A DNA stretch of 64,000 nucleotides from Paraburkholderia ginsengiterrae (GTDB lineage Bacteria > Pseudomonadota > Gammaproteobacteria > Burkholderiales > Burkholderiaceae), in NCBI RefSeq assembly GCF_001645125.1, contig NZ_LXKA01000087.1, positions 94,963 through 158,962 on the forward strand. Reading direction: 5' to 3'. A model generated the notes under the pieces. The model did not search any database. It was not told the origin of the DNA and was given only the letters and a program-made list of their open reading frames with translations. Position numbers and translations under genes: made by a program. This document shows positions 1 through 64,000 of the stretch, piece after piece. Each line of letters begins with the position of its first letter. Positions within the stretch are counted from its first letter, which is position 1.

Positions 1-60
1 GAACAGCGCGGACGCGCCGACCGACAACGCGATACCGCGTTTGGGGTCATACTGGTTCAT
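1..60 (-). CDS. EamA/RarD-like permease, first 20 codons only
   Basis: Only the start of this gene is in the window; it runs off the left edge. The visible 20 residues begin MNQYDPKRGIALSVGASALF, a short polar start running into what looks like a first membrane helix. This resembles the beginning of EamA-family transporters of the RarD type, but 20 residues cannot settle the family. It is transcribed away from the egtD gene. Confidence 0.35.
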   Translation of the reverse strand, partial: MNQYDPKRGIALSVGASALF

Positions 61-501
61 CGCGCACCCCGTTGCGCGATCTTTTTGGCGGAGATGGCGT
101 TTTGCTGCGCAGCGCCCGGACGCGCGGCGTTGATGGTTGTCATTGGAAAGGCAGTCTCACAAGCGGGCAGTGCGAATCAGGCGCTGCGTTTTTTGTCTTC
201 ATTAAGCGACGCAAGCCGGCATTCTAGACGGGTTGCCCGACCCCGGGGTCGCGCGCTTTCGCCGGCAGGTTGTAATTATTCCGTGCACATCGTGCATTGA
301 TGCACTAGAACATAACTTCACGTGCGGCGGCCTGAACACGCTTTTTCATCGGCAGCGCCGCATTTCTTTCGCGCAGGACGGCTCACGCGCGAATCTTGCT
401 ACGGAGTCTTGCGACGCTGTTGGCCTGTCTGAACGGCGTCATATCTCGCATGCTCCGCCCGGCAGCAATCCCGTTCATCGTATGTGACTACTGGAGCCAG
501 C
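61..501. other. Intergenic region between the permease start and egtD
   Basis: About 440 bases without a convincing gene. Short open frames here have poor codon use and no recognisable product. The region must hold the divergent promoters of the permease and egtD, but no element matches a consensus well enough to name. A GTGCA/TGCAC inverted repeat lies around 280-305. Confidence 0.4.
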
Positions 502-1482
502 ATGACCCAGCCAGCCCTATCACACGACGTATCGCCCAACCTGCGCGCAGCCTTCGCCGCCGAAGTACGCGCGGGACTCGAGCACACACCGCAAAAAGAG
601 CTGCCGTCGAAGTATCTGTATGACGAAGTAGGCTCCGCCCTGTTCGAAGTGATTACCGTGCTCCCCGAGTACGGCGTGACGCGCGCCGAGGAGCGCCTGC
701 TCACGAAGCACGCCGCGGACATCGTCGCGCATCTGCCGCACGACGTGACGGTTGCCGAACTCGGCAGCGGCAGTGGCCGGAAAACGCGGCGCATTCTGGA
801 AGCGCTGTGTAAAAAGCGCCCCACTTCGTACCATCCGATCGAAATTTCGCGAAGCGCCTTGCAGTTGTGCCGGCGCGAACTCGGCGACATCGAGCGGATT
901 TCGATTGTGGGTTATGAACGCGACTATCTGGCCGGTCTCGCCGAAGTCAGCAAGAAGCGCGCAACGGACGAGCGGTTACTGGTGCTGTTTCTTGGCAGTA
1001 CGATCGGTAATTTCGGCAGACTCGCGGCCACGCGTTTCCTGCGCGATATCCGCAATATGCTCGCCCCCGGCGACGCGCTGCTGCTCGGCACGGATCTGAT
1101 CAAGCCGACGCCTGTGCTGGTAGCTGCTTACGATGATTCGATCGGCGTCACCGCGTCGTTCAATCTGAACCTGCTCGCGCGTGTCAATCGTGAACTGGAC
1201 GGCGACTTTCCGCTCGACGCCTTCGAGCACGTCGCGCGCTTCAATCCGGACGCGCGCAGCATCGAAATGCATTTGCGCGCAAAGCGCGATGTCACAGCGA
1301 ACGTGGGCGCCGCGCAACTGACGGTGTCGCTCAAGGCCGGCGAAACGATCTGGACCGAGAGCAGCCACAAATATCGCGCGGAAGAGGTGCCCACGATCGC
1401 CGACGACGCCGGCTTTGCGTGCAGCCATCAATGGATCGAAGACGAATGGGGATTCGCGGAGAGCCTGCTCGTGGCGCGATAA
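502..1482 (+). CDS. egtD: L-histidine N(alpha)-methyltransferase (EgtD family)
   Basis: This 326-residue protein is an S-adenosylmethionine-dependent methyltransferase of the EgtD family, which makes hercynine (trimethylhistidine), the first intermediate of ergothioneine synthesis. The family pattern is clear: an N-terminal KYLYDEVGSALFE segment, the SAM-binding VAELGSGSGRKT loop (about residues 82-93) and the LFLGSTIGNFGR block (about 160-171). The ATG at 502 is preferred because GGAG precedes it at good spacing; a GTG at 484 in the same frame has no ribosome site. The sulfoxide synthase gene egtB, often adjacent, is not next to it here. A terminator follows at 1538. The cytoplasmic location is inferred from the lack of a signal peptide. 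Confidence 0.88.
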   Translation: MTQPALSHDVSPNLRAAFAAEVRAGLEHTPQKELPSKYLYDEVGSALFEVITVLPEYGVTRAEERLLTKHAADIVAHLPHDVTVAELGSGSGRKTRRILEALCKKRPTSYHPIEISRSALQLCRRELGDIERISIVGYERDYLAGLAEVSKKRATDERLLVLFLGSTIGNFGRLAATRFLRDIRNMLAPGDALLLGTDLIKPTPVLVAAYDDSIGVTASFNLNLLARVNRELDGDFPLDAFEHVARFNPDARSIEMHLRAKRDVTANVGAAQLTVSLKAGETIWTESSHKYRAEEVPTIADDAGFACSHQWIEDEWGFAESLLVAR

Positions 1483-1537
1483 ACGCCGGCAACTTCGATG
1501 GCCGCGCATTGACGCGGCCGCACTCCGACAACACTTG

Positions 1538-1576
1538 GGCGGCGCACCGTCATGCATGACGGCGCTGCCTTTTTTG
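1538..1576 (+). terminator. Intrinsic terminator after egtD
   Basis: A GGC-GCGC-CCGTCAT stem, with the perfect 16-base palindrome CCGTCATGCATGACGG at its heart, is followed directly by six T residues. It lies 56 bases after the egtD stop codon and just before the convergent acylphosphatase gene. Confidence 0.75.
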
Positions 1577-1600
1577 CATCAAGCCGCCCAGTGCGGCTCC

Positions 1601-1894
1601 TTAATGCTGCTCGAAGCGCTCGTAACGTTTTTCAGTAAGGCGCTCTTCGCCGGTCACTTCGGTCACGCGCGCCGCGGGCGGGCCGTGCCGCAGCCACGAC
1701 AGCATGCGGTCGACCTGGTTGGCCGCGCCCTGCAACATGGCTTCGACGGAACCGTCGTCGAGGTTCGCCACCCATCCCTTGATACCAAGCGCGTGAGCCT
1801 GCCGCACGGTCGCGTGGCGAAAGCCGACGCCCTGCACGGTGCCGCGCACGCGCACGTAATACGTTTCGATCCGCTGATCCAGATCCGGGGCCAT
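1601..1894 (-). CDS. acyP: Acylphosphatase
   Basis: This small 97-residue protein belongs to the acylphosphatase family, which hydrolyses carboxyl-phosphate bonds such as those of acetyl phosphate. The diagnostic motif VRGTVQGVGFRH carries the catalytic arginine, and GWVANLDDGSVE carries the catalytic asparagine. The ATG at 1894 is chosen because GTGAGGACAGC precedes it as a ribosome site; a longer open frame to 1960 adds residues unlike the family. It stands alone, convergent with egtD and divergent from hpnA. Confidence 0.9.
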   Translation of the reverse strand: MAPDLDQRIETYYVRVRGTVQGVGFRHATVRQAHALGIKGWVANLDDGSVEAMLQGAANQVDRMLSWLRHGPPAARVTEVTGEERLTEKRYERFEQH

Positions 1895-2014
1895 GCTGTC
1901 CTCACTTTGCTGTCTTTCAAGCCGGCATTCTAGTCGCGCCGCGGCGAGCTTGCTCGGCAATCCGCGCGCCCGCCACGTACAATCCGTCGTCTGTCATGCG
2001 GGGAATGGAAAAGA

Positions 2015-3025
2015 ATGACCGAACAGAATGGCGATCTCGTGCTCGTGACCGGCGCTTCAGGCTTCGTCGGCTCGTCGGTGGCGCGCATCGCGCAACAGAA
2101 AGGTTTCAAGGTGCGCGTGCTGGTGCGCGCCACCAGTCCGCGTCAGAACGTCGAGGCGCTGAACGCGGAAATCGTGGTCGGCGATATGCGCGACGAAGCG
2201 TCGATGCGCAACGCGCTGCGCGGCGTGCGCTATCTGCTGCATGTCGCCGCCGACTATCGCCTGTGGGCGCCGGACCCGAGCGAGATCGAGCGCTCCAATC
2301 TCGAAGGCACTGAGGCGACCATGCGCGCGGCGCTGAAGGAAGGCGTCGAACGCATCGTCTATACGAGCAGCGTGGCGACCCTGAAAGTGACCAGCTCCGG
2401 CCAGTCCGCCGATGAAACCTCGCCGCTCAAGGCCGACCAGGCGATCGGCGTGTACAAGCGCAGCAAGGTGCTGGCCGAACGCGCGGTGGAACGGATGATC
2501 GCCGAAGACCGGCTGCCGGCAGTGATCGTCAATCCGTCCACGCCGATCGGTCCGCGCGACGTGAAGCCGACGCCGACCGGGCGGATCATCGTCGAAGCGG
2601 CGCTCGGCAAGATTCCCGCGTTCGTCGACACGGGTCTGAACCTCGTGCACGTGGACGACGTCGCGGCGGGCCATTTTCTGGCGCTCGAGCGCGGCAAGAT
2701 CGGCGAGCGCTATATTCTCGGCGGCGAAAATCTGCCGCTTCAGCAGATGCTCGCGGACATCGCGGCGCTGACCGGCCGCAAGGCGCCGACGCTGAGCTTG
2801 CCGCGCTGGCCGCTCTACCCGCTCGCCATGGGCGCGGAAGCGGTCGCCAAGATCACGAAACGCGAACCGTTCGTCACCGTCGACGGTCTGAAAATGTCGA
2901 AGAACAAGATGTATTTCACGTCGGCGAAGGCAGAACGCGAACTCGGCTATCAGGCGCGCCCCTATCGCGAGGGTTTGCGCGATGCGCTCGACTGGTTCAG
3001 GCAAGCCGGCTATCTGAAGCCGTAA
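2015..3025 (+). CDS. hpnA: Hopanoid-associated sugar epimerase HpnA
   Basis: A 336-residue extended short-chain dehydrogenase of the HpnA type, found in hopanoid clusters. The N-terminal VTGASGFVGSSVARIA is the NAD(P)-binding Rossmann loop (about residues 10-25); YKRSK (about residue 148) is the catalytic Tyr-x-x-x-Lys pair; the STPIGPRDVKPTPTGR region matches HpnA proteins. By family it is assigned to tailoring of the hopanoid side chain, but its exact substrate is not deducible here. It opens the hopanoid locus and is followed on the same strand by an unrelated conserved gene. Confidence 0.9.
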   Translation: MTEQNGDLVLVTGASGFVGSSVARIAQQKGFKVRVLVRATSPRQNVEALNAEIVVGDMRDEASMRNALRGVRYLLHVAADYRLWAPDPSEIERSNLEGTEATMRAALKEGVERIVYTSSVATLKVTSSGQSADETSPLKADQAIGVYKRSKVLAERAVERMIAEDRLPAVIVNPSTPIGPRDVKPTPTGRIIVEAALGKIPAFVDTGLNLVHVDDVAAGHFLALERGKIGERYILGGENLPLQQMLADIAALTGRKAPTLSLPRWPLYPLAMGAEAVAKITKREPFVTVDGLKMSKNKMYFTSAKAERELGYQARPYREGLRDALDWFRQAGYLKP

Positions 3026-3167
3026 CGCCTGTCCGTATGAATACGCGACGCGTGCTCGGCCATCCGTCACGCGCCGCCAAGAATTTGTTACAACGTCACT
3101 GTGTTAGCGAAAGGTAAAAGCCTACGCGCAGCAGGTAAAATCGTGGGTCTTACCAGAGAAACCTCGC

Positions 3168-3710
3168 ATGAATCTTCACGAACAGCTCGGCGCACTGGAA
3201 ATGGGCGTCGATCAGCTCATTCAGGCTGTCGTGGCCCCGCAGGCCAAAAACACTCCCGAGACACCCGCCAACAACGCCGCCGAGCACGTGCCGGCGGAAC
3301 AGGCCGCGGCCGAACCCCAGGCGGATGCGCCTGCGGCCGAGACCGTGGCGGTCGTTGAAGAGAACGAGGCGCCGGCTCAAAAGCCCCAGCCCACGCTCCA
3401 AATCAATCGACCCGCGCAGAACGAGATCACCATGACGATCGGCGATCAGACGGTCGCGTTACGCACGGAGCAGATCGGCCAGCTGATCGAGGAATTGTCG
3501 AACGCGCGCGCCTCGATGACGCCGGAGCCGCCGCCGGGCATTCCGCCGGGCTGGCGCTTCGTATCGACGAAGAATCCGGTCATGGCGGTTCAGAAGCAGT
3601 CGAACGGCGACCGTTTGCTGGTCATGCGCCACACCGGCCACGGCTGGGTGCCGTTCTCCTTCTCGCCCGACATGGTGATCCAGCTCTACATGATGCTGAC
3701 CAAAGCCTGA
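3168..3710 (+). CDS. Conserved hypothetical protein
   Basis: A 180-residue protein with no domain I can name. Residues 1-25 are helical, about 25-75 are a low-complexity Ala/Pro/Glu linker, and the C-terminal half (about 80-180) is compact, beginning EITMTIGDQTVALRTEQIGQ and containing PPGIPPGWRFVSTKNPV and TGHGWVPFSFSPDMV. No signal peptide or membrane segment is visible. The body looks real from codon use, and a terminator follows. It lies inside the hopanoid locus, but nothing in the sequence ties it to hopanoids. Confidence 0.75.
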   Translation: MNLHEQLGALEMGVDQLIQAVVAPQAKNTPETPANNAAEHVPAEQAAAEPQADAPAAETVAVVEENEAPAQKPQPTLQINRPAQNEITMTIGDQTVALRTEQIGQLIEELSNARASMTPEPPPGIPPGWRFVSTKNPVMAVQKQSNGDRLLVMRHTGHGWVPFSFSPDMVIQLYMMLTKA

Positions 3711-3714
3711 TACG

Positions 3715-3743
3715 AAAAAGCGGTGCCCGAGCGCCGCTTTTTT
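3715..3743 (+). terminator. Intrinsic terminator
   Basis: A GCGGTGC/GCGCCGC stem with a CCGA loop is flanked by A5 on the left and T6 on the right. It starts a few bases after the stop codon at 3710. The A-run could make it work for the convergent hpnB as well. Confidence 0.75.
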
Positions 3744-3777
3744 CATTCAGGTCACACCCTTCATTTCGCGCGCCGCC

Positions 3778-4950
3778 TCAGCGCTCCTGCACGGGCGCCT
3801 GAACGCGCGCCTTCCACTGGCCACCCTTACCGCGCCAGTAGCGCACCGCCGACGCGAACGTCGCGCCGACATAGAACAGCGCGACCAGCGGCAGGAACGG
3901 CGCCCACAACGGCGAGCGGCGGTAGTAGCTCAGCATCGGCGCGTACGCGCAGCACATGGCCGCCCACGCGAGCCACGCGGGCCAGCCCGTGGGTCCGAGC
4001 ACCAGCGCGGCCACCGGCGGCATCAGATAGATGATCGTCATGCCGGCCAGCGTTCCGGCCAGCAGCAGCGGCGAATAACGCAATTGGGTAAATGCCGTGC
4101 GCGCGATCATGTTCCAGATATCCCGCCAGCTATCGTATGGACGCAGCGACACGCTGCGCGCCGCCACATCCAGCCGGATCGCATGACGCCCCGTGCCGCG
4201 ATGCTTGATGCGCGCGGCGAGACTGCAGTCGTCGATCAGCTCGGCGCGGATCGACTCGATGCCGCCCGCCTCCTCCAGCGCGCCACGCCGCACCAGCATG
4301 CAGCCGCCCGCGGCGGCCGCCGTGCGATTGCGCGGGTTGTTGACCCACGCGAACGGATACAGCTTGGCGAAGAAGAACACGAAGGCCGGAATCAGCGCCT
4401 TTTCCCAGAACGAGTCGCAGCGCAAACGGACCATCAGCGAGACGAGGTCGCGCTGTTCCGCGTCGGCGCGCGCCACGAGTTGCACGACCGCGTCGGCGGG
4501 ATGGCCGATGTCGGCGTCGGTCAGCAGAAGAAAGTCCGCCGGCAGGCCGAGCGTGCGCACGGCCTCGATGCCCTGCGACTGCGCCCAGACCTTGCCCGAC
4601 CAGCCCGGCGGCAGCGGCTTCGCGCTCAGCACCGTCAGGCGGCCGGGGCATTGCAGCTGCAACGCGGCGGCACGCGCGGCGTCGGCGGTGCCGTCGGTGC
4701 TGTGGTCGTCGACCACGATCACGTGGAATTCGCCCGGATAGTCCTGCTGCAGCAGGCTGGTGACCGCCTCGCCAATCACATCGACTTCATTGCGGGCCGG
4801 CACGACGGCAGCGACCGCCGGCCATGATTCGCGAGGCCCGATCGTTAGCGGCGCGGCAGGACGCGCGCGCCAGAAGCCGCCGCGTGCGAACAGCAGCACG
4901 CACCAGATCAACAGCGAAAGACACGAAAGAAGAAACAGAACCACTGCCAT
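3778..4950 (-). CDS. hpnB: Hopanoid-associated glycosyltransferase HpnB
   Basis: A 390-residue membrane glycosyltransferase of GT-A fold. An N-terminal helix (residues 3-23) anchors it; the catalytic domain follows, with VVPARNEVDVI, VVVDDHSTDGT and LLLTDADIGH (the DxD metal and sugar-nucleotide site), and DDCSLAARIK further on. The C-terminal third holds about three membrane helices. HpnB is recognised in many hopanoid clusters, but its exact donor and acceptor are not established by sequence. Its ATG overlaps the last base of the hpnC stop codon (TAATG), so the two are almost certainly translated together. Confidence 0.9.
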   Translation of the reverse strand: MAVVLFLLSCLSLLIWCVLLFARGGFWRARPAAPLTIGPRESWPAVAAVVPARNEVDVIGEAVTSLLQQDYPGEFHVIVVDDHSTDGTADAARAAALQLQCPGRLTVLSAKPLPPGWSGKVWAQSQGIEAVRTLGLPADFLLLTDADIGHPADAVVQLVARADAEQRDLVSLMVRLRCDSFWEKALIPAFVFFFAKLYPFAWVNNPRNRTAAAAGGCMLVRRGALEEAGGIESIRAELIDDCSLAARIKHRGTGRHAIRLDVAARSVSLRPYDSWRDIWNMIARTAFTQLRYSPLLLAGTLAGMTIIYLMPPVAALVLGPTGWPAWLAWAAMCCAYAPMLSYYRRSPLWAPFLPLVALFYVGATFASAVRYWRGKGGQWKARVQAPVQER

Positions 4951-5816
4951 TAAACATTACCCTCGATTGAGCGCGCCTCGACCCCAACGCGCCGTGACAG
5001 CCACATCACCACAGTGCGCGCCGCGACAACGCACCAGTCAAATGTATTAAGCACTGGCCGCGCGCGAAACACGTCGTAGTCCGCGCGCTCGATCCGTTCG
5101 AGGAAGCGCAGACCGCCCTGAACGGCGCCGCAGAGTTCGAAACCCAGCCGCCCCGGGATGCGCAACGCGAGCGGCGCGCCGCGCACCAGCGTGTCCCGCA
5201 CGAAGGATACTTCGTGCGCCATGAGCGCGCGCCAGTTGTCGTCGGCGACACCTTTGGCGATGTGCGCCTCGGTGACATTAAAGCGCCGCAAATCCGCGAG
5301 CGGCAGATACACACGATCTTTTTTCCAGTCGGCGGCCACGTCGAGCCACAAGCCGATCAACTGCGACGCCGTGCAGATCGCGTCGGCGTCGGCGAGATTC
5401 TCCGGCGTGCCGGCGCCGATCAGATGCAGCATCAGATGCCCCAGCGGGTTCGCGGACAGGCGGCAATAGCCGAGCAGCGCGGCCCGGTCGGCGTAACGCG
5501 GGGTGTCGATGTCCCGCGCGCACGCGTCGAGCAGTTCGTAGAACGGCGCGAGCGGCAACTGATGCTGCGCCACCACGCCGGCAAGCTTGCCGAACAGCAG
5601 CGGATGCACCGGCGCCGCGCGCCGCTCCGCCACCGCGTCGAGACCCGCGCGAAAATCGGCGAGACAGGCGTGCCGTTCGGCCGCGCTCCAGTCGTCCTCG
5701 TCGGCAATGTCGGCGGCCGTGCGGACCACCTGATAGATAACGCCGATAGGCGCGTGCAGCGCCTTTGGCAGCAACACGCTCGCGACCGGAAAGTTTTCGT
5801 ATTGATCGACGTCCAT
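4950..5816 (-). CDS. hpnC: Hydroxysqualene synthase HpnC
   Basis: A 288-residue member of the squalene/phytoene synthase fold. The two aspartate-rich motifs are present: TAADIADEDDW near residue 40 and LDVAADWKKDRVYLP near residue 170. In the HpnCDE route HpnC converts presqualene diphosphate to hydroxysqualene. The ATG at 5816 (MDVDQYENFPVAS) follows a GAGG; the open frame extends further only through a poor TTG. It is coupled to hpnB by a one-base overlap. Its partners hpnD and hpnE lie about 11 kb away in another operon of the same locus. Confidence 0.9.
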   Translation of the reverse strand: MDVDQYENFPVASVLLPKALHAPIGVIYQVVRTAADIADEDDWSAAERHACLADFRAGLDAVAERRAAPVHPLLFGKLAGVVAQHQLPLAPFYELLDACARDIDTPRYADRAALLGYCRLSANPLGHLMLHLIGAGTPENLADADAICTASQLIGLWLDVAADWKKDRVYLPLADLRRFNVTEAHIAKGVADDNWRALMAHEVSFVRDTLVRGAPLALRIPGRLGFELCGAVQGGLRFLERIERADYDVFRARPVLNTFDWCVVAARTVVMWLSRRVGVEARSIEGNV

Positions 5817-6199
5817 CCAGCGAGCCTCGAAACCCTTTTGTAATACTGGCGCCAAGCGCCGCGAACTGCGTAGTTTAAGGGTTCCGTTCGACCGGTGCAG
5901 CGTGTAATCTTTGCCAGGCCCGCTGTGCCCGGATCGCTGTGCCGGGTCCGGCTGACCGCCCGTGCCGCGGGCGCCGCAAGTGCAATATCGCGTAAGATCG
6001 GCTGGTTCCTTTGGCGCCCGTCCAACACCCGGCGGGCACGTCGAAGCAAAGCCGGCCTGATAGCGTTAGAATGCGCGTTTGGTTTTGCTGTACCGGCCCG
6101 CTGCCGGGGCTCAAGACGTCAACTAACTAGATGATCGCGGCGATAAAGTCATATTTACCGACTTCTTCGAAACCCGCGTCAGTCGGAGTTCGCCAACTT
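5817..6199. other. Divergent region between hpnC and ispH
   Basis: About 380 bases between divergently transcribed genes. It should carry both promoters, but I see no hexamer pair convincing enough to mark. An open extension of ispH starts at 6131; it has no ribosome site and no family similarity. Confidence 0.4.
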
Positions 6200-7144
6200 A
6201 TGCGAGTCATCCTTGCTCAGCCCCGCGGCTTTTGTGCGGGTGTTGTTCGTGCAATCGAGATCGTCGATCGTGCGTTACAGCAACACGGCGCACCCGTGTA
6301 CGTACGCCATGAGATTGTTCACAATCGGCACGTAGTCGAGAATCTGCGTCAGAAGGGCGCGCGCTTCGTCGAAGAGCTCGATGAAGTGCCGCAAGGCGCG
6401 GTGGCGATTTTCAGCGCCCACGGTGTGGCTCAAACCGTCGAGCGCGACGCGGAAGCGCGCGGGCTCGACGTGCTGGACGCGACCTGCCCGCTGGTCACCA
6501 AAGTCCACGTGCAGGGGCGCCAGTATGTCGGCGCCGGCCGCACGCTGATCCTGATCGGCCACGCCGGGCATCCGGAAGTGGAAGGCACGATCGGCCAGAT
6601 TCCCGGCAAGGTACTGCTGGTGCAAAGCGAGGCCGAGGTCGCGCATCTGGACCTGCCGGCGGATACACCGCTCGCTTACGTCACGCAGACCACGCTCTCC
6701 GTGGACGACACGCGTGGCATTATCGACGCCCTGCTGCGCCGTTTCACCGACATCGTCGGTCCTGACACGCGCGACATCTGCTATGCCACGCAAAACCGCC
6801 AGGCGGCGGTGCGCGAGTTGAGCAAGCAGGTCGATGTGCTGCTGGTGGTGGGCGCAACCAACAGTTCGAACTCGAACCGGCTGCGCGAGATCGGCAGCGA
6901 AAGCGGCGTGGCGAGCTATCTCGTCGCCGACGGTTCGGAAGTGAAGCCGGAATGGTTTGCGAACGTGCAAACCGTCGGCATTACAGCCGGCGCTTCAGCG
7001 CCGGAAGAGATGGTGAAGAACGTAATCGATGCGCTGAGCGCATTGGGGCCTGTCGATGTCACGACGATGGCGGGCCGTGAAGAAAAGGTCGAATTCAAGT
7101 TGCCATCGAAACTGATGCAACCACTCGCTGCGCGCGAAGTTTAA
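6200..7144 (+). CDS. ispH: 4-hydroxy-3-methylbut-2-enyl diphosphate reductase
   Basis: A 314-residue iron-sulfur reductase that makes IPP and DMAPP in the last step of the non-mevalonate isoprenoid pathway. The three cluster-binding cysteines are C12 (PRGFCAG), C96 ([11 protein letters not shown]) and C194 ([10 protein letters not shown]); SAHGV and the substrate-binding TNSSNSNRL block are intact. The ATG at 6200 is chosen because homology begins at [10 protein letters not shown]; an in-frame ATG at 6131 is possible. It lies 10 bases before hpnH and is probably cotranscribed, so this copy looks dedicated to precursor supply for hopanoids. Another ispH elsewhere in the genome is likely but cannot be seen here. 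Confidence 0.93.
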
Positions 7145-7154
7145 GGAGGACGTT

Positions 7155-8309
7155 TTGTCTATTCCGCTGCTACAGAAAGTCCGGGTCGGCGCCTATATCA
7201 TGCGTCAGCATCTGTCCGGCAACAAACGCTATCCGCTCGCCCTGATGCTGGAGCCCCTGTTCCGCTGCAATCTCGCCTGCAACGGCTGCGGCAAGATCGA
7301 CTATCCGGATCCCATCCTGAACCAGCGCCTGTCGCTGGAAGAATGCCTTGGCGCCGTCGACGAGTGCGGCGCGCCGGTGGTCTCGATCGCAGGCGGCGAA
7401 CCGCTGCTGCACAAGGAAATGCCGGAGATCGTCAAGGGCATCATCGCGCGCAAGAAGTTCGTGTACCTGTGCACGAACGCGCTGCTGATGGAAAAGAAGA
7501 TGGACGACTACGAGCCGAATCCGTACTTCGTCTGGTCGGTCCACCTGGACGGCGATCAGCAGGCGCACGATCACTCGGTGTCGCAAGAAGGCGTGTACGA
7601 CAAGGCTGTTGCCGCCATCAAGGAAGCGAAGCGCCGTGGTTTCCGCGTGAACATCAACTGCACGCTGTTCAACGACGCCGTGCCGGAACGCGTTGCTGCG
7701 TTCTTCGATACGCTCGGGCCGATGGGCGTGGACGGCATCACCGTCTCGCCGGGCTACGCGTATGAGCGCGCACCGGATCAGCAGCACTTCCTGAACCGCG
7801 ACAAGACCAAGCATCTGTTCCGTGAGATTTTCAAGCGCGGCAACAACGGCAAGAACTGGTCGTTCAGCCAGTCGGCCATGTTCCTCGACTTCCTCGCCGG
7901 CAACCAGACCTACGAATGCACGCCGTGGGGCAACCCGGCGCGTACGGTGTTCGGCTGGCAAAAGCCGTGCTATCTGGTCGGCGAAGGTTACGTGAAGACC
8001 TTCAAGGAACTGATGGAAACCACCGACTGGGACAAGTACGGCACGGGCAACTACGAAAAGTGCGCCGACTGCATGGTGCACTGCGGTTTCGAAGCGACGG
8101 CCGTGATGGATACGGTGGCGCATCCGCTGAAGGCGCTGAAGGTGAGTCTGCGCGGACCGAAGACCTCGGGCGCGTTCACCAAGGACATTCCGCTGGATAA
8201 GCAGCGTCCCGCCGAGTACGTCTTCTCCCGCCACGTCGAGATCAAGCTGGAAGAGATCAAGGTCGCCGGCACGGGCAAGAACGTGCGGGCAGCGACAGCG
8301 GCGCACTGA
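7155..8309 (+). CDS. hpnH: Adenosyl-hopene transferase HpnH (radical SAM)
   Basis: A 384-residue radical SAM enzyme that adds a 5'-deoxyadenosyl group to hopene, the first step of C35 side-chain synthesis. The cluster motif Cx3Cx2C is C38-C42-C45 in LFRCNLACNGCGKID; AGGEPLLH and the SPGYAYERAPDQQHFLNR block match HpnH proteins closely. A C-terminal cysteine set (KCADCMVHCGFEA) may hold extra metal. The start codon is TTG at 7155, preceded by an almost perfect AAGGAGGA; no better start exists. It follows ispH by 10 bases, and a strong terminator comes after it. Confidence 0.94.
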   Translation: MSIPLLQKVRVGAYIMRQHLSGNKRYPLALMLEPLFRCNLACNGCGKIDYPDPILNQRLSLEECLGAVDECGAPVVSIAGGEPLLHKEMPEIVKGIIARKKFVYLCTNALLMEKKMDDYEPNPYFVWSVHLDGDQQAHDHSVSQEGVYDKAVAAIKEAKRRGFRVNINCTLFNDAVPERVAAFFDTLGPMGVDGITVSPGYAYERAPDQQHFLNRDKTKHLFREIFKRGNNGKNWSFSQSAMFLDFLAGNQTYECTPWGNPARTVFGWQKPCYLVGEGYVKTFKELMETTDWDKYGTGNYEKCADCMVHCGFEATAVMDTVAHPLKALKVSLRGPKTSGAFTKDIPLDKQRPAEYVFSRHVEIKLEEIKVAGTGKNVRAATAAH

Positions 8310-8370
8310 ACGGCCGCCGGGGCGGTGCGGTGCCGCCCCTGAAGTCTGCTTGCGGCTGGATGTGAGCACA

Positions 8371-8408
8371 AAAAAAGCGCGGTGGCTCGATGGCCACCGC
8401 GCTTTTTC
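8371..8408. terminator. Bidirectional intrinsic terminator
   Basis: A perfect 10-base stem GCGCGGTGGC/GCCACCGCGC with a six-base loop is bounded by an A-run on one side and a T-run on the other. It sits between the convergent hpnH and hpnM and could end both transcripts. Confidence 0.85.
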
Positions 8409-8441
8409 TTTATGCCCCCTAACCCGCGAGGCGATCCATGC

Positions 8442-9047
8442 TTACCCGGCGCTGCGCGCGTTGTGCGCGGTCAGGAACTTGATCAATCCATCGACACCGC
8501 CCTTGGACAACTGATCGGCGAACTGCGTCTGGTACACCTGGATCAGCCAGGCGCCCATCATGTTGATGTCGTAAATCTTCCAGCCGGACGGCCCTTTGGT
8601 GAGGCGGTAGTCGATCGCGTCGTCGCCGCCGTTGCTGATCACGTGCGACTGAACGACGATGTCATTGGCCGAGCCCGCCGCGCTGGCCGGCAAGAATTTG
8701 AACTTCACGTCCTGGTCGCGCAGTTGCGACAGCGAGGCAGCATAGGTGCGTACGAGCAGCAGCGAAAATTGCTCATAAAGCTGCTTCTGCTGCTCAGGCG
8801 TGGCGGTGCTCCAGGCCTTGCCCACGGCGATGCGCGTGGTGCGCTGGAAGTCCGTGGCCGGCACGAAGCGCGTCTCGACCAGCTGGGTGATCTTCGCCAT
8901 GTCGCCGCCGCGCGCCTGCGGATCCGCCTTCATCGCGGCTACCGTGCCCTCGACTGCACTTTTGACAACCGCGTCGGGCGCAGTTTGCGCATAGGCCGCC
9001 GTGGACACCACGGCCGCAGCCAGAAAAGCAGACAGATAACGTTTCAT
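8442..9047 (-). CDS. hpnM: HpnM, MlaC-family periplasmic lipid carrier
   Basis: A 201-residue exported protein of the MlaC/Ttg2D family, called HpnM in hopanoid clusters. Residues 1-20 form a Sec signal peptide ending TAAYA; the mature part contains the family blocks FVPATDFQRTTRIAVGKAWSTAT, FSLLLVRTYAASL and SGWKIYDINMMGAWLIQVYQTQF. Family knowledge suggests transfer of phospholipids or other polar lipids through the periplasm. The ATG at 9047 gives the only start with a signal peptide. It is divergent from hpnN, whose product is the likely partner exporter. Confidence 0.88.
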   Translation of the reverse strand: MKRYLSAFLAAAVVSTAAYAQTAPDAVVKSAVEGTVAAMKADPQARGGDMAKITQLVETRFVPATDFQRTTRIAVGKAWSTATPEQQKQLYEQFSLLLVRTYAASLSQLRDQDVKFKFLPASAAGSANDIVVQSHVISNGGDDAIDYRLTKGPSGWKIYDINMMGAWLIQVYQTQFADQLSKGGVDGLIKFLTAHNARSAG

Positions 9048-9260
9048 ACGCTCGCCAGAACCTGAAAGAAGTAAGCGCCACCGAGCCCGCGAGCTCTTGG
9101 CGAAAGCAGGATAGACCAGTATACCGAGATTGCGTTCCCACCCCAATGAGCCACGCCGGGAACCGCACGTGCTGTCAAATACGAGTCGGACCGCTCCGGC
9201 TCTGTATACTTGTGCACTTTCTTCAAAAACTACGTCCGTAACAAGGCTACTTTCGCCTAC

Positions 9261-11879
9261 ATGCTGAAGCCATTCATTGTCCGTCTCGTCGCCTATTCGG
9301 TGCGCCATCCGTATCGGATCGCCGCGCTGTCGCTCGTGCTCGCCGTTCTGAGCGGCATCTACGTTGTCAACAACTTCAAGATCAACACGGACGTCAGCCG
9401 TCTCGTCGAGAACGACAAGCAATGGTCGTCGCTCGGCGACGCCATCGACAAGGCCTTCCCGGATCGGGGCGACTCGGTACTGGTGGTGGTCGAAGCGCGC
9501 GCGCCGGAATTCGCCGACGCCGCCGCCAATGCCCTGACTACCGCCCTCAAGGCCGATCCCAAGGAATTCGTCTCGGTGTCGCAGCCCGCCGGCGGTCCGT
9601 TCTTCGAACACAACGGGCTGCTGTTCCCGTCCATCGACGACGTGATGTCCACCACCTCGCAGCTCGTCCAGTCCCGCCCGCTCGTCAACGCCCTCGCCCA
9701 CGATCCCAGCCTGACCGGCCTCGCCGGCACGCTCACCACCAGCCTGCTGCTGCCGCTTCAGCTCGGCCAGGTGAAACTCGGCGACATGAGCGGCCTGCTA
9801 TCGCAAAGCGCGAACACGCTCGACCGCGTGCTGGCCGGCCAGCCGGCGGCCTTCTCGTGGCGCGCGCTGGTCGATAAGAGCACGGCCACCAATCCGGCGC
9901 GCGCGTTCGTCGTCGTGCAGCCGGTCCTGAACTACGACGCGCTTGAGGCGGGCGCTACAGCGTCCAAGGCAATCCGCGACACCGCCGCGTCGCTGCACCT
10001 CGACTCGCGCTTCGGCGCCACCATCCGTCTGACCGGCGAACAGCCGCTCGCGGATGAAGAGTTCGCGTCGGTCCAGGATGGTGCGGTGCTCAACGGCATT
10101 GGCACTTTCATCGTCGTGCTGATCATTCTGTGGCTGGCGCTGCGCTCGGGCCGCATGATCGTCGCGGTGTTCATCACGCTGTTCGTCGGACTGGCGATCA
10201 CCGCGGCGCTCGGTCTGCTGCTGGTGGGCGCGCTCAACATGATTTCGGTCGCCTTCATGGTGCTGTTCGTCGGGCTCGGGGTCGATTTCGGCGTGCAGTT
10301 CGGCGTCAAGTACCGCGAGGAGCGCAATCGCGACAACCGGCTTTCCGCCGCCCTGATGCATACATCGCACAGCATCGGCGTGCCGCTGACGCTTGCCGCG
10401 GTCGCGGTGGCGCTGAGCTTCTTCTCGTTCCTGCCGACGGCATACCGTGGCGTGTCGGAGTTGGGTGAAATCGCGGGCGTCGGCATGTTCGTCGCGTACC
10501 TCACCAACATGTCGCTGCTGCCGGCGCTGATCAAGCTCTTCAAGCCGCCCGGCGAGGCCGCTTCACCCGGCTTCAGGCAGCTCGCGCCCGTCGACGATTT
10601 CCTCGACCGCAATCGCAAGCCGGTGCTGATCGGCACGCTCATCGTCGTGATCGGCGCCACGCCGTTGCTGACGCATCTGCGTTTCGACTTCAATCCGCTG
10701 CATCTGAAGGACCCGCATACGGAGTCGATGGCGACGCTGTTGTCGCTGAAGGATTCACCGGAAGCCGCCGTCAACAACGTGCAGGCACTGGCGCCGTCGC
10801 TCGCTGACGCCGACCGGATCGCCGCCCATCTGCGCACGCTGCCGGAAGTGGGCCGCGTGACCACGCTCGACACCTTCGTTCCCACCGAGCAGCAGCAAAA
10901 GCTGATGCTGATCGCGAGCGCGGCGCAGCAACTCCTGCCGGCGCTGCTGCAGCAGCCCGCCCCGCAGGCGACGGACGCGGTGCGCGTCGACGCGCTCAAG
11001 CGCACATCGAACCAGCTCTCGCTCGCCGCCGACGATCACCCGGGCCCCGGCGCCGCCGAAGCCAAGCATCTGTCTGCCACGCTGCAGAAGCTGGCGGCCG
11101 CCGACGCGGCCACGCGCGATCGCGCCGAGACCGCGATGTCCGAGACACTGCGCATCGCGCTGAAGCAACTGGCCGACCTGCTGCAGCCCACCGAGATCAC
11201 GCGCGACAACCTGCCCAAGGAGATCTCCAGCAGCTGGGTGTCGAAGGACGGCCACGCCCTCATCGACATTTCGCCGAAGGTGAAACCCGGCGCCGATCCG
11301 AGCGACGACACCGTGCTGGCCCGCTTTGCCCACGAGGTGAAGAAGGCGGAGCCGGGCGCGATCGGCGGGCCGATTTCGATCCTGCATTCGGCGGACACCA
11401 TCATCAAGGCGTTCCTGCAAGCCGCCGCCTACGCGCTCATCTCGATTGCGATCCTGCTGTGGGTCGCGTTGCGGCGGTTTGGCGACATGCTGCGCACGCT
11501 GGTTCCGCTGCTGGTCTCGGCGCTCGTGACGCTGGAGTTGTGCGTTGTGTTCGGTATGCCACTGAACTTTGCGAATATCATCGCGTTGCCCCTGATGCTT
11601 GGCGTCGGCGTAGCGTTTAAGATTTACTTCGTGATGGCATGGCGCCACGGCCAGACCAGCCTCCTGCAGTCGAGCCTCACGCATGCCGTGCTGTTCAGCG
11701 CCGCAACCACGGCGACGGCGTTCGGCAGCCTGTGGCTGTCGCACCATCCTGGCACGTCCAGTATGGGGCGGCTGCTGGCGCTGTCGTTGTTCTGCACGCT
11801 GATCGGTGCAGTGGTGTTTCAGCCCGTGCTGATGGGTAAGCCGCGCCCGCATCTTGCGCGAAGCAAAAAGGAAAAATAA
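9261..11879 (+). CDS. hpnN: Hopanoid transporter HpnN (RND/MMPL family)
   Basis: An 872-residue inner-membrane RND transporter that moves hopanoids toward the outer membrane. It shows the two-fold RND layout: TM1 near residues 15-35, a large periplasmic loop, a helix block near 270-430 with [21 protein letters not shown], a second loop, and a final helix block near 720-865. It has the shorter HpnN form rather than the full three-domain AcrB form. ATG 9261 (MLKPFIVRL) is chosen; an upstream ATG at 9210 only adds polar residues. The next gene, mlaA, begins two bases after its stop codon, so the two lipid-transport proteins are made together. Confidence 0.93.
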
Positions 11880-11881
11880 GC

Positions 11882-12886
11882 ATGAAGCTGCGTAACACCG
11901 TGTTAGCGTTCGCCGCCACCGGTCTGATCTCTGGCTGCGCCACCGGTCCCGACCGCAAGCCGGGCGACCCGCTCGAACCCATGAACCGGGCGATATTCAG
12001 TTTCAACGACGGGGTGGACCGCTACGTCGCGGTTCCGGTTGCGAAGGGCTACCAGAAAGTGACGCCGCAGCCGCTGCGCACCGCCGTGAGCAACTTCTTT
12101 TCGAACCTGGGCGACCTGACCAACGCCGCGAACGCGCTGCTGCAGTTGAAGATCACCGACGCGACCGAAGACTTCGTGCGTTTCGCGTTCAACTCGACCT
12201 TCGGCCTAGGGGGCCTGCTCGACTGGGCGACGCCGGCCGGCCTGCCCAAGCATCACCAGGATTTCGGTCTGACGCTGGGTCATTGGGGCGTTCCGTCGGG
12301 CCCGTATCTCGTCCTGCCGCTGTTCGGTCCGAGCACGGTGCGTGACAGCATGGGACTGATCGTCGATGTGAAGTTCAATCCTCTGAACTACGTGGAACCG
12401 GCGGTGCGCAATCCGCTGTACGTGCTGCAGTTCGTGAGCGTGCGCTCCGACCTGCTGGGTGCGAGCAGCCTGCTGGAACAGGCCGCGCTGGACAAGTACT
12501 CGTTCGTGCGCGATGCCTACACGCAGCAGCGCAAGGCGCGTCTGCGCGGCACGAACGAAAATGCGGCGCCGTTGCCGAACTATGACGACCAAGGGGGCGA
12601 TTCTGGCGCGTCGGCCACGCCGGCAGCGGCCGCACCGGCGGCCGGCGGCCTGCCGAACTACGCTGATCCGGGCGACGCCGCGCAAGCCCCGAATGCGGCC
12701 TCTGGCGCCGCCACAGGAGCACCGGCAGGCGTGCCTGACTACAGCGATCCAGGCGAGGCTCCCGCGAGCGGCGCAGCGGGCTCGAACCCGGCCGCGCCCG
12801 CCGCCGCTTCAGGCGCGACGGTGCCGACGCCGCAGCCCGCACCGGCTGACGGCGCCAAGCCGGCCTCAGCACCGGTTTCGCAGTAG
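11882..12886 (+). CDS. mlaA: MlaA/VacJ lipoprotein with a repeated tail
   Basis: A 334-residue outer-membrane lipoprotein of the MlaA family, which removes phospholipids from the outer leaflet. The signal peptide ends in the lipobox LISGC (C19); family blocks DPLEPMNRAIFSFND, NALLQLK and FGLTLGHWGVPSGPYLVLPLFGPS follow. The core ends near residue 215. The last 120 residues are an Ala/Pro-rich extension holding three copies of a short motif: LPNYDDQGGD, LPNYADPGDA and VPDYSDPGEA. Direct coupling to hpnN (two-base gap) suggests that phospholipid and hopanoid traffic are coordinated. Confidence 0.92.
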   Translation: MKLRNTVLAFAATGLISGCATGPDRKPGDPLEPMNRAIFSFNDGVDRYVAVPVAKGYQKVTPQPLRTAVSNFFSNLGDLTNAANALLQLKITDATEDFVRFAFNSTFGLGGLLDWATPAGLPKHHQDFGLTLGHWGVPSGPYLVLPLFGPSTVRDSMGLIVDVKFNPLNYVEPAVRNPLYVLQFVSVRSDLLGASSLLEQAALDKYSFVRDAYTQQRKARLRGTNENAAPLPNYDDQGGDSGASATPAAAAPAAGGLPNYADPGDAAQAPNAASGAATGAPAGVPDYSDPGEAPASGAAGSNPAAPAAASGATVPTPQPAPADGAKPASAPVSQ

Positions 12887-12974
12887 GGAAAGAGAATCAG
12901 AAAAAGGCGTGCTGCGGGCACTCAAGCCGGTCGTTGTCCCGTTGTCCGGCGAGGGGCCCGCTTCCGGCGGTGTG

Positions 12975-13709
12975 TCAGGCAATCGCCGCCATCCGCAAAG
13001 CCCCGGCCGCGCCCATCGCGCGGCGCGCCTGAACCAGCGCGATACGCGCCGCCCGGGCGTCGCCGGCTAATTGAATGAGCGCGCCGATCTGCGACGGCTG
13101 CCGCATCAACTCGCGCAGAATCGGCCCGAGCGCCGTGCTGCCGTCGTCGCGCAGACCGGCCGTGGCGGCGGAAGGCAGCGTGCGCCAAGCCGGATCGACG
13201 ATGGCCCGGCACACGGCGAAGGGCACACCATGCGCGGCGGCTGCCGTGCCGGCAATGTGCGACTCCATATCCACGGCCAAAGCGCCATTCGAGCGATGCA
13301 GCGCGTCCTTGTCGCTCGCGCTCACCAGCGGGGCGGCGACCGCGGCCATGAGGCCGCGCCGCAGGCGCGCTGCAAGCGGCCCTGCCGCGATTGCGTCCGC
13401 CAGCCGGTCCGCCCACGCCCGATCGGTCTGGAGACGCCCCAACGGCCCCGCCACGGCGTCCGCGATGATCAGGGAACCCGCTTCCAGATCCGGCGCCAAA
13501 CCGCCCGCCGTACCGAAACTCACAATGCCCGAGCAACCGCGCGCCATCGCCGCGCTCAGCGCACGCTCCAGCAGATCGGCGCGCGCCGCATAGACCACCT
13601 CGACGCCTTCGCCGCGCGCGATCCGCGCTTCGAAGGCCATGCCCGCGACCACGATCACCGGCAAGGCAGAGCGGCCGTCAGCGGTTAACGGTGTTATCGA
13701 GCGTGGCAT
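12975..13709 (-). CDS. hpnG: Hopanoid-associated phosphorylase HpnG
   Basis: A 244-residue nucleoside-phosphorylase-fold protein. HpnG releases adenine from adenosylhopane to leave a ribosyl hopane. The family pattern includes VVAGMAFEARIA at the N-terminus, SGIVSFGTAGGLAPDLEAGSLIIADAV and the base-binding region ALAVDMESHIAG (about residue 145). It is the last gene of the hpnD-hpnE-shc-hpnG operon; its ATG lies four bases after the shc stop codon. It is convergent with mlaA. Confidence 0.9.
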   Translation of the reverse strand: MPRSITPLTADGRSALPVIVVAGMAFEARIARGEGVEVVYAARADLLERALSAAMARGCSGIVSFGTAGGLAPDLEAGSLIIADAVAGPLGRLQTDRAWADRLADAIAAGPLAARLRRGLMAAVAAPLVSASDKDALHRSNGALAVDMESHIAGTAAAAHGVPFAVCRAIVDPAWRTLPSAATAGLRDDGSTALGPILRELMRQPSQIGALIQLAGDARAARIALVQARRAMGAAGALRMAAIA

Positions 13710-13713
13710 GCGG

Positions 13714-15744
13714 TTACATCCCGACCGCGACGCGCGTGAGGCCGTTGCGCTTCAGATGACGGAAACGCGCCAGCGCCCACAGCGGGAAGAACTTGCGATA
13801 GCCGTGGTAGCGGAGATAGAACACCCGCGGGAAGCCGGTCGCGGTGAAACGCGTTTCGTCCCACAAGCCATGCTCGCGCTGTTCACGCTGCAGATACGCG
13901 ACGCCACGCGCCACCGCCTCGTGATTGACTTCGCCCGCCGCCATCAGGCCCATCAGCGCCCACGCGGTTTGCGAGGCCGTGCTCGGTGCGCGCTCATAGC
14001 CGTGGTAGTCGAGCTTGTAGCTCTCGCCACCCTCGCCCCAGCCGCCGTCCTCGTTCTGGATCGATACGAGCCACTGTGCCCCGCGCTTCATGCGCGGGTC
14101 GTCGTGCGGCATGCCGGCTGCGTTCAATGAACACAGCGCGGTCCACGTGCCATAGATGTAGTTCAGACCCCAGCGGCCGTACCAGCTGCCGTCCGATTCC
14201 TGCTCCTTCAGCATGTAGTCGAACGCGCGTTGCGCCGGCTCGCTGCCCTGCGGCAGTTCACCGATTTGCGCGAGCATCGACAGGCACCGGCCGGACACGT
14301 CCGCGGTAGGCGGATCGAGCAGGGCGCCGTGATCCGAGAACGGAATGTTGTTCAGGTAGTACTGCGTGTTTTCCGGCTCGAACGCGCCCCAGCCGCCGTC
14401 GCTGCTTTGCATGCCGACCACCCATTCGCGCGCGCGCGCAATGGCTTCGCGATCGACATCGGACTTCGTAATCGCCGCCGAACGGTACATCGCCATCGCC
14501 ACCACCGCCGTATCGTCGACGTCCGGGTAGTGCGCGTTGTTGTACTGGAAGGCCCAGCCGCCAGGCCGCACATTCGGACGGCGCGAAATCCAGTCGCCGC
14601 GCACATCGAGAATCTGCAGCGGGCGCAGCCACGCGAGTCCGCGTTCGGCAGCCTGTTCGGCACGCGTCTCGCCGGTTTCGAGCAGCGCGTGCGCCGCGAG
14701 CGAGGTGTCCCACACCGGCGAAAGACACGGCTGGCAATATGCTTCGTCATCCTTGATAACGAGCAATTTGTCGATCGACTGGCGCGCAATCGCGCGATTC
14801 GGATGGTCGGCCGGATAGCCGAGCACGTCGTACATCATCACCGAATTCGCCATGGCCGGGAAAATCGCGCCGAGGCCGTCTTCGCCGTTCAGCCGTTCAT
14901 CGACGAAGGCCACCGCCTGGCGCACCGCGCGCTCGCTCGTGGCTTTCGGGAACAGCCCGTCGACCGCGCGCAGCACGCCGTCCACGCAGCGGAAAAAGCG
15001 GAACCAGCCGGCATGCTGATGCGGCGCGCGCTGCGGCATGCCGGTGTTGACCGGCGCGCCGCGGAACAGCTCGTCGATCCGCACGCGGCGCGGGTTGCGT
15101 GCCACCGGCCGCTTCGCATTGAGCACCAGCAGGGGCACGATCACGGTGCGGGCCCAGTACGACACCTTCGACAGATGGAACGGGAACCACATGGGCAACG
15201 ACATGATCTCCACGGGCATCATCGGCACCGCGCGCCACGACACCACGCCGAACAGCGCGAGCAGAATCCGCGTGAACACGTTCGCGGCTTCGGCGCCGCC
15301 GTGCGAGAGAATCGCCTCGCGCGCGCGGACCATGTGCTCGGCGTCCGCCGGGTCGCCGATCATCTTCAGCGCGAAGTACGCCTTGATGCTGGCGCTGATG
15401 TCGAGCGCGCCGTCGGTGAACAGCGGCCAGCCGCCGTTCGGCAACTGGATGCGGCGCAGGTAGCGCGCGATCTTCTGCTCCAGTTCCACGTTCGGCGTTT
15501 CGCCGAGGTAGTGAACCAGCAGCACGTATTCGGCGGGAATCGTCGCGTCGGCCTCGAGTTCGTAGACCCAGTGGCCGTCCGGCTTTTGCGCGGCGAGAAT
15601 CGCATCGGTCGCACGCGTGATCGCGGCGTCGAGCGACGCTGTGTGCGCTTCGCCCGCCACGGCCGGCGCGGGCGCGTCAGGCGCCGTATCGGCGATTTCG
15701 GGCAGGACGGCGTCCAGCGGCTGGGCTTGAGAAAAGTCGTTCAT
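13714..15744 (-). CDS. shc: Squalene-hopene cyclase
   Basis: A 676-residue class II triterpene cyclase that turns squalene into hopene and hopanol. The catalytic DVDDTA motif is at about residues 407-412, inside PDVDDTAVVAMAMY, and several QW repeats such as QSSDGGWGAFEPEN, QESDGSWYGRWGLNYIYGTW and QNEDGGWGE are present. The first 50 residues are a variable Ala/Pro-rich extension. It is a peripheral membrane enzyme by family. Its ATG overlaps the hpnE stop by four bases (ATGA), so it is translationally coupled. Also called hpnF. Confidence 0.96.
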   Translation of the reverse strand: MNDFSQAQPLDAVLPEIADTAPDAPAPAVAGEAHTASLDAAITRATDAILAAQKPDGHWVYELEADATIPAEYVLLVHYLGETPNVELEQKIARYLRRIQLPNGGWPLFTDGALDISASIKAYFALKMIGDPADAEHMVRAREAILSHGGAEAANVFTRILLALFGVVSWRAVPMMPVEIMSLPMWFPFHLSKVSYWARTVIVPLLVLNAKRPVARNPRRVRIDELFRGAPVNTGMPQRAPHQHAGWFRFFRCVDGVLRAVDGLFPKATSERAVRQAVAFVDERLNGEDGLGAIFPAMANSVMMYDVLGYPADHPNRAIARQSIDKLLVIKDDEAYCQPCLSPVWDTSLAAHALLETGETRAEQAAERGLAWLRPLQILDVRGDWISRRPNVRPGGWAFQYNNAHYPDVDDTAVVAMAMYRSAAITKSDVDREAIARAREWVVGMQSSDGGWGAFEPENTQYYLNNIPFSDHGALLDPPTADVSGRCLSMLAQIGELPQGSEPAQRAFDYMLKEQESDGSWYGRWGLNYIYGTWTALCSLNAAGMPHDDPRMKRGAQWLVSIQNEDGGWGEGGESYKLDYHGYERAPSTASQTAWALMGLMAAGEVNHEAVARGVAYLQREQREHGLWDETRFTATGFPRVFYLRYHGYRKFFPLWALARFRHLKRNGLTRVAVGM

Positions 15745-17009
15745 CGGCGTTCCATCGGTTGATTCAGCAGCGTATCCGCGGCTTTCTGGCCGGAGCGGAT
15801 CGCGCCTTCTATCGTCGCGGGCAGGCCAGTGGCCGTCCAGTCGCCCGCAAGCAGCAAATTGTTCCAGCGGGTACGCGTGCCGGGGCGTTGTGTTTCCTGG
15901 TCCGGCAGCGCGGCGAATGTCGCGCGTTTGTCCATCACGACCTGCCAGGCCGGCATGGGCGTAAGCGGCAAACTGGCGGCCTTGGCCACCTCGGCCCAGA
16001 CGGTGGCCGCCAGCGCTTCATGCGGCATGTCGAGCAGGCGTTCAGCGCCGTTCACCGTCACCGACAGGCGCCCGTCGGCGGCGAACAGCCATTCGGCCGT
16101 GCCGTTCAGGAGCCCGGTGATCGGCGGCAGGCCAAACGGCGGCTCAAACGCGAAATGCACGTTGGCGGTCGCCGCAAAGCGCGTTGGCGCGCGCAGCCCG
16201 GGCACGAGCGGCTGCGCGATTTCCGGCGGCACCGCGAGAATCACGGCGTGGTTCGGTTCGAGCGTGATGCTCTCGTCGGCGAAATTCAGTGCCTGCACAC
16301 GGCCGTTGCCGGGGGCGAAGACGATGTCGTCCAGGCGCGATCCCAGCCTGATAGCCGCGCCGCCATGCTGCAACAGCCGCAGCGCCGGATCGACGAAGGC
16401 GCTGCCAAGACCGTTGCGCGCCACCAGCGGCCGGCATGCGAGGCCGCCGGCAAGCAGGGTCTCCCGCACCATGGCAGCCGTCATCTCAGCCGACGCTTCG
16501 CGCGGCTCGACGTTCAGCAGCGCATGAAAAAGCGGACGCAGCAGGCGGTCCCACAGCGGGCCGTTGCAGCGCATGGTCTGCGCGACGCTGCGCCCGGGTT
16601 TGGCGAATAGCAGCGGCACGAGCGCCAGATAATCGCTCGGCCCGGTGTTCGGCACGCGCGCGTTCGGATCGAAGATCCACCACGGCAAAAGCCCCGGCGA
16701 CAGGCGCACGGTCCAGCGCGCCCGGGTGGCCAGATCCACGAACGGATACTCCGGCTGCGCCGGGCCGACCAGTTCGTCGGCGGCGCCGATCGCTCGCGTG
16801 TAGTTCAGCGTCGCGGCATTGCCCGACAGGACCATGTGATTGCCGCTGTCGATGGTCGCGCCCAATTTGGCGTCGTAATACGACCGGCAACGGCCGCCCG
16901 CCTGCCCGGCGGCTTCGTGCAGCACGACCTGCGCGCCGCGCCGCTGCAGTTGCACGGCGGCAGACAGGCCGGCGAGGCCGGCACCGACCACGTGTACGAG
17001 CCGCTGCAT
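15741..17009 (-). CDS. hpnE: HpnE, FAD-dependent hydroxysqualene reductase
   Basis: A 422-residue flavoprotein of the phytoene-desaturase-like amine oxidase fold. The N-terminal VVGAGLAGLSAAVQL is the dinucleotide-binding loop, followed by HEAAGQAGGRCRSYYD; the C-terminal LLAGDWTATGLPATIEGAIRSGQKAAD closes the FAD site. In the HpnCDE pathway HpnE reduces hydroxysqualene to squalene. The ATG at 17009 lies four bases after the hpnD stop, and its own stop overlaps shc. An open frame extending to 17342 is only a shadow over hpnD. Confidence 0.92.
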   Translation of the reverse strand: MQRLVHVVGAGLAGLSAAVQLQRRGAQVVLHEAAGQAGGRCRSYYDAKLGATIDSGNHMVLSGNAATLNYTRAIGAADELVGPAQPEYPFVDLATRARWTVRLSPGLLPWWIFDPNARVPNTGPSDYLALVPLLFAKPGRSVAQTMRCNGPLWDRLLRPLFHALLNVEPREASAEMTAAMVRETLLAGGLACRPLVARNGLGSAFVDPALRLLQHGGAAIRLGSRLDDIVFAPGNGRVQALNFADESITLEPNHAVILAVPPEIAQPLVPGLRAPTRFAATANVHFAFEPPFGLPPITGLLNGTAEWLFAADGRLSVTVNGAERLLDMPHEALAATVWAEVAKAASLPLTPMPAWQVVMDKRATFAALPDQETQRPGTRTRWNNLLLAGDWTATGLPATIEGAIRSGQKAADTLLNQPMERR

Positions 17010-17013
17010 CAGC

Positions 17014-17862
17014 TCAGAAAAGCGCGTAGCGCGCGACGATCCACAGCAGGCGAAGCTTCGGCTTGCTGACCTTCGTGCGCGGAATGTCGAAGCCGCGCTC
17101 CAGCGTGCGTTCGAGCAGCACGCGATAGACGCCCGACATGATGCGCGGCGCCCGCACGTGGGTGCGCGGCTCGCGGTCCATGATCGCGTCGGACAGGGCA
17201 AAGTGCTCCTTGGCCCGCTCGGCAAGCGTGGCGCACACGCGCGGCAGCGACGGGTCGTCGGCGATCTGGGTGGGGCTCTGCGCCGCGATGCCTTCGCGCG
17301 CGAGCAATTCGTGCGGCAGGTAGCAGCGGTTGATGCCCGCATCTTCGTCGATGTCGCGCAGGATATTCGTGAGCTGCAGCGCGCGGCCCAAGTGGTGCGC
17401 CAGCAAACGGCCGGGCTCGTCCTGCATCCCGAATATTCTCACCGATAGACGGCCCGCCGCGCTCGCTACGCGGTCGCAATAGAGGTCGAGCGTGTTTTCG
17501 TCGGGTGCGCAGATGTCGGCGGCGGCGTCCATCGCCATGCCGTCGATCATCGCGTGAAAGTCTTCGCGTTGCAGTTGAAACGTGTGAATGTGCCGCGTCA
17601 GCGCGCGCAGCGAAGCACGCGGCGCGCCGGCGTAGCACGCGTCGATGTCGGCGCGCCAGGCCTCGAGCGCGGCGGCGCGTTCGGCGCGCGGCATGTCGCT
17701 GTCGGCGATGTCGTCGACAGCGCGGCAGAAAGCGTAGACCTGATACATCGCGTCGCGCTGCGCAGCCGGCAGGATGCGCATGGCGAGATAAAACGAGCTG
17801 CCGGACGTGGCGGCAGCGGCGTCGATTTCTGTATCGTCCACGACAAGATTGGAAACAGCCAA
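17014..17862 (-). CDS. hpnD: Presqualene diphosphate synthase HpnD
   Basis: A 282-residue squalene/phytoene synthase family enzyme that condenses two farnesyl diphosphates to presqualene diphosphate. Both aspartate-rich motifs are present: FCRAVDDIADSD (about residue 45) and TNILRDIDEDAGINRCYLP (about 165). The likely start is a TTG at 17862 (MAVSNLVVDDTE) preceded by GGAGATCGTC; upstream in-frame sequence to 18033 is unlike the family. It is the first gene of a tightly packed operon with hpnE, shc and hpnG. Confidence 0.92.
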   Translation of the reverse strand: MAVSNLVVDDTEIDAAAATSGSSFYLAMRILPAAQRDAMYQVYAFCRAVDDIADSDMPRAERAAALEAWRADIDACYAGAPRASLRALTRHIHTFQLQREDFHAMIDGMAMDAAADICAPDENTLDLYCDRVASAAGRLSVRIFGMQDEPGRLLAHHLGRALQLTNILRDIDEDAGINRCYLPHELLAREGIAAQSPTQIADDPSLPRVCATLAERAKEHFALSDAIMDREPRTHVRAPRIMSGVYRVLLERTLERGFDIPRTKVSKPKLRLLWIVARYALF

Positions 17863-18128
17863 GACGATCTCCGCTGGAGGCGCCCGCTGAAAGGCGTTCA
17901 AGAAGTTGTATGCCCGCCGCTTGCGCAGGGCAGGCGGCACGCGCGCGCGGACACGCGCGAAACACCCGGCTGGGAGGCCGGAAACGGCGAAAAGTATATC
18001 AACGTTTGTGAGATGCCGCAGAATCGCGGGCAAATAGGGGGCCGGAAGAGTGTTCGAAGCCGGGATGAGCCTGCGTCATTCGGCGCCTTATGGGTGGGAC
18101 GAGGCAGTTCCGGCAGGTCAGCGTGCCG

Positions 18129-19067
18129 TCAGGCAAATGCGACTGAACGGTTGCGCCCTTGCCGCTTCGCGCTGTAGAGCGCGGCATCGGCTTCGTTGAT
18201 CAGCACGTCATACGCCGGCACGCCCAACCGGGCCGCCGCACCGCCCACGCTCGCGGTCACCGGCACGCTCGTGCCCTGCACTTCGACGGGCGTGTCGGCG
18301 ATCGTGCGACGGATCTTTTCCGCGACGCGCATCGCGTCGTCGAGCGGCGTGCAGGGCAGCAGCAGCGCGAATTCCTCGCCGCCGAAACGCCCGAACGTGT
18401 CCTGCGCCCGCACGACCTCGGCGACCCGTTGCGCCATGACACGCAGCACCGTATCGCCGACGCCATGGCCGAACTGGTCGTTGATTTTCTTGAAATGATC
18501 GAGATCGAACAGCAGCATCGACATCTCGCCGCCGTAGCGCTGCCAGCGCGTATATTCGTCGCGCAGGCGGGCCTCGAAGTAACGGCGGTTGGCGATGCCT
18601 GTCAGACCGTCGCGGTCCGCGTATTCCTGGAGTTTCGCGACCGCCTCTTCACGCTCGCGCTGCACGATGCTCACGTGCGTGACATCGGAAATGGTGACGC
18701 ACACGGCCACCACTTCGCGATCGCGCATGAGCGGCATAAAGGTGCAGTCCTGCTGCATGAAATCGACACCGCCGGTAATCGGCCGGTCATGGTCGAACTT
18801 GAAGAGATACGGGCGCTGCTCCCACGAACTGAACGCAAAACTGCCGAGCTGAAACACGCTTTCGATCTTGCGCGACAGCCACACGCGCGGCAGTTCCGGA
18901 AAATGCGTGAAGAGTGATTTGCCGACCACCTGTTCCGGCGCCAGGCCGCTATGGTCCTGCATGAACCGGTTCCACATGAGCACGTTCATGTCGCGATCGA
19001 GCACGAAAATGCCGAAGCCGACACGTTCGACCACCAGATCGCTCAACGAATCCACGGGCACGCTCAT
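18129..19067 (-). CDS. PAS-GGDEF diguanylate cyclase
   Basis: A 312-residue predicted diguanylate cyclase making cyclic-di-GMP. Residues about 10-135 form a PAS sensor domain (VLDRDMNVLMWNRFM at its start); a short helix leads to a GGDEF domain (about 145-310). The active-site signature is GGEEF at 229-233, still compatible with catalysis, and RAQD at 220-223 is a product-inhibition I-site exactly five residues upstream. No membrane helix is seen, so it is cytoplasmic. The ATG overlaps the stop of the upstream CheC-like gene by four bases. It is the third gene of a receiver, CheC and cyclase operon. Confidence 0.9.
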   Translation of the reverse strand: MSVPVDSLSDLVVERVGFGIFVLDRDMNVLMWNRFMQDHSGLAPEQVVGKSLFTHFPELPRVWLSRKIESVFQLGSFAFSSWEQRPYLFKFDHDRPITGGVDFMQQDCTFMPLMRDREVVAVCVTISDVTHVSIVQREREEAVAKLQEYADRDGLTGIANRRYFEARLRDEYTRWQRYGGEMSMLLFDLDHFKKINDQFGHGVGDTVLRVMAQRVAEVVRAQDTFGRFGGEEFALLLPCTPLDDAMRVAEKIRRTIADTPVEVQGTSVPVTASVGGAAARLGVPAYDVLINEADAALYSAKRQGRNRSVAFA

Positions 19068-19687
19068 AGGCTCGACAACAGCGCGTCGAGCGCCCCGTTC
19101 ATGTGGCGAATCGACTCTTCGGCCATCAGCATCACGAGGTGCGCGCGGAAGCTCTGGTCCTCGAGCGCGAAATTCACTTCGACCAGCAGCGCCACTTCCC
19201 ATTGCAGCACGCCGGGCTGGAACACCTCGTCGAGCGTGGTGGCTTCGCCGAGCAAACCCGGCGCGGAGAAAATCGGCGTGCGGCCAAGCTGGTCGAGAAT
19301 GCACGAGACGCAGGCGCCCGTCAGCACGTTCGCGACATCGAACACCAGTTCTCTCTGACTCACCGCATCGTAGGATGAGCGCGAATAGGGGTCGCTCACG
19401 AGCGAGCACAGTTGCTCGATGCTGTCGCTGCGGCAGATCACCAGCGCCTCGCCCTTGATGTCGGAGCGAAAACCCTGCCGCACCGCGCTCACCGTATCTT
19501 CGATCCCGGTCATTTCCCGCAGCGCCTGCGCCGCCTCGCTGACCGCCACGACCTTCACGCGCGGCACCGACAATTCGATGAACGCATCGAGCAGCCGCGC
19601 CAGACGCGTCGCCGCCTGGCCCATCGCCAGATTGGCGACCTCTTGCAGCGCGTCGCGCTGATCTTCGGTGAGGGCGGGCTCAGACAT
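19064..19687 (-). CDS. CheC-like phosphatase family protein
   Basis: A 207-residue protein of the CheC/CheX/FliY fold. Two half-site motifs are visible: LQEVANLAMGQAATRLARLL near residue 15 and LVFDVANVLTGACVSCILDQLG near residue 117, the second with Asp in place of the usual Glu. CheC proteins dephosphorylate CheY-type receivers. It overlaps the upstream receiver gene by eight bases and the downstream cyclase by four, which points to a complex in which it sets the phosphorylation of that receiver. The partner assignment is inference from the operon. Confidence 0.82.
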   Translation of the reverse strand: MSEPALTEDQRDALQEVANLAMGQAATRLARLLDAFIELSVPRVKVVAVSEAAQALREMTGIEDTVSAVRQGFRSDIKGEALVICRSDSIEQLCSLVSDPYSRSSYDAVSQRELVFDVANVLTGACVSCILDQLGRTPIFSAPGLLGEATTLDEVFQPGVLQWEVALLVEVNFALEDQSFRAHLVMLMAEESIRHMNGALDALLSSL

Positions 19688-20048
19688 ACAAGCCGTACTC
19701 CTTGAGGATGGGCACCAGCGCCTCCGGCGTCACGGGCTTGGCGATGAACGCGGCCGCGCCGAGCGTGCGCACGCGCGACTGGGCCATCGGCTGGATATCC
19801 GCGGAAACGACGATGACGAAGGTGTTCAGATCCTCATGCTGCAAGGCTTCGAGCACCTGATAACCGGTCATGTCGGGCATGGTCAGGTCGAGGAACATGA
19901 CTGACGCTTTACCCTCGCGATACAGCCCGAGCGCTTCGCGCCCGTTCGATGCGTAGGAGACGTCCACATCCCAGTCCGGCGGCAATGCCTTGGTGAGCAC
20001 CTTGCGGGCAAGCAGCGAATCATCGGCGATCACAATAGGCAACGGCAT
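19680..20048 (-). CDS. Single-domain response regulator (CheY-like)
   Basis: A 122-residue stand-alone receiver. The acidic pair is in VIADDSLLARK, the phospho-acceptor Asp in MFLDLTMPDMTGYQ (about residue 54), the Ser/Thr in IVVSADI and the conserved Lys in AAAFIAKPVTPEAL. There is no output domain, so it must act through protein contact, most likely with the CheC-like and diguanylate cyclase proteins encoded downstream in the same overlapping operon. No dedicated kinase is in the operon; the hybrid kinase at 20745 is divergent and nearby. Confidence 0.9.
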   Translation of the reverse strand: MPLPIVIADDSLLARKVLTKALPPDWDVDVSYASNGREALGLYREGKASVMFLDLTMPDMTGYQVLEALQHEDLNTFVIVVSADIQPMAQSRVRTLGAAAFIAKPVTPEALVPILKEYGLYV

Positions 20049-20744
20049 GGGCGGGTCGGAAGGCGGAATGGGGGTCTTACGCGTTATCGGCAGTTGGGGG
20101 CGCTTTCTTTAGCGTGCGCTCTGCCCGCTAACGGTGAAGTGTGCCAACGCTGGCTGGAATACAGGGCGCCGTCGACGAACGAGGAGGCCGCGCGGTGCGG
20201 CGCGACGGGCGGAACTGGCGGGCGGGCATGAATGCGTGCGCGCACGGTGGACGACGGCGATGACCAGCATGTTCGAAGCCTACCCCGTAGACGAATCTGC
20301 GCAGCTACGTGGATCGGGTTGGTCCCCTGCCGCGCGCGTGATTCCGCGAACACCTTCCGCCACGCGTTGTACGCATGTCTGGTCGGGCGGTCCTCGCGGG
20401 AGAGGCGTCCGAACGTGGCGGACGCATTTTTGTGATGGAACCGATTTTCAAAGCAAAACAACGGAAAAGCAACTCGCCAATTTCACTTTCATTAATGAGA
20501 TTTTCCTGCCACTCACTATTGAAGAAAATATTTTGGTGAATTTTCAGCAATTTCTTTTGTTTTATACTTTTGTGTACGTTTGCGCTTCTCGATTCGTCAC
20601 TGTTTAAAAAAATCCGACGAATCAAGCCTGAGCGAAAGCCCATTCATTGACGGCGGTAACTTCTACCGCCGCGCGGCGTCTATGCTTCTCGTATGATGCC
20701 TATTCTCGGGCACTTTGCCCTGAACGACCCTCGCACGACCGACA
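20049..20744. other. Long divergent intergenic region with an AT-rich tract
   Basis: About 700 bases between divergent signalling genes. The part from about 20450 to 20615 is strongly AT-rich in a GC-rich neighbourhood, with repeated TTTT and AAAAT runs. It may carry promoters or bind a silencing protein of the H-NS type. A frame at 20134-20607 is open but runs from Arg-rich into Phe/Ile-rich composition and is not credible as a gene. Confidence 0.5.
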
Positions 20745-23021
20745 ATGAAATCCGACCGGTTCGATCCGCCTCAAGCGAGCCGCCTGTCCGCTGACCGGCA
20801 GGACGAGGCTTTATTTCCCGCCGTGCCGGAACAGAATTTCCAGGTGAGGCGCATCACGCTGATTGCGCTGCTGATCGCCGCGATCGTCTTGCCGTGCGTG
20901 TACGTCGCGGCCATGGCCTTCAACGATCTGCGCAACCGTGAAGCCGACGCCACCGACATGACTCTGCGCACCGTCCGGGTCGCGGAAGAACACGCGCTGA
21001 AAGTGTTCGACATGAACGAGACGCTCGACGCGCGCGTAGTCGATCTGACGGAAGGTCTGGACGACGACGGCATTCGCGCCCGCGAAGCGGTCATTCACGA
21101 AAAACTGCGCGTCATGGGCGGCGGTTATCCGCAGGTGGCCGCTGTGTCGATCTTCGGACGCGACGGCGACCTGCTCGCCAGCAGCCGTTACCTACCTTCG
21201 CCAGCTATCTCGATCGGCACGCGCGACGACTTCACCGGCATTCGCGACGGCAAGGATCTCGAACACGTCTCGAAGGTCATGACCGGGCACGTGGCCGGCG
21301 AACAGGTCTTCAACATGGGCGTGGAGCGGCCGGATGCGAATGGCACTTTCGCCGGCATGGTCTCGGTCGCGCTGCGGCCGAGTTATTTCGAAGCGTTCTA
21401 CCGCGAACTCATTGGCGCCGACGGCAGCATGACGATGAGCCTCGTTCGCATGGACGGCTCGATCCTCGCGCACTATCCGCGCAAGCCCGGTGAGCCAACG
21501 GCCATGGCGCCGCAATCCCCGTTCGCCGACGCCGTGGCACAAGGGCGGCGGGCCGGCGTCCTGCGGATGCGCTCGAACGCCGGCGGCGAGGATCTGATCG
21601 TCGCGTTCCGGCACGTCGGCTCGTATCCCGTGTACGTGCTGTGCGGCTACCGCACCTCGGCGATCTGGGCTGCCTGGTACCAGCATCTCGCCGTGCTGCT
21701 TCTGTCGATGTTCACGCCGTCCATCGCGCTGTGGTGCGTGATCTGGCTCTCGCTGCGCCGCCTCGGCGCGGAAGAGGAAGCGTGGGAGCGCTGGCAGGCC
21801 GAAGCGTCCATGCGCCGCTCGATCGAGTCCGCTTATCGCCAGTCGCGCAAGATGGAAGCGCTCGGCACGCTGGTCGGCAGCGTCGCGCACGATTTCAACA
21901 ACCTGCTGATGATCCTCTCGACCAACGTGCAGATCGTGCGGCGGCGCGGCGCAACCGGCCTCGACCGGGAATTGTCGGCCATGGAGCGCGCGCTCAAGAG
22001 CGGCGAGTCGCTCACCCGTCAGTTGCTTGGCGTCGCGCGCAAGCAGCCGCTGCGTAACGAAACGTTGTCCCTCGAACGCTGGCTGCCGGCAAGCCGCGAG
22101 TTGCTGCGCGCATCGCTCGGCGCGAAAGTGTCGCTCGTGATCGATATCGGCAGCGAGGTCTGGCCGATGCGCGTCGACGTCGCCGAGCTGGAGCTGGCGC
22201 TCATCAACATTGCCGTGAACGCGCGCGACGCCATGCCCAATGGCGGTCGCTTCACGGTACGGGCCACCAATCTCCATTTCCGCCACGAAGACGGCTTTCC
22301 GTTGACCGGCGACTTCGTGCAGCTGGCGCTCGAAGATACCGGCGGCGGCATGGCGCCTGACGTGCTCGCGCATGCGTTCGAACCGCTCTTCACCACCAAG
22401 CCGAAAGGCATGGGCACGGGCCTCGGGTTGCCGCAGGTTTTCGCGTTCTGCGAGCGCTCCGGCGGCCTTGCCGCCATCGACAGCGCGGTCGGCGCGGGCA
22501 CCTCGGTGCGCCTCTATCTGCCGCGCGCCACGGCTGCGCCCGAGGCCGACGGTGCGGCCGAACCGCCCGCCGATGAAAGCAGTACCCCGCTGGGCCTGCG
22601 GATTCTGCTGGTCGAGGACAACGACGAAGTGGCCGCCGGCACCGAGGCCTTGCTGCAGATGATGGGCCATCAGGTCACGTGCGTCTTCAACGCCGATACC
22701 GCCCTGCACCTGTTCGACGACGCCCGTGCACGGCTGGCCGAAAGCGGCGCGCCGTTGCCGTTCGATCTCGTGCTCTCCGACATTCACATGCCGGGCAAGA
22801 TGAACGGCATCGATCTGGCCGAGGCAGTGCGCACCTTCGACAGCAAACTGCCGGTGATTCTGGTCACTGGCTACGCGGAGGAACTCGACCGGGCGCGCCA
22901 CGTGAACGTGCGGGTGCTGTCCAAGCCGTTCGATATCGGCTTGCTGGAAAAGTTGCTGCGCGACATCCAGCATGCTCTCGCGCAGTCCGGCGCGAATCCG
23001 GAGACCCATTCGGCAAGCTGA
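20745..23021 (+). CDS. Hybrid sensor histidine kinase with C-terminal receiver
   Basis: A 758-residue inner-membrane hybrid kinase. A transmembrane helix near residues 40-60 and another near 310-335 bracket a periplasmic double-Cache/PDC-like sensor domain. The transmitter follows: H382 in GSVAHDFNNLL is the phospho-accepting histidine, NARDAMPNGG is the N box, and EDTGGGM and GMGTGLGLP are the ATP-lid glycine motifs. A receiver domain begins near residue 620 (ILLVEDNDE) with D679 in VLSDIHMPGKMNG as acceptor, and VLSKPF supplies the lysine. No DNA-binding partner is adjacent; it may talk to the divergent receiver at 20048. Confidence 0.92.
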   Translation: MKSDRFDPPQASRLSADRQDEALFPAVPEQNFQVRRITLIALLIAAIVLPCVYVAAMAFNDLRNREADATDMTLRTVRVAEEHALKVFDMNETLDARVVDLTEGLDDDGIRAREAVIHEKLRVMGGGYPQVAAVSIFGRDGDLLASSRYLPSPAISIGTRDDFTGIRDGKDLEHVSKVMTGHVAGEQVFNMGVERPDANGTFAGMVSVALRPSYFEAFYRELIGADGSMTMSLVRMDGSILAHYPRKPGEPTAMAPQSPFADAVAQGRRAGVLRMRSNAGGEDLIVAFRHVGSYPVYVLCGYRTSAIWAAWYQHLAVLLLSMFTPSIALWCVIWLSLRRLGAEEEAWERWQAEASMRRSIESAYRQSRKMEALGTLVGSVAHDFNNLLMILSTNVQIVRRRGATGLDRELSAMERALKSGESLTRQLLGVARKQPLRNETLSLERWLPASRELLRASLGAKVSLVIDIGSEVWPMRVDVAELELALINIAVNARDAMPNGGRFTVRATNLHFRHEDGFPLTGDFVQLALEDTGGGMAPDVLAHAFEPLFTTKPKGMGTGLGLPQVFAFCERSGGLAAIDSAVGAGTSVRLYLPRATAAPEADGAAEPPADESSTPLGLRILLVEDNDEVAAGTEALLQMMGHQVTCVFNADTALHLFDDARARLAESGAPLPFDLVLSDIHMPGKMNGIDLAEAVRTFDSKLPVILVTGYAEELDRARHVNVRVLSKPFDIGLLEKLLRDIQHALAQSGANPETHSAS

Positions 23022-23246
23022 AGACCGGGCTGGTGGACACTTGATGAGACCGTGTCATTTACCGGCGGTTGTAAAAACGCCGCGGCGGCACGCCGTGCGT
23101 TTTCGCGTGGCGCCGCCCTACGGGTGCGCCGCCATGGTTCATGAGCGCATCGCGCGTGTCCGGCACGAACGTTGCGGCGTAATCTGAGGAGTAGGAGGGC
23201 GCGACAAGCGTCATCCGCTAGGTCAGGTTCACGTCGGGAGGCAGCC

Positions 23247-24248
23247 ATGCGACATACTGTGATTGGATTATTCGACACCTATGCGCGAGCCGAGGACGCC
23301 CGCAATACGCTTGTGCAGATCGGCTTCGCCCATGAAGCGATCGAGTTGCAGGCGAATCCGGAACCCTTGGTCGGCTCCGCCACTGATGAAGCCGGCTCGG
23401 GTGTGCTGGCGAACATTGAACGCTTCCTTTCGAGCCTGTTCGCGAGCGGTCCGCGTGCACCGGAGGCAGCGCACTATGCCGAAGCAGTGCGCCGCGGCGC
23501 GGTGCTGGTGTGCGTCAACGCGGCCAGCGAGGCCCATGCGGAGCTCGCCCGTAACACCTTGACCAGATTGGGGGCCACCGACATCGGTGAACGTAGGCCC
23601 GACTGGGACTCGTCAGCGGAATCGAGGCGCGAGCATTCGGTGCTCGACGAGCTCGGCATCGGCGCCATGACGCCGGGCACGCCGCACACGTCGAGCGTGA
23701 CAATGCCAGGGGTGGCAACGCGGCCCGGCGCCACCGATCCGCTGTACACGGCGCCGCCAGGCAGCACCGACGCCGAGCCGTTCGTACCGCCGCCGCCCAG
23801 CGAGCGCCCAATGCGTGATCCGGTCAACGAACCGATGACCGATCCGCTAGTGGGCGATGCGGGGCGCAGCGCCATTGCTGCCGGCTCGGTGCCAGGCTCG
23901 GGCGCGATCATGCAGCCGCCGCCGGAAACCGCTTACCGGGCGGAGCCGCCTGCCGCGGATTCGAGCGGCCAGATGCCGAACGAATATCTGGAGTACGAAG
24001 AAGATTTCCGCTCGCACTTCGACGCGCAATACTCGGCTGAAAGCACGCGTTACGAGGACTACGTGCCGGCGTATCGCTATGGCGCGGAAATCGGCAATGA
24101 CGTACGGTACCGCGACCGTGCCTGGGACGAGGTCGAACCGGAAGCACGGCGTCACTGGGAACGCACCTCGCCAGACAGCACGTGGGAGCGCTTCAAGCTG
24201 GCCGTGCGTCACGGTTGGGAGCGGGTGACGGGGCATCACCACGTTTGA
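23247..24248 (+). CDS. Stress-type protein with YflT/general-stress N-terminal domain
   Basis: A 333-residue protein. Residues 1-115 resemble the heat-induced/general stress YflT-like fold (VIGLFDTYARAEDARNTLVQIGF). The middle (about 130-250) is a low-complexity Pro/Gly/Ser linker. The C-terminus (about 255-333) is acidic and aromatic, with YEEDFRSHFDAQY and GNDVRYRDRAWDEVEPEARRHW, similar to the tails of YsnF-like stress proteins. The ATG at 23247 is chosen for its GGGAGGCAG site. The function is not known; no signal peptide or membrane helix is visible. Confidence 0.8.
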   Translation: MRHTVIGLFDTYARAEDARNTLVQIGFAHEAIELQANPEPLVGSATDEAGSGVLANIERFLSSLFASGPRAPEAAHYAEAVRRGAVLVCVNAASEAHAELARNTLTRLGATDIGERRPDWDSSAESRREHSVLDELGIGAMTPGTPHTSSVTMPGVATRPGATDPLYTAPPGSTDAEPFVPPPPSERPMRDPVNEPMTDPLVGDAGRSAIAAGSVPGSGAIMQPPPETAYRAEPPAADSSGQMPNEYLEYEEDFRSHFDAQYSAESTRYEDYVPAYRYGAEIGNDVRYRDRAWDEVEPEARRHWERTSPDSTWERFKLAVRHGWERVTGHHHV

Positions 24249-24315
24249 TCAGGGAGGGTGAGCGGCGGCGCCGGACATCGACGGCATCGTCACTCGCCGC
24301 CGCAGCGCGTCGTCG

Positions 24316-24906
24316 TCAGGCGGCCGCAAACCGCTTGACCCACGCCACGTAGCGATCCATGAACGTTTGCAGGAGTTTGCGCGTGCCCTCGTTGAGGATC
24401 TCGCCTTTCTCGTTGATCACCGCCGCGTCGTGCTTGATGAACACTTCAGGCTAACCCAGCGTGGCGACGTCGAGATAAGCCAGCACGTTGCGCAGATGCT
24501 GCTGCGCGAGCGCCGTGCCGGTCGCGCCGAGCGACGTGCCGATCACGGCGCCTGGCTTGTTGCCCCACGAATCGGTGCCCCACGGGCGCGAACCCCAGTC
24601 GAGCGCGTTCTTCAGCACGCCGGGCATGGAGCGGTTGTATTCCGGAGTCACGAACAGCTGGCCGTCGGCGGCTTCAATGCGTTGCTTCAACTGCTTGCCG
24701 GCCTCGGGGTAGTCGGCGTCGTAGTCCTGGCTGTAGAGCGGCAATGAGCCGATATCGATGAATTCGAACGTGAAATCGGACGGCGCGAGTGAGACCACGG
24801 CGTGCGCCAACTGCCGGTTGAACGACTCGCGGCGCAGGCTGCCGACGACGACTGCAATGTGATGGGCCGTGATTCGCTTCCTTGTGGATAGGCGCTGGAC
24901 GCGCAT
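24316..24906 (-). pseudogene. NADPH-dependent FMN reductase interrupted by an amber codon
   Basis: The frame encodes a flavodoxin-fold reductase of the ChrR/YieF family: VVVGSLRRESFNRQLA is the FMN phosphate loop and VTPEYNRSMPGVLKNALDWGSRP the flavin-binding block. After residue 151 (VATLG) a TAG at 24451-24453 stops translation, but the same frame continues with PEVFIKHDAAVINEKG for 45 more codons to a TGA at 24316, completing the family's usual length. The family normally has Gln at the TAG position, so one C-to-T change explains it. The start is also doubtful: AAGGAAG sits just ahead of ATC ACG GCC CAT, where an ATG would be expected, leaving ATG 24906 as the only plain start. It may be inactive, or active as a truncated protein. 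Confidence 0.75.
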
Positions 24907-25037
24907 AAGGGTACGAACTGCCCATCATAGGCAATAGCCGGTTGGACCGCGAAGGCGACTGTCGAAACACGGGGATTCAATTATTGGGAAACAGACGGCG
25001 ATCGACTTGGCGGTGGATAACCCTTCACCGCCAAAAG

Positions 25038-25072
25038 TTATCCACAGTTTTTCTGAATAACCTTGTGGATAA
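25038..25072. promoter_or_regulatory. Inverted pair of perfect DnaA boxes
   Basis: TTATCCACA (25038-25046) and its complement TGTGGATAA (25064-25072) face each other 26 bases apart; a third box with one mismatch begins at 25012. The consensus for DnaA is TTATNCACA. They may regulate nearby genes or titrate DnaA on this chromosome. Confidence 0.6.
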
Positions 25073-25259
25073 CTGATACTTTTGCCTTGTCAATCAAGCG
25101 TGCTTTCGGCCTGAAATGTTTTGAGGCAAACGGGCGCGCTTCGCGTATTCGCGGTGGCGGAAGTCCGACCGTTGGGAAGAAATGACCGGCAAGAAGGGCG
25201 CTGGGGAGCGAATTTACCTTGTCGCAGGCGCGGCACGGACGCACGAGAATCCTGGAAAA

Positions 25260-25301
25260 ACAAAAAAGGGCGCCAACATGGGCACCCTCCTTTTTGATTT
25301 C
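25260..25301 (-). terminator. Terminator of the small secreted peptide gene
   Basis: Reading leftward, AGGGTGCC and GGCGCCCT form a stem around a six-base loop, followed by a run of T residues. It lies 40 bases beyond the stop codon at 25342 and supports that gene being expressed. Confidence 0.75.
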
Positions 25302-25341
25302 GACATAGTGTCGCGTCGGCGGACCTGCGCCCGCCCACTGA

Positions 25342-25473
25342 TCAGTTGCCGAAGAACACGTTGCAGTACGATGCCGGGCCGTTGCATTGCGACGGAGCCG
25401 CGGCGTGAGCCGAGCCGGAAGCGGCTGCAAACAGGGCGACGGAGGCGATCAGGGCGGAAAGAATGCGTTTCAT
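25342..25473 (-). CDS. Small secreted cysteine-containing peptide
   Basis: A 43-residue product too short for many gene finders. MKRILSALIASVALFAAASGSAHA is a textbook Sec signal peptide; cleavage would release about 19 residues, APSQCNGPASYCNVFFGN, with two cysteines that could form a disulfide. A strong ribosome site (GAGGAG) precedes the ATG at 25473, and a good intrinsic terminator follows, so the gene looks real. I do not recognise the family. It diverges from the sigma factor gene at 25925, which might control it. Confidence 0.75.
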   Translation of the reverse strand: MKRILSALIASVALFAAASGSAHAAAPSQCNGPASYCNVFFGN

Positions 25474-25924
25474 GGTGCTACTCCTCTTCAGCGTGTGGTT
25501 CGCGATCGGGGCCGATCGATGGAGAGGAGAATAGCGATTCAGTGTCCGCCTACAAATATCACGAACAGTAAGATTTTCTTGCAGAAAGTGAAACAGTCGG
25601 AATGCGCGCCGAATACAGGTTTGCCGCAACTCCGGCAGCACTGCTGGCGCTCATGGCAGTGCTCATCGAGCACTTCGGCAGGCGTGGTTTCAGTTTTCGC
25701 AATAATATGTTGTAGTTGTCATAAGCACCCGGCACAGCACGACTAAGCACATCAAGTCATCGCTTTCTGGCGGGCATATGTTCAATACCAATTCGCTTGC
25801 GCACGCACTCGCGGGAGAATGGGGCACGAGTCCCAAACCCACGCAAGGAAACTCACTTGCCTATGAGCCACGAAGATTCGCGCGAAAGCGCCCGGACAAC
25901 GCCGCTGTACCGACGGAGCGGGCC
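25474..25924. other. Divergent region upstream of the sigma factor
   Basis: About 450 bases. The sigma frame is open back to 25778, but the residues before 25925 are unlike sigma factors and have no clear ribosome site. The rest presumably holds promoters for the peptide gene and sigma factor; I see no confident motif. Confidence 0.4.
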
Positions 25925-26533
25925 ATGGCGCAAGTAGGCGGGCCGGCGCTCGACGATCCCGTCTATCTGACGCAATTGCGGCGCGACCTGGTGCGCTTCG
26001 CCCGGCTGCAACTGCGCGACGCCGCAGCTGCCGAAGACGCCGTGCAGGAAGCCCTCGCCGCGGCATGGACGCAAGCCGACCGGTTCTCCGGGCAGTCGGA
26101 GCACAAGACCTGGGTGTTCGGCATCCTGCGGCACAAGCTCGTCGACACCCTGCGCGCCCGGCAACGCACGGTCAATTTGTCGGCGCTCGAATCCGAACTC
26201 GACGGCGAAGCGCTGCTCGATCGCGAACTGTTCCAGGACAACGGCCACTGGTCACGCGAGGCCAAGCCGCGGCCGTGGCCGACGCCTGAAACCGCGCTGC
26301 GCCAGCAGCAGTTCTGGACCTTGTTTGAGATGTGTCTGGAACATCTGCCCGAACACATCGGGCGCGTGTTCATGATGCGCGAATTCCTCGATCTCGAGAC
26401 CGAAGCAATCTGCTCCGAACTGCAGATGACCGCAAATCATTGCAGCGTGCTGATCTACCGTGCGCGGCTGCGCTTACGCACTTGCCTGAGCGAAAAAGGC
26501 CTGTCCAGCGAGGATGCGAATGGGGAAGTGTAA
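25925..26533 (+). CDS. RNA polymerase ECF-type sigma factor
   Basis: A 202-residue group IV sigma factor. Region 2 covers about residues 15-85 (LRRDLVRFARLQLRDAAAAEDAVQEALAAAW and FSGQSEHKTWVFGILRHKLVDTLR), and region 4 covers about 140-195 (LPEHIGRVFMMREFLDLETEAICSELQMTANHCSVLIYRARLRL). The ATG at 25925 follows GGAGCGGGCC. The next gene, overlapping by 20 bases, encodes a small zinc-binding protein that is the probable anti-sigma partner. The target genes are unknown; the divergent secreted peptide is one candidate. Confidence 0.9.
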   Translation: MAQVGGPALDDPVYLTQLRRDLVRFARLQLRDAAAAEDAVQEALAAAWTQADRFSGQSEHKTWVFGILRHKLVDTLRARQRTVNLSALESELDGEALLDRELFQDNGHWSREAKPRPWPTPETALRQQQFWTLFEMCLEHLPEHIGRVFMMREFLDLETEAICSELQMTANHCSVLIYRARLRLRTCLSEKGLSSEDANGEV

Positions 26534-26723
26534 GCACATCACGCGTTTGTTGTCCGACTCGCTCGACCGGCGCCTCACGACCGGCGAATGGGTCGCGATC
26601 CGGCTGCATCTACCGACCTGCAGCGGCTGCCGCAACTACCGCAAGCAGATCCGCCTGCTGCGCGCGGCCGCGCGCACGGTGAGCGGCATTGCGACGCCGG
26701 ATGCGGGGAACAGCGAGGATTGA
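26514..26723 (+). CDS. Small zinc-finger anti-sigma-like protein
   Basis: A 69-residue protein with HLPTCSGCRNYRK, the H-x3-C-x2-C core of zinc-containing anti-sigma domains (zf-HC2/ZAS). It has no membrane helix, so it would act as a soluble, possibly redox-sensing, inhibitor. It overlaps the sigma gene by 20 bases, implying coupled translation. A second ATG six bases in (26520) is an equally good start. The anti-sigma role is inferred from motif and position. Confidence 0.82.
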   Translation: MRMGKCKHITRLLSDSLDRRLTTGEWVAIRLHLPTCSGCRNYRKQIRLLRAAARTVSGIATPDAGNSED

Positions 26724-26779
26724 AGCGCGGCACGCAAGCGCGGGCTTTTTCGCGCGGCGCACGCATGCAACAGCGATGT

Positions 26780-27070
26780 CTAGCGCTCGCAGGGAGGCGT
26801 GTCGCGATAGCGCTCGAAAAACCGCGCGTGGGACGCGTCGTCGATTGAAACGGGATGCCGTTCGAGGGTCGCCGGATGCTTCTCGAGCTGCGCGCGCGTG
26901 CGGATCGGCCGATGCTGGAAATTACCGCCGCAATTCGGGCACACGTTGCGCAGCGTAGTGAGTGCACACACCTCGCAGAACGTGCATTCGTAGGTGCAGA
27001 TCATCGCGTCGGTGGCATTCGGCGGTAGCGCTTTGCCGCATCCTTCACAAGACGGTCTCAATTCAAGCAT
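26780..27070 (-). CDS. DUF1272 zinc-ribbon protein
   Basis: A 96-residue protein of the DUF1272 family. The N-terminal half is packed with cysteine pairs: SCEGCG, CTYECTFCEVCA and NVCPNCGGNF, which probably bind two metal ions. The C-terminal half is a charged extension ending FFERYRDTPPCER. The ATG at 27070 (MLELRPSCEGCG) follows CGGAG and matches the family start. The function is unknown. It is convergent with the anti-sigma-like gene. Confidence 0.88.
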   Translation of the reverse strand: MLELRPSCEGCGKALPPNATDAMICTYECTFCEVCALTTLRNVCPNCGGNFQHRPIRTRAQLEKHPATLERHPVSIDDASHARFFERYRDTPPCER

Positions 27071-27203
27071 CGTGGCTCCGGGTTTCAAGGACGGCGAGGC
27101 ACGGGCAGCGCCTCGCTTGCGGCGCAGTGTAAGCGGCGCGGACGATCCGGAGAGGACAGGCAGGCATCAATTCCTGCCAATTTCGCCGAAGCCTGTCCCG
27201 CCG

Positions 27204-28580
27204 TCACGTCAGCGCTGTCCACAACACGAGCGTGAGTGCGAGGCCGACGACGGAGACGATGGTTTGCAGGACCGACCAGACCATCACGGTCTGCTTCAAT
27301 TGCAGACCGAAATATTCGCGCACCATCCAGAATCCGGCATCGTTCACATGGCAGAAAAACACCGAGCCTGCGCCAATGGCGAGCGCCATCAGCGAATTGT
27401 GCGTCGTGCTGAGGCCGGCGACGACCGGTGCGACGATACCGGCCGTCGTGGTAGTGGCGACGGTTGCCGAGCCGGTCGCCTGGCGCAGCGCGACGGCGAT
27501 CAGCCAGGCCAGCAGAATCAGCGGCATGTGCGCGCCGACCGCGATCTTGCCGATCGTCGTGCTGATGCCCGCCACCACGAGCGCCTGCTTGAGGCCGCCG
27601 CCCGCGCCGATGGTTAGCAGCAGCGCGGCGATAGGCGGCAAGCTTTTGCGCAGAATCCCGCCGACGCGCTCGCGCGCCATGCCGCGTGACCACCCCAGCG
27701 CCACAATGGCGAACAGTACGGTGAGGCCGAGCGCAACCAGCGGCTCACCCAGGAAATTCAGCGTATTGAACAGGAAAGTCTCGGGTTGCAGCAGCAGCTT
27801 GGCGACCGTGCGTCCCAGCATCAGCACGACTGGCAACAGGATCGTGATAAGCGAGATCGCAAAACCCGGCGGCTCCGCGGTGTTCTGGTGTGCGGTGAAC
27901 AGTTTGCCCAGCTCTTCCGGCTCGGCCACATGCATCCGTCTGGACAGCCACATGCCGTAGAGCGGACCCGCGAGAACCACTGCGGGAATCGCGACGATCA
28001 GTCCAAGCCCGAGCGTCAGGCCGAGATCGGCGTGTAGCGCGCTCACGGCGATCAGCGGACCCGGATGCGGCGGCAGTAGCGCGTGCAGCGTGGTCATGCC
28101 GGCCAGCGCCGGAATCGCGATCCGCAGGATCGGCTGCTGCGACCGGCGCGCCATGACGAAGATGATCGGCACCATCATCACGAGGCCGACTTCGAAGAAG
28201 AGCGGCAAGCCGATGATCAGCGCGACCGCCGCCATCATCCACGGCAACGTGCGCGGCGTGGAGTGCTTGAGAATGGTCGAGACGAGCCGGTCGGCGGCGC
28301 CTGATTCGGCCATCAACGCACCAAGCATCGCCCCGAGCGCAATGATGATGCCGACATCGCCGAGCAATGCGCCGGCGCCTTTGCTGAATGCGCCGGCCAC
28401 GGCCTCGAGCGGCAGGCCGGCGGAAAAACCCGCCGCGAACGTGCCGACCAGAATCGACAGGAACGGCGCGAGCTTCAGCACGCTGATGAAAACGATGATC
28501 AGCGCGAGCCCAAGCACGCACGACAGGATCAATTGGGTGTCGTGGGATGACCACGGCGCGAGTGTTGTTGTCAGATGCAC
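27204..28580 (-). CDS. GntP-family gluconate:H+ symporter
   Basis: A 458-residue permease with about 12 membrane helices, of the GntP family that imports gluconate and related sugar acids with protons. Recognisable blocks are ILVGTFAAGFSAGLPLEAV, the ALGAMLGALMAESGAADRLV segment, LFFEVGLVMMVPIIFVMAR and LHALLPPHPGPLIAVSAL. The start is a GTG at 28580 behind AAAAGGGA. No gluconate kinase or dehydratase is next to it, so the actual substrate is uncertain. Confidence 0.9.
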   Translation of the reverse strand: MHLTTTLAPWSSHDTQLILSCVLGLALIIVFISVLKLAPFLSILVGTFAAGFSAGLPLEAVAGAFSKGAGALLGDVGIIIALGAMLGALMAESGAADRLVSTILKHSTPRTLPWMMAAVALIIGLPLFFEVGLVMMVPIIFVMARRSQQPILRIAIPALAGMTTLHALLPPHPGPLIAVSALHADLGLTLGLGLIVAIPAVVLAGPLYGMWLSRRMHVAEPEELGKLFTAHQNTAEPPGFAISLITILLPVVLMLGRTVAKLLLQPETFLFNTLNFLGEPLVALGLTVLFAIVALGWSRGMARERVGGILRKSLPPIAALLLTIGAGGGLKQALVVAGISTTIGKIAVGAHMPLILLAWLIAVALRQATGSATVATTTTAGIVAPVVAGLSTTHNSLMALAIGAGSVFFCHVNDAGFWMVREYFGLQLKQTVMVWSVLQTIVSVVGLALTLVLWTALT

Positions 28581-28805
28581 GGCGTCCCTTTTCTATCGAT
28601 TGACGCAGCCGTGGCCGCGCGTGGTTGACGAATTGTAGCGAGGCGGAGTGGTTCGGCGCAGCAAGGCAAGCGGACAGCGACGCGACGTGTTTCGCCCGCT
28701 TGTGTCATTTGCTTATGCGAATTAATCGGTTCGTCCAGGCTTGCAGACGAATTATCGTCGGAATCAATCGGTCCGCTTTGCGTCCGTCTTTTTAACGAGC
28801 CCTTC

Positions 28806-29789
28806 ATGTCCCGTCTTCCGCTTACGCGCCGCGCGTTCATTACTGGTGTCGGCGCGACGCTCGCCGCCGCCACCTTGCCTGTCGTCTCGACTTCCGTTTT
28901 TGCCGCCGACGCGCGCGCCAAGGAATTTCGCATCGGTTACCAGAAATCCGCCAACACATTGGTACTGCTCAAGGCACACGGCACGCTTGAAAAGCGGCTC
29001 GCTCCGCTCGGCATCACCGTCAAATGGACCGAGTTTCCTGCGGGGCCCCAGATGCTTGAAGGACTGAACGTCGGCGCCATCGACTTCGGTTATGTCGGCG
29101 AGGCGCCACCGGTGTTCGCACAGGCCGCGGGCGCGAATTTTGTCTACGTCGCGTACGAAGTCCCGACGCCGCATGCCGAAGGTATTCTCGTGCATCACGA
29201 TGCACCGATCAAAACGCTTGCCGATCTGAAAGGCAAGAAAATCGCCTTCAACAAAGGTTCGGACGTTCACTGGTTTCTGGTCGCCGCACTGAAGAAGGGT
29301 GGCGTGCAGTACAGCGAGATCCAGCCCGTCTTCCTCGCGCCCGCGGACGCTCGTGCGGCCTTCGAGCGAGGCGCCATCGATGCCTGGGCGATCTGGGATC
29401 CGTTCCTCGAGGCAGCGAAGCGGCAATCGAACGCACGCTTGCTCGCGGATGGCGAAGGTATCGTGAACCATCACCAGTTCTTTCTCGGCGCGCGACCGTT
29501 CGTGCAGCAGAACAGCGATGTGATCGCCATCACGATGGACGAAGTCGGCAAGGAAGGCGAGTGGGTGCGTGGCCATTACGGCGAGGCTGCCGCGCAGCTT
29601 GCTCCCATTCAGGGGCTCGACGCCGGCGTGATCGAGGCAGGCTTGCGGCACTATGCACACATCTACAAACCCATCGACGCGAACGTACTTGCGGAACAAC
29701 AACATATCGCCGATACGTTCAACGAGCTGCGCATTATCCCGACGAAGATCGTTACGCGGGATGCCGCATTGCCTGGCGCAAAAGTCTAG
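28806..29789 (+). CDS. SsuA-like aliphatic sulfonate binding protein (lone)
   Basis: A 327-residue periplasmic binding protein of the SsuA/TauA group. The signal peptide contains LTRRAFITG, close to a twin-arginine motif, and ends near SVFAADA. Family blocks include FRIGYQKSANTLVLLKA, VKWTEFPAGPQMLEGLNVGAIDFGYVGEAPP, DLKGKKIAFNKGSDVHWFLV and AWAIWDPFLEAA. The permease and ATPase genes that normally accompany it are absent; it may serve a transporter encoded elsewhere. The precise ligand cannot be read from sequence. Confidence 0.88.
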   Translation: MSRLPLTRRAFITGVGATLAAATLPVVSTSVFAADARAKEFRIGYQKSANTLVLLKAHGTLEKRLAPLGITVKWTEFPAGPQMLEGLNVGAIDFGYVGEAPPVFAQAAGANFVYVAYEVPTPHAEGILVHHDAPIKTLADLKGKKIAFNKGSDVHWFLVAALKKGGVQYSEIQPVFLAPADARAAFERGAIDAWAIWDPFLEAAKRQSNARLLADGEGIVNHHQFFLGARPFVQQNSDVIAITMDEVGKEGEWVRGHYGEAAAQLAPIQGLDAGVIEAGLRHYAHIYKPIDANVLAEQQHIADTFNELRIIPTKIVTRDAALPGAKV

Positions 29790-29837
29790 ATTGCCAGCGT
29801 GGAATTCGTTTTCGATCTAGTCGTTCCTTTGTGACAT

Positions 29838-30197
29838 TTACGCAAATAGCGCGGCGACGTTTTCCGGCGGGCGGCCGATCACGGCTCGCCCGTTTCGCAC
29901 GACGATCGGCCGTTGCAGAAGGATGGGGTGCTTCGCTAGTGCTTCGTATAACTGAGCGTCAGTCAACGCAGCGTCGGATAGATTGAACTCTTTGTATTCG
30001 GCTTCCGTGTCGCGAATCATTTCACGGACTGGGCAGCCTAGTTGCGCATTGAGTTGCTGGAGTTGCGCAGCGGTGAGCGGCTGCTTCAGATATTCGACGA
30101 TTTCCGTTGCCTCGTTGGCGTTGTTGTAGGTGCCGGTAATCAGCTCGCAAGTGGCGCGGGATTTTGAGCAGCGGGGATTGTGGTAGATCGTGATCAT
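29838..30197 (-). CDS. arsC: Arsenate reductase (glutaredoxin type)
   Basis: A 119-residue ArsC of the glutaredoxin-dependent class, which reduces arsenate to arsenite. The catalytic cysteine is C10 in HNPRCSKSR, and the arginines that bind arsenate are represented in LQRPIVVRNGRAVIGRPPE. It stands alone without arsR or arsB, as is common for housekeeping copies in this group. It is convergent with the sulfonate-type binding protein gene. Confidence 0.92.
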   Translation of the reverse strand: MITIYHNPRCSKSRATCELITGTYNNANEATEIVEYLKQPLTAAQLQQLNAQLGCPVREMIRDTEAEYKEFNLSDAALTDAQLYEALAKHPILLQRPIVVRNGRAVIGRPPENVAALFA

Positions 30198-30418
30198 GGC
30201 TTGTCTGAGATGGTGATGGGTGGACGCGTGGGCTGTTCGGCCTTGCTTGGCGTTGGCGGGATTTTAGCGGGTGCGGCAGGTGTCGGACGGCGCTTTGTGC
30301 GGGTGCGTGGGGTGCGTGAGAGTTGATGACTATCTGGCTACGGGAATAGGGTGGCCGGCGCTGGACGCAGCTTAATTTTGCGTCGGCCGTTCGTCGATCT
30401 ACGGACAGACGCTAACGC

Positions 30419-30432
30419 TTTATGCGCATAAA
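30419..30432. other. parS: parS site 1
   Basis: The perfect 14-base palindrome TTTATGCGCATAAA. The same sequence recurs at 30640, 30952 and 31733, all within 1.3 kb around parA. From memory it resembles the ParB-binding sites described for secondary chromosomes of Burkholderia; an exact match to published sites was not checked. Confidence 0.88.
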
Positions 30433-30639
30433 TCGGCCGTTATGGCACCGGGGGTTATCCGGTTCAACAAGCGTCGCCAGTCGCGCTGTGTTGCATAGCA
30501 TGCGGCCCACAATATCCCTGTCGATCAAGAGCTAGCATCCCTCTCGCCTGCACCGCCGAGCGCGGTGATGATGTGTCTATCCGCAACGCCAACTCGCCCC
30601 GGTTACCGACACGCGCGTAGGGCATTCCTTTGAGAAGCC

Positions 30640-30653
30640 TTTATGCGCATAAA
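30640..30653. other. parS: parS site 2
   Basis: Identical TTTATGCGCATAAA palindrome, 221 bases after site 1, in the gene-free region ahead of parA. Confidence 0.88.
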
Positions 30654-30951
30654 GTCCTGCCCCTCCTCTTATCGCTGGGGTCCCCTTCCCCTTTGTGCCC
30701 ATACCAGCGTCGCCGAGATTCGCACGGACTAGCACGACCCTATTGGGCAGACACGTACGTTCGCAGGGATCGGATCGACCTTATAGAGCACGCAAGGACA
30801 TTCGCAGCAGCAACGCCCAGATGCCCCCAGCGTCGGGGACATCCGAAGCACCCCAAAAGCCAACTATTTCTGGCGCCCTCTAGCCACCGTGGACACGCCA
30901 GCGTTCAAACCTGGCTCGCCCGCAGATGCCTTCACCTTCCCACCTCCAACC

Positions 30952-30965
30952 TTTATGCGCATAAA
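30952..30965. other. parS: parS site 3
   Basis: Identical TTTATGCGCATAAA palindrome, 45 bases upstream of the putative parA promoter. ParB spreading from here could repress parAB. Confidence 0.88.
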
Positions 30966-31009
30966 CCTATCCCGAACGGTTAATCACTCTCGTGTTTACA
31001 CAAAAACGA

Positions 31010-31037
31010 TTGAAATACAAATTCATCCAGGTAAAAT
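31010..31037 (+). promoter_or_regulatory. Putative sigma-70 promoter of parAB
   Basis: TTGAAA (31010-31015), a 16-base spacer and TAAAAT (31032-31037) lie 30 bases before the parA start, just downstream of parS site 3. Start of transcription would fall near 31044, leaving a short leader with the strong ribosome site. Confidence 0.55.
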
Positions 31038-31067
31038 CCATTTGCGTCTAAAAAGAGGAGGTGAAGA

Positions 31068-31730
31068 TTGGCAGCAGAAATCATCGCGGTAACTCAGCAG
31101 AAGGGCGGGGTCGGGAAGAGCACAATCGCGATGCACCTCGGCGCTGCGTTTCATGAGAAAGGCAAACGCGTCCTCGTCGTAGACGCAGACGGTCAAAACA
31201 CACTGATTCACTGGGCCAGTGCCTCATCAGACGGCGACACGGGTATCCCGTTTCCAGTCGTCAACCTATCCGAAGCGGGCAGCCAGATTCACCGCGAGAT
31301 CAAGAAGTTCGTAGCTGACTACGACATCATTGTTGTCGACTGCCCCCCCTCCATTACCGAGAAAGTCTCCGGCGTCGTTCTGCTGGCAGCGAGTGTGGCG
31401 GTCATCCCGACATCGTCCTCACCTGCTGACTACTGGTCGAGTATTGGTTTGGTGAAACTCGTCCAGCAGGCGCAGGTGATGAACGAAGACCTGCGCGCAG
31501 TCTTCCTGCTCAACAAGACCGAAGAGAAACGGATGCTGACGCGCGAACTGAAGCGTGCGTTGGAAGAGCTCGGATTCCCGTTGCTCAAAACCCAGATCCC
31601 AACACGTGAGGCCTACAAACAGGCCATGGCGTTGGGACAGACAGTGCTTCAGATGAGCGATCGCGGCGCCAAGCTTGCCGCCATCGAAGTACGGGCGTGC
31701 GCGAATGAGATCGCCGCCTTGCTCCCGTGA
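31068..31730 (+). CDS. parA: ParA chromosome partition ATPase
   Basis: A 220-residue P-loop ATPase of the small ParA type. The deviant Walker A motif is KGGVGKST (residues 12-19), VLVVDADGQ is the A' box and IIVVDCPPS the Walker B region. There is no N-terminal DNA-binding extension, so transcriptional control would come from ParB or an unknown factor. The start is a TTG at 31068 preceded by a near-perfect AGGAGGTG, and the next in-frame ATG would remove the ATP site. It forms an operon with parB, with parS site 4 in the 25-base gap. Confidence 0.95.
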   Translation: MAAEIIAVTQQKGGVGKSTIAMHLGAAFHEKGKRVLVVDADGQNTLIHWASASSDGDTGIPFPVVNLSEAGSQIHREIKKFVADYDIIVVDCPPSITEKVSGVVLLAASVAVIPTSSSPADYWSSIGLVKLVQQAQVMNEDLRAVFLLNKTEEKRMLTRELKRALEELGFPLLKTQIPTREAYKQAMALGQTVLQMSDRGAKLAAIEVRACANEIAALLP

Positions 31731-31732
31731 AA

Positions 31733-31746
31733 TTTATGCGCATAAA
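31733..31746. other. parS: parS site 4, between parA and parB
   Basis: Identical TTTATGCGCATAAA palindrome, lying in the short gap between the parA stop and the parB start. ParB bound here would be placed directly on its own message region. Confidence 0.88.
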
Positions 31747-31755
31747 GGACCCTGA

Positions 31756-32814
31756 ATGAAACCCTCCCAATTCGCCAAAGGCTTTCAAGCACGTCCTGAT
31801 TCGACCAGCAGCGAAAAGCGAACCGCGCTCGATCGTCTGAATGCGATCGATGGCCTGGTCAAGAATGGCCCCAAGAGCAGCGACGCGGCAGCACGCACTA
31901 TCGCAGCTGTCTTGCCGCAGCAGTCCATGACGGAAGCCGACGCCACCGACACAGCCAACGAATCGGCGGCTTACCGTGCGTGGCGGATGGAGCACGGTTA
32001 TCGGCCGGGACAGGTTATCGAGCTCGCGCTCAAAACCATCAAGCCGAGCCCCTTCAACCCGCGGCACTTCTATCTGAAGTCGTCGATTGCCGAACTCGCA
32101 GTCAATCTGGCGAAGCAGGGACAGCAGCAAGCCATTCACGTGATCCCTGATTACGATAACCCCGGCAGCTACTTCGTCAGCGACGGCGGACGGCGAGTGC
32201 GGGCGTTGAAGGAAGCGAACAAGGAATCGGTCAAGGCGATCGTCATCGATCTGCCGATCGGCATCCAGAGCTACAAGCTCGGCTACGACCTCAACGTCCA
32301 GCGCGATTCGCAGACGGTCTTCGACAACGCGGTGGTCTGGAGACGCTTTCTCGACGACCGGCATTTCCAGAGTCAGAAGGAGCTTGCCGAACATCTCGGC
32401 CTGGACGAGTCAACTGTGGCGGTCGCTTTGTCGATCGCCAAGTTGCCCGAGGTGGTCATGCACGAGATGGTCGCGCGACCAGACCGTTTTGGTTCGAACA
32501 TGGCGTATCAGGTGGGTCGCTATCACACAGCCCGCGGCGCCGACGCAACCCTGCGCCTGATCAACAAGATCGTCTCCGACGATCTGAGCACGAGGCAAGT
32601 CGCGGACATCGTCAAAGGCCGGGCGAGCCCCCAGGAAAGTGCCAAACCCGCGGGCCGGCAACGCTACGCTCAGCGTCTGGAGATCAAACTCGACGGCGTG
32701 TCGGTTGGCGATCTCAAGTCGTATGGGGATGATCGAATCGAGCTGCGGCTGAAAGGGCTCACGCGTGAAAAGCGTGACGACATCCTGCAGCAGATTGAAA
32801 AGATGTTGAAGTAA
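31756..32814 (+). CDS. parB: ParB centromere-binding protein
   Basis: A 352-residue ParB. The N-terminal CTPase domain spans about residues 90-190, with FNPRHFYLKSSIAELAVNLAKQGQQQ and the GGRRVRAL box (canonical GERRYRA in other ParBs). The helix-turn-helix is at about 205-235 (QSQKELAEHLGLDESTVAVALSIAK), and a C-terminal dimer region ends the protein. It should load at the four TTTATGCGCATAAA sites flanking parA. Its gene is convergent with the initiator gene. Confidence 0.94.
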   Translation: MKPSQFAKGFQARPDSTSSEKRTALDRLNAIDGLVKNGPKSSDAAARTIAAVLPQQSMTEADATDTANESAAYRAWRMEHGYRPGQVIELALKTIKPSPFNPRHFYLKSSIAELAVNLAKQGQQQAIHVIPDYDNPGSYFVSDGGRRVRALKEANKESVKAIVIDLPIGIQSYKLGYDLNVQRDSQTVFDNAVVWRRFLDDRHFQSQKELAEHLGLDESTVAVALSIAKLPEVVMHEMVARPDRFGSNMAYQVGRYHTARGADATLRLINKIVSDDLSTRQVADIVKGRASPQESAKPAGRQRYAQRLEIKLDGVSVGDLKSYGDDRIELRLKGLTREKRDDILQQIEKMLK

Positions 32815-32881
32815 GGCGGACTGAAGCAGCAGTGAGGGCGGGGCAGCGCGGCAACGGGCAGTAGCCGCCGCCCCCAGCTAA

Positions 32882-34228
32882 TTACGCCGCGCGCGATTGG
32901 CTCAGCGTGAAGGCGAGCAGGTCACCATCGGTCGGCTCGCCCCAGGTTTTGCGAGCCAGCCAGTCGAAGAACGCCGTCTCGACGATCTTCGAATCCAGCC
33001 CGCGGCGACGCCAGTCGTCCCGCATGTGTGTGCCGAGTCCCGGCAACTCAGCCTCTTCAAACGACTGCCGCGCGATCTCCCGCTCGGACTCACCCTGTTC
33101 GTCGTACAGCTCGCGTGCTTCCTTGCGGCGATACGCCGAGTATTCTCCCAGCAGGCGGGCCTTGAGGTCGTCGGCCGGCGCGGCAATCGCGGCCTTGCCG
33201 CCACCCGACGGAAGCGCTTCGACCGGCGGCGCATAGCCTTTTTTCAACGCGTCCTTGAACAGTGCCGGCGCGCTGCGCACCGGCGGCAACGACGTGCTGC
33301 GCATGCGCTGCTCGGTCATCTGCAAAGCGGCGCGAATGCGGTTTTCTTCGCTGTCCGCGTACAGCGTTTGGGCTTCCTTCAGCGGGATGCCGATCTTCAC
33401 CATCCGGTCGACCAGCGTGCTGTCGAACACGTTCGGATGTTCGTCGAGTGCGAGCATGGGCTGCTTGCGCTCGGTCACGCGGAACTGGATCTCAGCGACG
33501 CGCCGGCCTTCCCGATGTTCGATCAATTCGACGAAGATGTTGGTGACGGCGTTGACCTCGGCGATGGCCGGGCGCAAATAGTCACGCTTGAAGTACTTGT
33601 ACTCGCGCTTTGCTTCATCCCCGGCTTCCGTGTCCGGCGTGCCGGAGAGGATAGGGCGCCACCACTCCCACGTCTCGCGCATCGTCAGATGGCTCGGGTT
33701 GGTCAGATAACGCACGCAAATCTCGTAAAGCGCGAGCCCCGCGCTACTGCGCAACTGGCTCTGGAACTGGAGACTCAAGCGAGCATACTGAACCGGATCG
33801 AGCAGCTTCTTCTTGATCTTCGGCGCAAACGAGAATTCCACCCAGACGCGACGGGTGGTGGGGTCTTCGAGAATTTCCGCGTCGGCGATCAGCGTGGAAA
33901 TGCCCCATTTCCGTCCGGGCTTCTGACTGGACGTGCCGCTGCTCCATTCGACCTGCACCGAAACCATACGCCGCAAGTGTTCCTTGACGAGGGCAGTATC
34001 GTTGGAGTCGAACGCGGAATTTGCAACGATGTCGGACAGCAACGCCCGATAGGTGTCGCCAGACTCGTCAGCTTGCTGCGCCACGGCGAGGAGCACGTTG
34101 AACAGCTTGCGCGTGAGGAGCGTAATCTTGCCGCTTTTGGGCTGAATCGCGATTGCCTCGACGGCTTTGCGTAATTCGGCCGAGCTCGGGCTGACTACAT
34201 CGGTCTTCTTCGCGCGCTTCGTGGCCAT
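32882..34228 (-). CDS. repA: Replication initiator protein of the Rep_3/RepB superfamily
   Basis: A 448-residue initiator with tandem winged-helix layout. The first domain (about 30-150) includes KITLLTRKLFNVLLAVAQQA and ALVKEHLRRMVSVQVEW; the second (about 150-265) includes LLDPVQYARLSLQFQSQLRSSAGLALYEICVRY and WEWWRPILSG. The C-terminal third is specific to Burkholderiales chromid initiators. Start ATG 34228 (MATKRAKKTD) is chosen as the lysine-rich start; an ATG at 34261 in frame is also possible and neither has a good ribosome site. The gene faces away from the iteron field to which the protein presumably binds, so autoregulation is likely. Confidence 0.9.
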   Translation of the reverse strand: MATKRAKKTDVVSPSSAELRKAVEAIAIQPKSGKITLLTRKLFNVLLAVAQQADESGDTYRALLSDIVANSAFDSNDTALVKEHLRRMVSVQVEWSSGTSSQKPGRKWGISTLIADAEILEDPTTRRVWVEFSFAPKIKKKLLDPVQYARLSLQFQSQLRSSAGLALYEICVRYLTNPSHLTMRETWEWWRPILSGTPDTEAGDEAKREYKYFKRDYLRPAIAEVNAVTNIFVELIEHREGRRVAEIQFRVTERKQPMLALDEHPNVFDSTLVDRMVKIGIPLKEAQTLYADSEENRIRAALQMTEQRMRSTSLPPVRSAPALFKDALKKGYAPPVEALPSGGGKAAIAAPADDLKARLLGEYSAYRRKEARELYDEQGESEREIARQSFEEAELPGLGTHMRDDWRRRGLDSKIVETAFFDWLARKTWGEPTDGDLLAFTLSQSRAA

Positions 34229-34419
34229 GCGTCTGGTCGAGGAGGGATTTGGCGAGAGCATACCGGCTGTGGTGATAGGCGTCTATAGCGTGGATCTCAC
34301 CATTCGCGGTGAAGTGAGTTTACGAGGCACAACTCACCTCGAGCCACTCCCGAAAACCCTCACCTCTGCGGTTTGGCACCAGGTTCAGAGCACCCTTGCA
34401 GGCCGCGGGCCAGGCAAAA

Positions 34420-34947
34420 TCAGACCCATTTCGCTTCACGCCCGAACAGAAGACAACCCATCCCGAATCTTCTCACCTCAAAAAAATTCCTGATTTTTTC
34501 GGTTCCGCACCTGGCATCCGCGGTGCGGTCGCGCCGGATCAGGTTAGAAGAGACGCGTCGCACGTTTTTGAAGCACGGCGCAAGAAATGAGTCGAGGTTT
34601 AGCGTTGAGCTGCGATACGCGGACAATGGAATCGAGATCGCCGCGCCTGTCAGCCCCTCCACGACGCAGGCTTTGTCAGGAGGGCATAGCGCCCGCCAGC
34701 GCGCTCCAACCGAGAACACCATAGGCAACGGGCCAGACATGGCCCGGACTTCAGCGAGGGCCGTCAGCGCACACGCAACGCGCGGGCCACGGCGTAGCCA
34801 AATCGGAAGCGCGAGCGGACGACGGCAGATTGCCGGCACCTGAACGCGCAATTCGGACTCGAGGAAGTGTCTTCCCATTGCTTCGAGGCCGCGCGCTCCC
34901 TCTCCAAACGTTCGCCGTAGATAGGTAACCAAGGTCTCCTGACTCAT
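34420..34947 (-). CDS. Doubtful hypothetical gene inside the iteron field
   Basis: A 175-codon frame whose middle part has coding-like third-position GC and reads LPMVFSVGARWRALCPPDKA, but which matches no family I know. It contains iteron copy 34461 near its 3' end. GGAGG lies about 12 bases before the ATG, too far for a good ribosome site. It fills the only iteron-free gap (34481-34962) in the field, which is a weak argument that it is real. Low confidence. Confidence 0.3.
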   Translation of the reverse strand: MSQETLVTYLRRTFGEGARGLEAMGRHFLESELRVQVPAICRRPLALPIWLRRGPRVACALTALAEVRAMSGPLPMVFSVGARWRALCPPDKACVVEGLTGAAISIPLSAYRSSTLNLDSFLAPCFKNVRRVSSNLIRRDRTADARCGTEKIRNFFEVRRFGMGCLLFGREAKWV

Positions 34948-35849
34948 AAGTCCGGCCGCCTCCCCCCGAATAAGCTCACCTTAGTGCAGGCGAAACGCTT
35001 GAAATGGCAAGGTCTCCAGACATGTAGGGTCCCAAAACCGTCGATATATCCTCCCGAAAGTCCTCACCTTTGACCTTCCCGACGGTTTCCACGCACCTCA
35101 AAACATACCTCCCGAAAAGCCTCACCTTTACATCGCACCAGATAATTATTCATCATTTTCAATAGCTTACGATCACAGCCGTAGCGACCTCCCACGAGAC
35201 AGCTCCCGTAAATCCTCACCTCAACCCACATTAAGGTGAAATTCTGCACTTCCGATCGCCGCGACAAACGTCCCGAAAAACCTCACCTTTTGAATTCGGC
35301 GGGCGCAGAAGCGAAACTGGTACGGTCGCGTCAGCAGGGCCTTTCCAGACCGCAATCGCCGATTTGATCCTGTATTTCCTCACCTTAGCGATCACAAAGC
35401 CCTGAAAAGTCTCCTGAAAATACTCACCTTTCGGTGGAATCCGGCATATTTCGCGTGGCGCGCATCGCGCCTGGTCGTCGCTCCCGAATTTCCTCACCTT
35501 TCCCAGTCCGGGACCGACCAACCGGGGGCGTCGGCAGGTGAACAGCCGCTCGAGCGCACTTTGGCTCCCGCAAAGTCTCACCTTAAGCACCTGAATGCAC
35601 GGAAATAAGGCAAAAACGCCCGCTCAGCCCTGTAAAGTCTCACCCTCGGTACGCGTTTTCTCCCGAATTGACTCACCCATGGGGTTTACGCGCCCCCAAT
35701 AAGGCCAAAAACGATGCCGCAAGCCGGTCCCGAAAGCCCTCACCTTAAGCCGCGCCGGCCTCGGAACCGAATGTCGAGCGCTGCCGGGCGATCCCACGGG
35801 CTGGAGTCCTGCAAAACCTCACCTTTGGTCAAACCACACTTTGGGAGGG

Positions 35850-35960
35850 GTTCCTGAACCCGCTCACGTTCTGTCCCGGACCCGCTCACCGAGGCCCCCG
35901 AACCCCGTCACCGAACATTCCCGCAAGACCTCACCACACCTCCCGAAAAGCTTCACCTTC
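35850..35960 (-). repeat. Five tightly phased iterons
   Basis: Copies at 35850, 35873, 35895, 35918 and 35940 follow each other at 23, 22, 23 and 22 bases, about two helical turns. They are more degenerate than the scattered copies (GCTCACG, GCTCACC, CGTCACC, CCTCACC, CTTCACC). This is the classic iteron array, and it abuts the AT-rich tract. Confidence 0.85.
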
Positions 35961-36344
35961 CTCCTCTGAAACGCCCGCCAGATAAGGCTTTGCGTTGGCG
36001 TTAACGTTTTTAACAAGGGTTCAAGGGTGTTTACTTTTATTACTCTCTAGAATTTCCCCCCGTGCGTCCTTCGGACAAAGCCTTCCCACCCAAGATGCCA
36101 ACAACTGGCGTCCGTGAAACAGTGCACGATCGTGGGAAAATCTCTAAAAACTCTTTCGCAACAAGACCTTATTGGCTATTCTTCGTTTTGTTTCACGGAA
36201 AAAACCGCGGAACGCAAATCTGCGAACCCTACTTAGGCACGTAAACACGCCGATCCGTCCATTTCCATCTCATAGCAACATTTGCGTAGCAAACAGTACG
36301 TAAATTGTTATGATTAATCCAATTCGAGCGACATCGAGGTATAC
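35961..36344. other. AT-rich tract, candidate DNA unwinding element
   Basis: Directly after the phased iterons; the stretch 36001-36060 is 39/60 A or T by count, in a genome that is otherwise well above 60% GC. It includes TTAACGTTTTTAAC and TTTACTTTTATTACT. A second AT-rich patch around 36280-36330 precedes the kfrA-like gene. No perfect DnaA box was seen here. Confidence 0.6.
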
Positions 36345-37550
36345 ATGAATCTGGATCAGGAACGGCAAGCCATTCGAAATGAGCTTGAAGCGCTGCGCGC
36401 CAACGGGGCGCGGCGGCAAGAACTTTCGCAGCACGCATGCAAGCGGCTCTTTTTTGATCTGGGTATCCGTCCGTCCATGGCCACCGTCCGGGATCTGACT
36501 CAGACCGGCAGCGCGAGCGACATTCCGAAAGACATCGACCATTTCTGGGAACGGATCCGCCATGTGTCGCGGGTAAAAGTCGGCGCCGGTGCCATTCCGA
36601 AAGCCCTGGAAGATCGCGCCGGCGAACTGCTTGGCGCACTTTTCGAAGAAGCCGTCGTCCACGCACGCACCACGCTTGAGGACGAACGCGAGCAAATTCG
36701 CGCCCAGATATCCGCTGCGGATCAACGTGCACGCGACGCGGAGATTCGCCAGCAAGCATCAGAAGATGCAATCCGGCGCAGCGAACTGCGAGCCGAGGCC
36801 GCGTGGGAACGCGTTCGCACGCTCGAAACCGAACTGTCGAACTCCACCACGCATGGCAATGCCCATCAGGAAAACCTGCAGACAACGGTGCGCCGGCTCG
36901 ATCACGAAAACGAGGCGCTTCGACAGCGTCTCGATAACGAACTGGCGAACAACGCAACGCTGCGAGACCGAATCGACGCATTGCACGTCGAAATGCGCCA
37001 AAGCACGGAACACTATGCGCAACAGATCAAGGACGCCATCGCCGAAGCCGAGCGGCGCGTGAAGCCCATGCTCGTCGAACTCGATTCCTTGCGCAGCATG
37101 GCCGCCACGTATCAGTCGGGCGTGCGCGACGCAAGTCGCAAGGAATTCGAGTTCATTCAGCAAATCGCCGCGGCCAAGGCACGCGGCGACCGGCTCGACG
37201 CGCAGCTGCGCGAGCAATCAGATGAAGTGGACGCGCTGACGAAACAGGTCACCGTGCTGCGCGGCCAGCAAGGTATTGATCCTGCGATCGCAAATCTGCT
37301 CTGCGCGCTGGTCGAGGCTGGCCGGCTGACGGGGGACGAAATGAAGATGATCGGCACGGCGGCGGACGGTCATGTCGCTTTGCCGTCGCGGTGCCCCAAA
37401 TGCCAGGAAGGTGAACCAGAGCTGTCGCAAGTGGATCACCGTTTCGAATTGCAATGCCCGGAGTGCGATCACTCGTCGGGGCTCGGCGAATCAAGGCTGG
37501 AGGCGGTTAGCCGCTTCCTGTCGAACGACCCGGTTGCAGCGTCCGCATAG
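36345..37550 (+). CDS. KfrA-like coiled-coil DNA-binding protein with C-terminal zinc ribbon
   Basis: A 401-residue protein. Residues 1-95 look like the KfrA N-terminal DNA-binding domain (ACKRLFFDLGIRPSMATVRDLT, GSASDIPKDIDHFWERI). Residues about 100-310 are a long heptad-rich coiled coil. The end has CPKCQEGEPELS and QCPECDHSSG, a four-cysteine zinc ribbon not found in plasmid KfrA proteins I know. KfrA proteins help partition by polymerising on DNA. The start has GAGG upstream. Being beside the origin and parABS, it probably organises or positions this replicon; that role is inferred. Confidence 0.82.
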   Translation: MNLDQERQAIRNELEALRANGARRQELSQHACKRLFFDLGIRPSMATVRDLTQTGSASDIPKDIDHFWERIRHVSRVKVGAGAIPKALEDRAGELLGALFEEAVVHARTTLEDEREQIRAQISAADQRARDAEIRQQASEDAIRRSELRAEAAWERVRTLETELSNSTTHGNAHQENLQTTVRRLDHENEALRQRLDNELANNATLRDRIDALHVEMRQSTEHYAQQIKDAIAEAERRVKPMLVELDSLRSMAATYQSGVRDASRKEFEFIQQIAAAKARGDRLDAQLREQSDEVDALTKQVTVLRGQQGIDPAIANLLCALVEAGRLTGDEMKMIGTAADGHVALPSRCPKCQEGEPELSQVDHRFELQCPECDHSSGLGESRLEAVSRFLSNDPVAASA

Positions 37551-37584
37551 CGGATTGGTGCGTTGCAATAGCGGACAAAGTGCC

Positions 37585-37629
37585 AAAGGTGAGGAAATGC
37601 GGGACTATAAAGGTGAGGACATTCAGGGC
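37585..37629 (+). repeat. Two iterons in the reverse orientation
   Basis: AAAGGTGAGGAAATGCGGGA at 37585 and AAAGGTGAGGACATTCAGGG at 37609, 24 bases apart, facing opposite to field A. They lie between the kfrA-like and recombinase-like genes; the second overlaps the 3' end of the latter. Confidence 0.8.
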
Positions 37630-38705
37630 TCGCCAGCTCCCGTTTTCCTCCTCAACCGCCCGTCGCGCCTAGGTGCAGGCAACGGCGCGGCGGCCGGATC
37701 CGGTACATCCGCGGCGGGTGAATCCTGCTGATCCATCCAGTTTTGCCATGCGCGGTACAGACGGTTCGCCGATACGGCCTGTACAAATCCCAGCCATTGG
37801 CCAACCAGTTCGGCCTCTACCCCACTCTCGAACAGATCCGCGGCGAACGTATTGCGCAATGTTTGTGGACTGGCGCGCGACGCACGCGACGCGGCGATTC
37901 CGGCGCCTTCGGTCAAGGCGTCGACCGCGCGCAGCATGGTGGCTTTGTGCATCGGCCGGCCGGAGGGGGATGCGGGGAAAACCAGATTGCCCGCCAGCTC
38001 CGCAAGACGCCGTTCCGCGAGCCACGCGTCGAGAATGGCCGCTGCGAAAGGTGTGAGCCGGGTGCGCCGCGTCAGCACCGGATTGGCCGACTCGATTGTC
38101 ACCCATGGCGATCCTGCAGTCACGCAACTAACCGAAAGTGCAGCGGCCTCGCCTGTTTTCAGGCCGCCGCCTAAAAACACAGCAATCAACGCGCGGTCGC
38201 GCCGCTCCCGCCAGCGCTGCGCCACCGACAAGGCCGGCAGCGGCGAAAACAGATGCGCGATCAATGCGGTTCGTTCGGCATGGTTGAGAAAGCCGGTCGG
38301 TTCGTTGTCGCGCGCGTTTCGCCACGCTGCTTCGCCATCCTGAGCAATGAAGCGTGCTGGATTGGTCGGCGCGGATTCGATTTCGCGCACATGATCGAGT
38401 ACGCGTTCGATCAGCCGCAAATACCTGACGCGCTGCGTTTTTCGGACATCGAGCCCGGCAACGAAGTCGGCAATGGTTTGAGCGTCGACGGTGACCAGAC
38501 TCTTCTGGCGCATGCCGAGCCACTCGAGAAAAAGTCCCCATTGCGCCTGGTAGACCTCCGCGGACGACCGCCGGAAATGCTGTTTGGCAAGCCAGGCGTC
38601 GAAAGCGATCTGAGGGTCGCGACGCCAGTCTTCACGCTGCTGATCGAAGAGATCGGTGGAAACCGCGGGACGTGGGACCGGGTCGGTCAGATGAGGAGGC
38701 GACAT
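37623..38705 (-). CDS. Tyrosine-recombinase-like protein with altered active site
   Basis: A 360-residue protein with the XerC/D architecture: N-terminal core-binding domain (about residues 25-130) and C-terminal catalytic-fold domain (about 150-330). Catalytic positions diverge: the first Arg is Lys (GGGLKTGEAAALS), the box usually reading HxLRH is QTLRNTF, the LGH position is LGF, and only the second Arg and the Tyr (NRLYRAW) remain. Strand exchange is therefore doubtful; a DNA-binding or accessory role is possible. It lies 57 bases after a small unknown gene, probably in one SOS-controlled operon, with an inverted repeat just ahead of its start. Confidence 0.85.
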   Translation of the reverse strand: MSPPHLTDPVPRPAVSTDLFDQQREDWRRDPQIAFDAWLAKQHFRRSSAEVYQAQWGLFLEWLGMRQKSLVTVDAQTIADFVAGLDVRKTQRVRYLRLIERVLDHVREIESAPTNPARFIAQDGEAAWRNARDNEPTGFLNHAERTALIAHLFSPLPALSVAQRWRERRDRALIAVFLGGGLKTGEAAALSVSCVTAGSPWVTIESANPVLTRRTRLTPFAAAILDAWLAERRLAELAGNLVFPASPSGRPMHKATMLRAVDALTEGAGIAASRASRASPQTLRNTFAADLFESGVEAELVGQWLGFVQAVSANRLYRAWQNWMDQQDSPAADVPDPAAAPLPAPRRDGRLRRKTGAGEP

Positions 38706-38721
38706 GGGCTATATTCCGTTA

Positions 38722-38745
38722 GTTGCGACTATTGTATGTCGCAAC
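38722..38745. promoter_or_regulatory. Inverted repeat ahead of the recombinase-like gene
   Basis: GTTGCGAC, eight bases, GTCGCAAC: perfect eight-base arms with an eight-base AT-rich spacer (TATTGTAT). It is 17 bases upstream of the start at 38705. Arms and spacer are in the range of a tyrosine-recombinase core site, but an operator is equally possible. Confidence 0.6.
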
Positions 38746-38762
38746 CGCCCGAAATACAGCCC

Positions 38763-39161
38763 TCAGCCGCCCCACGCCCGCGCGCGTTTCGTGGACGGGA
38801 TCGCCGACGACTGTTGTGCAGCGCGGCGAGCCGCCGCTTCGTAGGCAATGACCGCGAACGCGAACACCGCCGGCAAAGCGGTGGACGTGCCGAAGTCCAC
38901 TGTCTCATCGGTTTCCGGATAAGGCAGATCGGACGGTCGTTGGAATAGCCCCAGCATAAGCGCGTCGTGCCGGCTCGCGAAGCCGAGATCCGCCAGCGCT
39001 TCAGCTTCGATCGCGTGGAGCAGGCGCCACGTGAGCGGCACCTGTTGCACGATGTAGCGCGCGGCAATATTGCGCACGATGCGTTCGAGATCGCGCGCCG
39101 CGGTTTGGTAGCGCAACGCGGCCAGAGCATGCTCGGTTGAGTGGGTTGTCAGGTCGGTCAT
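38763..39161 (-). CDS. Unknown protein under a LexA-type box
   Basis: A 132-residue protein I cannot place. The N-terminal half is helical (ALAALRYQTAARDLERIVRNIAARYIVQQ, WRLLHAIEAEALADLGF); a hydrophobic stretch near residues 92-110 (ALPAVFAFAVIAYEAAARRA) might be a buried or membrane helix. The ATG at 39161 follows GGAGCC. A near-consensus SOS box lies 26 bases upstream, and the recombinase-like gene follows, so the pair may be induced by DNA damage. Confidence 0.7.
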   Translation of the reverse strand: MTDLTTHSTEHALAALRYQTAARDLERIVRNIAARYIVQQVPLTWRLLHAIEAEALADLGFASRHDALMLGLFQRPSDLPYPETDETVDFGTSTALPAVFAFAVIAYEAAARRAAQQSSAIPSTKRARAWGG

Positions 39162-39184
39162 GATCGGCTCCAGTCGATACCCTG

Positions 39185-39204
39185 TACTGTACAAATATAC
39201 AGTG
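39185..39204 (-). promoter_or_regulatory. LexA (SOS) box
   Basis: The core is CTGT-ACAAATAT-ACAG (39187-39202), flanked by TA and TG, a near-perfect match to the LexA consensus CTGT(AT)4ACAG. It is 24-26 bases upstream of the start at 39161, where a repressor would block transcription. Confidence 0.8.
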
Positions 39205-39277
39205 TCTGGCGCAACCTCGGCCATCGTGCTGAATCCGCCAACCGCCGGTCAAGGGGCGCTTCGAGCCGCGCCGCAAA

Positions 39278-39916
39278 TCAGCCGTGAATCACCACCAGCA
39301 AGGCTTTCGCCTCGCTTTTCCCGGCGTTGCGGATCGCGTGCGGTTCGTCGGCGACATAGCGCGCGGTGTCCGCGGCCTTGAGCCGCTTCGTCGTGCCGGC
39401 CGCCTCGATTTCGATCGATCCCTGCAGCACCGTCAAATGCTCGCGCGTGCCGGGCTCATGCGCGTTCGACACCAGCGCCCCGCCCGGCTGGAGCGTCAAC
39501 TCGTACCACTCGAACTTGCCGGCCAGTTCGATCGGCCCCCACACGCGCAACTGGTACTTGGCGTCGTGTCCGCTTAATGTAGGAATCTCGTGGGGACCGG
39601 AGACGGCGATCGCCGCCGGCGTCTTTTGCGGTGCGAACAGCGAATCGAGGCTGACGCCGAGCGCGTTGGTCAGGCGCCAGGCGACCGCGATCGTGGGATT
39701 GGCCTTGTCGCGTTCTATTTCCGACAGCATCGATTTCGACACGCCGGCCGCGCGCGACAGATCGTCGAGTGTCATGCGTCGCTCGGCGCGCAGACGCTGA
39801 ATCTGCTCGCCGACACGCGGCGGCGCAGCGATTGCGGGAGCCACAGTGGCGCCTGGGATGGGTGCCGCGTTGGCCGCGGCACGGCGGATACCCGAACTTG
39901 CCATTTTCTGACCCAT
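39278..39916 (-). CDS. XRE-family regulator with cupin sensor domain
   Basis: A 212-residue regulator: helix-turn-helix at about residues 38-90 (LRAERRMTLDDLSRAAGVSKSMLSEIERDKANPTIAVAWRL) and a cupin domain at about 125-210 (ELTLQPGGALVSNAHEPGTREHLTVLQGSIEIE). It diverges from kbl-tdh, so it very probably controls threonine catabolism, with an amino acid or related metabolite bound in the cupin. An inverted repeat in the shared promoter region is a candidate operator. ATG 39904 is an alternative start. Confidence 0.88.
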   Translation of the reverse strand: MGQKMASSGIRRAAANAAPIPGATVAPAIAAPPRVGEQIQRLRAERRMTLDDLSRAAGVSKSMLSEIERDKANPTIAVAWRLTNALGVSLDSLFAPQKTPAAIAVSGPHEIPTLSGHDAKYQLRVWGPIELAGKFEWYELTLQPGGALVSNAHEPGTREHLTVLQGSIEIEAAGTTKRLKAADTARYVADEPHAIRNAGKSEAKALLVVIHG

Positions 39917-39938
39917 CGTTTAGAGTTGTTCGACATAC

Positions 39939-39970
39939 CGGATTTTAGTTCGAAAAAACGAAAATATCCG
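39939..39970. promoter_or_regulatory. Imperfect palindrome between the regulator and kbl
   Basis: CGGATTTT...AAAATATCCG arms enclose TTCG/CGAA in an AT-rich island between the divergent genes. A plausible operator for the XRE-cupin regulator. Confidence 0.45.
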
Positions 39971-40065
39971 ATAAAACTGACAGCCGACTATAACAGGCCG
40001 CCTCGTGGCCGCGCATGCGGAACATGCTGACACGGGCGCCTTTACCCATTTCAGGAGTCTGGTTC

Positions 40066-41265
40066 ATGCGCGACCAATACCTCGCCCATCTGCGCGGCAC
40101 CCTCGAGCAGATCCGCGCCGACGGCTTTTACAAGAACGAACGCGTGATCGCCAGCCCGCAGTCGGCTGACATCCGCCTCGCCAACGGCACGAACGTGCTG
40201 AATTTCTGCGCGAACAATTATCTCGGTCTCGCCGGCGACGCACGGCTGATCGAAGCCGCGAAGCAAGGTCTGGATACCGACGGCTTCGGCATGGCGTCCG
40301 TGCGTTTCATTTGCGGCACGCAAACCGTGCATAAGGATCTGGAACAGGCGCTCGCCGCGTTCCTCCAAACCGACGATTGCATCCTCTACTCGAGCTGTTT
40401 CGACGCGAACGGCGGTTTGTTCGAAACCCTGCTCGACGAGAACGACGCGATCATTAGCGACGAACTGAACCACGCCAGCATCATCGACGGCGTGCGGCTT
40501 TCCAAGGCCAAGCGCTTTCGCTACAAGAACAACGATCTCGCCGATCTCGAAGCAAAACTGAAAGAAGCGCAAGCGGCCGGCGCACGCTTCACATTGATCG
40601 CGACCGACGGCGTGTTCTCCATGGACGGCATCATCGCCGACCTCGCCGGCATCTGCGATCTGGCTGACCGCTACGGCGCGCTGGTGATGGTCGACGATTC
40701 GCACGCGGTGGGTTTTGTCGGCGAACACGGGCGCGGCACGCCGGAACATTGCGGGGTGCTGTCGCGCGTCGACATCATTACCGGCACGCTGGGTAAAGCA
40801 CTGGGCGGCGCATCGGGCGGTTACGTGGCCGCGCGCAAGGAGATCGTGGAACTGCTGCGCCAGCGCTCGCGTCCCTATCTGTTCTCGAACACGCTCACGC
40901 CGAGCATTGCCGCCGCCTCGCTGAAGGTCCTCGAGCTGCTGGCGAGCGACGAAGGTGCGCAGCTACGCGCACGGGTGCGCGAAAACGGCGCGCATTTCCG
41001 CAGCAAGATGAGCGCACTCGGCTTTACGCTCGTGCCGGGCGAACATCCTATCATTCCCGTCATGCTCGGCGACGCACTACTCGCCTCGAAAATGGCGGAC
41101 GCGCTCCTGAAGGAAGGCGTCTACGTGATTGGCTTTTCGTTCCCGGTGGTGCCCAAAGGCCGCGCGCGCATCCGCACGCAGATGAGCGCCGCGCATACGC
41201 CTGAACAGATCGACCGTGCGGTGGATGCATTCGCGCGCGTCGGCCGTGAACTTGGTGTTATCTGA
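40066..41265 (+). CDS. kbl: Glycine C-acetyltransferase (2-amino-3-ketobutyrate CoA ligase)
   Basis: A 399-residue PLP enzyme of the alpha-oxoamine synthase family that splits 2-amino-3-oxobutyrate with CoA into glycine and acetyl-CoA. Family blocks: [64 protein letters not shown] and the PLP-lysine motif [15 protein letters not shown]. The ATG at 40066 follows AGGAG. It is 13 bases ahead of tdh, forming the usual two-gene threonine degradation operon. Confidence 0.96.
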
Positions 41266-41278
41266 TCCGGAGCCGCAG

Positions 41279-42310
41279 ATGAAAGCATTGGCAAAACTCG
41301 AACGCGCGCCCGGCCTCACGCTCACGGACGTCAAAAAACCTGAAGTCGGCCACAACGACGTGATGATCCGCATCACGCGCACGGCGATTTGCGGCACCGA
41401 TATTCACATCTGGAAGTGGGACGATTGGGCACAAAAAACGATCCCGGTGCCGATGCATGTCGGCCACGAATACGTCGGTGAAATTGTCGAGATGGGGCAG
41501 GAAGTCCGCGGCTTTGCGATCGGCGACCGGGTGTCGGGCGAAGGCCATATTACTTGCGGCTTCTGCCGCAATTGCCGCGCGGGGCGCCGGCATTTGTGCC
41601 GCAATACGGTGGGCGTCGGTGTGAATCGTGAAGGCGCGTTTGCCGAGTACCTGGTGATTCCCGCCTTCAACGCGTTCAAGATTCCTCCGGAAATCTCCGA
41701 CGACCTCGCCGCGATTTTCGACCCGTTCGGCAATGCCACGCATACGGCGTTGTCGTTCAATCTGGTCGGCGAAGATGTGTTGATCACCGGTGCCGGACCG
41801 ATCGGCATCATGGCGGTGGCGATCGCGAAACACGTCGGCGCGCGCAATGTTGTGATTACCGACGTCAATGACTATCGGCTCGAACTCGCGCGCAAGATGG
41901 GCGCGACGCGCGCGGTGAACGTCTCGCGCGAATCGCTGCGCGACGTGATGGCCGATCTGCACATGACCGAAGGTTTCGACGTCGGGCTGGAAATGTCCGG
42001 CGTGCCGAGCGCGTTCACCGGCATGCTCGAGGCGATGAACCATGGCGGCAAAGTCGCCTTGCTCGGCATTCCGCCCGCGCAGACCGCGATCGATTGGAAT
42101 CAGGTGATTTTCAAGGGCCTCGAAATCAAGGGCATTTACGGCCGCGAGATGTTCGAGACCTGGTACAAGATGGTCGCGATGCTGCAAAGCGGCCTGGATC
42201 TTTCGCCGATTCTCACGCACCGTTTCAAGGTCGACGACTATCAGGAAGCGTTTGCCACCATGCTGTCCGGCGCGAGCGGCAAAGTGATTCTCGATTGGAC
42301 GGCCGCGTAA
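41279..42310 (+). CDS. tdh: L-threonine 3-dehydrogenase
   Basis: A 343-residue zinc-dependent medium-chain dehydrogenase that oxidises threonine to 2-amino-3-oxobutyrate, the Kbl substrate. The catalytic zinc ligands are in [10 protein letters not shown] and GHEYVGE; the structural zinc cysteines are in [15 protein letters not shown]; the NAD loop is [16 protein letters not shown]. The start at 41279 gives the standard [15 protein letters not shown] beginning. A terminator follows at 42393. Confidence 0.96.
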
Positions 42311-42392
42311 GGTGATCCGCTAAGGCGTGCTGTTGCGGATCGCAATTCACGGTCCGCCTGCGCAGCAGAAATTGCCTCACACCGCCTGACCC

Positions 42393-42430
42393 GACGCCCG
42401 CACCGCGCTCACGCGCCTGCGGGCGTTTTA
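42393..42430 (+). terminator. Terminator after tdh
   Basis: CGCCCGCA and TGCGGGCG form a strong stem followed by TTTTA. The stem overlaps the last codons and stop of the convergent yceI-type gene. Confidence 0.6.
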
Positions 42431-43059
42431 GCGAACTCGGCCTGAATGTGCACACGAATATCGTCACCGACGGCCGGATACCACGTCGCCAGGCCGAACT
42501 TCGCGCGGCTGAAATGCCCCTCCGCCGAAAAGCCGAGTGTGTCTTTTTTCGTGAGCGGATCGGGAGCGAAACCGTTGAACGTGACATCGAGCGTCACCGG
42601 CAGTGTGACCCCATGTATCGTCAGATCGCCGGTCAACGTGCCGCGCGCGTCGCCGGTGCGCTCAAAACGGGTGCTGACGAAGCGGATCTCCGGATAGCGC
42701 TCCACGTCGAGCATGCTGGCACTCTTCACCATCTTGTCGAGTAACGGCACATTTGTATCAATGCTGGCGGCGTCGATCGTGATCGACGTCGTGCTCTTCT
42801 CCAGACCGCCCTCATTCCAGTCGAGCTGCCCCTTCTTGCGGTCAAAGCGCATCGCGAAGCGCGAATACCTGAAGTGGTCGATGTCGAAGGTAATGCTGCA
42901 ATGATCCGGATCGAGATCATAGCGGCCGGCCGGCACGCGCGACTCGTTCTGGCTCACCGTATGCGTGAGTACCTGAATCGGCGTGCAGGCCGCCGCTGTC
43001 AGCAAGGCTGTGCAGAGCAACGCGCGCGCAAACGCCGCGCGCAGAATCGGTGAGTTCAT
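42409..43059 (-). CDS. YceI-family exported protein
   Basis: A 216-residue protein of the YceI lipocalin-like family, thought to bind polyisoprenoid lipids in the periplasm. Residues 1-24 are a signal sequence ending TAAAC; the lipobox is weak, so lipidation is uncertain. The family pattern is clear from YDLDPDHCSITFDIDHFRYSRFAMRF, GTLTGDLTIHGVTLPVTLDVTFNG and SRAKFGLATW. It diverges from the TetR gene at 43170. Confidence 0.88.
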   Translation of the reverse strand: MNSPILRAAFARALLCTALLTAAACTPIQVLTHTVSQNESRVPAGRYDLDPDHCSITFDIDHFRYSRFAMRFDRKKGQLDWNEGGLEKSTTSITIDAASIDTNVPLLDKMVKSASMLDVERYPEIRFVSTRFERTGDARGTLTGDLTIHGVTLPVTLDVTFNGFAPDPLTKKDTLGFSAEGHFSRAKFGLATWYPAVGDDIRVHIQAEFAKTPAGA

Positions 43060-43134
43060 GGAGTTCGTTCCGGTTGATCAATCGTGATCACGATAGCAGT
43101 TTGCGTAGTTGGCTCGCTAATGTGCGGAAGCTAC

Positions 43135-43163
43135 TTGACGAGTGAGAACGACCGTTCTAGCTT
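43135..43163 (+). promoter_or_regulatory. Promoter with embedded operator for the TetR gene
   Basis: TTGACG (43135-43140), 17 bases and TAGCTT (43158-43163). The spacer holds the palindrome AGAACG-AC-CGTTCT (43145-43158), well placed for autorepression. The expected transcript start falls on or beside the ATG at 43170. Confidence 0.55.
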
Positions 43164-43169
43164 TCTCTT

Positions 43170-43859
43170 ATGGACACGGACATTCACGACGTAGCCGTTA
43201 CACCCGGCAGCGCGCGCGAGCGGCTGCTGGATGCGGCTGAAGCATTGATTTACGCCGACGGCATTCATGCCACCGGCGTGGACGCGATCGTCAAGCAATC
43301 CGGCGCGGCACGCAAAAGCTTTTACACGCATTTCGAATCGAAAGACGCGCTGGTCGCGGCCGTACTCGACCGGCGCGGCGAACGCTGGATGAACTGGTTT
43401 ATCGCGGGCACGCAACGGCACGGCAAGACGGCGCGCAAACGCCTGCTCGGCATGTTCGACGTACTGCGCGAATGGTTTATGTCAGACGACTTTCACGGCT
43501 GTGCGTTCCTGAACGCGTCCGGTGAAATCGCCTCTGCGGACGACCCGATCCGCGTCATCGCACGCAACCATACGGAGCATCTGCTTGCCTTCGTGCGATC
43601 CCAATGCAATGAATTTGCGGCAGAGTGTCATATGGATGCCCGTCGCGCCGCGCGCCTGTCGAGCCAGTGGCTGATTCTGCTCGACGGTGCGATCTCCGTG
43701 GCGCTGGTGAGCGGCAAGGCCAATGCCGCGCTCGACGCACAAGCCGCGGCCCAGGTTCTGCTCGATGCGGGGCGCGCAAGCGGCCAGGTCCGTTCGCTGA
43801 TCTTGCAGGCGGGCGCGCACGCAAACAAACGCCATTCCGGCGAACCGCAATCTGATTGA
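43170..43859 (+). CDS. TetR-family repressor
   Basis: A 229-residue TetR regulator: DNA-binding domain at about residues 14-60 (RERLLDAAEALIYADGIHATGVDAIVKQSGAARKSFYTHFESKDALVAAVL), followed by a helical ligand domain with FHGCAFLNASGEIASADDPI. There is no ribosome site before the ATG, and the likely promoter ends seven bases upstream, so the message may be leaderless. The DUF1348 gene begins nine bases after it and is probably the regulated gene. Confidence 0.9.
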   Translation: MDTDIHDVAVTPGSARERLLDAAEALIYADGIHATGVDAIVKQSGAARKSFYTHFESKDALVAAVLDRRGERWMNWFIAGTQRHGKTARKRLLGMFDVLREWFMSDDFHGCAFLNASGEIASADDPIRVIARNHTEHLLAFVRSQCNEFAAECHMDARRAARLSSQWLILLDGAISVALVSGKANAALDAQAAAQVLLDAGRASGQVRSLILQAGAHANKRHSGEPQSD

Positions 43860-43868
43860 GGAATTTTC

Positions 43869-44348
43869 ATGTCTGACCCGATCGAAACCCGCCCGCCGTT
43901 GCCGCCTTTCACGCGCGAATCCGCGATCCTGAAAGTGCGCGCCGCGGAGGACGGCTGGAATACCCGCGACCCCGAGCGCGTTTCGCTTGCCTACACGCCG
44001 GACAGCGTATGGCGCAACCGTGCCGAGTTTGCGCGTGGCCGCGCGGAGATAGTCGGCTTCCTGCGTCGCAAGTGGGCAAAGGAACTCGACTACCGGCTGA
44101 TCAAGGAATTGTGGGCGTTTACCGGCAACCGTATCGCCGTGCGCTTCGCCTACGAATGGCACGACGATTCCAATAACTGGTTCCGTTCGTACGGCAACGA
44201 AAATTGGGAATTCGACGAACACGGGCTCATGGCTTACCGTCACGCCAGCATTAACGATTTGCCCATCCGCGAAACCGACCGTTTGTATCGGTGGCCGCTC
44301 GGCCGCCGTCCCGATGATCATCCGGGCCTCTCCGATCTCGGACTCTAG
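43869..44348 (+). CDS. DUF1348 (NTF2-like fold) protein
   Basis: A 159-residue member of the DUF1348 family with an NTF2/SnoaL-like fold. The signature region [40 protein letters not shown] and the [28 protein letters not shown] block are intact. The catalytic or binding role is not known. It has its own GAGGAA site and lies nine bases downstream of the TetR gene. A perfect 10-base stem (44356-44382) follows without a T-run. Confidence 0.88.
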
Positions 44349-44549
44349 CCTGTCACGGTGAACGCAAACCGCGCGTTCACCGCTCCCCCACCGGTTCTTG
44401 CGTCGAGGCTGCCGGGCACGTCTTGTGCCCGCGCACCTGAGCGTGTCCTCAACATCGTGTGTGCGGGTTGAGGTACAGTGCGCGACGGACGACAAGCAAG
44501 CTACCCAGACCATAAATGACGCCGGCGCTCGACCGGTGGCGGAGAAGAC

Positions 44550-45068
44550 ATGCATTTTCGGCAGATCAACAAGAATATCCGGCGTACCGCAGTGGCGCTC
44601 GTTGCCAGCCTGGCCGCCGCGTCCGCCGCTCATGCGGGCAACTGGTGCGAGGGGGGAATATGGGCCGACGCCATGCTGGGTTCGTATCACATCAACCCCG
44701 ACCCCAATACCCATTTTGAACAATTCAATCCAGGCCTTGGCGTCGAATGCTGGCTCAACAATCAATGGGCGGTGACCGCCGGCGGCTTTCGCAACTCATT
44801 GCGCCGGCCTTCTTACTACGGCGGCGGTGTCTGGGCGCCGGAATTCGCGCACTGGGGCATCGTGCGGATCGCGGCGATCGGCGGGATCATCTCGGGCTAT
44901 AACTACGGCAACTGGGGCTTGGGTCACGACCATACGATCGGGCCGGTGGTCGCGCCGATCGTGATGGTGGAGTACAAGCGCGTAGGCGCGAACTTCATTG
45001 TGATTCCACCGATCCCATCAGATCACCTTCCGTTCACGATCGGGTTTCAGGCGAAGGTGAAGTTTTAA
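44550..45068 (+). CDS. Predicted outer-membrane beta-barrel protein
   Basis: A 172-residue exported protein. Residues 1-29 are a signal peptide ending AAHAG; the remainder alternates polar and hydrophobic residues with many Gly, Tyr and Trp, as in small barrels, and the C-terminus ends in Phe (FQAKVKF). No specific family is clear; a lipid-A-modifying or phage-type barrel are possibilities. The ATG follows GGAGAAGAC. Its 3' end overlaps the convergent YkgJ gene by about 35 bases. Confidence 0.72.
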   Translation: MHFRQINKNIRRTAVALVASLAAASAAHAGNWCEGGIWADAMLGSYHINPDPNTHFEQFNPGLGVECWLNNQWAVTAGGFRNSLRRPSYYGGGVWAPEFAHWGIVRIAAIGGIISGYNYGNWGLGHDHTIGPVVAPIVMVEYKRVGANFIVIPPIPSDHLPFTIGFQAKVKF

Positions 45069-45837
45069 CAACAACATCGTCCGGGAAAAAGCCGAGGAAC
45101 TCGGCGGCTTTGTCTTCCCACGTCGACGTGCTCAATGCGACCGCATCAACTGAATGCAAAGCATTGGCAGTGGCTTGCCGATTCGAGACAAATCCCCACG
45201 AACTCGGCGCAGCTGCCGTCACCAGTCGCACTGACTCGAGCGCCTTCTGGAGACTGGCCTGGTCCGGGGTGTGAACGACGAACCCCTCGTTGCTCAATGC
45301 CGCGCTGTTGATGCCGAGCGCCTGACAGAGCGCGGACTTGGCTTCTACTTCAGCGGCGTCCGTGTTGCGTGATTCCGTGATCAGCGCGGCGATTTGCGAA
45401 TCGACGATTTTTCCTTCTCGTAACAGTGGGGGGCCGGCGTCTGTCCACGCCTCTGGCGGACAGGCTTTCTGTCCTACGTCCATTGAAATGAATGGATTAA
45501 TTTCTGCCGGGTAGATGCGGCAGACCAAAGGCCGGCTTTCGTAAGCTCCGCATCGCATGTCGTCGAGCAGATTCGGACACGGGCCGTCGAACGCCGCAAC
45601 AATGACCACCACCACTCGTATGGGCAGAGAACCGCTGGTGGCGGGAAATGAGCGGCGGCGCTTGTGCGCCGCGACCAGATTGTCCGGCGGCGGCTCCTCC
45701 GGCCACGGAATCGCCTCGACAAATAGCTGAACCTTGTCGCCTCGCCTCAGCCATGCGATTGATTCAGACACCGTCAACGGCAACCGAAGGTTGTGACAAC
45801 ATTTGCCGCACATCGTGCAATTGAAGTTGATATCCAT
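45034..45837 (-). CDS. YkgJ-family cysteine-cluster protein
   Basis: A 267-residue protein of the YkgJ/CxxCxxCC family. Metal-binding cysteines appear at the start (CTMCGKCCHN, residues 7-14) and again in CPNLLDDMRCGAYESRPLVCRIYP (about 93-116). The function is unknown; an Fe-S or zinc role is generally supposed. The C-terminal half is variable. The ATG at 45837 follows TGAGGATTC. The next 760 bases upstream contain iteron cluster B. Confidence 0.83.
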   Translation of the reverse strand: MDINFNCTMCGKCCHNLRLPLTVSESIAWLRRGDKVQLFVEAIPWPEEPPPDNLVAAHKRRRSFPATSGSLPIRVVVVIVAAFDGPCPNLLDDMRCGAYESRPLVCRIYPAEINPFISMDVGQKACPPEAWTDAGPPLLREGKIVDSQIAALITESRNTDAAEVEAKSALCQALGINSAALSNEGFVVHTPDQASLQKALESVRLVTAAAPSSWGFVSNRQATANALHSVDAVALSTSTWEDKAAEFLGFFPDDVVVKTSPSPETRS

Positions 45838-46602
45838 CCGTCAGAATCCTCAGCCTACCTGCCCATTCAAATATCTCACCGCTGTCTGGCCAGCCGGGGA
45901 GCAGGCGAGCGGTCAAACAAGGCGAGTCGTTGGTGTTAGTCGGTGTCGGCGGGAAAAACTGACAGCAACTCCAAAATAAGTTTTTTAGTGACGCATGCTC
46001 GCCAGGCGTAGATAGGCATGTCTCGACTACGGCTCTGCTCATGTCGATCTGGTCCTGTTTGGAGATTCCAGGTGAACAGCGTCTTTGCGATCAACGGTGA
46101 GGAATTCCAGGAGATGGCTTCGTTGCGATCAAAAGGTGAGGAATTCCAGGAGATGGCTTCGTCGCAATCAAAAGGTGAGGAATTCCAGGAGATGATCTTA
46201 TCCCGGTCAACGGTGAAGCTTTCCAGGAGACGGTTCAAATTCGTCGAGCGGTGAGCCGTTCCAGGAGCTGAACGGCACCTTACCTACCTATGAGAACGCG
46301 CCACGGTGAGGAGTTCCAGGAGATCACACGCAAAGGTGAGCGATTCCAGGAGGTGAGACACTACCACACCGGGTCCGCACCTGCCAAAAGGTGAGGATTT
46401 CCAGGGAATTCTCGTCATAGCCGCCGACGGTGAAGCGTCGAGCACTGAAACGACTCACCCTGACAACCCGATAGGTGAGAACATTCGGGAGACGTCGAGG
46501 TGAGAATATGGCTACCTGTCCGCGCACTTTAAATGCAAAGGTGAGAGAATTCGGGAGCACAGAACCAGACCTTCATCGGCCTCTCCACGTCCGTCAAACT
46601 CA
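45838..46602. other. Gene-free region carrying iteron cluster B
   Basis: About 760 bases without a credible gene. Open frames here (for example 46018-46254 and 45936-46238) are translations of the repeats themselves, giving the recurring GEEFQEM or SWNSSPF peptides. Confidence 0.8.
46093..46557 (+). repeat. Iteron cluster B (about 10 good copies)
   Basis: Copies of the repA-type iteron in the orientation AAAGGTGAG, variable bases, TTCCAGGAG or TTCGGGAG. Starts: 46093, 46132, 46171, 46209, 46247, 46302, 46332, 46387, 46471 and 46537, with degenerate ones near 46426 and 46496. The first five are 38-39 bases apart. Most share TTCCAGGAG rather than TTCGGGAG, a subfamily distinct from fields A and C. 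They lie about 10 kb from the main origin field and face the other way. Confidence 0.88.
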
Positions 46603-47298
46603 ATGACACCGAAAGCCTTCGCAAAGGAAATCAAGGCGGCGCTCTCGCCGCACGGCGACCCGGACCGTGCGCTGGCAATGCGCGCCTACATGCGCGGCCA
46701 GTTCGAGTTCATCGGCGTGCCGACACCGCTGCGGCGGCAGGCGGTACTGCCGGTATTCAAGCAACTGTCGATAGACAACGCCGGTCAACTGCTGGCTTAC
46801 GCCGATGTCTTATGGGCGTTGCCGGCGCGTGAATACCAGTACGTCGCCACGGATTTACTGGCGCGCAAATGGAAGACGCTGGCGACAGCGGATATCGCGC
46901 ATCTGTTAACGATGGCGCAGCACGCTTCCTGGTGGGATTCGATCGATCCGCTCGCGGGCGTGGTTGGCGACGTGGTGAAAGCGGCGCGAGTCGATACGCC
47001 CGGCGCACAGGCGACCATGGATGCAGCGCTTCAGCACGACTCGCTGTGGGTGCGGCGTATCGCGATGATTCATCAGCTCGGCTGGCGCGAGCACACGGAT
47101 GAAGATCGCCTGTTCGGTTACGCTCGTGCACTTGCCGCGGAAAGTGACTTCTTTATCCGCAAGGCGATTGGCTGGGCCTTGCGGGACTACGCCTGGCACG
47201 CGCCCGACGCGGTGAGCGGCTTTCTGTCGGCCTCACGCGATCTCATGTCGCCGCTCACCCTGCGTGAGGCATCGAAGCATCTGCCGCCCATCCGCTGA
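46603..47298 (+). CDS. AlkD-like DNA alkylation repair protein
   Basis: A 231-residue all-helical HEAT-repeat protein of the AlkD/AlkC DNA glycosylase superfamily. Typical blocks are MRAYMRGQFEFIGVPTPLRRQ, REYQYVATDLLARKW, MAQHASWWDSIDPLAGVVG, HDSLWVRRIAMIHQLGWRE and FFIRKAIGWALRDYAWHAPDAV. Members remove bulky or positively charged alkylated bases. There is no obvious ribosome site before the ATG at 46603, which comes directly after cluster B, so its expression may be affected by initiator binding there. Confidence 0.85.
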   Translation: MTPKAFAKEIKAALSPHGDPDRALAMRAYMRGQFEFIGVPTPLRRQAVLPVFKQLSIDNAGQLLAYADVLWALPAREYQYVATDLLARKWKTLATADIAHLLTMAQHASWWDSIDPLAGVVGDVVKAARVDTPGAQATMDAALQHDSLWVRRIAMIHQLGWREHTDEDRLFGYARALAAESDFFIRKAIGWALRDYAWHAPDAVSGFLSASRDLMSPLTLREASKHLPPIR

Positions 47299-47332
47299 TG
47301 CTTCGAGCGCTCGACATTCATCGGCGCGCGCG

Positions 47333-49105
47333 TCAATCCGCACCGTGCGCGAGCGCGACGCGCGCCTTCTCTTCCGGGCTATCCGCAACGAAATACTTCT
47401 TCGCCCACGACCCGTCCGGTGCGAGCATCAGGCGCTCATGCGCGTTGTCGCTCTTTTGCCGGATGGTCAACGCGCGTGCCCGATAGTGCTCGTAAAGCCG
47501 CAGGAATTCCGCGAGATACGTGCCGGCAATACGGCGGTCGCGAATTTCCAGCAGGTTCTCGTCGTTGAAGTGTTCCGAGTTGTTGCTCATATTCGCCGAG
47601 CCCGTGTAGACGATCGGATTCGCGCCCTCCGCGTCTATCACCAGAAACTTGTGGTGAATGATGACGGGCGCGTAGCTCGGCGCGTTCTCTCCAGGGAACA
47701 CTCGCAGCTCGGGTTCGAAGCCTGCCGGCACGGTGGCCGGTGAAAAATACTCCGCGTCGATCACGTCGTGCTTGTCGCGGCTGCGGTGATACAACTCCAT
47801 ATTGGCGAGCGCCGTCGTCGTGACGATCTTTCCGCTTGCTTCGGCTTCTTCCGCGGCTTGCGCCGATTTCGGGCTGATGTGGTTGACCAGGCCGAACATC
47901 ATTTGTCCTTTGTCGCCGGCCGCGAAACAGGCGTCGCGCAGCGGCGCGTCCGTCGGCATGAAGAGGCAGAACACGACGGAGTGCTTCGCGTTGTTGATTG
48001 CCTCGACAATCGTGTCGATCTGCAAACGCGAATTGCTCGCTTCCGGCGAAAAGCAGACACGCACTTTCGCGCTTCCGATCTGAATCGAGTCGGACCAGCC
48101 CGGCGCGAGCTTCGCCGTTTCAGCAATGCTCGGATTGCTCGCGAGCGCCCTGGCGCGCTCGCTATACAGCGTGGCCAACTCCGGCGAGTCGAACAGATGC
48201 AGCACGTTGGCCTGTTCGGTAATGCCTTCGGTGGTGAAATTGGCCGACCCCGTCAGCACCCGCGCCGGTGAGGGTTGCCCATTGCCGTCGTCCACAACGA
48301 TGAACTTGTCATGCATGATGTGCGTCTTGTCGCGAGGCGCGAAAGTCGCGACGTCGGCAAGCTGGTCGACGGCGGGCTGATTCGGCGACGGTGCGGGCGG
48401 CTTGCCCTTCTGCATCACCTCATGCGAGTCGTACACGATCGCGAGCGACGCCTTGCCCTGCTTCTCACCGAAGGCCTGGAAGGCGGGGATCGCCCACAGC
48501 GGATCGGTGAGGTGATACACCGCCGAAGCCGCACGATGCGCGTGGTCGAGCGTGAGCGCGAAAACCTGCTGCAAGTCATTCGCGAGCCACGTGCGCAGTT
48601 GCAACGCCTGGTCCGCCGATGGCGCCGCGTGCGGCGCGAGATGCAGCGCGGCGACTTTGCGCGCGAACGCCTGCGAGCTGACCACCGCGCGGTTGAACCA
48701 CGAACCGATGTTCGCCTCGATATGCGCGGGCAGAGTCAGTTTGCATTCGCCCTTTTGCGCGTCGAGCAATTGCGGCGCGTCCGCTGTGCCGACCACGGGG
48801 TAGACGAGATAGGTGAACGACTTTTCGCGGTCCGCTTCGTCGATATGCGCATCCCACCACATGAATTTCTGGATCGGCGCCTGGTTCGACGGCGCGTCTT
48901 GCTGCGTATCCGGCACCGCCCCTTTGAAAGTCAAACGGTTGGGCAGCCAGCTGCTGGCTTCCCGATCGTGCCCGTCGGCGGCGAGAAAACCCGGCGTGCG
49001 TTTGATCGCGAAACCGAGAAAGTCTTCACGTGTGCCGCCGTCGGGCCAATCGAAAGCGAGTAGGACCAGCGTTGGGGACAGATAGCTGCGGACACTGACG
49101 GTCAT
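47333..49105 (-). CDS. Phospholipase-D-like protein
   Basis: A 590-residue protein with two HKD-type halves: HDKFIVVDDGNGQPSPARVLTGSANFT (about residues 290-320) and HHKFLVIDAEGANPIVYTGSANMSNNSEHFNDENLLEI (about 495-535). These are the catalytic HxK(x)4D motifs of the phospholipase D/cardiolipin synthase/nuclease superfamily. No signal peptide is seen. The first 200 residues are specific to this protein. The ATG at 49105 follows GTGGAGCC. The substrate (lipid or nucleic acid) cannot be decided. Confidence 0.85.
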   Translation of the reverse strand: MTVSVRSYLSPTLVLLAFDWPDGGTREDFLGFAIKRTPGFLAADGHDREASSWLPNRLTFKGAVPDTQQDAPSNQAPIQKFMWWDAHIDEADREKSFTYLVYPVVGTADAPQLLDAQKGECKLTLPAHIEANIGSWFNRAVVSSQAFARKVAALHLAPHAAPSADQALQLRTWLANDLQQVFALTLDHAHRAASAVYHLTDPLWAIPAFQAFGEKQGKASLAIVYDSHEVMQKGKPPAPSPNQPAVDQLADVATFAPRDKTHIMHDKFIVVDDGNGQPSPARVLTGSANFTTEGITEQANVLHLFDSPELATLYSERARALASNPSIAETAKLAPGWSDSIQIGSAKVRVCFSPEASNSRLQIDTIVEAINNAKHSVVFCLFMPTDAPLRDACFAAGDKGQMMFGLVNHISPKSAQAAEEAEASGKIVTTTALANMELYHRSRDKHDVIDAEYFSPATVPAGFEPELRVFPGENAPSYAPVIIHHKFLVIDAEGANPIVYTGSANMSNNSEHFNDENLLEIRDRRIAGTYLAEFLRLYEHYRARALTIRQKSDNAHERLMLAPDGSWAKKYFVADSPEEKARVALAHGAD

Positions 49106-49382
49106 CGGTAGGCTCCACGGGGTCGAACGAAGCTTTAGTCTGGACGCGCAGTTTGTTGGAACAGTGACAATTCGTAAAAACAAAAAGCATTAATTAACGG
49201 CAGTTAAATAAAAAACTTGAGCAATAAATTTAACGCGTTGAATGCATTTAAAAAATCGACAGTCATCGCTTAGTAACATGCGTCCGCAATACTCAGCGGC
49301 GCTGCAAGTAGGACCATATTTCGCATAAAACGCGCTGCTCCCAACGAGGACTGACGCGAAGGCCAGACCCCGGGGGGTTCAA

Positions 49383-51773
49383 ATGACTATTCGTCATCGC
49401 ATCACGCTATTGGTTGTATTGATGTTCGTCGCCCTATCGGCGATTGGCGGCTACGCCGTCTATCAGACGCGCGGCAGCGCGGCCGAAGTGCGCAAGGTCA
49501 CGGAAGGTGTCGTGCCCAGCGCGCTCGCCTCTGCCGACCTCGTGTCGCAAGTCAAGGACGTGCAGTTGGCGACGATGACGCTGGTCTACGCGCCCGACGC
49601 CAACATGGTCTCCCAGGCCCAGGACGATCTGAAGAAGAAGCGCGTCTCGCTGCAGCAGGCGCTCGCCTTGCAGGCAAGGGACGCCGCGAGCCACGCCCAG
49701 AAGGGGCTCGTTTCGCAGGCTAATGAGAGTCTAGAAAACTATTTCTCCGCCATTGCCGACACGGCCAAAATGAAGGCCGACGGCAAGAACGAGCTCGCGC
49801 AGGCGTATCTGTTCGCCAACGTCGCACAGTATCGTGACGAGCTGGAAGGAATCGTCGAAACCTTGCGCGTCGAGAAGAACCGCGAGAAGGACGACGCGAT
49901 CACCACGCTGAATGCCAGGCTTGCCACCACGACCACGGCGATTGCGGTCGTTACCGGCATCGCCATTATTCTGCTGACTTCGATCGGTTCACTGCTCTAC
50001 CGCCAGATTACGCGCCCGCTTATCCGCATGCAGGCCATGATGAGCGAGATCGCGTCGAGCCAGGACTTCACGCGCCGCGTGCCGGTGGGCCGGTTGGATG
50101 AGATCGGCCATTCGATTGTCGCCTTCAACGGCATGATCGAGAAGATTCAGGAAAGCTCCGCGCAGCTCAAGCAGAAAACCGCCGATATCCAGGCGATGTT
50201 GCAGAACATGCAGCAAGGTATTCTGACCGTGATCGACGGTGCCGTGATCCACTCGGAGTACTCGGCGTATCTGGAAGACATCTTCGAGACGAAGGACATT
50301 GCCGGCCGCGGTCTGATGGATCTGGTGTTCGCGGATACCGACCTCGGCTCGGACGCGCTCTCGCAAGTCGATGCGGCCGCGCATGCGTGCCTTGGCGAAG
50401 ACTGCATCAACTTCGCGTTCAATCAGCACCTGCTGGTCGGCGAGATTTCGAAGCGCATGCCCGATGGGCGCGTGAAGATTCTCGACCTGACGTGGTCAGC
50501 GATTACCGATGAAAACGACGTCATCCTGCGCCTTATGTTGTGCGTGCGCGACGTCACCGAATTGCGCAAGCTCGCGGCGGAAGCCGGCGAACAGCGCCGC
50601 CGCCTCGATATGATCGGCGAGATTCTCGCGGTCAGCGAAGAGAAGTTCCATCACTTCATTGAAAGCTCCGCGGGCTTTATCAGCGAAAACGAGCGGATCA
50701 TTCGCAAGCATTCGGAAGCGGATCACGCGGCGATTGCCGAGCTGTTCCGCAACATGCACACCATCAAGGGCAATGCGCGCACTTATAACCTGCAGCATCT
50801 GACCAACGTCGTGCATGAAACCGAGCAGAGCTATCACGAACTGCGCCAGCCGGAGACGGATCGTCCGTGGGATCAGGAACATCTGATGGCCGAGCTGATG
50901 CGTGTGCGCGAAGCGATCGACAGCTACGCGAAGATCAACGAACAGAGCCTGGGCCGCAAGAGTAAAGGCCAGGGCGATGACGCCGGCAATTCGGGCCACT
51001 ACGTGATGGTCGCGAAGGACCACATCCAGCACACGCTGAGCATGCTGGATCAAACCAATGCCGGCGAACTCCACGAACTGCAATCGATGCGCGATACGCT
51101 GCGCCGCACGCTGCGGGCACTGGGCAGCGAGAGCGTGCGCGACGCGCTGTCCGGCGTGCTGGATTCGCTGCCTTCGCTCGCGAGCGAGTTGGGCAAGCCC
51201 GCGCCGACCGTGCGGATCGACGACAACGGCTACCGTCTGCGTGGCGAAGCGGGTGGCACGCTGAACAACGTATTCATGCATCTGCTGCGCAATTCGATGG
51301 ACCACGGCATTGAATCCGCCGAGGCGCGCAGTGCCAATGGCAAGACGCCGGCCGGCACGATCGATATCGAAGTCGGCGTGGACAACGGCGCGCTGCAGAT
51401 CACGCTCAGCGACGACGGCTGCGGCCTTGCGCTCGAACGGATTCGCGGGATCGCCATGGAGCGCGGCTGGATCGGCAGCGGCGACGCGCTGAGCGACGAG
51501 GCCATCGCCGATTTCATTTTCCGGCCGGGCTTCTCGACCGCGGAAACGGTCACGGAGCTGTCAGGCCGCGGAGTCGGCATGGACGCCGTGCGTGATTTCC
51601 TCCGGCGCGCGAACGGCAACATCGAACTGCGCTTTACCGACGATCATCGTGGCGCCGCGTACCGTCAGTTCCAGACGATCGTCTGCCTGCCGGACAGCGT
51701 TGCCGTTGATACGCTCGGCGTGGCAGCGCGTGGCGAAGCCGGGGTACCGCAACTCGACGCGATGGCGGACTGA
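49383..51773 (+). CDS. Membrane-anchored CheA-like kinase with HAMP, PAS, HPt and ATPase domains
   Basis: A 796-residue protein that merges chemoreceptor and kinase parts. TM helices near 7-27 and 183-205 enclose a four-helix-bundle-type sensor; HAMP follows (about 206-262), then a PAS domain (about 270-390), a histidine phosphotransfer domain with FRNMHTIKGNARTY (about 455) and a CheA-type ATPase domain with LLRNSMDHGIES (N box), LSDDGCGL and SGRGVGM. No CheW-like C-terminal regulatory domain is present. It heads a five-gene operon with an MCP-like protein, two CheX-like proteins and CheY, so it is the probable phosphodonor. Confidence 0.88.
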   Translation: MTIRHRITLLVVLMFVALSAIGGYAVYQTRGSAAEVRKVTEGVVPSALASADLVSQVKDVQLATMTLVYAPDANMVSQAQDDLKKKRVSLQQALALQARDAASHAQKGLVSQANESLENYFSAIADTAKMKADGKNELAQAYLFANVAQYRDELEGIVETLRVEKNREKDDAITTLNARLATTTTAIAVVTGIAIILLTSIGSLLYRQITRPLIRMQAMMSEIASSQDFTRRVPVGRLDEIGHSIVAFNGMIEKIQESSAQLKQKTADIQAMLQNMQQGILTVIDGAVIHSEYSAYLEDIFETKDIAGRGLMDLVFADTDLGSDALSQVDAAAHACLGEDCINFAFNQHLLVGEISKRMPDGRVKILDLTWSAITDENDVILRLMLCVRDVTELRKLAAEAGEQRRRLDMIGEILAVSEEKFHHFIESSAGFISENERIIRKHSEADHAAIAELFRNMHTIKGNARTYNLQHLTNVVHETEQSYHELRQPETDRPWDQEHLMAELMRVREAIDSYAKINEQSLGRKSKGQGDDAGNSGHYVMVAKDHIQHTLSMLDQTNAGELHELQSMRDTLRRTLRALGSESVRDALSGVLDSLPSLASELGKPAPTVRIDDNGYRLRGEAGGTLNNVFMHLLRNSMDHGIESAEARSANGKTPAGTIDIEVGVDNGALQITLSDDGCGLALERIRGIAMERGWIGSGDALSDEAIADFIFRPGFSTAETVTELSGRGVGMDAVRDFLRRANGNIELRFTDDHRGAAYRQFQTIVCLPDSVAVDTLGVAARGEAGVPQLDAMAD

Positions 51774-51842
51774 GCGCCGGACGGGCGCAATAAGCGGAGC
51801 ACTAACGGGCGCACTTCGCGGCGGATTTCGAAGGAAACGGTT

Positions 51843-52577
51843 GTGATTCAACAGTATGTACTGGCAGCGGCAGCAGGCAGCGCGGTTACCGCGCTGCTGG
51901 CATTTGTGGCCCACAAGATGCACAGCACCAGGCTGGCGGCACGGTTGCGCGACGAAGCGCAGGCACGGGTCGACGCGCTGAAGGCCGAGCAGACCGACCA
52001 CGACGCAGCGCTCCGCGAACGCGAAGAGGCGGCGCAGGAACTGCAGTCGTTGACCGAGCAATTGCGCGACGAGTTGATGCAGCAATCGGCGAGTGCCGAA
52101 GACCTGCGCGCGGCGCTCAAAGCGGCCACTGAGGATAAGGACCAGTGGGCGTATCAGGCTCAACGGATCGCCGGCGAAGCTGAGCGTCTCAAGAGTCTCG
52201 GTGCGACGTTTGAGCGCTGGCACGAGCAGATGATTTCGCTGATGACGCAAAACCAGGACATGCACTCGAAGAATGAGGAGCTGTCCTCGATTGTGCGGCA
52301 TGTGGTGATCGTGTCGCTCAACGCGTCGATCGAGGCCGCGCGTGCGGGTCCGGCCGGCCGTGGCTTCGCGGTCGTGGCGAGCGAAGTGCGCGCGCTTGCA
52401 GCGCGTTCCGAGGAGTTGTCGAAGAGCTATCGCGACAGCCTGCATCGCAATGACCTGACCACGACCTCGACGTTCCAGGACATTCAGGCCGGCGGCAAGA
52501 TGATTTCGGCGTCGCTTGCCAGCGTCGAATCGCTGGCCAACCAGTTTCATTCGAAGCTGCAAGAGGTGGCGGTGTGA
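51843..52577 (+). CDS. Minimal MCP-like signalling protein
   Basis: A 244-residue protein with one N-terminal membrane helix (about residues 4-24), a charged coiled coil, and the hairpin-tip signature of methyl-accepting chemotaxis proteins: VVIVSLNASIEAARAGPAGRGFAVVASEVRALAARSEELS (about 160-200). There is no periplasmic sensor and no HAMP. The start is a GTG at 51843 after AAGGAAACG. Its stop overlaps the GTG of the next gene (GTGA). It probably forms the signalling scaffold with the CheA-like kinase. Confidence 0.85.
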   Translation: MIQQYVLAAAAGSAVTALLAFVAHKMHSTRLAARLRDEAQARVDALKAEQTDHDAALREREEAAQELQSLTEQLRDELMQQSASAEDLRAALKAATEDKDQWAYQAQRIAGEAERLKSLGATFERWHEQMISLMTQNQDMHSKNEELSSIVRHVVIVSLNASIEAARAGPAGRGFAVVASEVRALAARSEELSKSYRDSLHRNDLTTTSTFQDIQAGGKMISASLASVESLANQFHSKLQEVAV

Positions 52578-53113
52578 TTTCGGCCCATGCCCGGGATAGC
52601 TTCGAACGCATTTTCCGTAAGGCCGCGCAGGCGCGTTTGCCGCTGGATTCGAACGACCTGTGCGAGATCGTGTCGCTTGCCGATGCGAGTGCCGGCACGA
52701 GCAAAGACACGCAAGTGGTCGTGCTGACCATTTCGTCGATGGTGTTCAGACTGCTGCTGATCCTGCACTTCGACGAAGACGACAGCACGCGCGCCTACTA
52801 CCTGAAAGAGGCCGAAGAGCGGCCCTTCCAGGAAGCCTTTCTGGAAATCTGCAATCTGTGCTGCGGCGCCATCAATCAGGAATTGTTGCGCTACTTTCCC
52901 GACCTCGGCATGTCGACGCCGTATGTATTGGAAGCAGGTTGCCTGCCCTATCTGCATGAGTTGAAGCCGGGTTTGCTGTCGTCGTATTCGGTCACGCTCA
53001 ACGGTTCGGTGCGGCTTGCCGCCACGTTGTGCGTGTGCACGCATGCGCCGATCGACTTTGTCGCGGACACGAGCGCTATTGAGGAAACCAGCGGAGAGCT
53101 GGAGTTGTTTTGA
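52574..53113 (+). CDS. CheX-like protein
   Basis: A 179-residue cytoplasmic protein. The segment FQEAFLEICNLCCGAINQELLRYFPDLGMSTPYVLEAG (about 92-129) holds an ExxN pair (EICN) as in the active site of CheX/CheC phosphatases, followed by the usual Pro-rich strand. It starts with a GTG overlapping the previous stop. The C-terminus ends GELELF, a tail almost repeated in the next protein (GELDLF). The likely role is dephosphorylation of the operon CheY; this is inference. Confidence 0.7.
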   Translation: MISAHARDSFERIFRKAAQARLPLDSNDLCEIVSLADASAGTSKDTQVVVLTISSMVFRLLLILHFDEDDSTRAYYLKEAEERPFQEAFLEICNLCCGAINQELLRYFPDLGMSTPYVLEAGCLPYLHELKPGLLSSYSVTLNGSVRLAATLCVCTHAPIDFVADTSAIEETSGELELF

Positions 53114-53150
53114 TTGTGCGTTGTATAGCCGCCGTGAGCAGGAACGTAAG

Positions 53151-54122
53151 ATGAACATGAATAAACCGGTCAGCAAGGTGCTGGTGCTGGACGACTGCCC
53201 GGTGCACAAGGAAGTGCTGAAACGCTTTTGCGACGAGAACAATCTGGTAGGCGTGAAAGTCGGCAAGAACCGCTTGCAATCCGTCTTGCGCTCGAACATC
53301 GATCTGGGCGCGGTGCTGTTCGCCGAATGTTACGGCGGCTCCGCGGAAGCCAGCGCCGAGATCGCGATCAGAATCAACGCGGTGCGTCCCGAGTTACCGA
53401 TCATCATGCGCCGGGAGCGCGACGCGAGCATGGACGACTTGCCGGAGAGTTTGCGCCGCGTGGTCTGTGCGGCGTACGTCGCGCATGACATGGCGCCGCT
53501 GCAGAAGGTAATCGACGAGTACATCTTCAGTCTGGACTATCCAAACGCACTGGTGCGCGGTATCGCGGACATGACGCAGGCGATTCTCGGCGACGTGTTC
53601 AAGGACCTGACCATCACGTGCGACACGCCGTATATCGTGCGCGACCGGATCATCTTCGGTGAGGTGTTCAGCCTGATTCCGCTGGAAAGCGCATGGTGCC
53701 GCGGCTACATGATGATGCAGGCCGAGGAGGCGCCGATTCTCGAGTTGCTCGACCGTTACCAGATGATTGACGGCGCGCAACCCGGCGAGGCGGATTTCCG
53801 CGATCTGAACAGCGTGCTCGGCGAAGTGACGAACCTCATCTGGGGCTCGTTCAAGAACCGGTATGTCGGCGACGCGGACGCCTTGCTGCGCAGCCAGGTG
53901 CAGGTGCCGCTGCTGGTGAATCACAAACACAAGTACATCTCGTTCGGCAGCGGCAATCCGCAACTGTGCTTCATGTACTGGCTTAAAGACCCGCAATCGG
54001 GCCGCGCGGTGAAGTTGCATCAACGGTTTGTGTTCAGCCTGGCCTGGTCGCCGGAAGACTTCAAGGAAGTCACGGACGACGTCGGCGCAATGGTCGAGGC
54101 AGGTGAACTGGATCTGTTCTGA
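53151..54122 (+). CDS. Degenerate receiver fused to a CheX-like domain
   Basis: A 323-residue protein. Residues 8-125 have a receiver fold outline (VLVLDDCPVHKEVLKRF), but the phospho-acceptor position reads VLFAECYGG instead of an Asp, the Thr/Ser position is IIMRRER and the Lys is missing (YVAHDMA), so it is a pseudo-receiver. Residues about 135-310 are CheX-like, with LNSVLGEVTNLIWGSFKN giving the ExxN active-site pair. The C-terminus ends GELDLF, like its neighbour. The ATG at 53151 follows AGGAA. It may be a phosphatase tuned by protein contact instead of phosphorylation. Confidence 0.75.
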   Translation: MNMNKPVSKVLVLDDCPVHKEVLKRFCDENNLVGVKVGKNRLQSVLRSNIDLGAVLFAECYGGSAEASAEIAIRINAVRPELPIIMRRERDASMDDLPESLRRVVCAAYVAHDMAPLQKVIDEYIFSLDYPNALVRGIADMTQAILGDVFKDLTITCDTPYIVRDRIIFGEVFSLIPLESAWCRGYMMMQAEEAPILELLDRYQMIDGAQPGEADFRDLNSVLGEVTNLIWGSFKNRYVGDADALLRSQVQVPLLVNHKHKYISFGSGNPQLCFMYWLKDPQSGRAVKLHQRFVFSLAWSPEDFKEVTDDVGAMVEAGELDLF

Positions 54123-54142
54123 ATGTTGTCAAAGGAAAAAAC

Positions 54143-54508
54143 ATGTCGAAAATTCTGGTGGTGGATGACTCGAGCACGGTGCGCGACGAAGTGGCCGGTT
54201 TTCTGAAGAAGAACGGCCTCGATGTCGACACGGCAGTGGACGGCAAGGACGGCCTCGCCAAGCTGAAGGCCAGCCCTGGCATCAAGCTGGTGATCAGCGA
54301 CGTCAACATGCCGAACATGGACGGCCTGACGATGGTCGAGAAGATTCGCGGTGAACTTGCGAACAAGACGGTCAACGTCATCATGCTGACCACGGAGAGC
54401 AGCCCGGCAATGAAGGAGCGCGGCAAGGCAGCCGGCGTGAAAGGCTGGATCGTCAAGCCTTTCAAGGGCGACGCTGTGCTCGAAACGTTCCGCAAGCTGG
54501 CGAGCTAA
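54143..54508 (+). CDS. CheY-like response regulator
   Basis: A 121-residue stand-alone receiver with all active-site residues: acidic pair in LVVDDSSTVRDE, acceptor Asp in LVISDVNMPNMDG (about 53), Thr in IMLTTESS and Lys in GWIVKPFKGD. It closes the chemosensory-type operon and is preceded by AAAGGAAAAA. It lacks an output domain, so the final target, possibly a motor, pilus or cyclase, is not encoded nearby. Confidence 0.92.
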   Translation: MSKILVVDDSSTVRDEVAGFLKKNGLDVDTAVDGKDGLAKLKASPGIKLVISDVNMPNMDGLTMVEKIRGELANKTVNVIMLTTESSPAMKERGKAAGVKGWIVKPFKGDAVLETFRKLAS

Positions 54509-54533
54509 GCGCCGCCAGTGCGCCCGGCTCGCC

Positions 54534-55151
54534 GAAGGTGAGCGTTTTCGGGAGCTGCGCACCGGCCGCTTATCAAGTCTGTCGCGCAACCGCCGCGATC
54601 GACGAAATACGCTGGATTCGTGGATAAACCGGCCGGCGTGGCGATCGCGGCCGAGCGCTGCGCGCGCGTCCGCTCGGCCAAAGGTGAGAGTATTCGGGAC
54701 CCACGCGGTTTCAACCGATGGTGCCGATGAGCGGCGCAAAGAATTCACCGGTCGTTGCCAACGCATCTTTCGCGCTTCTCGTGTATCGCGAGACGCGTCG
54801 CCGCTTACCTGGGTATGCAGATTACCTCTGCTTTCCTTCAGGTGAGGGTTTTCGGGAATGGCCTGTTCCAGGCTACCCGTGCCACGCCCAGCATGCCTTT
54901 GCTGCCTGCTTCCAGGCTCGAAAGGTGAGCGTTTTCGGGAGCAGATTAGCGCGCACCTTGCACGGAAACACGAGCGGTGCTGGCGAAAGGTGAGTATTTT
55001 CGGGAGCGCGTCACGCGCTATTCCATGCGCAAGCAGCCTGCTCGTGCTGCACGGCAAATTAGGCGAGATGGCGCGCGTTCGGCACGTCAACCGACATTGA
55101 ATCGGCGCCGAATCAATGTCGAATCAGCTCAAAGGTGAGATTTTTCGGGAG
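54534..55151 (+). repeat. Iteron cluster C (six copies)
   Basis: Copies begin at 54534, 54678, 54838, 54921, 54986 and 55131 and read AAAGGTGAG, variable bases, TTCGGGAG in the plus orientation. They are very uniform (GTTTTCGGGAG, TATTTTCGGGAG, TTTTTCGGGAG endings) but widely spaced, 65-160 bases. They share the TTCGGGAG half with field A and lie about 19 kb from it. Confidence 0.88.
55092..55121. other. 30-base near-perfect palindrome
   Basis: CGACATTGA...TCAATGTCG arms around ATCGGCGCCGAA; only one base pair is mismatched over the whole 30 bases. It lies 10 bases before the last iteron of cluster C. There is no T-run, so a protein-binding site is more likely than a terminator. Confidence 0.6.
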
Positions 55152-55166
55152 CGTTGCACGCGCCCG

Positions 55167-55925
55167 TTATACAGGCTTCGCAATCTCGCGAATGTCGGCC
55201 ACCGGCGTCTGTCCGAATGCATCGCTCAATGCGTAATCGAGCAACTGGGTGGCACATTGTTCAGGCGTCGACAGTTGGCCATTGCGTTTGAGGTCCTCGA
55301 ATTTTTCGCGCAGAGGGAACTGATCGGCGCTGCTGCCGCGAATTTCCGCCTGCATGTTCGTATCGATCACACCCGGCGCCAGGCTGCAGACACGCAGCGC
55401 CCGATTCGCGCCGAGTGCGACGGCACGCGCGTGATGATCGAGCGCGGCCTTCGTCGCGCAGTAGATGCTCCAGCCGGGATACGCATTGCGAGCCGCGCCG
55501 CTGGAAATGTGCACAATGCGCCGGTCGGTTGCGTCAACGGCGGCTGTGGCGAGCGCGCTGGCCAGCATGAGTGGCGTGGCGACGTTCAGGCTCACCGCGT
55601 TCGCGATGGACGCCGCGTCCTGTCCTTCCAACGGGCCGACGGGCTGCACCATGCCTGCGTTATTGATCAGCAGAATGGTTTGCGCGCCGCTGGCGAAAGC
55701 ACGTAGTGCATCGGTCGCGATCCATTGCACGACGTGCGCGGGATTGGCGAGTTCGAGTTCGATTTCTTCGAGCAGCGCCGGGAAGCGCGCCTTGAGCGTA
55801 GCGTGGCGTGAGCGGGACAAGCCCAGCACGGCGATGTCGCGTGCGAGCAGTTGTTCGGCCAGTGCGGCCCCCAGGCCACGGTTGTGGCCGGTGACGATCG
55901 CACGGATCGGAGAGGAGGTCGTCAT
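55167..55925 (-). CDS. Short-chain dehydrogenase/reductase
   Basis: A 252-residue classical SDR. The cofactor loop is VTGHNRGLGAALAEQL, the structural NNAG is in LLINNAGMV, the catalytic Ser in HISSGAARN and the YxxxK pair in YCATKAALDHH. The GHNRGLG loop is a variant of the usual TGxxxGIG. The ATG at 55925 follows AAGGAACG. It diverges from a LysR regulator, which may control it. The substrate is unknown. Confidence 0.88.
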   Translation of the reverse strand: MTTSSPIRAIVTGHNRGLGAALAEQLLARDIAVLGLSRSRHATLKARFPALLEEIELELANPAHVVQWIATDALRAFASGAQTILLINNAGMVQPVGPLEGQDAASIANAVSLNVATPLMLASALATAAVDATDRRIVHISSGAARNAYPGWSIYCATKAALDHHARAVALGANRALRVCSLAPGVIDTNMQAEIRGSSADQFPLREKFEDLKRNGQLSTPEQCATQLLDYALSDAFGQTPVADIREIAKPV

Positions 55926-56065
55926 ATCGTTCCTTGAGATCATGGGCGGGAGGATGCTGGCATTTTCTCACGCGACCTCCCATGGATGCAGCCGCGCGGC
56001 ACTACACCTATTTTTCGCATCTGGCGTCAGAATAGGCGAATCGCACAATCACGCGGCGCCCCGCC

Positions 56066-57016
56066 ATGGTCATCAAAAACCTGCTTCGGAGGCTCGACCT
56101 CACCACGTTGCAACTCTTCCTCGCAGTCTACGAAGAAGGCACGCTCACGCGTGCCGCCGAACGCGAGGCGATTGCCGTTTCCGCGGCGAGCAAGCGTCTG
56201 CTCGAACTCGAACAGGCGGTCGGCGCCACGCTGTTTCAGCGCAACGCGCGCGGCATGACGCTCACGCCGGCGGGCGAAACGCTGCTGTATCACGCGCGCC
56301 GCGTGATGCGCGACATCGAGAACATCGGCATCGAACTCGCGGGTCATGCGAGCGGCGTGCGCGGTTATGTGCGCATGATGGCGAACCTGTCGGCGATCGT
56401 TGAATTCCTGCCCGAGGATTTGCGCGCGTTCCAGCTGCGGCACGAGCGCGTCAAGCTTGATCTTGAAGAGCGGCCAAGCGGCGGCGTGGTCGCAGCCGTC
56501 GACGACAGCCTCGTCGATCTCGGCATCTGCTCCGGCGACGCCGACACGCGCGAGCTGCACGTCGAATATTACCGGCGCGATTCGCTCGTGCTCGTGATGC
56601 GCGACGATCATCCGCTGGCGGCGCGCGCGAGCGTTGCCTTCGTCGAAACGCTGGACGGCGACCACGTTGGCCTGCACGCCGCGAGTTCCATCAATGCCCG
56701 CACGCACGTGGCCGCACGTCAGGCAGGCAAGCCACTACGGCTGCGGATTCACGTGCCCGGGTTCGACGCGGTTTGCCGGATGGTGCAGGCCGGCATGGGC
56801 GTCGGTGTGCTGCCGCAGAAGGTCTATCAACTCCTTGGCCGTCCGCTGGGTCTCGTCGGGGCGCCGCTCGAAGACGACTGGTCCGAGCGCAGCCTCGTGC
56901 TGGTGGCGCGCGACGTCGAAGCGTTGTCGCCGGTGAGCCGCCTGCTGTTCGATCATCTGCGCTCGATCGAAGCCTTGGAAGCCGCCGAAGCCCCGCCAAC
57001 AGCCGCCGGAGGCTGA
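56066..57016 (+). CDS. LysR-family regulator
   Basis: A 316-residue LysR protein: helix-turn-helix at about residues 8-67 (LQLFLAVYEEGTLTRAAEREAIAVSAASKRLLELEQAVGATLFQRNARGMTLTPAG) and a periplasmic-binding-like effector domain after about residue 95. It is followed in the same direction, after 105 bases with nested palindromes, by the CoA-transferase operon, and diverges from the SDR gene. It could regulate either or both. Confidence 0.92.
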   Translation: MVIKNLLRRLDLTTLQLFLAVYEEGTLTRAAEREAIAVSAASKRLLELEQAVGATLFQRNARGMTLTPAGETLLYHARRVMRDIENIGIELAGHASGVRGYVRMMANLSAIVEFLPEDLRAFQLRHERVKLDLEERPSGGVVAAVDDSLVDLGICSGDADTRELHVEYYRRDSLVLVMRDDHPLAARASVAFVETLDGDHVGLHAASSINARTHVAARQAGKPLRLRIHVPGFDAVCRMVQAGMGVGVLPQKVYQLLGRPLGLVGAPLEDDWSERSLVLVARDVEALSPVSRLLFDHLRSIEALEAAEAPPTAAGG

Positions 57017-57019
57017 GCG

Positions 57020-57048
57020 TTCGCCGTTCGCGAACGGTCGTTGGCGAA
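57020..57048. promoter_or_regulatory. Nested palindromes ahead of the CoA-transferase operon
   Basis: The perfect palindrome CCGTTCGCGAACGG (57024-57037) lies within outer TTCGCC/GGCGAA arms (57020-57048), just after the lysR stop and upstream of the CoA-transferase gene. A plausible operator; no T-run makes it a weak terminator. Confidence 0.4.
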
Positions 57049-57121
57049 TTGCGGTTGGACGCCGCCGGCGTGCCGCCCCTAACCTGTCTCCCAACACGAA
57101 ACCTGCTTTGGAGACAGCACC

Positions 57122-58315
57122 ATGGGTGGACCTCTTCAGGGTATCCGCGTCATCGAGATCGGAACCCTTATCGCCGCGCCGTTTGCCGCGCGCCTCATGG
57201 CGGAGTTCGGCGCCGACGTCATCAAGATCGAAGCGCCCGGGACTGGCGATCCCCTGCGTAAATGGCGCAAGCTGCATGAGGGCACCTCGCTCTGGTGGTA
57301 TCTGCAGTCGCGCAACAAGCAATCCATCTGTGTGAATCTGAAGTCGGCGGATGGTGTCGAGATCGTCAAACGGCTCGCGGCCGACGCCGACGTCGTGATC
57401 GAAAATCTCCGCCCCGGCGCGCTCGAAAAGCTTGGCCTCGGCTGGGACGTCCTGCACGCGATCAATCCGAAACTGACGATGGTGCGCATCTCCGGCTACG
57501 GCCAGTCCGGTCCGTATCGCGACCGGCCGGGCTTCGGCGCAATCGGCGAAGCAATGGGCGGCATCCGCTACACGACTGGCGAAGTGGACGGCGCTCCGGC
57601 ACGCGTCGGCGTGAGTCTCGGCGATTCGCTCGCCTCGCTGCATGGTGTGATCGGCGCGCTGATGTCGTTGCTGCGTGTGAAGACGGGGCAAGGCGACGGC
57701 CAGGTGGTGGATGTCTCGCTGGTCGAGAGCGTGTTCAATCTGATGGAAAGCCTCGTGCCCGAATACGATCTGCTCGGTCACGTGCGCGAACGCAGCGGCG
57801 GCGCGTTGCCGGGCATCGCGCCGTCGAATACTTATCGCACGGAAGACGATGGTTTCGTTGTGATCGCCGGCAACAGCGATCCGATCTTCAAACGCCTGAT
57901 GCAGGTGATCGGCCGCCCCGATCTCGCCGACGATCCCGCGCTCGCGCGCAACGACGGCCGCGCGCAGCACTGCGCGATGCTCGATGAGGCCATCACCGCG
58001 TGGACGTCGCGCCACGCCACCGACGACGTGCTGGCGGCGCTCGAACGCGCTGAAGTGCCGGCAGGGCGGATCTATTCGGTAGCCGATATCGTCGCCGATC
58101 CGCACTACCAGGCGCGCGACATGCTGCTGCCGGCGCAATTGCCGGGCGGAGCCTCCGTGAAGATGCCGGGGATCGTGCCGAAGCTCTCGGACACACCGGG
58201 CGAAGTGCGCTGGCAAGGGCCGGCGCTCGGCGAGCATACCGGCAGCGTGCTTGGCCGCCTTGGATTCGCGATTGAAGATATCGAGCGGCTGCGCCGCGAA
58301 GGAGCCGTGCAATGA
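57122..58315 (+). CDS. CaiB/BaiF (class III) CoA-transferase
   Basis: A 397-residue family III CoA-transferase. The N-terminal IRVIEIGTLIAAPFAARLMAEFGADVIKIEAPGTGDPLR is typical, and D168 in SLGDSLASLHG is the catalytic aspartate that forms the acyl anhydride. It moves CoA from a donor such as succinyl-CoA to an organic acid. The next gene, overlapping by four bases, encodes an HMG-CoA-lyase-like enzyme, so the acceptor is probably a branched dicarboxylate that is then cleaved. Confidence 0.92.
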   Translation: MGGPLQGIRVIEIGTLIAAPFAARLMAEFGADVIKIEAPGTGDPLRKWRKLHEGTSLWWYLQSRNKQSICVNLKSADGVEIVKRLAADADVVIENLRPGALEKLGLGWDVLHAINPKLTMVRISGYGQSGPYRDRPGFGAIGEAMGGIRYTTGEVDGAPARVGVSLGDSLASLHGVIGALMSLLRVKTGQGDGQVVDVSLVESVFNLMESLVPEYDLLGHVRERSGGALPGIAPSNTYRTEDDGFVVIAGNSDPIFKRLMQVIGRPDLADDPALARNDGRAQHCAMLDEAITAWTSRHATDDVLAALERAEVPAGRIYSVADIVADPHYQARDMLLPAQLPGGASVKMPGIVPKLSDTPGEVRWQGPALGEHTGSVLGRLGFAIEDIERLRREGAVQ

Positions 58316-59250
58316 ACGCGCATTCCGACCAACTGATTGTGCAGGAAGTGGCGCCGCGCGACGGCTTGCAGATCGAACCCACCTGGGTCGATACCGCCGA
58401 CAAGATTGCGCTGATCAACGCGCTGTCTACCGCGGGTTTTACGCGCATCGAGGCTGGCTCGTTCGTTTCGCCGAAAGCGATTCCGGCGTTGCGTGACGGC
58501 GAGGCCGTGTTCCAGCAGATCGAGCGGCAGCCGGGTGTGATCTACGTCGCGCTGATTCCGAACTTGAAGGGCGCCGAACGCGCGCTGGCCTCGCGCGCCG
58601 ACGAGCTGAACCTGGTGATGTCGGCGAGTCAGGGTCATAACCGCGCCAATATGCGGATGAGTTGCGAAGCGTCACTGGTGGCGTTCGGCGACATCGTGCG
58701 GCACGTCAGGGGTTCGGGTGTGCTGTTGAACGCGACGGTGGCGACCGCATTCGGCTGTCCGTTCGAAGGCAAGATCGACGAGGACCGCGTGATCGGCATT
58801 GTCGACACGTATCGCGAGATGGGGATCGAGGGCATTACGCTCGCCGACACGACCGGCATGGCGAATCCGCGCCAGGTGACGCGACTGGTCACGCGGATGC
58901 TCGAACGGTTGCCGGCCGCCGCGCTTACGCTCCATTTTCACAACACGCGTGGCTTGGGGCTCGCCAACGTACTGGCTGCGTACGAGGCCGGCGCCCGCCG
59001 CTTCGACGCCGCGTTGGGTGGCCTCGGCGGATGCCCGTTCGCACCGGGCGCGTCCGGCAACATCTGCACGGAAGACCTCGTGCATATGTGCGAGGAAATG
59101 GGCATTCCTACCGCGATCGATCTGGACAAGCTGATCGCGCTGTCGCGCGGTCTGCCGGCGTTGCTCGGCCACGATGTCCCGGGACAGCTGGCGAAGGCGG
59201 GCCGCAACCGCGATCTTCATCCCGTACCTGAGTACGTTCTGCAAATTTGA
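58312..59250 (+). CDS. Hydroxymethylglutaryl-CoA lyase family enzyme
   Basis: A 312-residue TIM-barrel carbon-carbon lyase of the HMG-CoA lyase family. VQEVAPRDGLQIEP carries the catalytic Arg-Asp, LHFHNTRGLGLAN the metal-binding histidines, and GGLGGCPFAPGASGNICTEDLVHM the active-site cysteine loop. The ATG overlaps the CoA-transferase stop (ATGA). Its substrate is likely an HMG-CoA-like or citramalyl-type thioester made by that transferase. Confidence 0.9.
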   Translation: MNAHSDQLIVQEVAPRDGLQIEPTWVDTADKIALINALSTAGFTRIEAGSFVSPKAIPALRDGEAVFQQIERQPGVIYVALIPNLKGAERALASRADELNLVMSASQGHNRANMRMSCEASLVAFGDIVRHVRGSGVLLNATVATAFGCPFEGKIDEDRVIGIVDTYREMGIEGITLADTTGMANPRQVTRLVTRMLERLPAAALTLHFHNTRGLGLANVLAAYEAGARRFDAALGGLGGCPFAPGASGNICTEDLVHMCEEMGIPTAIDLDKLIALSRGLPALLGHDVPGQLAKAGRNRDLHPVPEYVLQI

Positions 59251-59329
59251 ATTTCCCTGACGGATTTAGCGGGATTAATCGCAATTAAGCGACCGGACGG
59301 CAATGCCGAATCCGGCAATGGAGACGAAC

Positions 59330-60667
59330 ATGAGTGACCTGGGCGCAGTCGCAACCGGCAACCGTGAGCACAGCGCGGACAATGCCGCGGAAATCATCCG
59401 CAAAGTGGCGTGGCGTTTGATGCCGCTGATCATGATCTGCTATCTGTTTGCATTTTTTGACCGCATCAACATCAGCTTCGCGAAGTTTCAGTTGCAGAGC
59501 GATCTCGGTTTGTCCGACACCGCCTACGGCTTGGGTGCGAGCCTGTTCGTGATCGGCTATGTTTTATTCGAAGTGCCGAGCAATCTGTTTCTTTACAAGG
59601 TTGGCGCGCGGCGCTGGATCGCGCGGATCATGATCTCGTGGGGCCTGGCCACGGCCGCGATGGTGTTCGTCAGCAATGAATGGCAGTTCTACGGGCTGCG
59701 TTTCGTGATCGGCGCCATGGAAGCCGGTTTTGCCCCGGGCGTGCTGTACTACCTGACGCTGTGGTTTCCGCCAAGCTATCGCGGGCGTATCACGTCGATG
59801 CTGTTTCTGGCGTCCGCGTTCTCGGGCCTGGTCGGCGCGCCGCTCGCGGGGTTGGTGATCGGTCACATGAACGGCGTGCTGGGGATGCCGGGCTGGCACT
59901 GGCTGTTTCTGCTCGGCGGGTTGCCGTGCGTCGTGCTCGGCTGTCTGGTGTTGAAACTGCTTAAGGATCGCATCGACGATGCGAGTTGGCTCTCTGCGGC
60001 AGAAAAGTCGTTTCTGTCGGGGCAGATTGCTCAGCAAAGCCATCATCCGGACACTGGACATTCGCTGATGGGGGCAATCAGGACGCCGGGCTTCCTCACG
60101 CTGGGGCTGGTTTACTTCCTGATCCAGGTAGCGTCGTACGGGTTGAATTTCTGGACACCGCATCTGATTCACGTGGCGGGCACGAACAATCCGACGGTGA
60201 TCGGCCTGTTGACCGCGGTACCTTATATTGCCGGCGCAATCTGCATGGTGGTGGTGGGACGCTTGTCCGACGCGAGCGGCGAACGGCGTAAGTTCGTGTT
60301 CGGTTTGCTCGTGATGTCGGCTATCGGCTTCTTTGCCGCGGGAGTGTTCGACAAGCAGACCGCGATGCTGGTCGTCGCGCTGGCTGTCATGGGCGCGGGC
60401 GTGGTCGCTTCGATTCCGGCGTTCTGGGCGCTGCCGCCGAAGCTCGTGACGGGTGCGGGCGCGGCCGGGGGAATCGCCTTGATCAATACGCTTGGGCAGC
60501 TCGGCGGGATTGTGAGCCCGGTCATGGTGGGGCGAGTGAGAGATTTGACCGGCAGTACGACCCCGGCCTTGTACGTGATTGGTGCGATGAGCCTGGTTTG
60601 CGCGTTGATCGTGTTGTACGGACTGCCTGATACGCTGCGCCGCAAGGATGCCGCGCGGCAAGTGTGA
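59330..60667 (+). CDS. MFS transporter, anion:cation symporter type
   Basis: A 445-residue major facilitator with 12 predicted helices, closest to the ACS family that imports organic anions such as phthalate or tartrate. The DRINISFAKFQLQSDLGLSDTAYGLGASLFVIGYVLFEVPSNL block is characteristic. The ATG at 59330 follows GGAGACGA; the upstream ATG at 59303 lacks such a site. It comes 79 bases after the lyase gene and probably imports the acid that the transferase and lyase degrade. Confidence 0.9.
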   Translation: MSDLGAVATGNREHSADNAAEIIRKVAWRLMPLIMICYLFAFFDRINISFAKFQLQSDLGLSDTAYGLGASLFVIGYVLFEVPSNLFLYKVGARRWIARIMISWGLATAAMVFVSNEWQFYGLRFVIGAMEAGFAPGVLYYLTLWFPPSYRGRITSMLFLASAFSGLVGAPLAGLVIGHMNGVLGMPGWHWLFLLGGLPCVVLGCLVLKLLKDRIDDASWLSAAEKSFLSGQIAQQSHHPDTGHSLMGAIRTPGFLTLGLVYFLIQVASYGLNFWTPHLIHVAGTNNPTVIGLLTAVPYIAGAICMVVVGRLSDASGERRKFVFGLLVMSAIGFFAAGVFDKQTAMLVVALAVMGAGVVASIPAFWALPPKLVTGAGAAGGIALINTLGQLGGIVSPVMVGRVRDLTGSTTPALYVIGAMSLVCALIVLYGLPDTLRRKDAARQV

Positions 60668-60681
60668 TCTCGCGCGTCTGT

Positions 60682-62268
60682 TCAGCCTCTGCCGTGTATT
60701 GCGGCGATTTCCTGCAAATCCAGATCGTGTTCGAGATCGATCAGCAGTTCATCGTGAATCAGCCCCGATCGATGCAGATGCAGTAGCTCGACGCGCGCCG
60801 CGGCCACGGCGGCCAGCACCACGTCGTAGTGCGCGGCGCGTACGTCGGCAGGGTAAGCGGATTCGTTCTGGTAGCCCTCGGTCATGCGCGCGCGATAGCT
60901 GTACTGCTCCAGCAGGCGTGGATGAATCACGCTGCCATCCGGTCCATGCACAAGCGGCTGGATGGCGGCGAATTGCGCCGCTTCGAGCCGTGCCCATGCC
61001 TGAGGCTCGGTCAGATGCCGCGCGTTTTTCTCTGGCACATGGTCCGGATTGACCCAGCGGATCAGCGGTCCGATCGTCGTGCCTTGACCTAGCACCGTCA
61101 CCAGAATCACCGCGAATGATGCGACCAGAATCAGATCGCGGCCGGGCATCGTCTCAGGCAAGGACAGCGCAACAGCCAGCGTGACCACGCCGCGCATGCC
61201 GGCCCAACTGGTGATCGTGGCCGCGCGCCAGTCAGGCGTGCCGCCCGTGCGCCGCGTCACCTGACACGCCAGCGCTTTCAGCCATTCCACCGCGAAGACC
61301 CACACGAAACGCGATAGCACGACAGCGGCGAGCACCGCGCCGACGGCGGGCGCCAGTGCGCTCAGCGTATCGCCGACGCCGCCCAGCCGCACGATCACGC
61401 CGCGCAGCGACAGTCCGATGAGGATGAACACCAGCGCTTCCATCAAAAAGATCACGACCTGCCAGAAGGCGGTGCCGCGCATGCGCACCGACGCCGAGAA
61501 GACTTCGTGCTGGTGCCAGCCGAGCACCATGCCGCAACTGACCGTCGCGATCACGCCCGAGACGTCCAGTGCGTCGCCTGCTATGTAGCTGATCCACCCG
61601 GAGAGTGCCGCTGCGGTGATGATGAGGTAGGCATCGTCGAGATAGCGCAGCAGCTTGACGACCACGAAACCGATGACCGTGCCCACCGCCACGCCACCTA
61701 ATGCCAGCACCGCGAAGCGTCCCACCGCATGTTGCGCGCTGAACGTGCCGGTTAGCGCCGCGGCCACGGCAAAGCGGAACAGCACGAGGCCGGCGGCGTC
61801 GTTGAGGAGGCTTTCGCCTTCGAGCAGCACCATCAGGCGGCGCGGCAGCTTCACGCGTTCGAGCACGGCTTTCGCGGCGACGGCGTCGGGCGGCGAGACG
61901 ATTGCGCCCAGTGCGAAGCATGCGCCCCAGGGCAGGGCCGGGACGATCCAATGGACAACTACGCCGACCGCGAGCGTGGTGAACGCAACGGCGCCGATGG
62001 CGAGCAGAAGGATGCCGCCGAGGTCGCGCTTGAACTCGTCCCACACGAAGAAGTACGCGCCGTCCATGAGGAGCGGCGGCAGGAACACGATCAGGACCAG
62101 CTCGGGGTCGAGGTTGATGCGCGGCAGTCCGGGCACGAAGGCCATCGCGGCGCCGCCCACCAGCAGCGCCGCGGCCGGCGGCAGCCGCAGACGCTTGGCG
62201 AGCAGCTCGAGACCGATGATCGCGACGAGCGACAGGAGGACGAGTTTGAAGCCTATGACGGAGGACAT
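60682..62268 (-). CDS. CPA1-family Na+/H+ antiporter
   Basis: A 528-residue cation/proton antiporter: about 12 helices over residues 5-400, with the ion-site motifs AIVSPPDAVAAKAVL and LLEGESLLNDAAGLVLFRFAVAA, and SWAGMRGVVTLAVALSLPE near residue 360. The C-terminal 110 residues form a cytoplasmic helical tail. The ATG at 62268 (MSSVIGFKLVLL) is the first start matching the family. It is convergent with the MFS gene. Confidence 0.92.
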   Translation of the reverse strand: MSSVIGFKLVLLSLVAIIGLELLAKRLRLPPAAALLVGGAAMAFVPGLPRINLDPELVLIVFLPPLLMDGAYFFVWDEFKRDLGGILLLAIGAVAFTTLAVGVVVHWIVPALPWGACFALGAIVSPPDAVAAKAVLERVKLPRRLMVLLEGESLLNDAAGLVLFRFAVAAALTGTFSAQHAVGRFAVLALGGVAVGTVIGFVVVKLLRYLDDAYLIITAAALSGWISYIAGDALDVSGVIATVSCGMVLGWHQHEVFSASVRMRGTAFWQVVIFLMEALVFILIGLSLRGVIVRLGGVGDTLSALAPAVGAVLAAVVLSRFVWVFAVEWLKALACQVTRRTGGTPDWRAATITSWAGMRGVVTLAVALSLPETMPGRDLILVASFAVILVTVLGQGTTIGPLIRWVNPDHVPEKNARHLTEPQAWARLEAAQFAAIQPLVHGPDGSVIHPRLLEQYSYRARMTEGYQNESAYPADVRAAHYDVVLAAVAAARVELLHLHRSGLIHDELLIDLEHDLDLQEIAAIHGRG

Positions 62269-62817
62269 GCGCGGTCTCGGCGAAAGGCTAGGGAATTGCC
62301 TTTTTATCACAGGGCGGGTGGGTTGCCTGTGGTTGAGCCGGGGCAGGATAGGTCTGCTGCGTCAATCACTTGGGTGGGCTGTGCGCAGGTTGTCCACAGG
62401 CTTATGGACATTTTGTGGGGATAAGTTCATTCCGCGTCGTGACTACTGCCTCCGCGTCTCCGTGCCGATGAGGGCTACCGCACGCGGGTTCGTCGGATTC
62501 CGGCGCGCGGGCTACGTCCCGCACTTCGGGCTTCAACGGTATGAAGTCGATCGGCTTGGGCCAATAGCGCCTGTGGCTGGCCGGATCGCATAGGCTCGAC
62601 GCGGTTTTGTGCTGTCTGGCACGGCGCAAGGCTCGCGTGACTGTTCTTCTGCCGGACGGGCTAACAGCCTCGTACCTGTCAAATTTCGTCAATGCGACGC
62701 CGTTGGCGATTTCTGTCCTTTGCCGTCGGCTAGTTTACGAAACTGGCCTCCGGGCAGATGAATAAAAGTGCGCATTCTTATGCTGAATAAATAGGACTCA
62801 GAATTAATCGGACAACT
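62269..62817. other. Intergenic region between the antiporter and vgrG
   Basis: About 550 bases with divergent genes on either side. Around 62390-62415 there is TTGTCCACA followed by TTATGGACA and GGGGATAA, a cluster of imperfect DnaA-box-like words. The part before vgrG (62750-62817) is AT-rich and may hold its promoter. No gene is convincing. Confidence 0.4.
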
Positions 62818-64000
62818 ATGGCGGAATCTGATCGCGTTGCAAGGTTGATAACAGGCCGGCAGTCGGCCCACATGGAGATTATCCGGCGTTATCCAGGGGA
62901 CAGGGCACCGGCGGGCGAACACAAGCCGCAACCGATGCCCCTGGTGTCAGTTGTTGAATGGGAAGTGCGGGAAGAAATCTGCCAGCCGTACAGGATCAGG
63001 GCACTGGTTTCGACCTCAGGGCCGGTGTCGCGCAAGGATATCCTCGGCCAGTGGGCGAAGTTTTCATTCCAGACAGAGGAAGGCGCCCCGGTTCGGACAT
63101 TCCGGGGCTTCATTTCCCGCTTTCACTCCGTGTCGCGCTCGCCTGATGGCTGCACGTACCGTGTCGTGATCCGCCAGCGCCTGGCGATGCTGGACGGCCC
63201 GAGCAACTGTGTGACGTACCAGAACCGGACATCGGCCGATATCGTCCAGGCAGTCATCGAGCGGAACGACATGCGGCCGTGGATACGGGTTGAGCAGCGC
63301 CTGCGGCGGCAGCATCCGAAGCATGCGTTCCGGTTCCAGTACAACATGGGCGACCTGGCCTATTGCAGGCTTGAAATGGAGCAGGATGGCCTGTTCTGGT
63401 TCACCGAGGATGGCCAGCACGGCGAGGTGCTGGTGATTGCCGACGACATCGACGGCTATACGCGTCCAGCGATCGAACTGAAGGCACGGCCAGGCGCCGG
63501 ACTGCATACCTTCGAGGAATCGGTCTACTCGCTGAAGGTGAAAACGAAGGCGGTGCCGGACTCGTTCATCGTGGCGGACTACAACCCCGAAAACGCGTTG
63601 ACGCTCTTTCGCGAGGAAGGCAAGGCTCGAGACGAGTTCAGCAGGGAACAGCACGACGGGACCACGCTCGGCACGCCCTACGTGTGGGGCACGCAGCACG
63701 GGGACGCGGAAGGCGCGAAACGCGAAGCGGTGTTGCGGCATGAGGCGGCGCGCGCGCAACAGGTCACCTGCAAGGCGAAGTCCACGATGCCGCTGGTCCG
63801 GCCGGGGTGCGTCGTGAAGCCGGATGCGCTGGAAGCGTATGCGACGGAAGCAGGGAAGGAGTTTGACGCGAAGGATACTTCAGGCGCGAACAGCTTCTGC
63901 ATCAATGCTGGCGAGTACTTCATGGAAGTTCGTCGTGATCCCACGACGACTGCGCAGTCACCGCATCCTGCGGGTTCCCCCCTTCATCCGGTTCCTGTGG
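62818..64000 (+). CDS. vgrG: Type VI secretion tip protein VgrG, 5' part
   Basis: An open frame of 394 codons running off the right edge without a stop. The protein matches the N-terminal gp27-like half of VgrG: an N-terminal barrel (VSTSGPVSRKDILGQWAKFSFQTEEGAPVRTFRGFISRF), then QNRTSADIVQAVIE, FRFQYNMGDLAYCRLEMEQDGLFWFTEDGQHGEVLVIADD and the HDGTTLGTPYVWG segment. VgrG forms the spike of the type VI secretion needle. An in-frame stop at 62788 limits the start to 62818 or a later codon; there is no strong ribosome site. Any C-terminal effector domain lies outside the window. Confidence 0.85.
   Translation, partial: MAESDRVARLITGRQSAHMEIIRRYPGDRAPAGEHKPQPMPLVSVVEWEVREEICQPYRIRALVSTSGPVSRKDILGQWAKFSFQTEEGAPVRTFRGFISRFHSVSRSPDGCTYRVVIRQRLAMLDGPSNCVTYQNRTSADIVQAVIERNDMRPWIRVEQRLRRQHPKHAFRFQYNMGDLAYCRLEMEQDGLFWFTEDGQHGEVLVIADDIDGYTRPAIELKARPGAGLHTFEESVYSLKVKTKAVPDSFIVADYNPENALTLFREEGKARDEFSREQHDGTTLGTPYVWGTQHGDAEGAKREAVLRHEAARAQQVTCKAKSTMPLVRPGCVVKPDALEAYATEAGKEFDAKDTSGANSFCINAGEYFMEVRRDPTTTAQSPHPAGSPLHPVPV

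Follow-up and report, generated by a model that had tools for sequence, protein, structure and literature searches.

The window, i.e. the whole 64,000-nt stretch of DNA that was analysed, contains the replication locus of a chromid. The chromid's parA (31068..31730; NF041546, E 2.5e-65) and parB genes (31756..32814; TIGR00180, E 7.8e-23; PF02195) lie on the plus strand and are followed on the minus strand by repA (32882..34261), which encodes a Rep_3-type initiator of 459 amino acids with the winged-helix domains PF01051 (E 1.7e-11) and PF21205 (E 5.8e-10), both above cut-offs. The match of RepA to the pi protein chain 2nra is weak (E 0.0042), and its AlphaFold2 model (mean pLDDT 43.9) was unusable except for a helical C-terminal stretch at about residues 363-456. 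Initiators of the Rep_3 family repress their own gene. A probable repA operator composed of inverted iteron half-sites, TCACC-N6-GGTGA (34297..34312), begins 51 bp upstream of the start codon of repA. TCACC-N6/7-GGTGA was found at most 150 bp before repA at all 80 related loci, as compared to 0 of 20,000 random 150-mers from the window; two Vallotia records lack the exact form. At the sequence level, the inverted half-iteron operator typical of Rep_3 replicons is present before rep, with a putative function in repression.

The origin iteron array upstream of repA (34347..35960) was delineated by repeat finding and with the matrix described below. All of its 19-20 copies lie in minus orientation. 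The first-pass annotation had given about 20 copies, in agreement with the 19 found here plus a degenerate 20th copy at 35912 (8.8 bits). Direct repeats of about 19-22 bp adjoin rep, as in other Rep_3 replicons. The motif is the iteron consensus published for B. cenocepacia c2, ctCCCGAAAAacCTCACCTtt, read on the opposite strand (PMC4948915, available in part), and the ctCCCGAAAAacCTCACCTtt iterons adjoin repA and parAB as at a c2-type origin. In named relatives, the array comprises 12-18 copies of at least 14 bits at 79 of 80 loci, and 1260 of 1261 copies are oriented as in the window. A second repA copy within one assembly, which has no array, is the sole exception among the 80 loci.

Five iterons at 35868, 35890, 35912, 35935 and 35957, separated by steps of 22-23 bp, form the probable core origin (35849..35960, minus strand). 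At the 79 loci with an array, the distal iteron is accompanied by a site at a distance of 22 bp in 68 cases, of 67 bp in 69 and of 89 bp in 68, and by one at 45 bp in only 19. The core is adjoined by a conserved AT-rich block (35975..36060), the probable unwinding region, in which TAATAAAAGTAAACACC on the minus strand is identical in all 6 sequences reaching this far (10 aligned). DnaA boxes with at most one mismatch were not found between 33 and 37 kb of the window, the nearest group being located at 24883-25072; consensus DnaA boxes are not always required at Rep_3-type iteron origins. The known role of an origin array and a rep operator in such replicons is the control of initiation.

Satellite iterons in conserved gene gaps

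The strict pattern AAAGGTGAG-N2..8-TTC gave 15 matches in the window as compared to 0.01 expected from shuffled sequences, and repeat finding recovered four clusters in register. A 25-position matrix was then applied, with copies counted at 12 bits or more. It yielded 38 copies, i.e. 19 upstream of repA, 2, 10 and 6 in the satellites A', B and C, all of the latter in plus orientation, and one elsewhere, a count that is partly given by construction because the matrix was trained on the window's own sites; the independent test is provided by other genomes. As background, first-order Markov sequence derived from the window contained 1 match of at least 16 bits in 3.84 Mb, or 0.26 per Mb. Satellites score at least as high as the array (medians of 27.9 and 29.9 versus 26.9 bits). 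With 37 of 38 copies in the four clusters, the earlier description of a single iteron family, with these copy numbers and orientations, is borne out. Its statement that the window contains no further copy is not, since a 25.1-bit copy lies at 17443 on the minus strand within hpnD.

Satellite A' (37585..37629, plus strand) is a pair of iterons with a spacing of 24 bp. It occupies the gap where a kfrA-like gene (36345..37550, plus; PF11740, E 5e-18) and a gene for a XerC/D-like tyrosine recombinase (37623..38705, minus; PF00589, E 1.5e-13) converge. The second iteron of the pair reaches the 3' end of the recombinase ORF; the placement of the far clusters in gene-free gaps thus holds for B and C, which are intergenic, and not strictly for A'. 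The same gap contains two sites in 11 of 11 long relatives, and at least two sites are present at +2.6 to +4.5 kb from repA in 71 of 79 named loci. Satellite B (46093..46557, plus), identified by repeat finding and the matrix, has ten iterons and precedes an alkD-type gene (46603-47298). Eight of the iterons belong to the TTCCAGGAG subtype, and the first five are spaced by 38-39 bp. The gap upstream of the alkD-type gene is also occupied in two congeners, G022 and G037. The TTCCAGGAG (TCCAGG) subtype accounts for 57 of 149 sites at 5-45 kb, as compared to 0 of 147 array sites. Satellite C (54534..55151, plus), identified in the same way, has six iterons, which lie in the gap where cheY and an SDR gene converge. 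In G014, G022 and G037, where 8-11 kb separate cheY and sdr, sites are located behind both genes.

Across species, the satellites keep their gene gaps, namely behind kfrA, cheY, the SDR gene and an H-NS gene, at differing distances from the origin. A far pair adjoining the H-NS-family gene is found between +48 and +272 kb from repA. The window's own genome contains two further pairs on contig C2. The one at 40136/40484 corresponds by its flanks to a pair at +83 to +97 kb in G037 and G022, and the one at 10248/10291, judged by the 43-44 bp spacing alone, probably corresponds to the pairs at +55 and +62 kb in the same genomes. The copies therefore extend beyond the 21 kb given in the first-pass annotation, with the hpnD copy and the two C2 pairs in this genome, and what had been described as a three-cluster layout of satellites, real as these are, is part of a genus-wide constellation spanning from about -13 to -18 kb (hpnD) to +48 to +272 kb. 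A fixed distance from the origin was considered and rejected, as identical gene gaps carry sites at widely different distances. Since absolute distance varies several-fold, as for the far pair, a clock that works by distance is unlikely.

The orientation of the sites changes at the origin, as had been noted for the window, from minus on the side of repA to mostly plus on the other: 178 of 178 array sites are in minus orientation, and the satellites at 5-45 kb comprise 150 plus and 11 minus sites. This polarity is not strict, because sites beyond 45 kb are mixed (24 plus, 17 minus) and in Caballeronia the two sites behind kfrA differ in orientation (one plus, one minus).

An iteron maintained within the coding sequence of hpnD

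The copy at 17427..17443 (minus strand, 25.1 bits) spans the codons TCG GTG AGA ATA TTC GGG of its host gene hpnD (17014..17862, minus), which encodes presqualene diphosphate synthase (NCBIfam TIGR03465, E 4e-109). Sites of at least 16 bits are present in 63 of 65 hpnD loci, all in the same orientation where this was determined (minus in 12 of 12). The loci were selected with a query one base out of frame, which finds the right locus in an overlapping frame, and the gene was then read in frame; 13 of 40 genomes fell below the cut-off of this search. The arginine codon of the site is AGR in 63 of 64 genes (60 of 61 without L217-L219, which were chosen for having pattern matches), as compared to 1 of 1324 codons at 21 other conserved arginine columns; at unconserved columns, 16 AGR codons were counted among 1,850 arginine codons. 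The remaining locus of the 65, L212, is outside the codon count and was inspected separately. Upon random synonymous recoding of the site, 15 of 20,000 sequences reached 16 bits. In one species the residue has changed to serine (AGC) and the DNA motif is retained. The conservation at synonymous sites spans five genera. In an order-wide sample, hpnD was found in 2 of 150 genomes, both inside the family and one of them the window's own; as this sample provided no outgroup hpnD, the controls were drawn from the remaining codons of these genes and from synonymous recoding at random. As judged from codon usage, the hpnD copy is under selection at the level of the DNA.

Distribution over genomes and replicons

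With the looser pattern GGTGAGNNNNTNCNGGA, 45 matches were obtained in the whole genome of the window, 31 of them in the window and 14 on other contigs, as compared to 2 for the reversed pattern. Contigs C46 and C336 carry single sites, and the plasmid-like C343 carries two. The region around C343:39261 has no counterpart on the repA contig of six relatives, and in two it was matched elsewhere. All 40 same-genus genomes, this one included, contain 8-29 pattern matches and 0-1 reversed ones. In 12 near-complete congeners, 204 of 230 matches lie at most 350 kb from repA, 12 elsewhere on the repA replicon and 14 on other contigs; the reversed pattern gave 6 matches. An even spread over the genome is thus not seen, and relatives have largely retained the positions, in support of the earlier assignment to an iteron family of a Rep_3-type chromid replicon concentrated near its origin. 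A genome-wide repeat element was rejected because the pattern is concentrated near the origin of the repA replicon. The dnaA-bearing contigs of 11 near-complete genomes were searched with the pattern, which the TCCAGG subtype and TGC/TAC variants escape. The 3 matches come from one genome each and all lack TTCGGGA, and this search revealed no iteron-motif site that is conserved on primary chromosomes.

Long stretches were scanned with the matrix in 9 of the 12 near-complete genomes (without G011, G026 and G034); in G001, G020 and G031 the scans were restricted to stretches around pattern matches. Strong sites occur as far away as +871 and +1487 kb in G022. B. cenocepacia and B. multivorans contain 5 and 7 satellites at 5-45 kb, respectively, and no sites of at least 16 bits beyond +18 kb (scanned to +238 and +175 kb). 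In the B. cenocepacia strain examined, hpnD and the stretch from +3 to +18 kb carry satellites of at least 16 bits, and no counterpart of the 140-kb cluster of J2315 was found.

The shrunken chromids of Vallotia (records of 66 and 72 kb) have kept the array, and no site of at least 16 bits was found outside it; two positions outside the array score 12.5 and 15.4 bits in Vallotia tarda. The distant plasmid pMsip01, with a RepA of 44% identity, carries this type of repeat at repA and no site of at least 16 bits away from it. Vallotia and pMsip01 differ from full-size chromids in more than size. In a Variovorax relative (RepA 39%, linear record), one inverted repeat pair precedes repA.

Discussion

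We consider it probable that the repeats are RepA sites that restrain re-initiation of the chromid by titration or handcuffing. The Rep_3-type initiator RepA would bind iterons on its own chromid. The 19-20 copies before repA would constitute the origin, with a 22-bp-spaced core by the AT-rich block and a regulatory field, and the inverted half-site operator would serve autorepression of repA. The outlying copies in hpnD, in the kfrA/recombinase gap, in B and C and in the farther pairs would be satellites maintained by selection at the DNA level. Most likely duplicated shortly after initiation, they would thereby increase the number of RepA sites per cell, and these added sites, together with RepA-mediated pairing, may keep RepA off the sister origins and thus block re-initiation. 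The sequences themselves show the motif, its positions and their conservation, the selection on DNA at hpnD, the scarcity of the motif on primary chromosomes and the lack of clear satellites in the shrunken chromids. Binding of RepA to the satellites, their negative effect and the choice between titration and handcuffing are the points that we infer.

Instead, RepA might bridge the array and the satellites in cis and form loops by which the origin region is positioned or condensed. The satellites would then serve segregation or architecture and hardly affect how often initiation occurs. Confinement of most sites to a restricted domain around the origin, the switch in orientation and the H-NS-family gene beside the far pair would fit such an organising role; we nevertheless regard it as unlikely, as the same motif builds the array and the repA operator, both elements of initiation control, and as polarity is loose beyond 45 kb and in Caballeronia. 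It is improbable that RepA regulates the transcription of genes next to the satellites, as initiators of its family do with their own gene: cluster B does lie upstream of the alkD-type gene in three genomes, but the sites in the kfrA/recombinase and cheY/SDR gaps are located behind the stop codons of both neighbours, and that in hpnD within coding sequence.

Still less probable is an assignment of the sites to ParB or KfrA, i.e. to a centromere. Centromere sites often scatter near origins, and parAB and kfrA adjoin repA; in pMsip01, however, the motif is found at repA, at a distance of about 45 kb from the annotated ParA/ParB genes (29 kb in the other direction), and in the chromid the half-site operator precedes repA. 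Least probable of all is a neutral origin of the outlying copies, as remnants of duplications of the replication origin or as a repetitive element that spread in its vicinity. The 38-39 bp tandem units with which cluster B opens are a sign of local duplication, and part of this cluster might have such an origin. For the hpnD site and the conserved pairs this is unlikely, given the occupation of orthologous gene gaps across species, the synonymous-site conservation in five genera and the little spread across the remaining genome.

Starting from control of re-initiation by RepA sites, a broader reading can be put forward tentatively, although we hold it to be somewhat more doubtful than not. The chromids of the Burkholderia group would carry a clade-wide, gene-anchored constellation with two classes of predicted RepA sites, the array type and the TTCCAGGAG type nearly confined to satellites, comparable to the 12-mers and 39-mers of Vibrio. 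It would have arisen as a plasmid became chromosome-sized; passage of the fork would stepwise alter the number and pairing of RepA sites and so turn the copy control of a plasmid into once-per-cycle control. One element would reside at synonymous sites within a metabolic gene, and the constellation would decay once a chromid shrinks back to the size of a plasmid. The control known from Vibrio chromosome II would then have evolved a second time, independently, and here with no site of this motif on the primary chromosome.

How a plasmid-type origin comes to fire a single time per cell cycle on a replicon of chromosome size has been studied chiefly in Vibrio, and the conserved satellites are a concrete candidate regulator of chromid replication in a second lineage. 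Full-size chromids, a Mycetohabitans plasmid of 0.82 Mb, the Vallotia plasmids of 66-72 kb and one apparently fused genome form a natural comparison series. Single satellites can be removed, in hpnD by synonymous changes and elsewhere by deletion of the gap. The hpnD site further shows that a replication-type signal can persist inside a coding gene through codon selection.

Comparison with known systems

In iteron plasmids such as P1 (incA), pSC101 and R6K, extra copies act as control iterons that limit copy number by titration and handcuffing. These lie close to the origin, whereas the chromid satellites span tens to hundreds of kb. In consensus and replicon type, the iterons of B. cenocepacia chromosome 2 (Du et al. 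2016, PMC4948915, available in part) are those of this chromid. In the available text, c2 segregates in as well-phased a manner as the main chromosome, and regulation is therefore regarded as not typical of plasmids, without a regulator being named. A legend on J2315 states that origin-type repeats also occur "throughout the genome", a remark that fits poorly with the concentration near the origin seen here. As far as this text goes, we found nothing fuller on outlying copies in the literature than this one mention, and the same text neither describes these copies nor deals with their conservation or function.

E. coli datA resembles the satellites as a near-origin, initiator-binding locus that restrains initiation, a role that is putative for the chromid; it differs in binding DnaA instead of a Rep_3 protein and in a mechanism involving hydrolysis of DnaA-ATP (PMC3937223, in part). 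Like crtS of V. cholerae, the satellites would be initiator sites that regulate a chromid at a distance from its origin, although crtS is located on the primary chromosome and enhances chromid initiation (PMC11711613, PMC6090056, excerpts). For the iteron pattern, 11 primary chromosomes yielded just 3 unrelated matches, a comparison confined to this pattern; crtS itself differs from the origin sites of its chromid. A further likeness is to the titration locus of V. cholerae chromosome II, where RctB sites outside the origin restrain re-initiation (Baek and Chattoraj 2014, PMC3937223): in both cases copies of the origin sites lie outside the origin on the same replicon. Initiator and motif differ, and no conserved primary-chromosome site of the iteron motif was found. 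As compared to the external RctB sites in the available account, the chromid satellites are more numerous, are conserved across genera, include one within a coding gene and have a subtype of their own that is nearly confined to them.

The iteron family in the window and its likely binder

Besides parA, parB, a Rep_3-type repA, a KfrA-like gene and an XerC/D-like recombinase gene, the window (G000:C78:94963-158962, from an assembly of 8.53 Mb in 393 contigs) contains an aminotransferase and a zinc dehydrogenase gene, identified as kbl and tdh from annotated relatives, as well as an SDR gene, an alkD-type gene and a set of chemotaxis genes with cheY last. Three named Paraburkholderia records have a RepA 99% identical to the one encoded here, and the replicon is also present in Paraburkholderia xenovorans LB400 (locus L002). 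A strict pattern of the iteron matched 15 times in the window, against 0.01 expected. With a matrix built from the window's own motif copies, 38 sites of at least 12 bits were detected: 19 on the minus strand in the array before repA, two, ten and six on the plus strand in clusters A' (37585-37629), B (46093-46557) and C (54534-55151), respectively, and one on the minus strand at 17443 in hpnD. At a threshold of at least 16 bits, the false-positive rate of the matrix is 0.26 per Mb (one in 3.84 Mb of Markov sequence). The four clusters of the first-pass annotation were recovered with 37 of the 38 sites; its statement that no copy lies elsewhere in the window did not hold, the minus-strand site at 17443 having been overlooked.

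The inverted repeat TCACC-N6/7-GGTGA, composed of the half-site GGTGA, is located just before repA in 80/80 named loci and was absent from 20,000 150-base pieces drawn at random from the window. B. cenocepacia, Mycetohabitans and the Methylovorus plasmid pMsip01 have it too; the exact operator was not found in the two Vallotia records. Iteron initiators typically use an operator of inverted half-sites. In pMsip01, whose RepA is 44% identical, a like repeat adjoins repA. Furthermore, the published B. cenocepacia c2 iteron ctCCCGAAAAacCTCACCTtt, as given in a legend of PMC4948915, is the window motif on the reverse strand. The iteron match, the half-site operator and the pMsip01 repeat together point to RepA as the likely binder of the iteron family.

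The array comprises 12-18 copies in 79/80 named loci, and its orientation is uniform (1260/1261 copies). The sole array-less locus, L060 on the second contig of Paraburkholderia phenoliruptrix LMG 22037, contains an additional repA (92% identical) that has kept the operator and lacks the array upstream. Iterons at the distal end of the array follow each other in 22-bp steps; offsets of 22, 67 and 89 bp recur there in 68, 69 and 68 of 79 loci, respectively, and an offset of 45 bp in 19. A conserved AT-rich block adjoins these iterons. To judge from this arrangement, this end looks like the core origin and the remaining array like a regulatory field.

No DnaA box with at most one mismatch was found at 33-37 kb of the window. 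DnaA boxes are grouped at 24883-25072, on the parA side of the iteron origin and about 10 kb away from it, with perfect copies of TTATCCACA at 25038 (+) and 25064 (-) and two one-mismatch boxes. Between the core origin and kfrA (36113-36197), the inverted elements CGTGAAACA and TGTTTCACG lie about 70 bp apart and are unchanged in 10/10 aligned sequences. These elements, which we take to be half-parS-like, could be KfrA or ParB sites.

An iteron under selection inside hpnD

In hpnD codons, the overlooked site reads TCG GTG AGA ATA TTC GGG. Its arginine codon is AGG or AGA in 63 of the 64 hpnD genes examined, which represent five genus codes (60/61 without the three genes that had been chosen by the pattern), as compared to 1/1,324 at 21 other conserved arginine columns and 16/1,850 over all other arginines of these genes. 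Of the other codons of the site, TCG (Ser), GTG (Val) and TTC (Phe) are the same in 64/64, and Gly is encoded by GGG in 62/64. A site of at least 16 bits is present in 63/65 loci, which had been gathered in part with an out-of-frame query, and arose in 15 of 20,000 random synonymous recodings. In the 65th gene (L212) the residue has become Ser (AGC) and the DNA motif is retained. The sole CGG case, G105, is a 560-contig draft with hpnD and repA on separate contigs, and in Vallotia cooleyia hpnD persists and the motif is lost. The hpnD site is under DNA-level selection. What is observed here comprises the sequence, position and conservation of the sites and this codon-level selection.

In four genomes of genus code g10, probably Caballeronia (G084, G048, G152 and, treated as circular, G118), hpnD lies about 34-54 kb away on the other side of the origin. 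Its strand is flipped, which preserves the orientation of the site relative to the fork.

Conserved layout of the satellites

The satellites form a clade-wide constellation. In long stretches of nine of the 12 near-complete genomes, the matrix scan revealed a common plan around repA: the array is preceded by a single site at -15 to -18 kb and followed by a pair at +3.1 to +3.75 kb, by groups farther to the right and by outer pairs. The second set of G031 does not start until +233 kb. In two Burkholderia species, the hpnD site is located at -13 kb, and the array is followed by a pair at +3 kb and a few satellites up to +18 kb, past which no site of at least 16 bits was detected in the scanned DNA.

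The convergent kfrA/recombinase gap contains two sites in 11/11 genomes. Cluster B precedes the alkD-type gene in the window and in G022 and G037, the relatives with that gene in the scanned DNA. The cheY-SDR interval measures 8-11 kb in G014, G022 and G037, with sites directly behind each gene. The stretches examined of G020, G027, G030 and G031 yielded no cheY, but their SDR gene is still followed after about 50 bp by a site, +18 to +239 kb away from repA. The distance between SDR gene and site is about 850 bp in G001. No such SDR gene turned up in the scanned DNA of G024 or of the two Burkholderia species. The own genome has a far pair between an H-NS-family gene and fae. Of nine relatives, both flanks match in six, mainly one in two and neither in G024, and in the eight matching relatives the far pair lies at +48 to +272 kb from repA. 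No site of the far-pair type was found at B. multivorans fae (about +153 kb).

Iteron orientation switches at the origin, largely though not strictly, as follows from strand counts in 12 replicons and 80 named loci. In the 12 replicons, 178/178 array sites and 12/12 hpnD sites are minus and 24/24 sites in the kfrA gap plus; at 5-45 kb 150 are plus and 11 minus, and farther than 45 kb 24 are plus and 17 minus. Between +2.6 and +10 kb, the 80 loci have 140 plus and 18 minus sites; behind kfrA, Caballeronia has one plus and one minus site.

TCCAGG-type sites (TTCCAGGAG) are nearly confined to satellites. In the window and nine relatives they make up 57/149 sites at 5-45 kb (second set of G031 included) and 0/147 array sites, and in the 80 named loci 3/1,188 array sites. 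The type occurs in 8/10 replicons, with a single site in G024, and is absent from G001 and G020. In cluster B it accounts for 8/10 sites, the first five being spaced by 38-39 bp.

Genome-wide distribution

Pattern matches were found in 40/40 same-genus genomes, the own included (8-29 each; reversed control 0-1), each genome having one close repA. The 12 genomes with at most five contigs, in which contigs were treated as circular where repA was terminal, contain 230 matches (reversed pattern, six): 204 within 350 kb of repA, 12 farther on the same replicon and 14 on other contigs. The dnaA contig differs from the repA contig in 11/12; these 11 dnaA contigs have three matches in total, one each in three genomes and none with TTCGGGA, in a search by the pattern, which is blind to the TCCAGG subtype and to TGC/TAC variants. 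Du et al. describe other such repeats as 'found throughout the genome' of J2315, in the part of PMC4948915 available to us.

In the twelfth genome, G024, a single 6.68 Mb contig (G024:C1) bears both repA and dnaA, roughly opposite each other at 780357 and 4336234, and RepA, array and satellites are all kept. This is an apparent chromosome-chromid fusion; a fusion in another Burkholderiaceae genus has already been published, according to the available part of PMC8729776. In the 3.53 Mb chromid of G022, two strong opposed sites (G022:C2 3138264-3138530) lie about 1.49 Mb from repA, possibly toward the terminus. In the own genome, the 44.7-kb contig C343 has two strong chromid-type iterons at 1250 and 39261 (L084/L085) and an ORF which, judged by eye, resembles a conjugation coupling protein. 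It is perhaps a plasmid bearing RepA sites of the chromid.

Possible mechanism and comparison with other replicons

RepA would fire the core origin and repress its own gene. Satellites would bind RepA, and their number would double as the forks leave. By titrating or pairing RepA, they could hold sister origins inactive. We infer the binding of RepA, the sign of the effect and the choice between titration and handcuffing. Median predicted strengths are 27.9 and 29.9 bits for satellites versus 26.9 for the array, and satellites number from about half the array sites (B. cenocepacia, 8 versus 15) to double (G037, 36 versus 16).

The chromid takes the form of a 66 or 72 kb plasmid in two Candidatus Vallotia. 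Its array persists in partly degenerate form, and the matrix scan detected no site of at least 16 bits outside the array; V. tarda has two weaker ones there (12.5 and 15.4 bits). In pMsip01 the better sites precede repA; a site of 11.4 bits is located at the repA end, and hits of 10-12.5 bits are scattered. The 0.82 Mb Mycetohabitans plasmid, scanned from -18 to +82 kb, has retained satellites up to +12 kb, and its repA side is free of sites. This comparison fits a gain of satellites with chromosome size and their loss with shrinkage, in lineages that differ otherwise too.

Among the matches listed from open-licence PubMed Central, no title or abstract start points, for this group, to conserved satellites, an hpnD iteron or two classes of site, and the main text of PMC13342612 does not contain the word 'iteron'. 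In the available part of PMC4948915 (Du et al. 2016), one legend refers to c2 iterons outside the origin.
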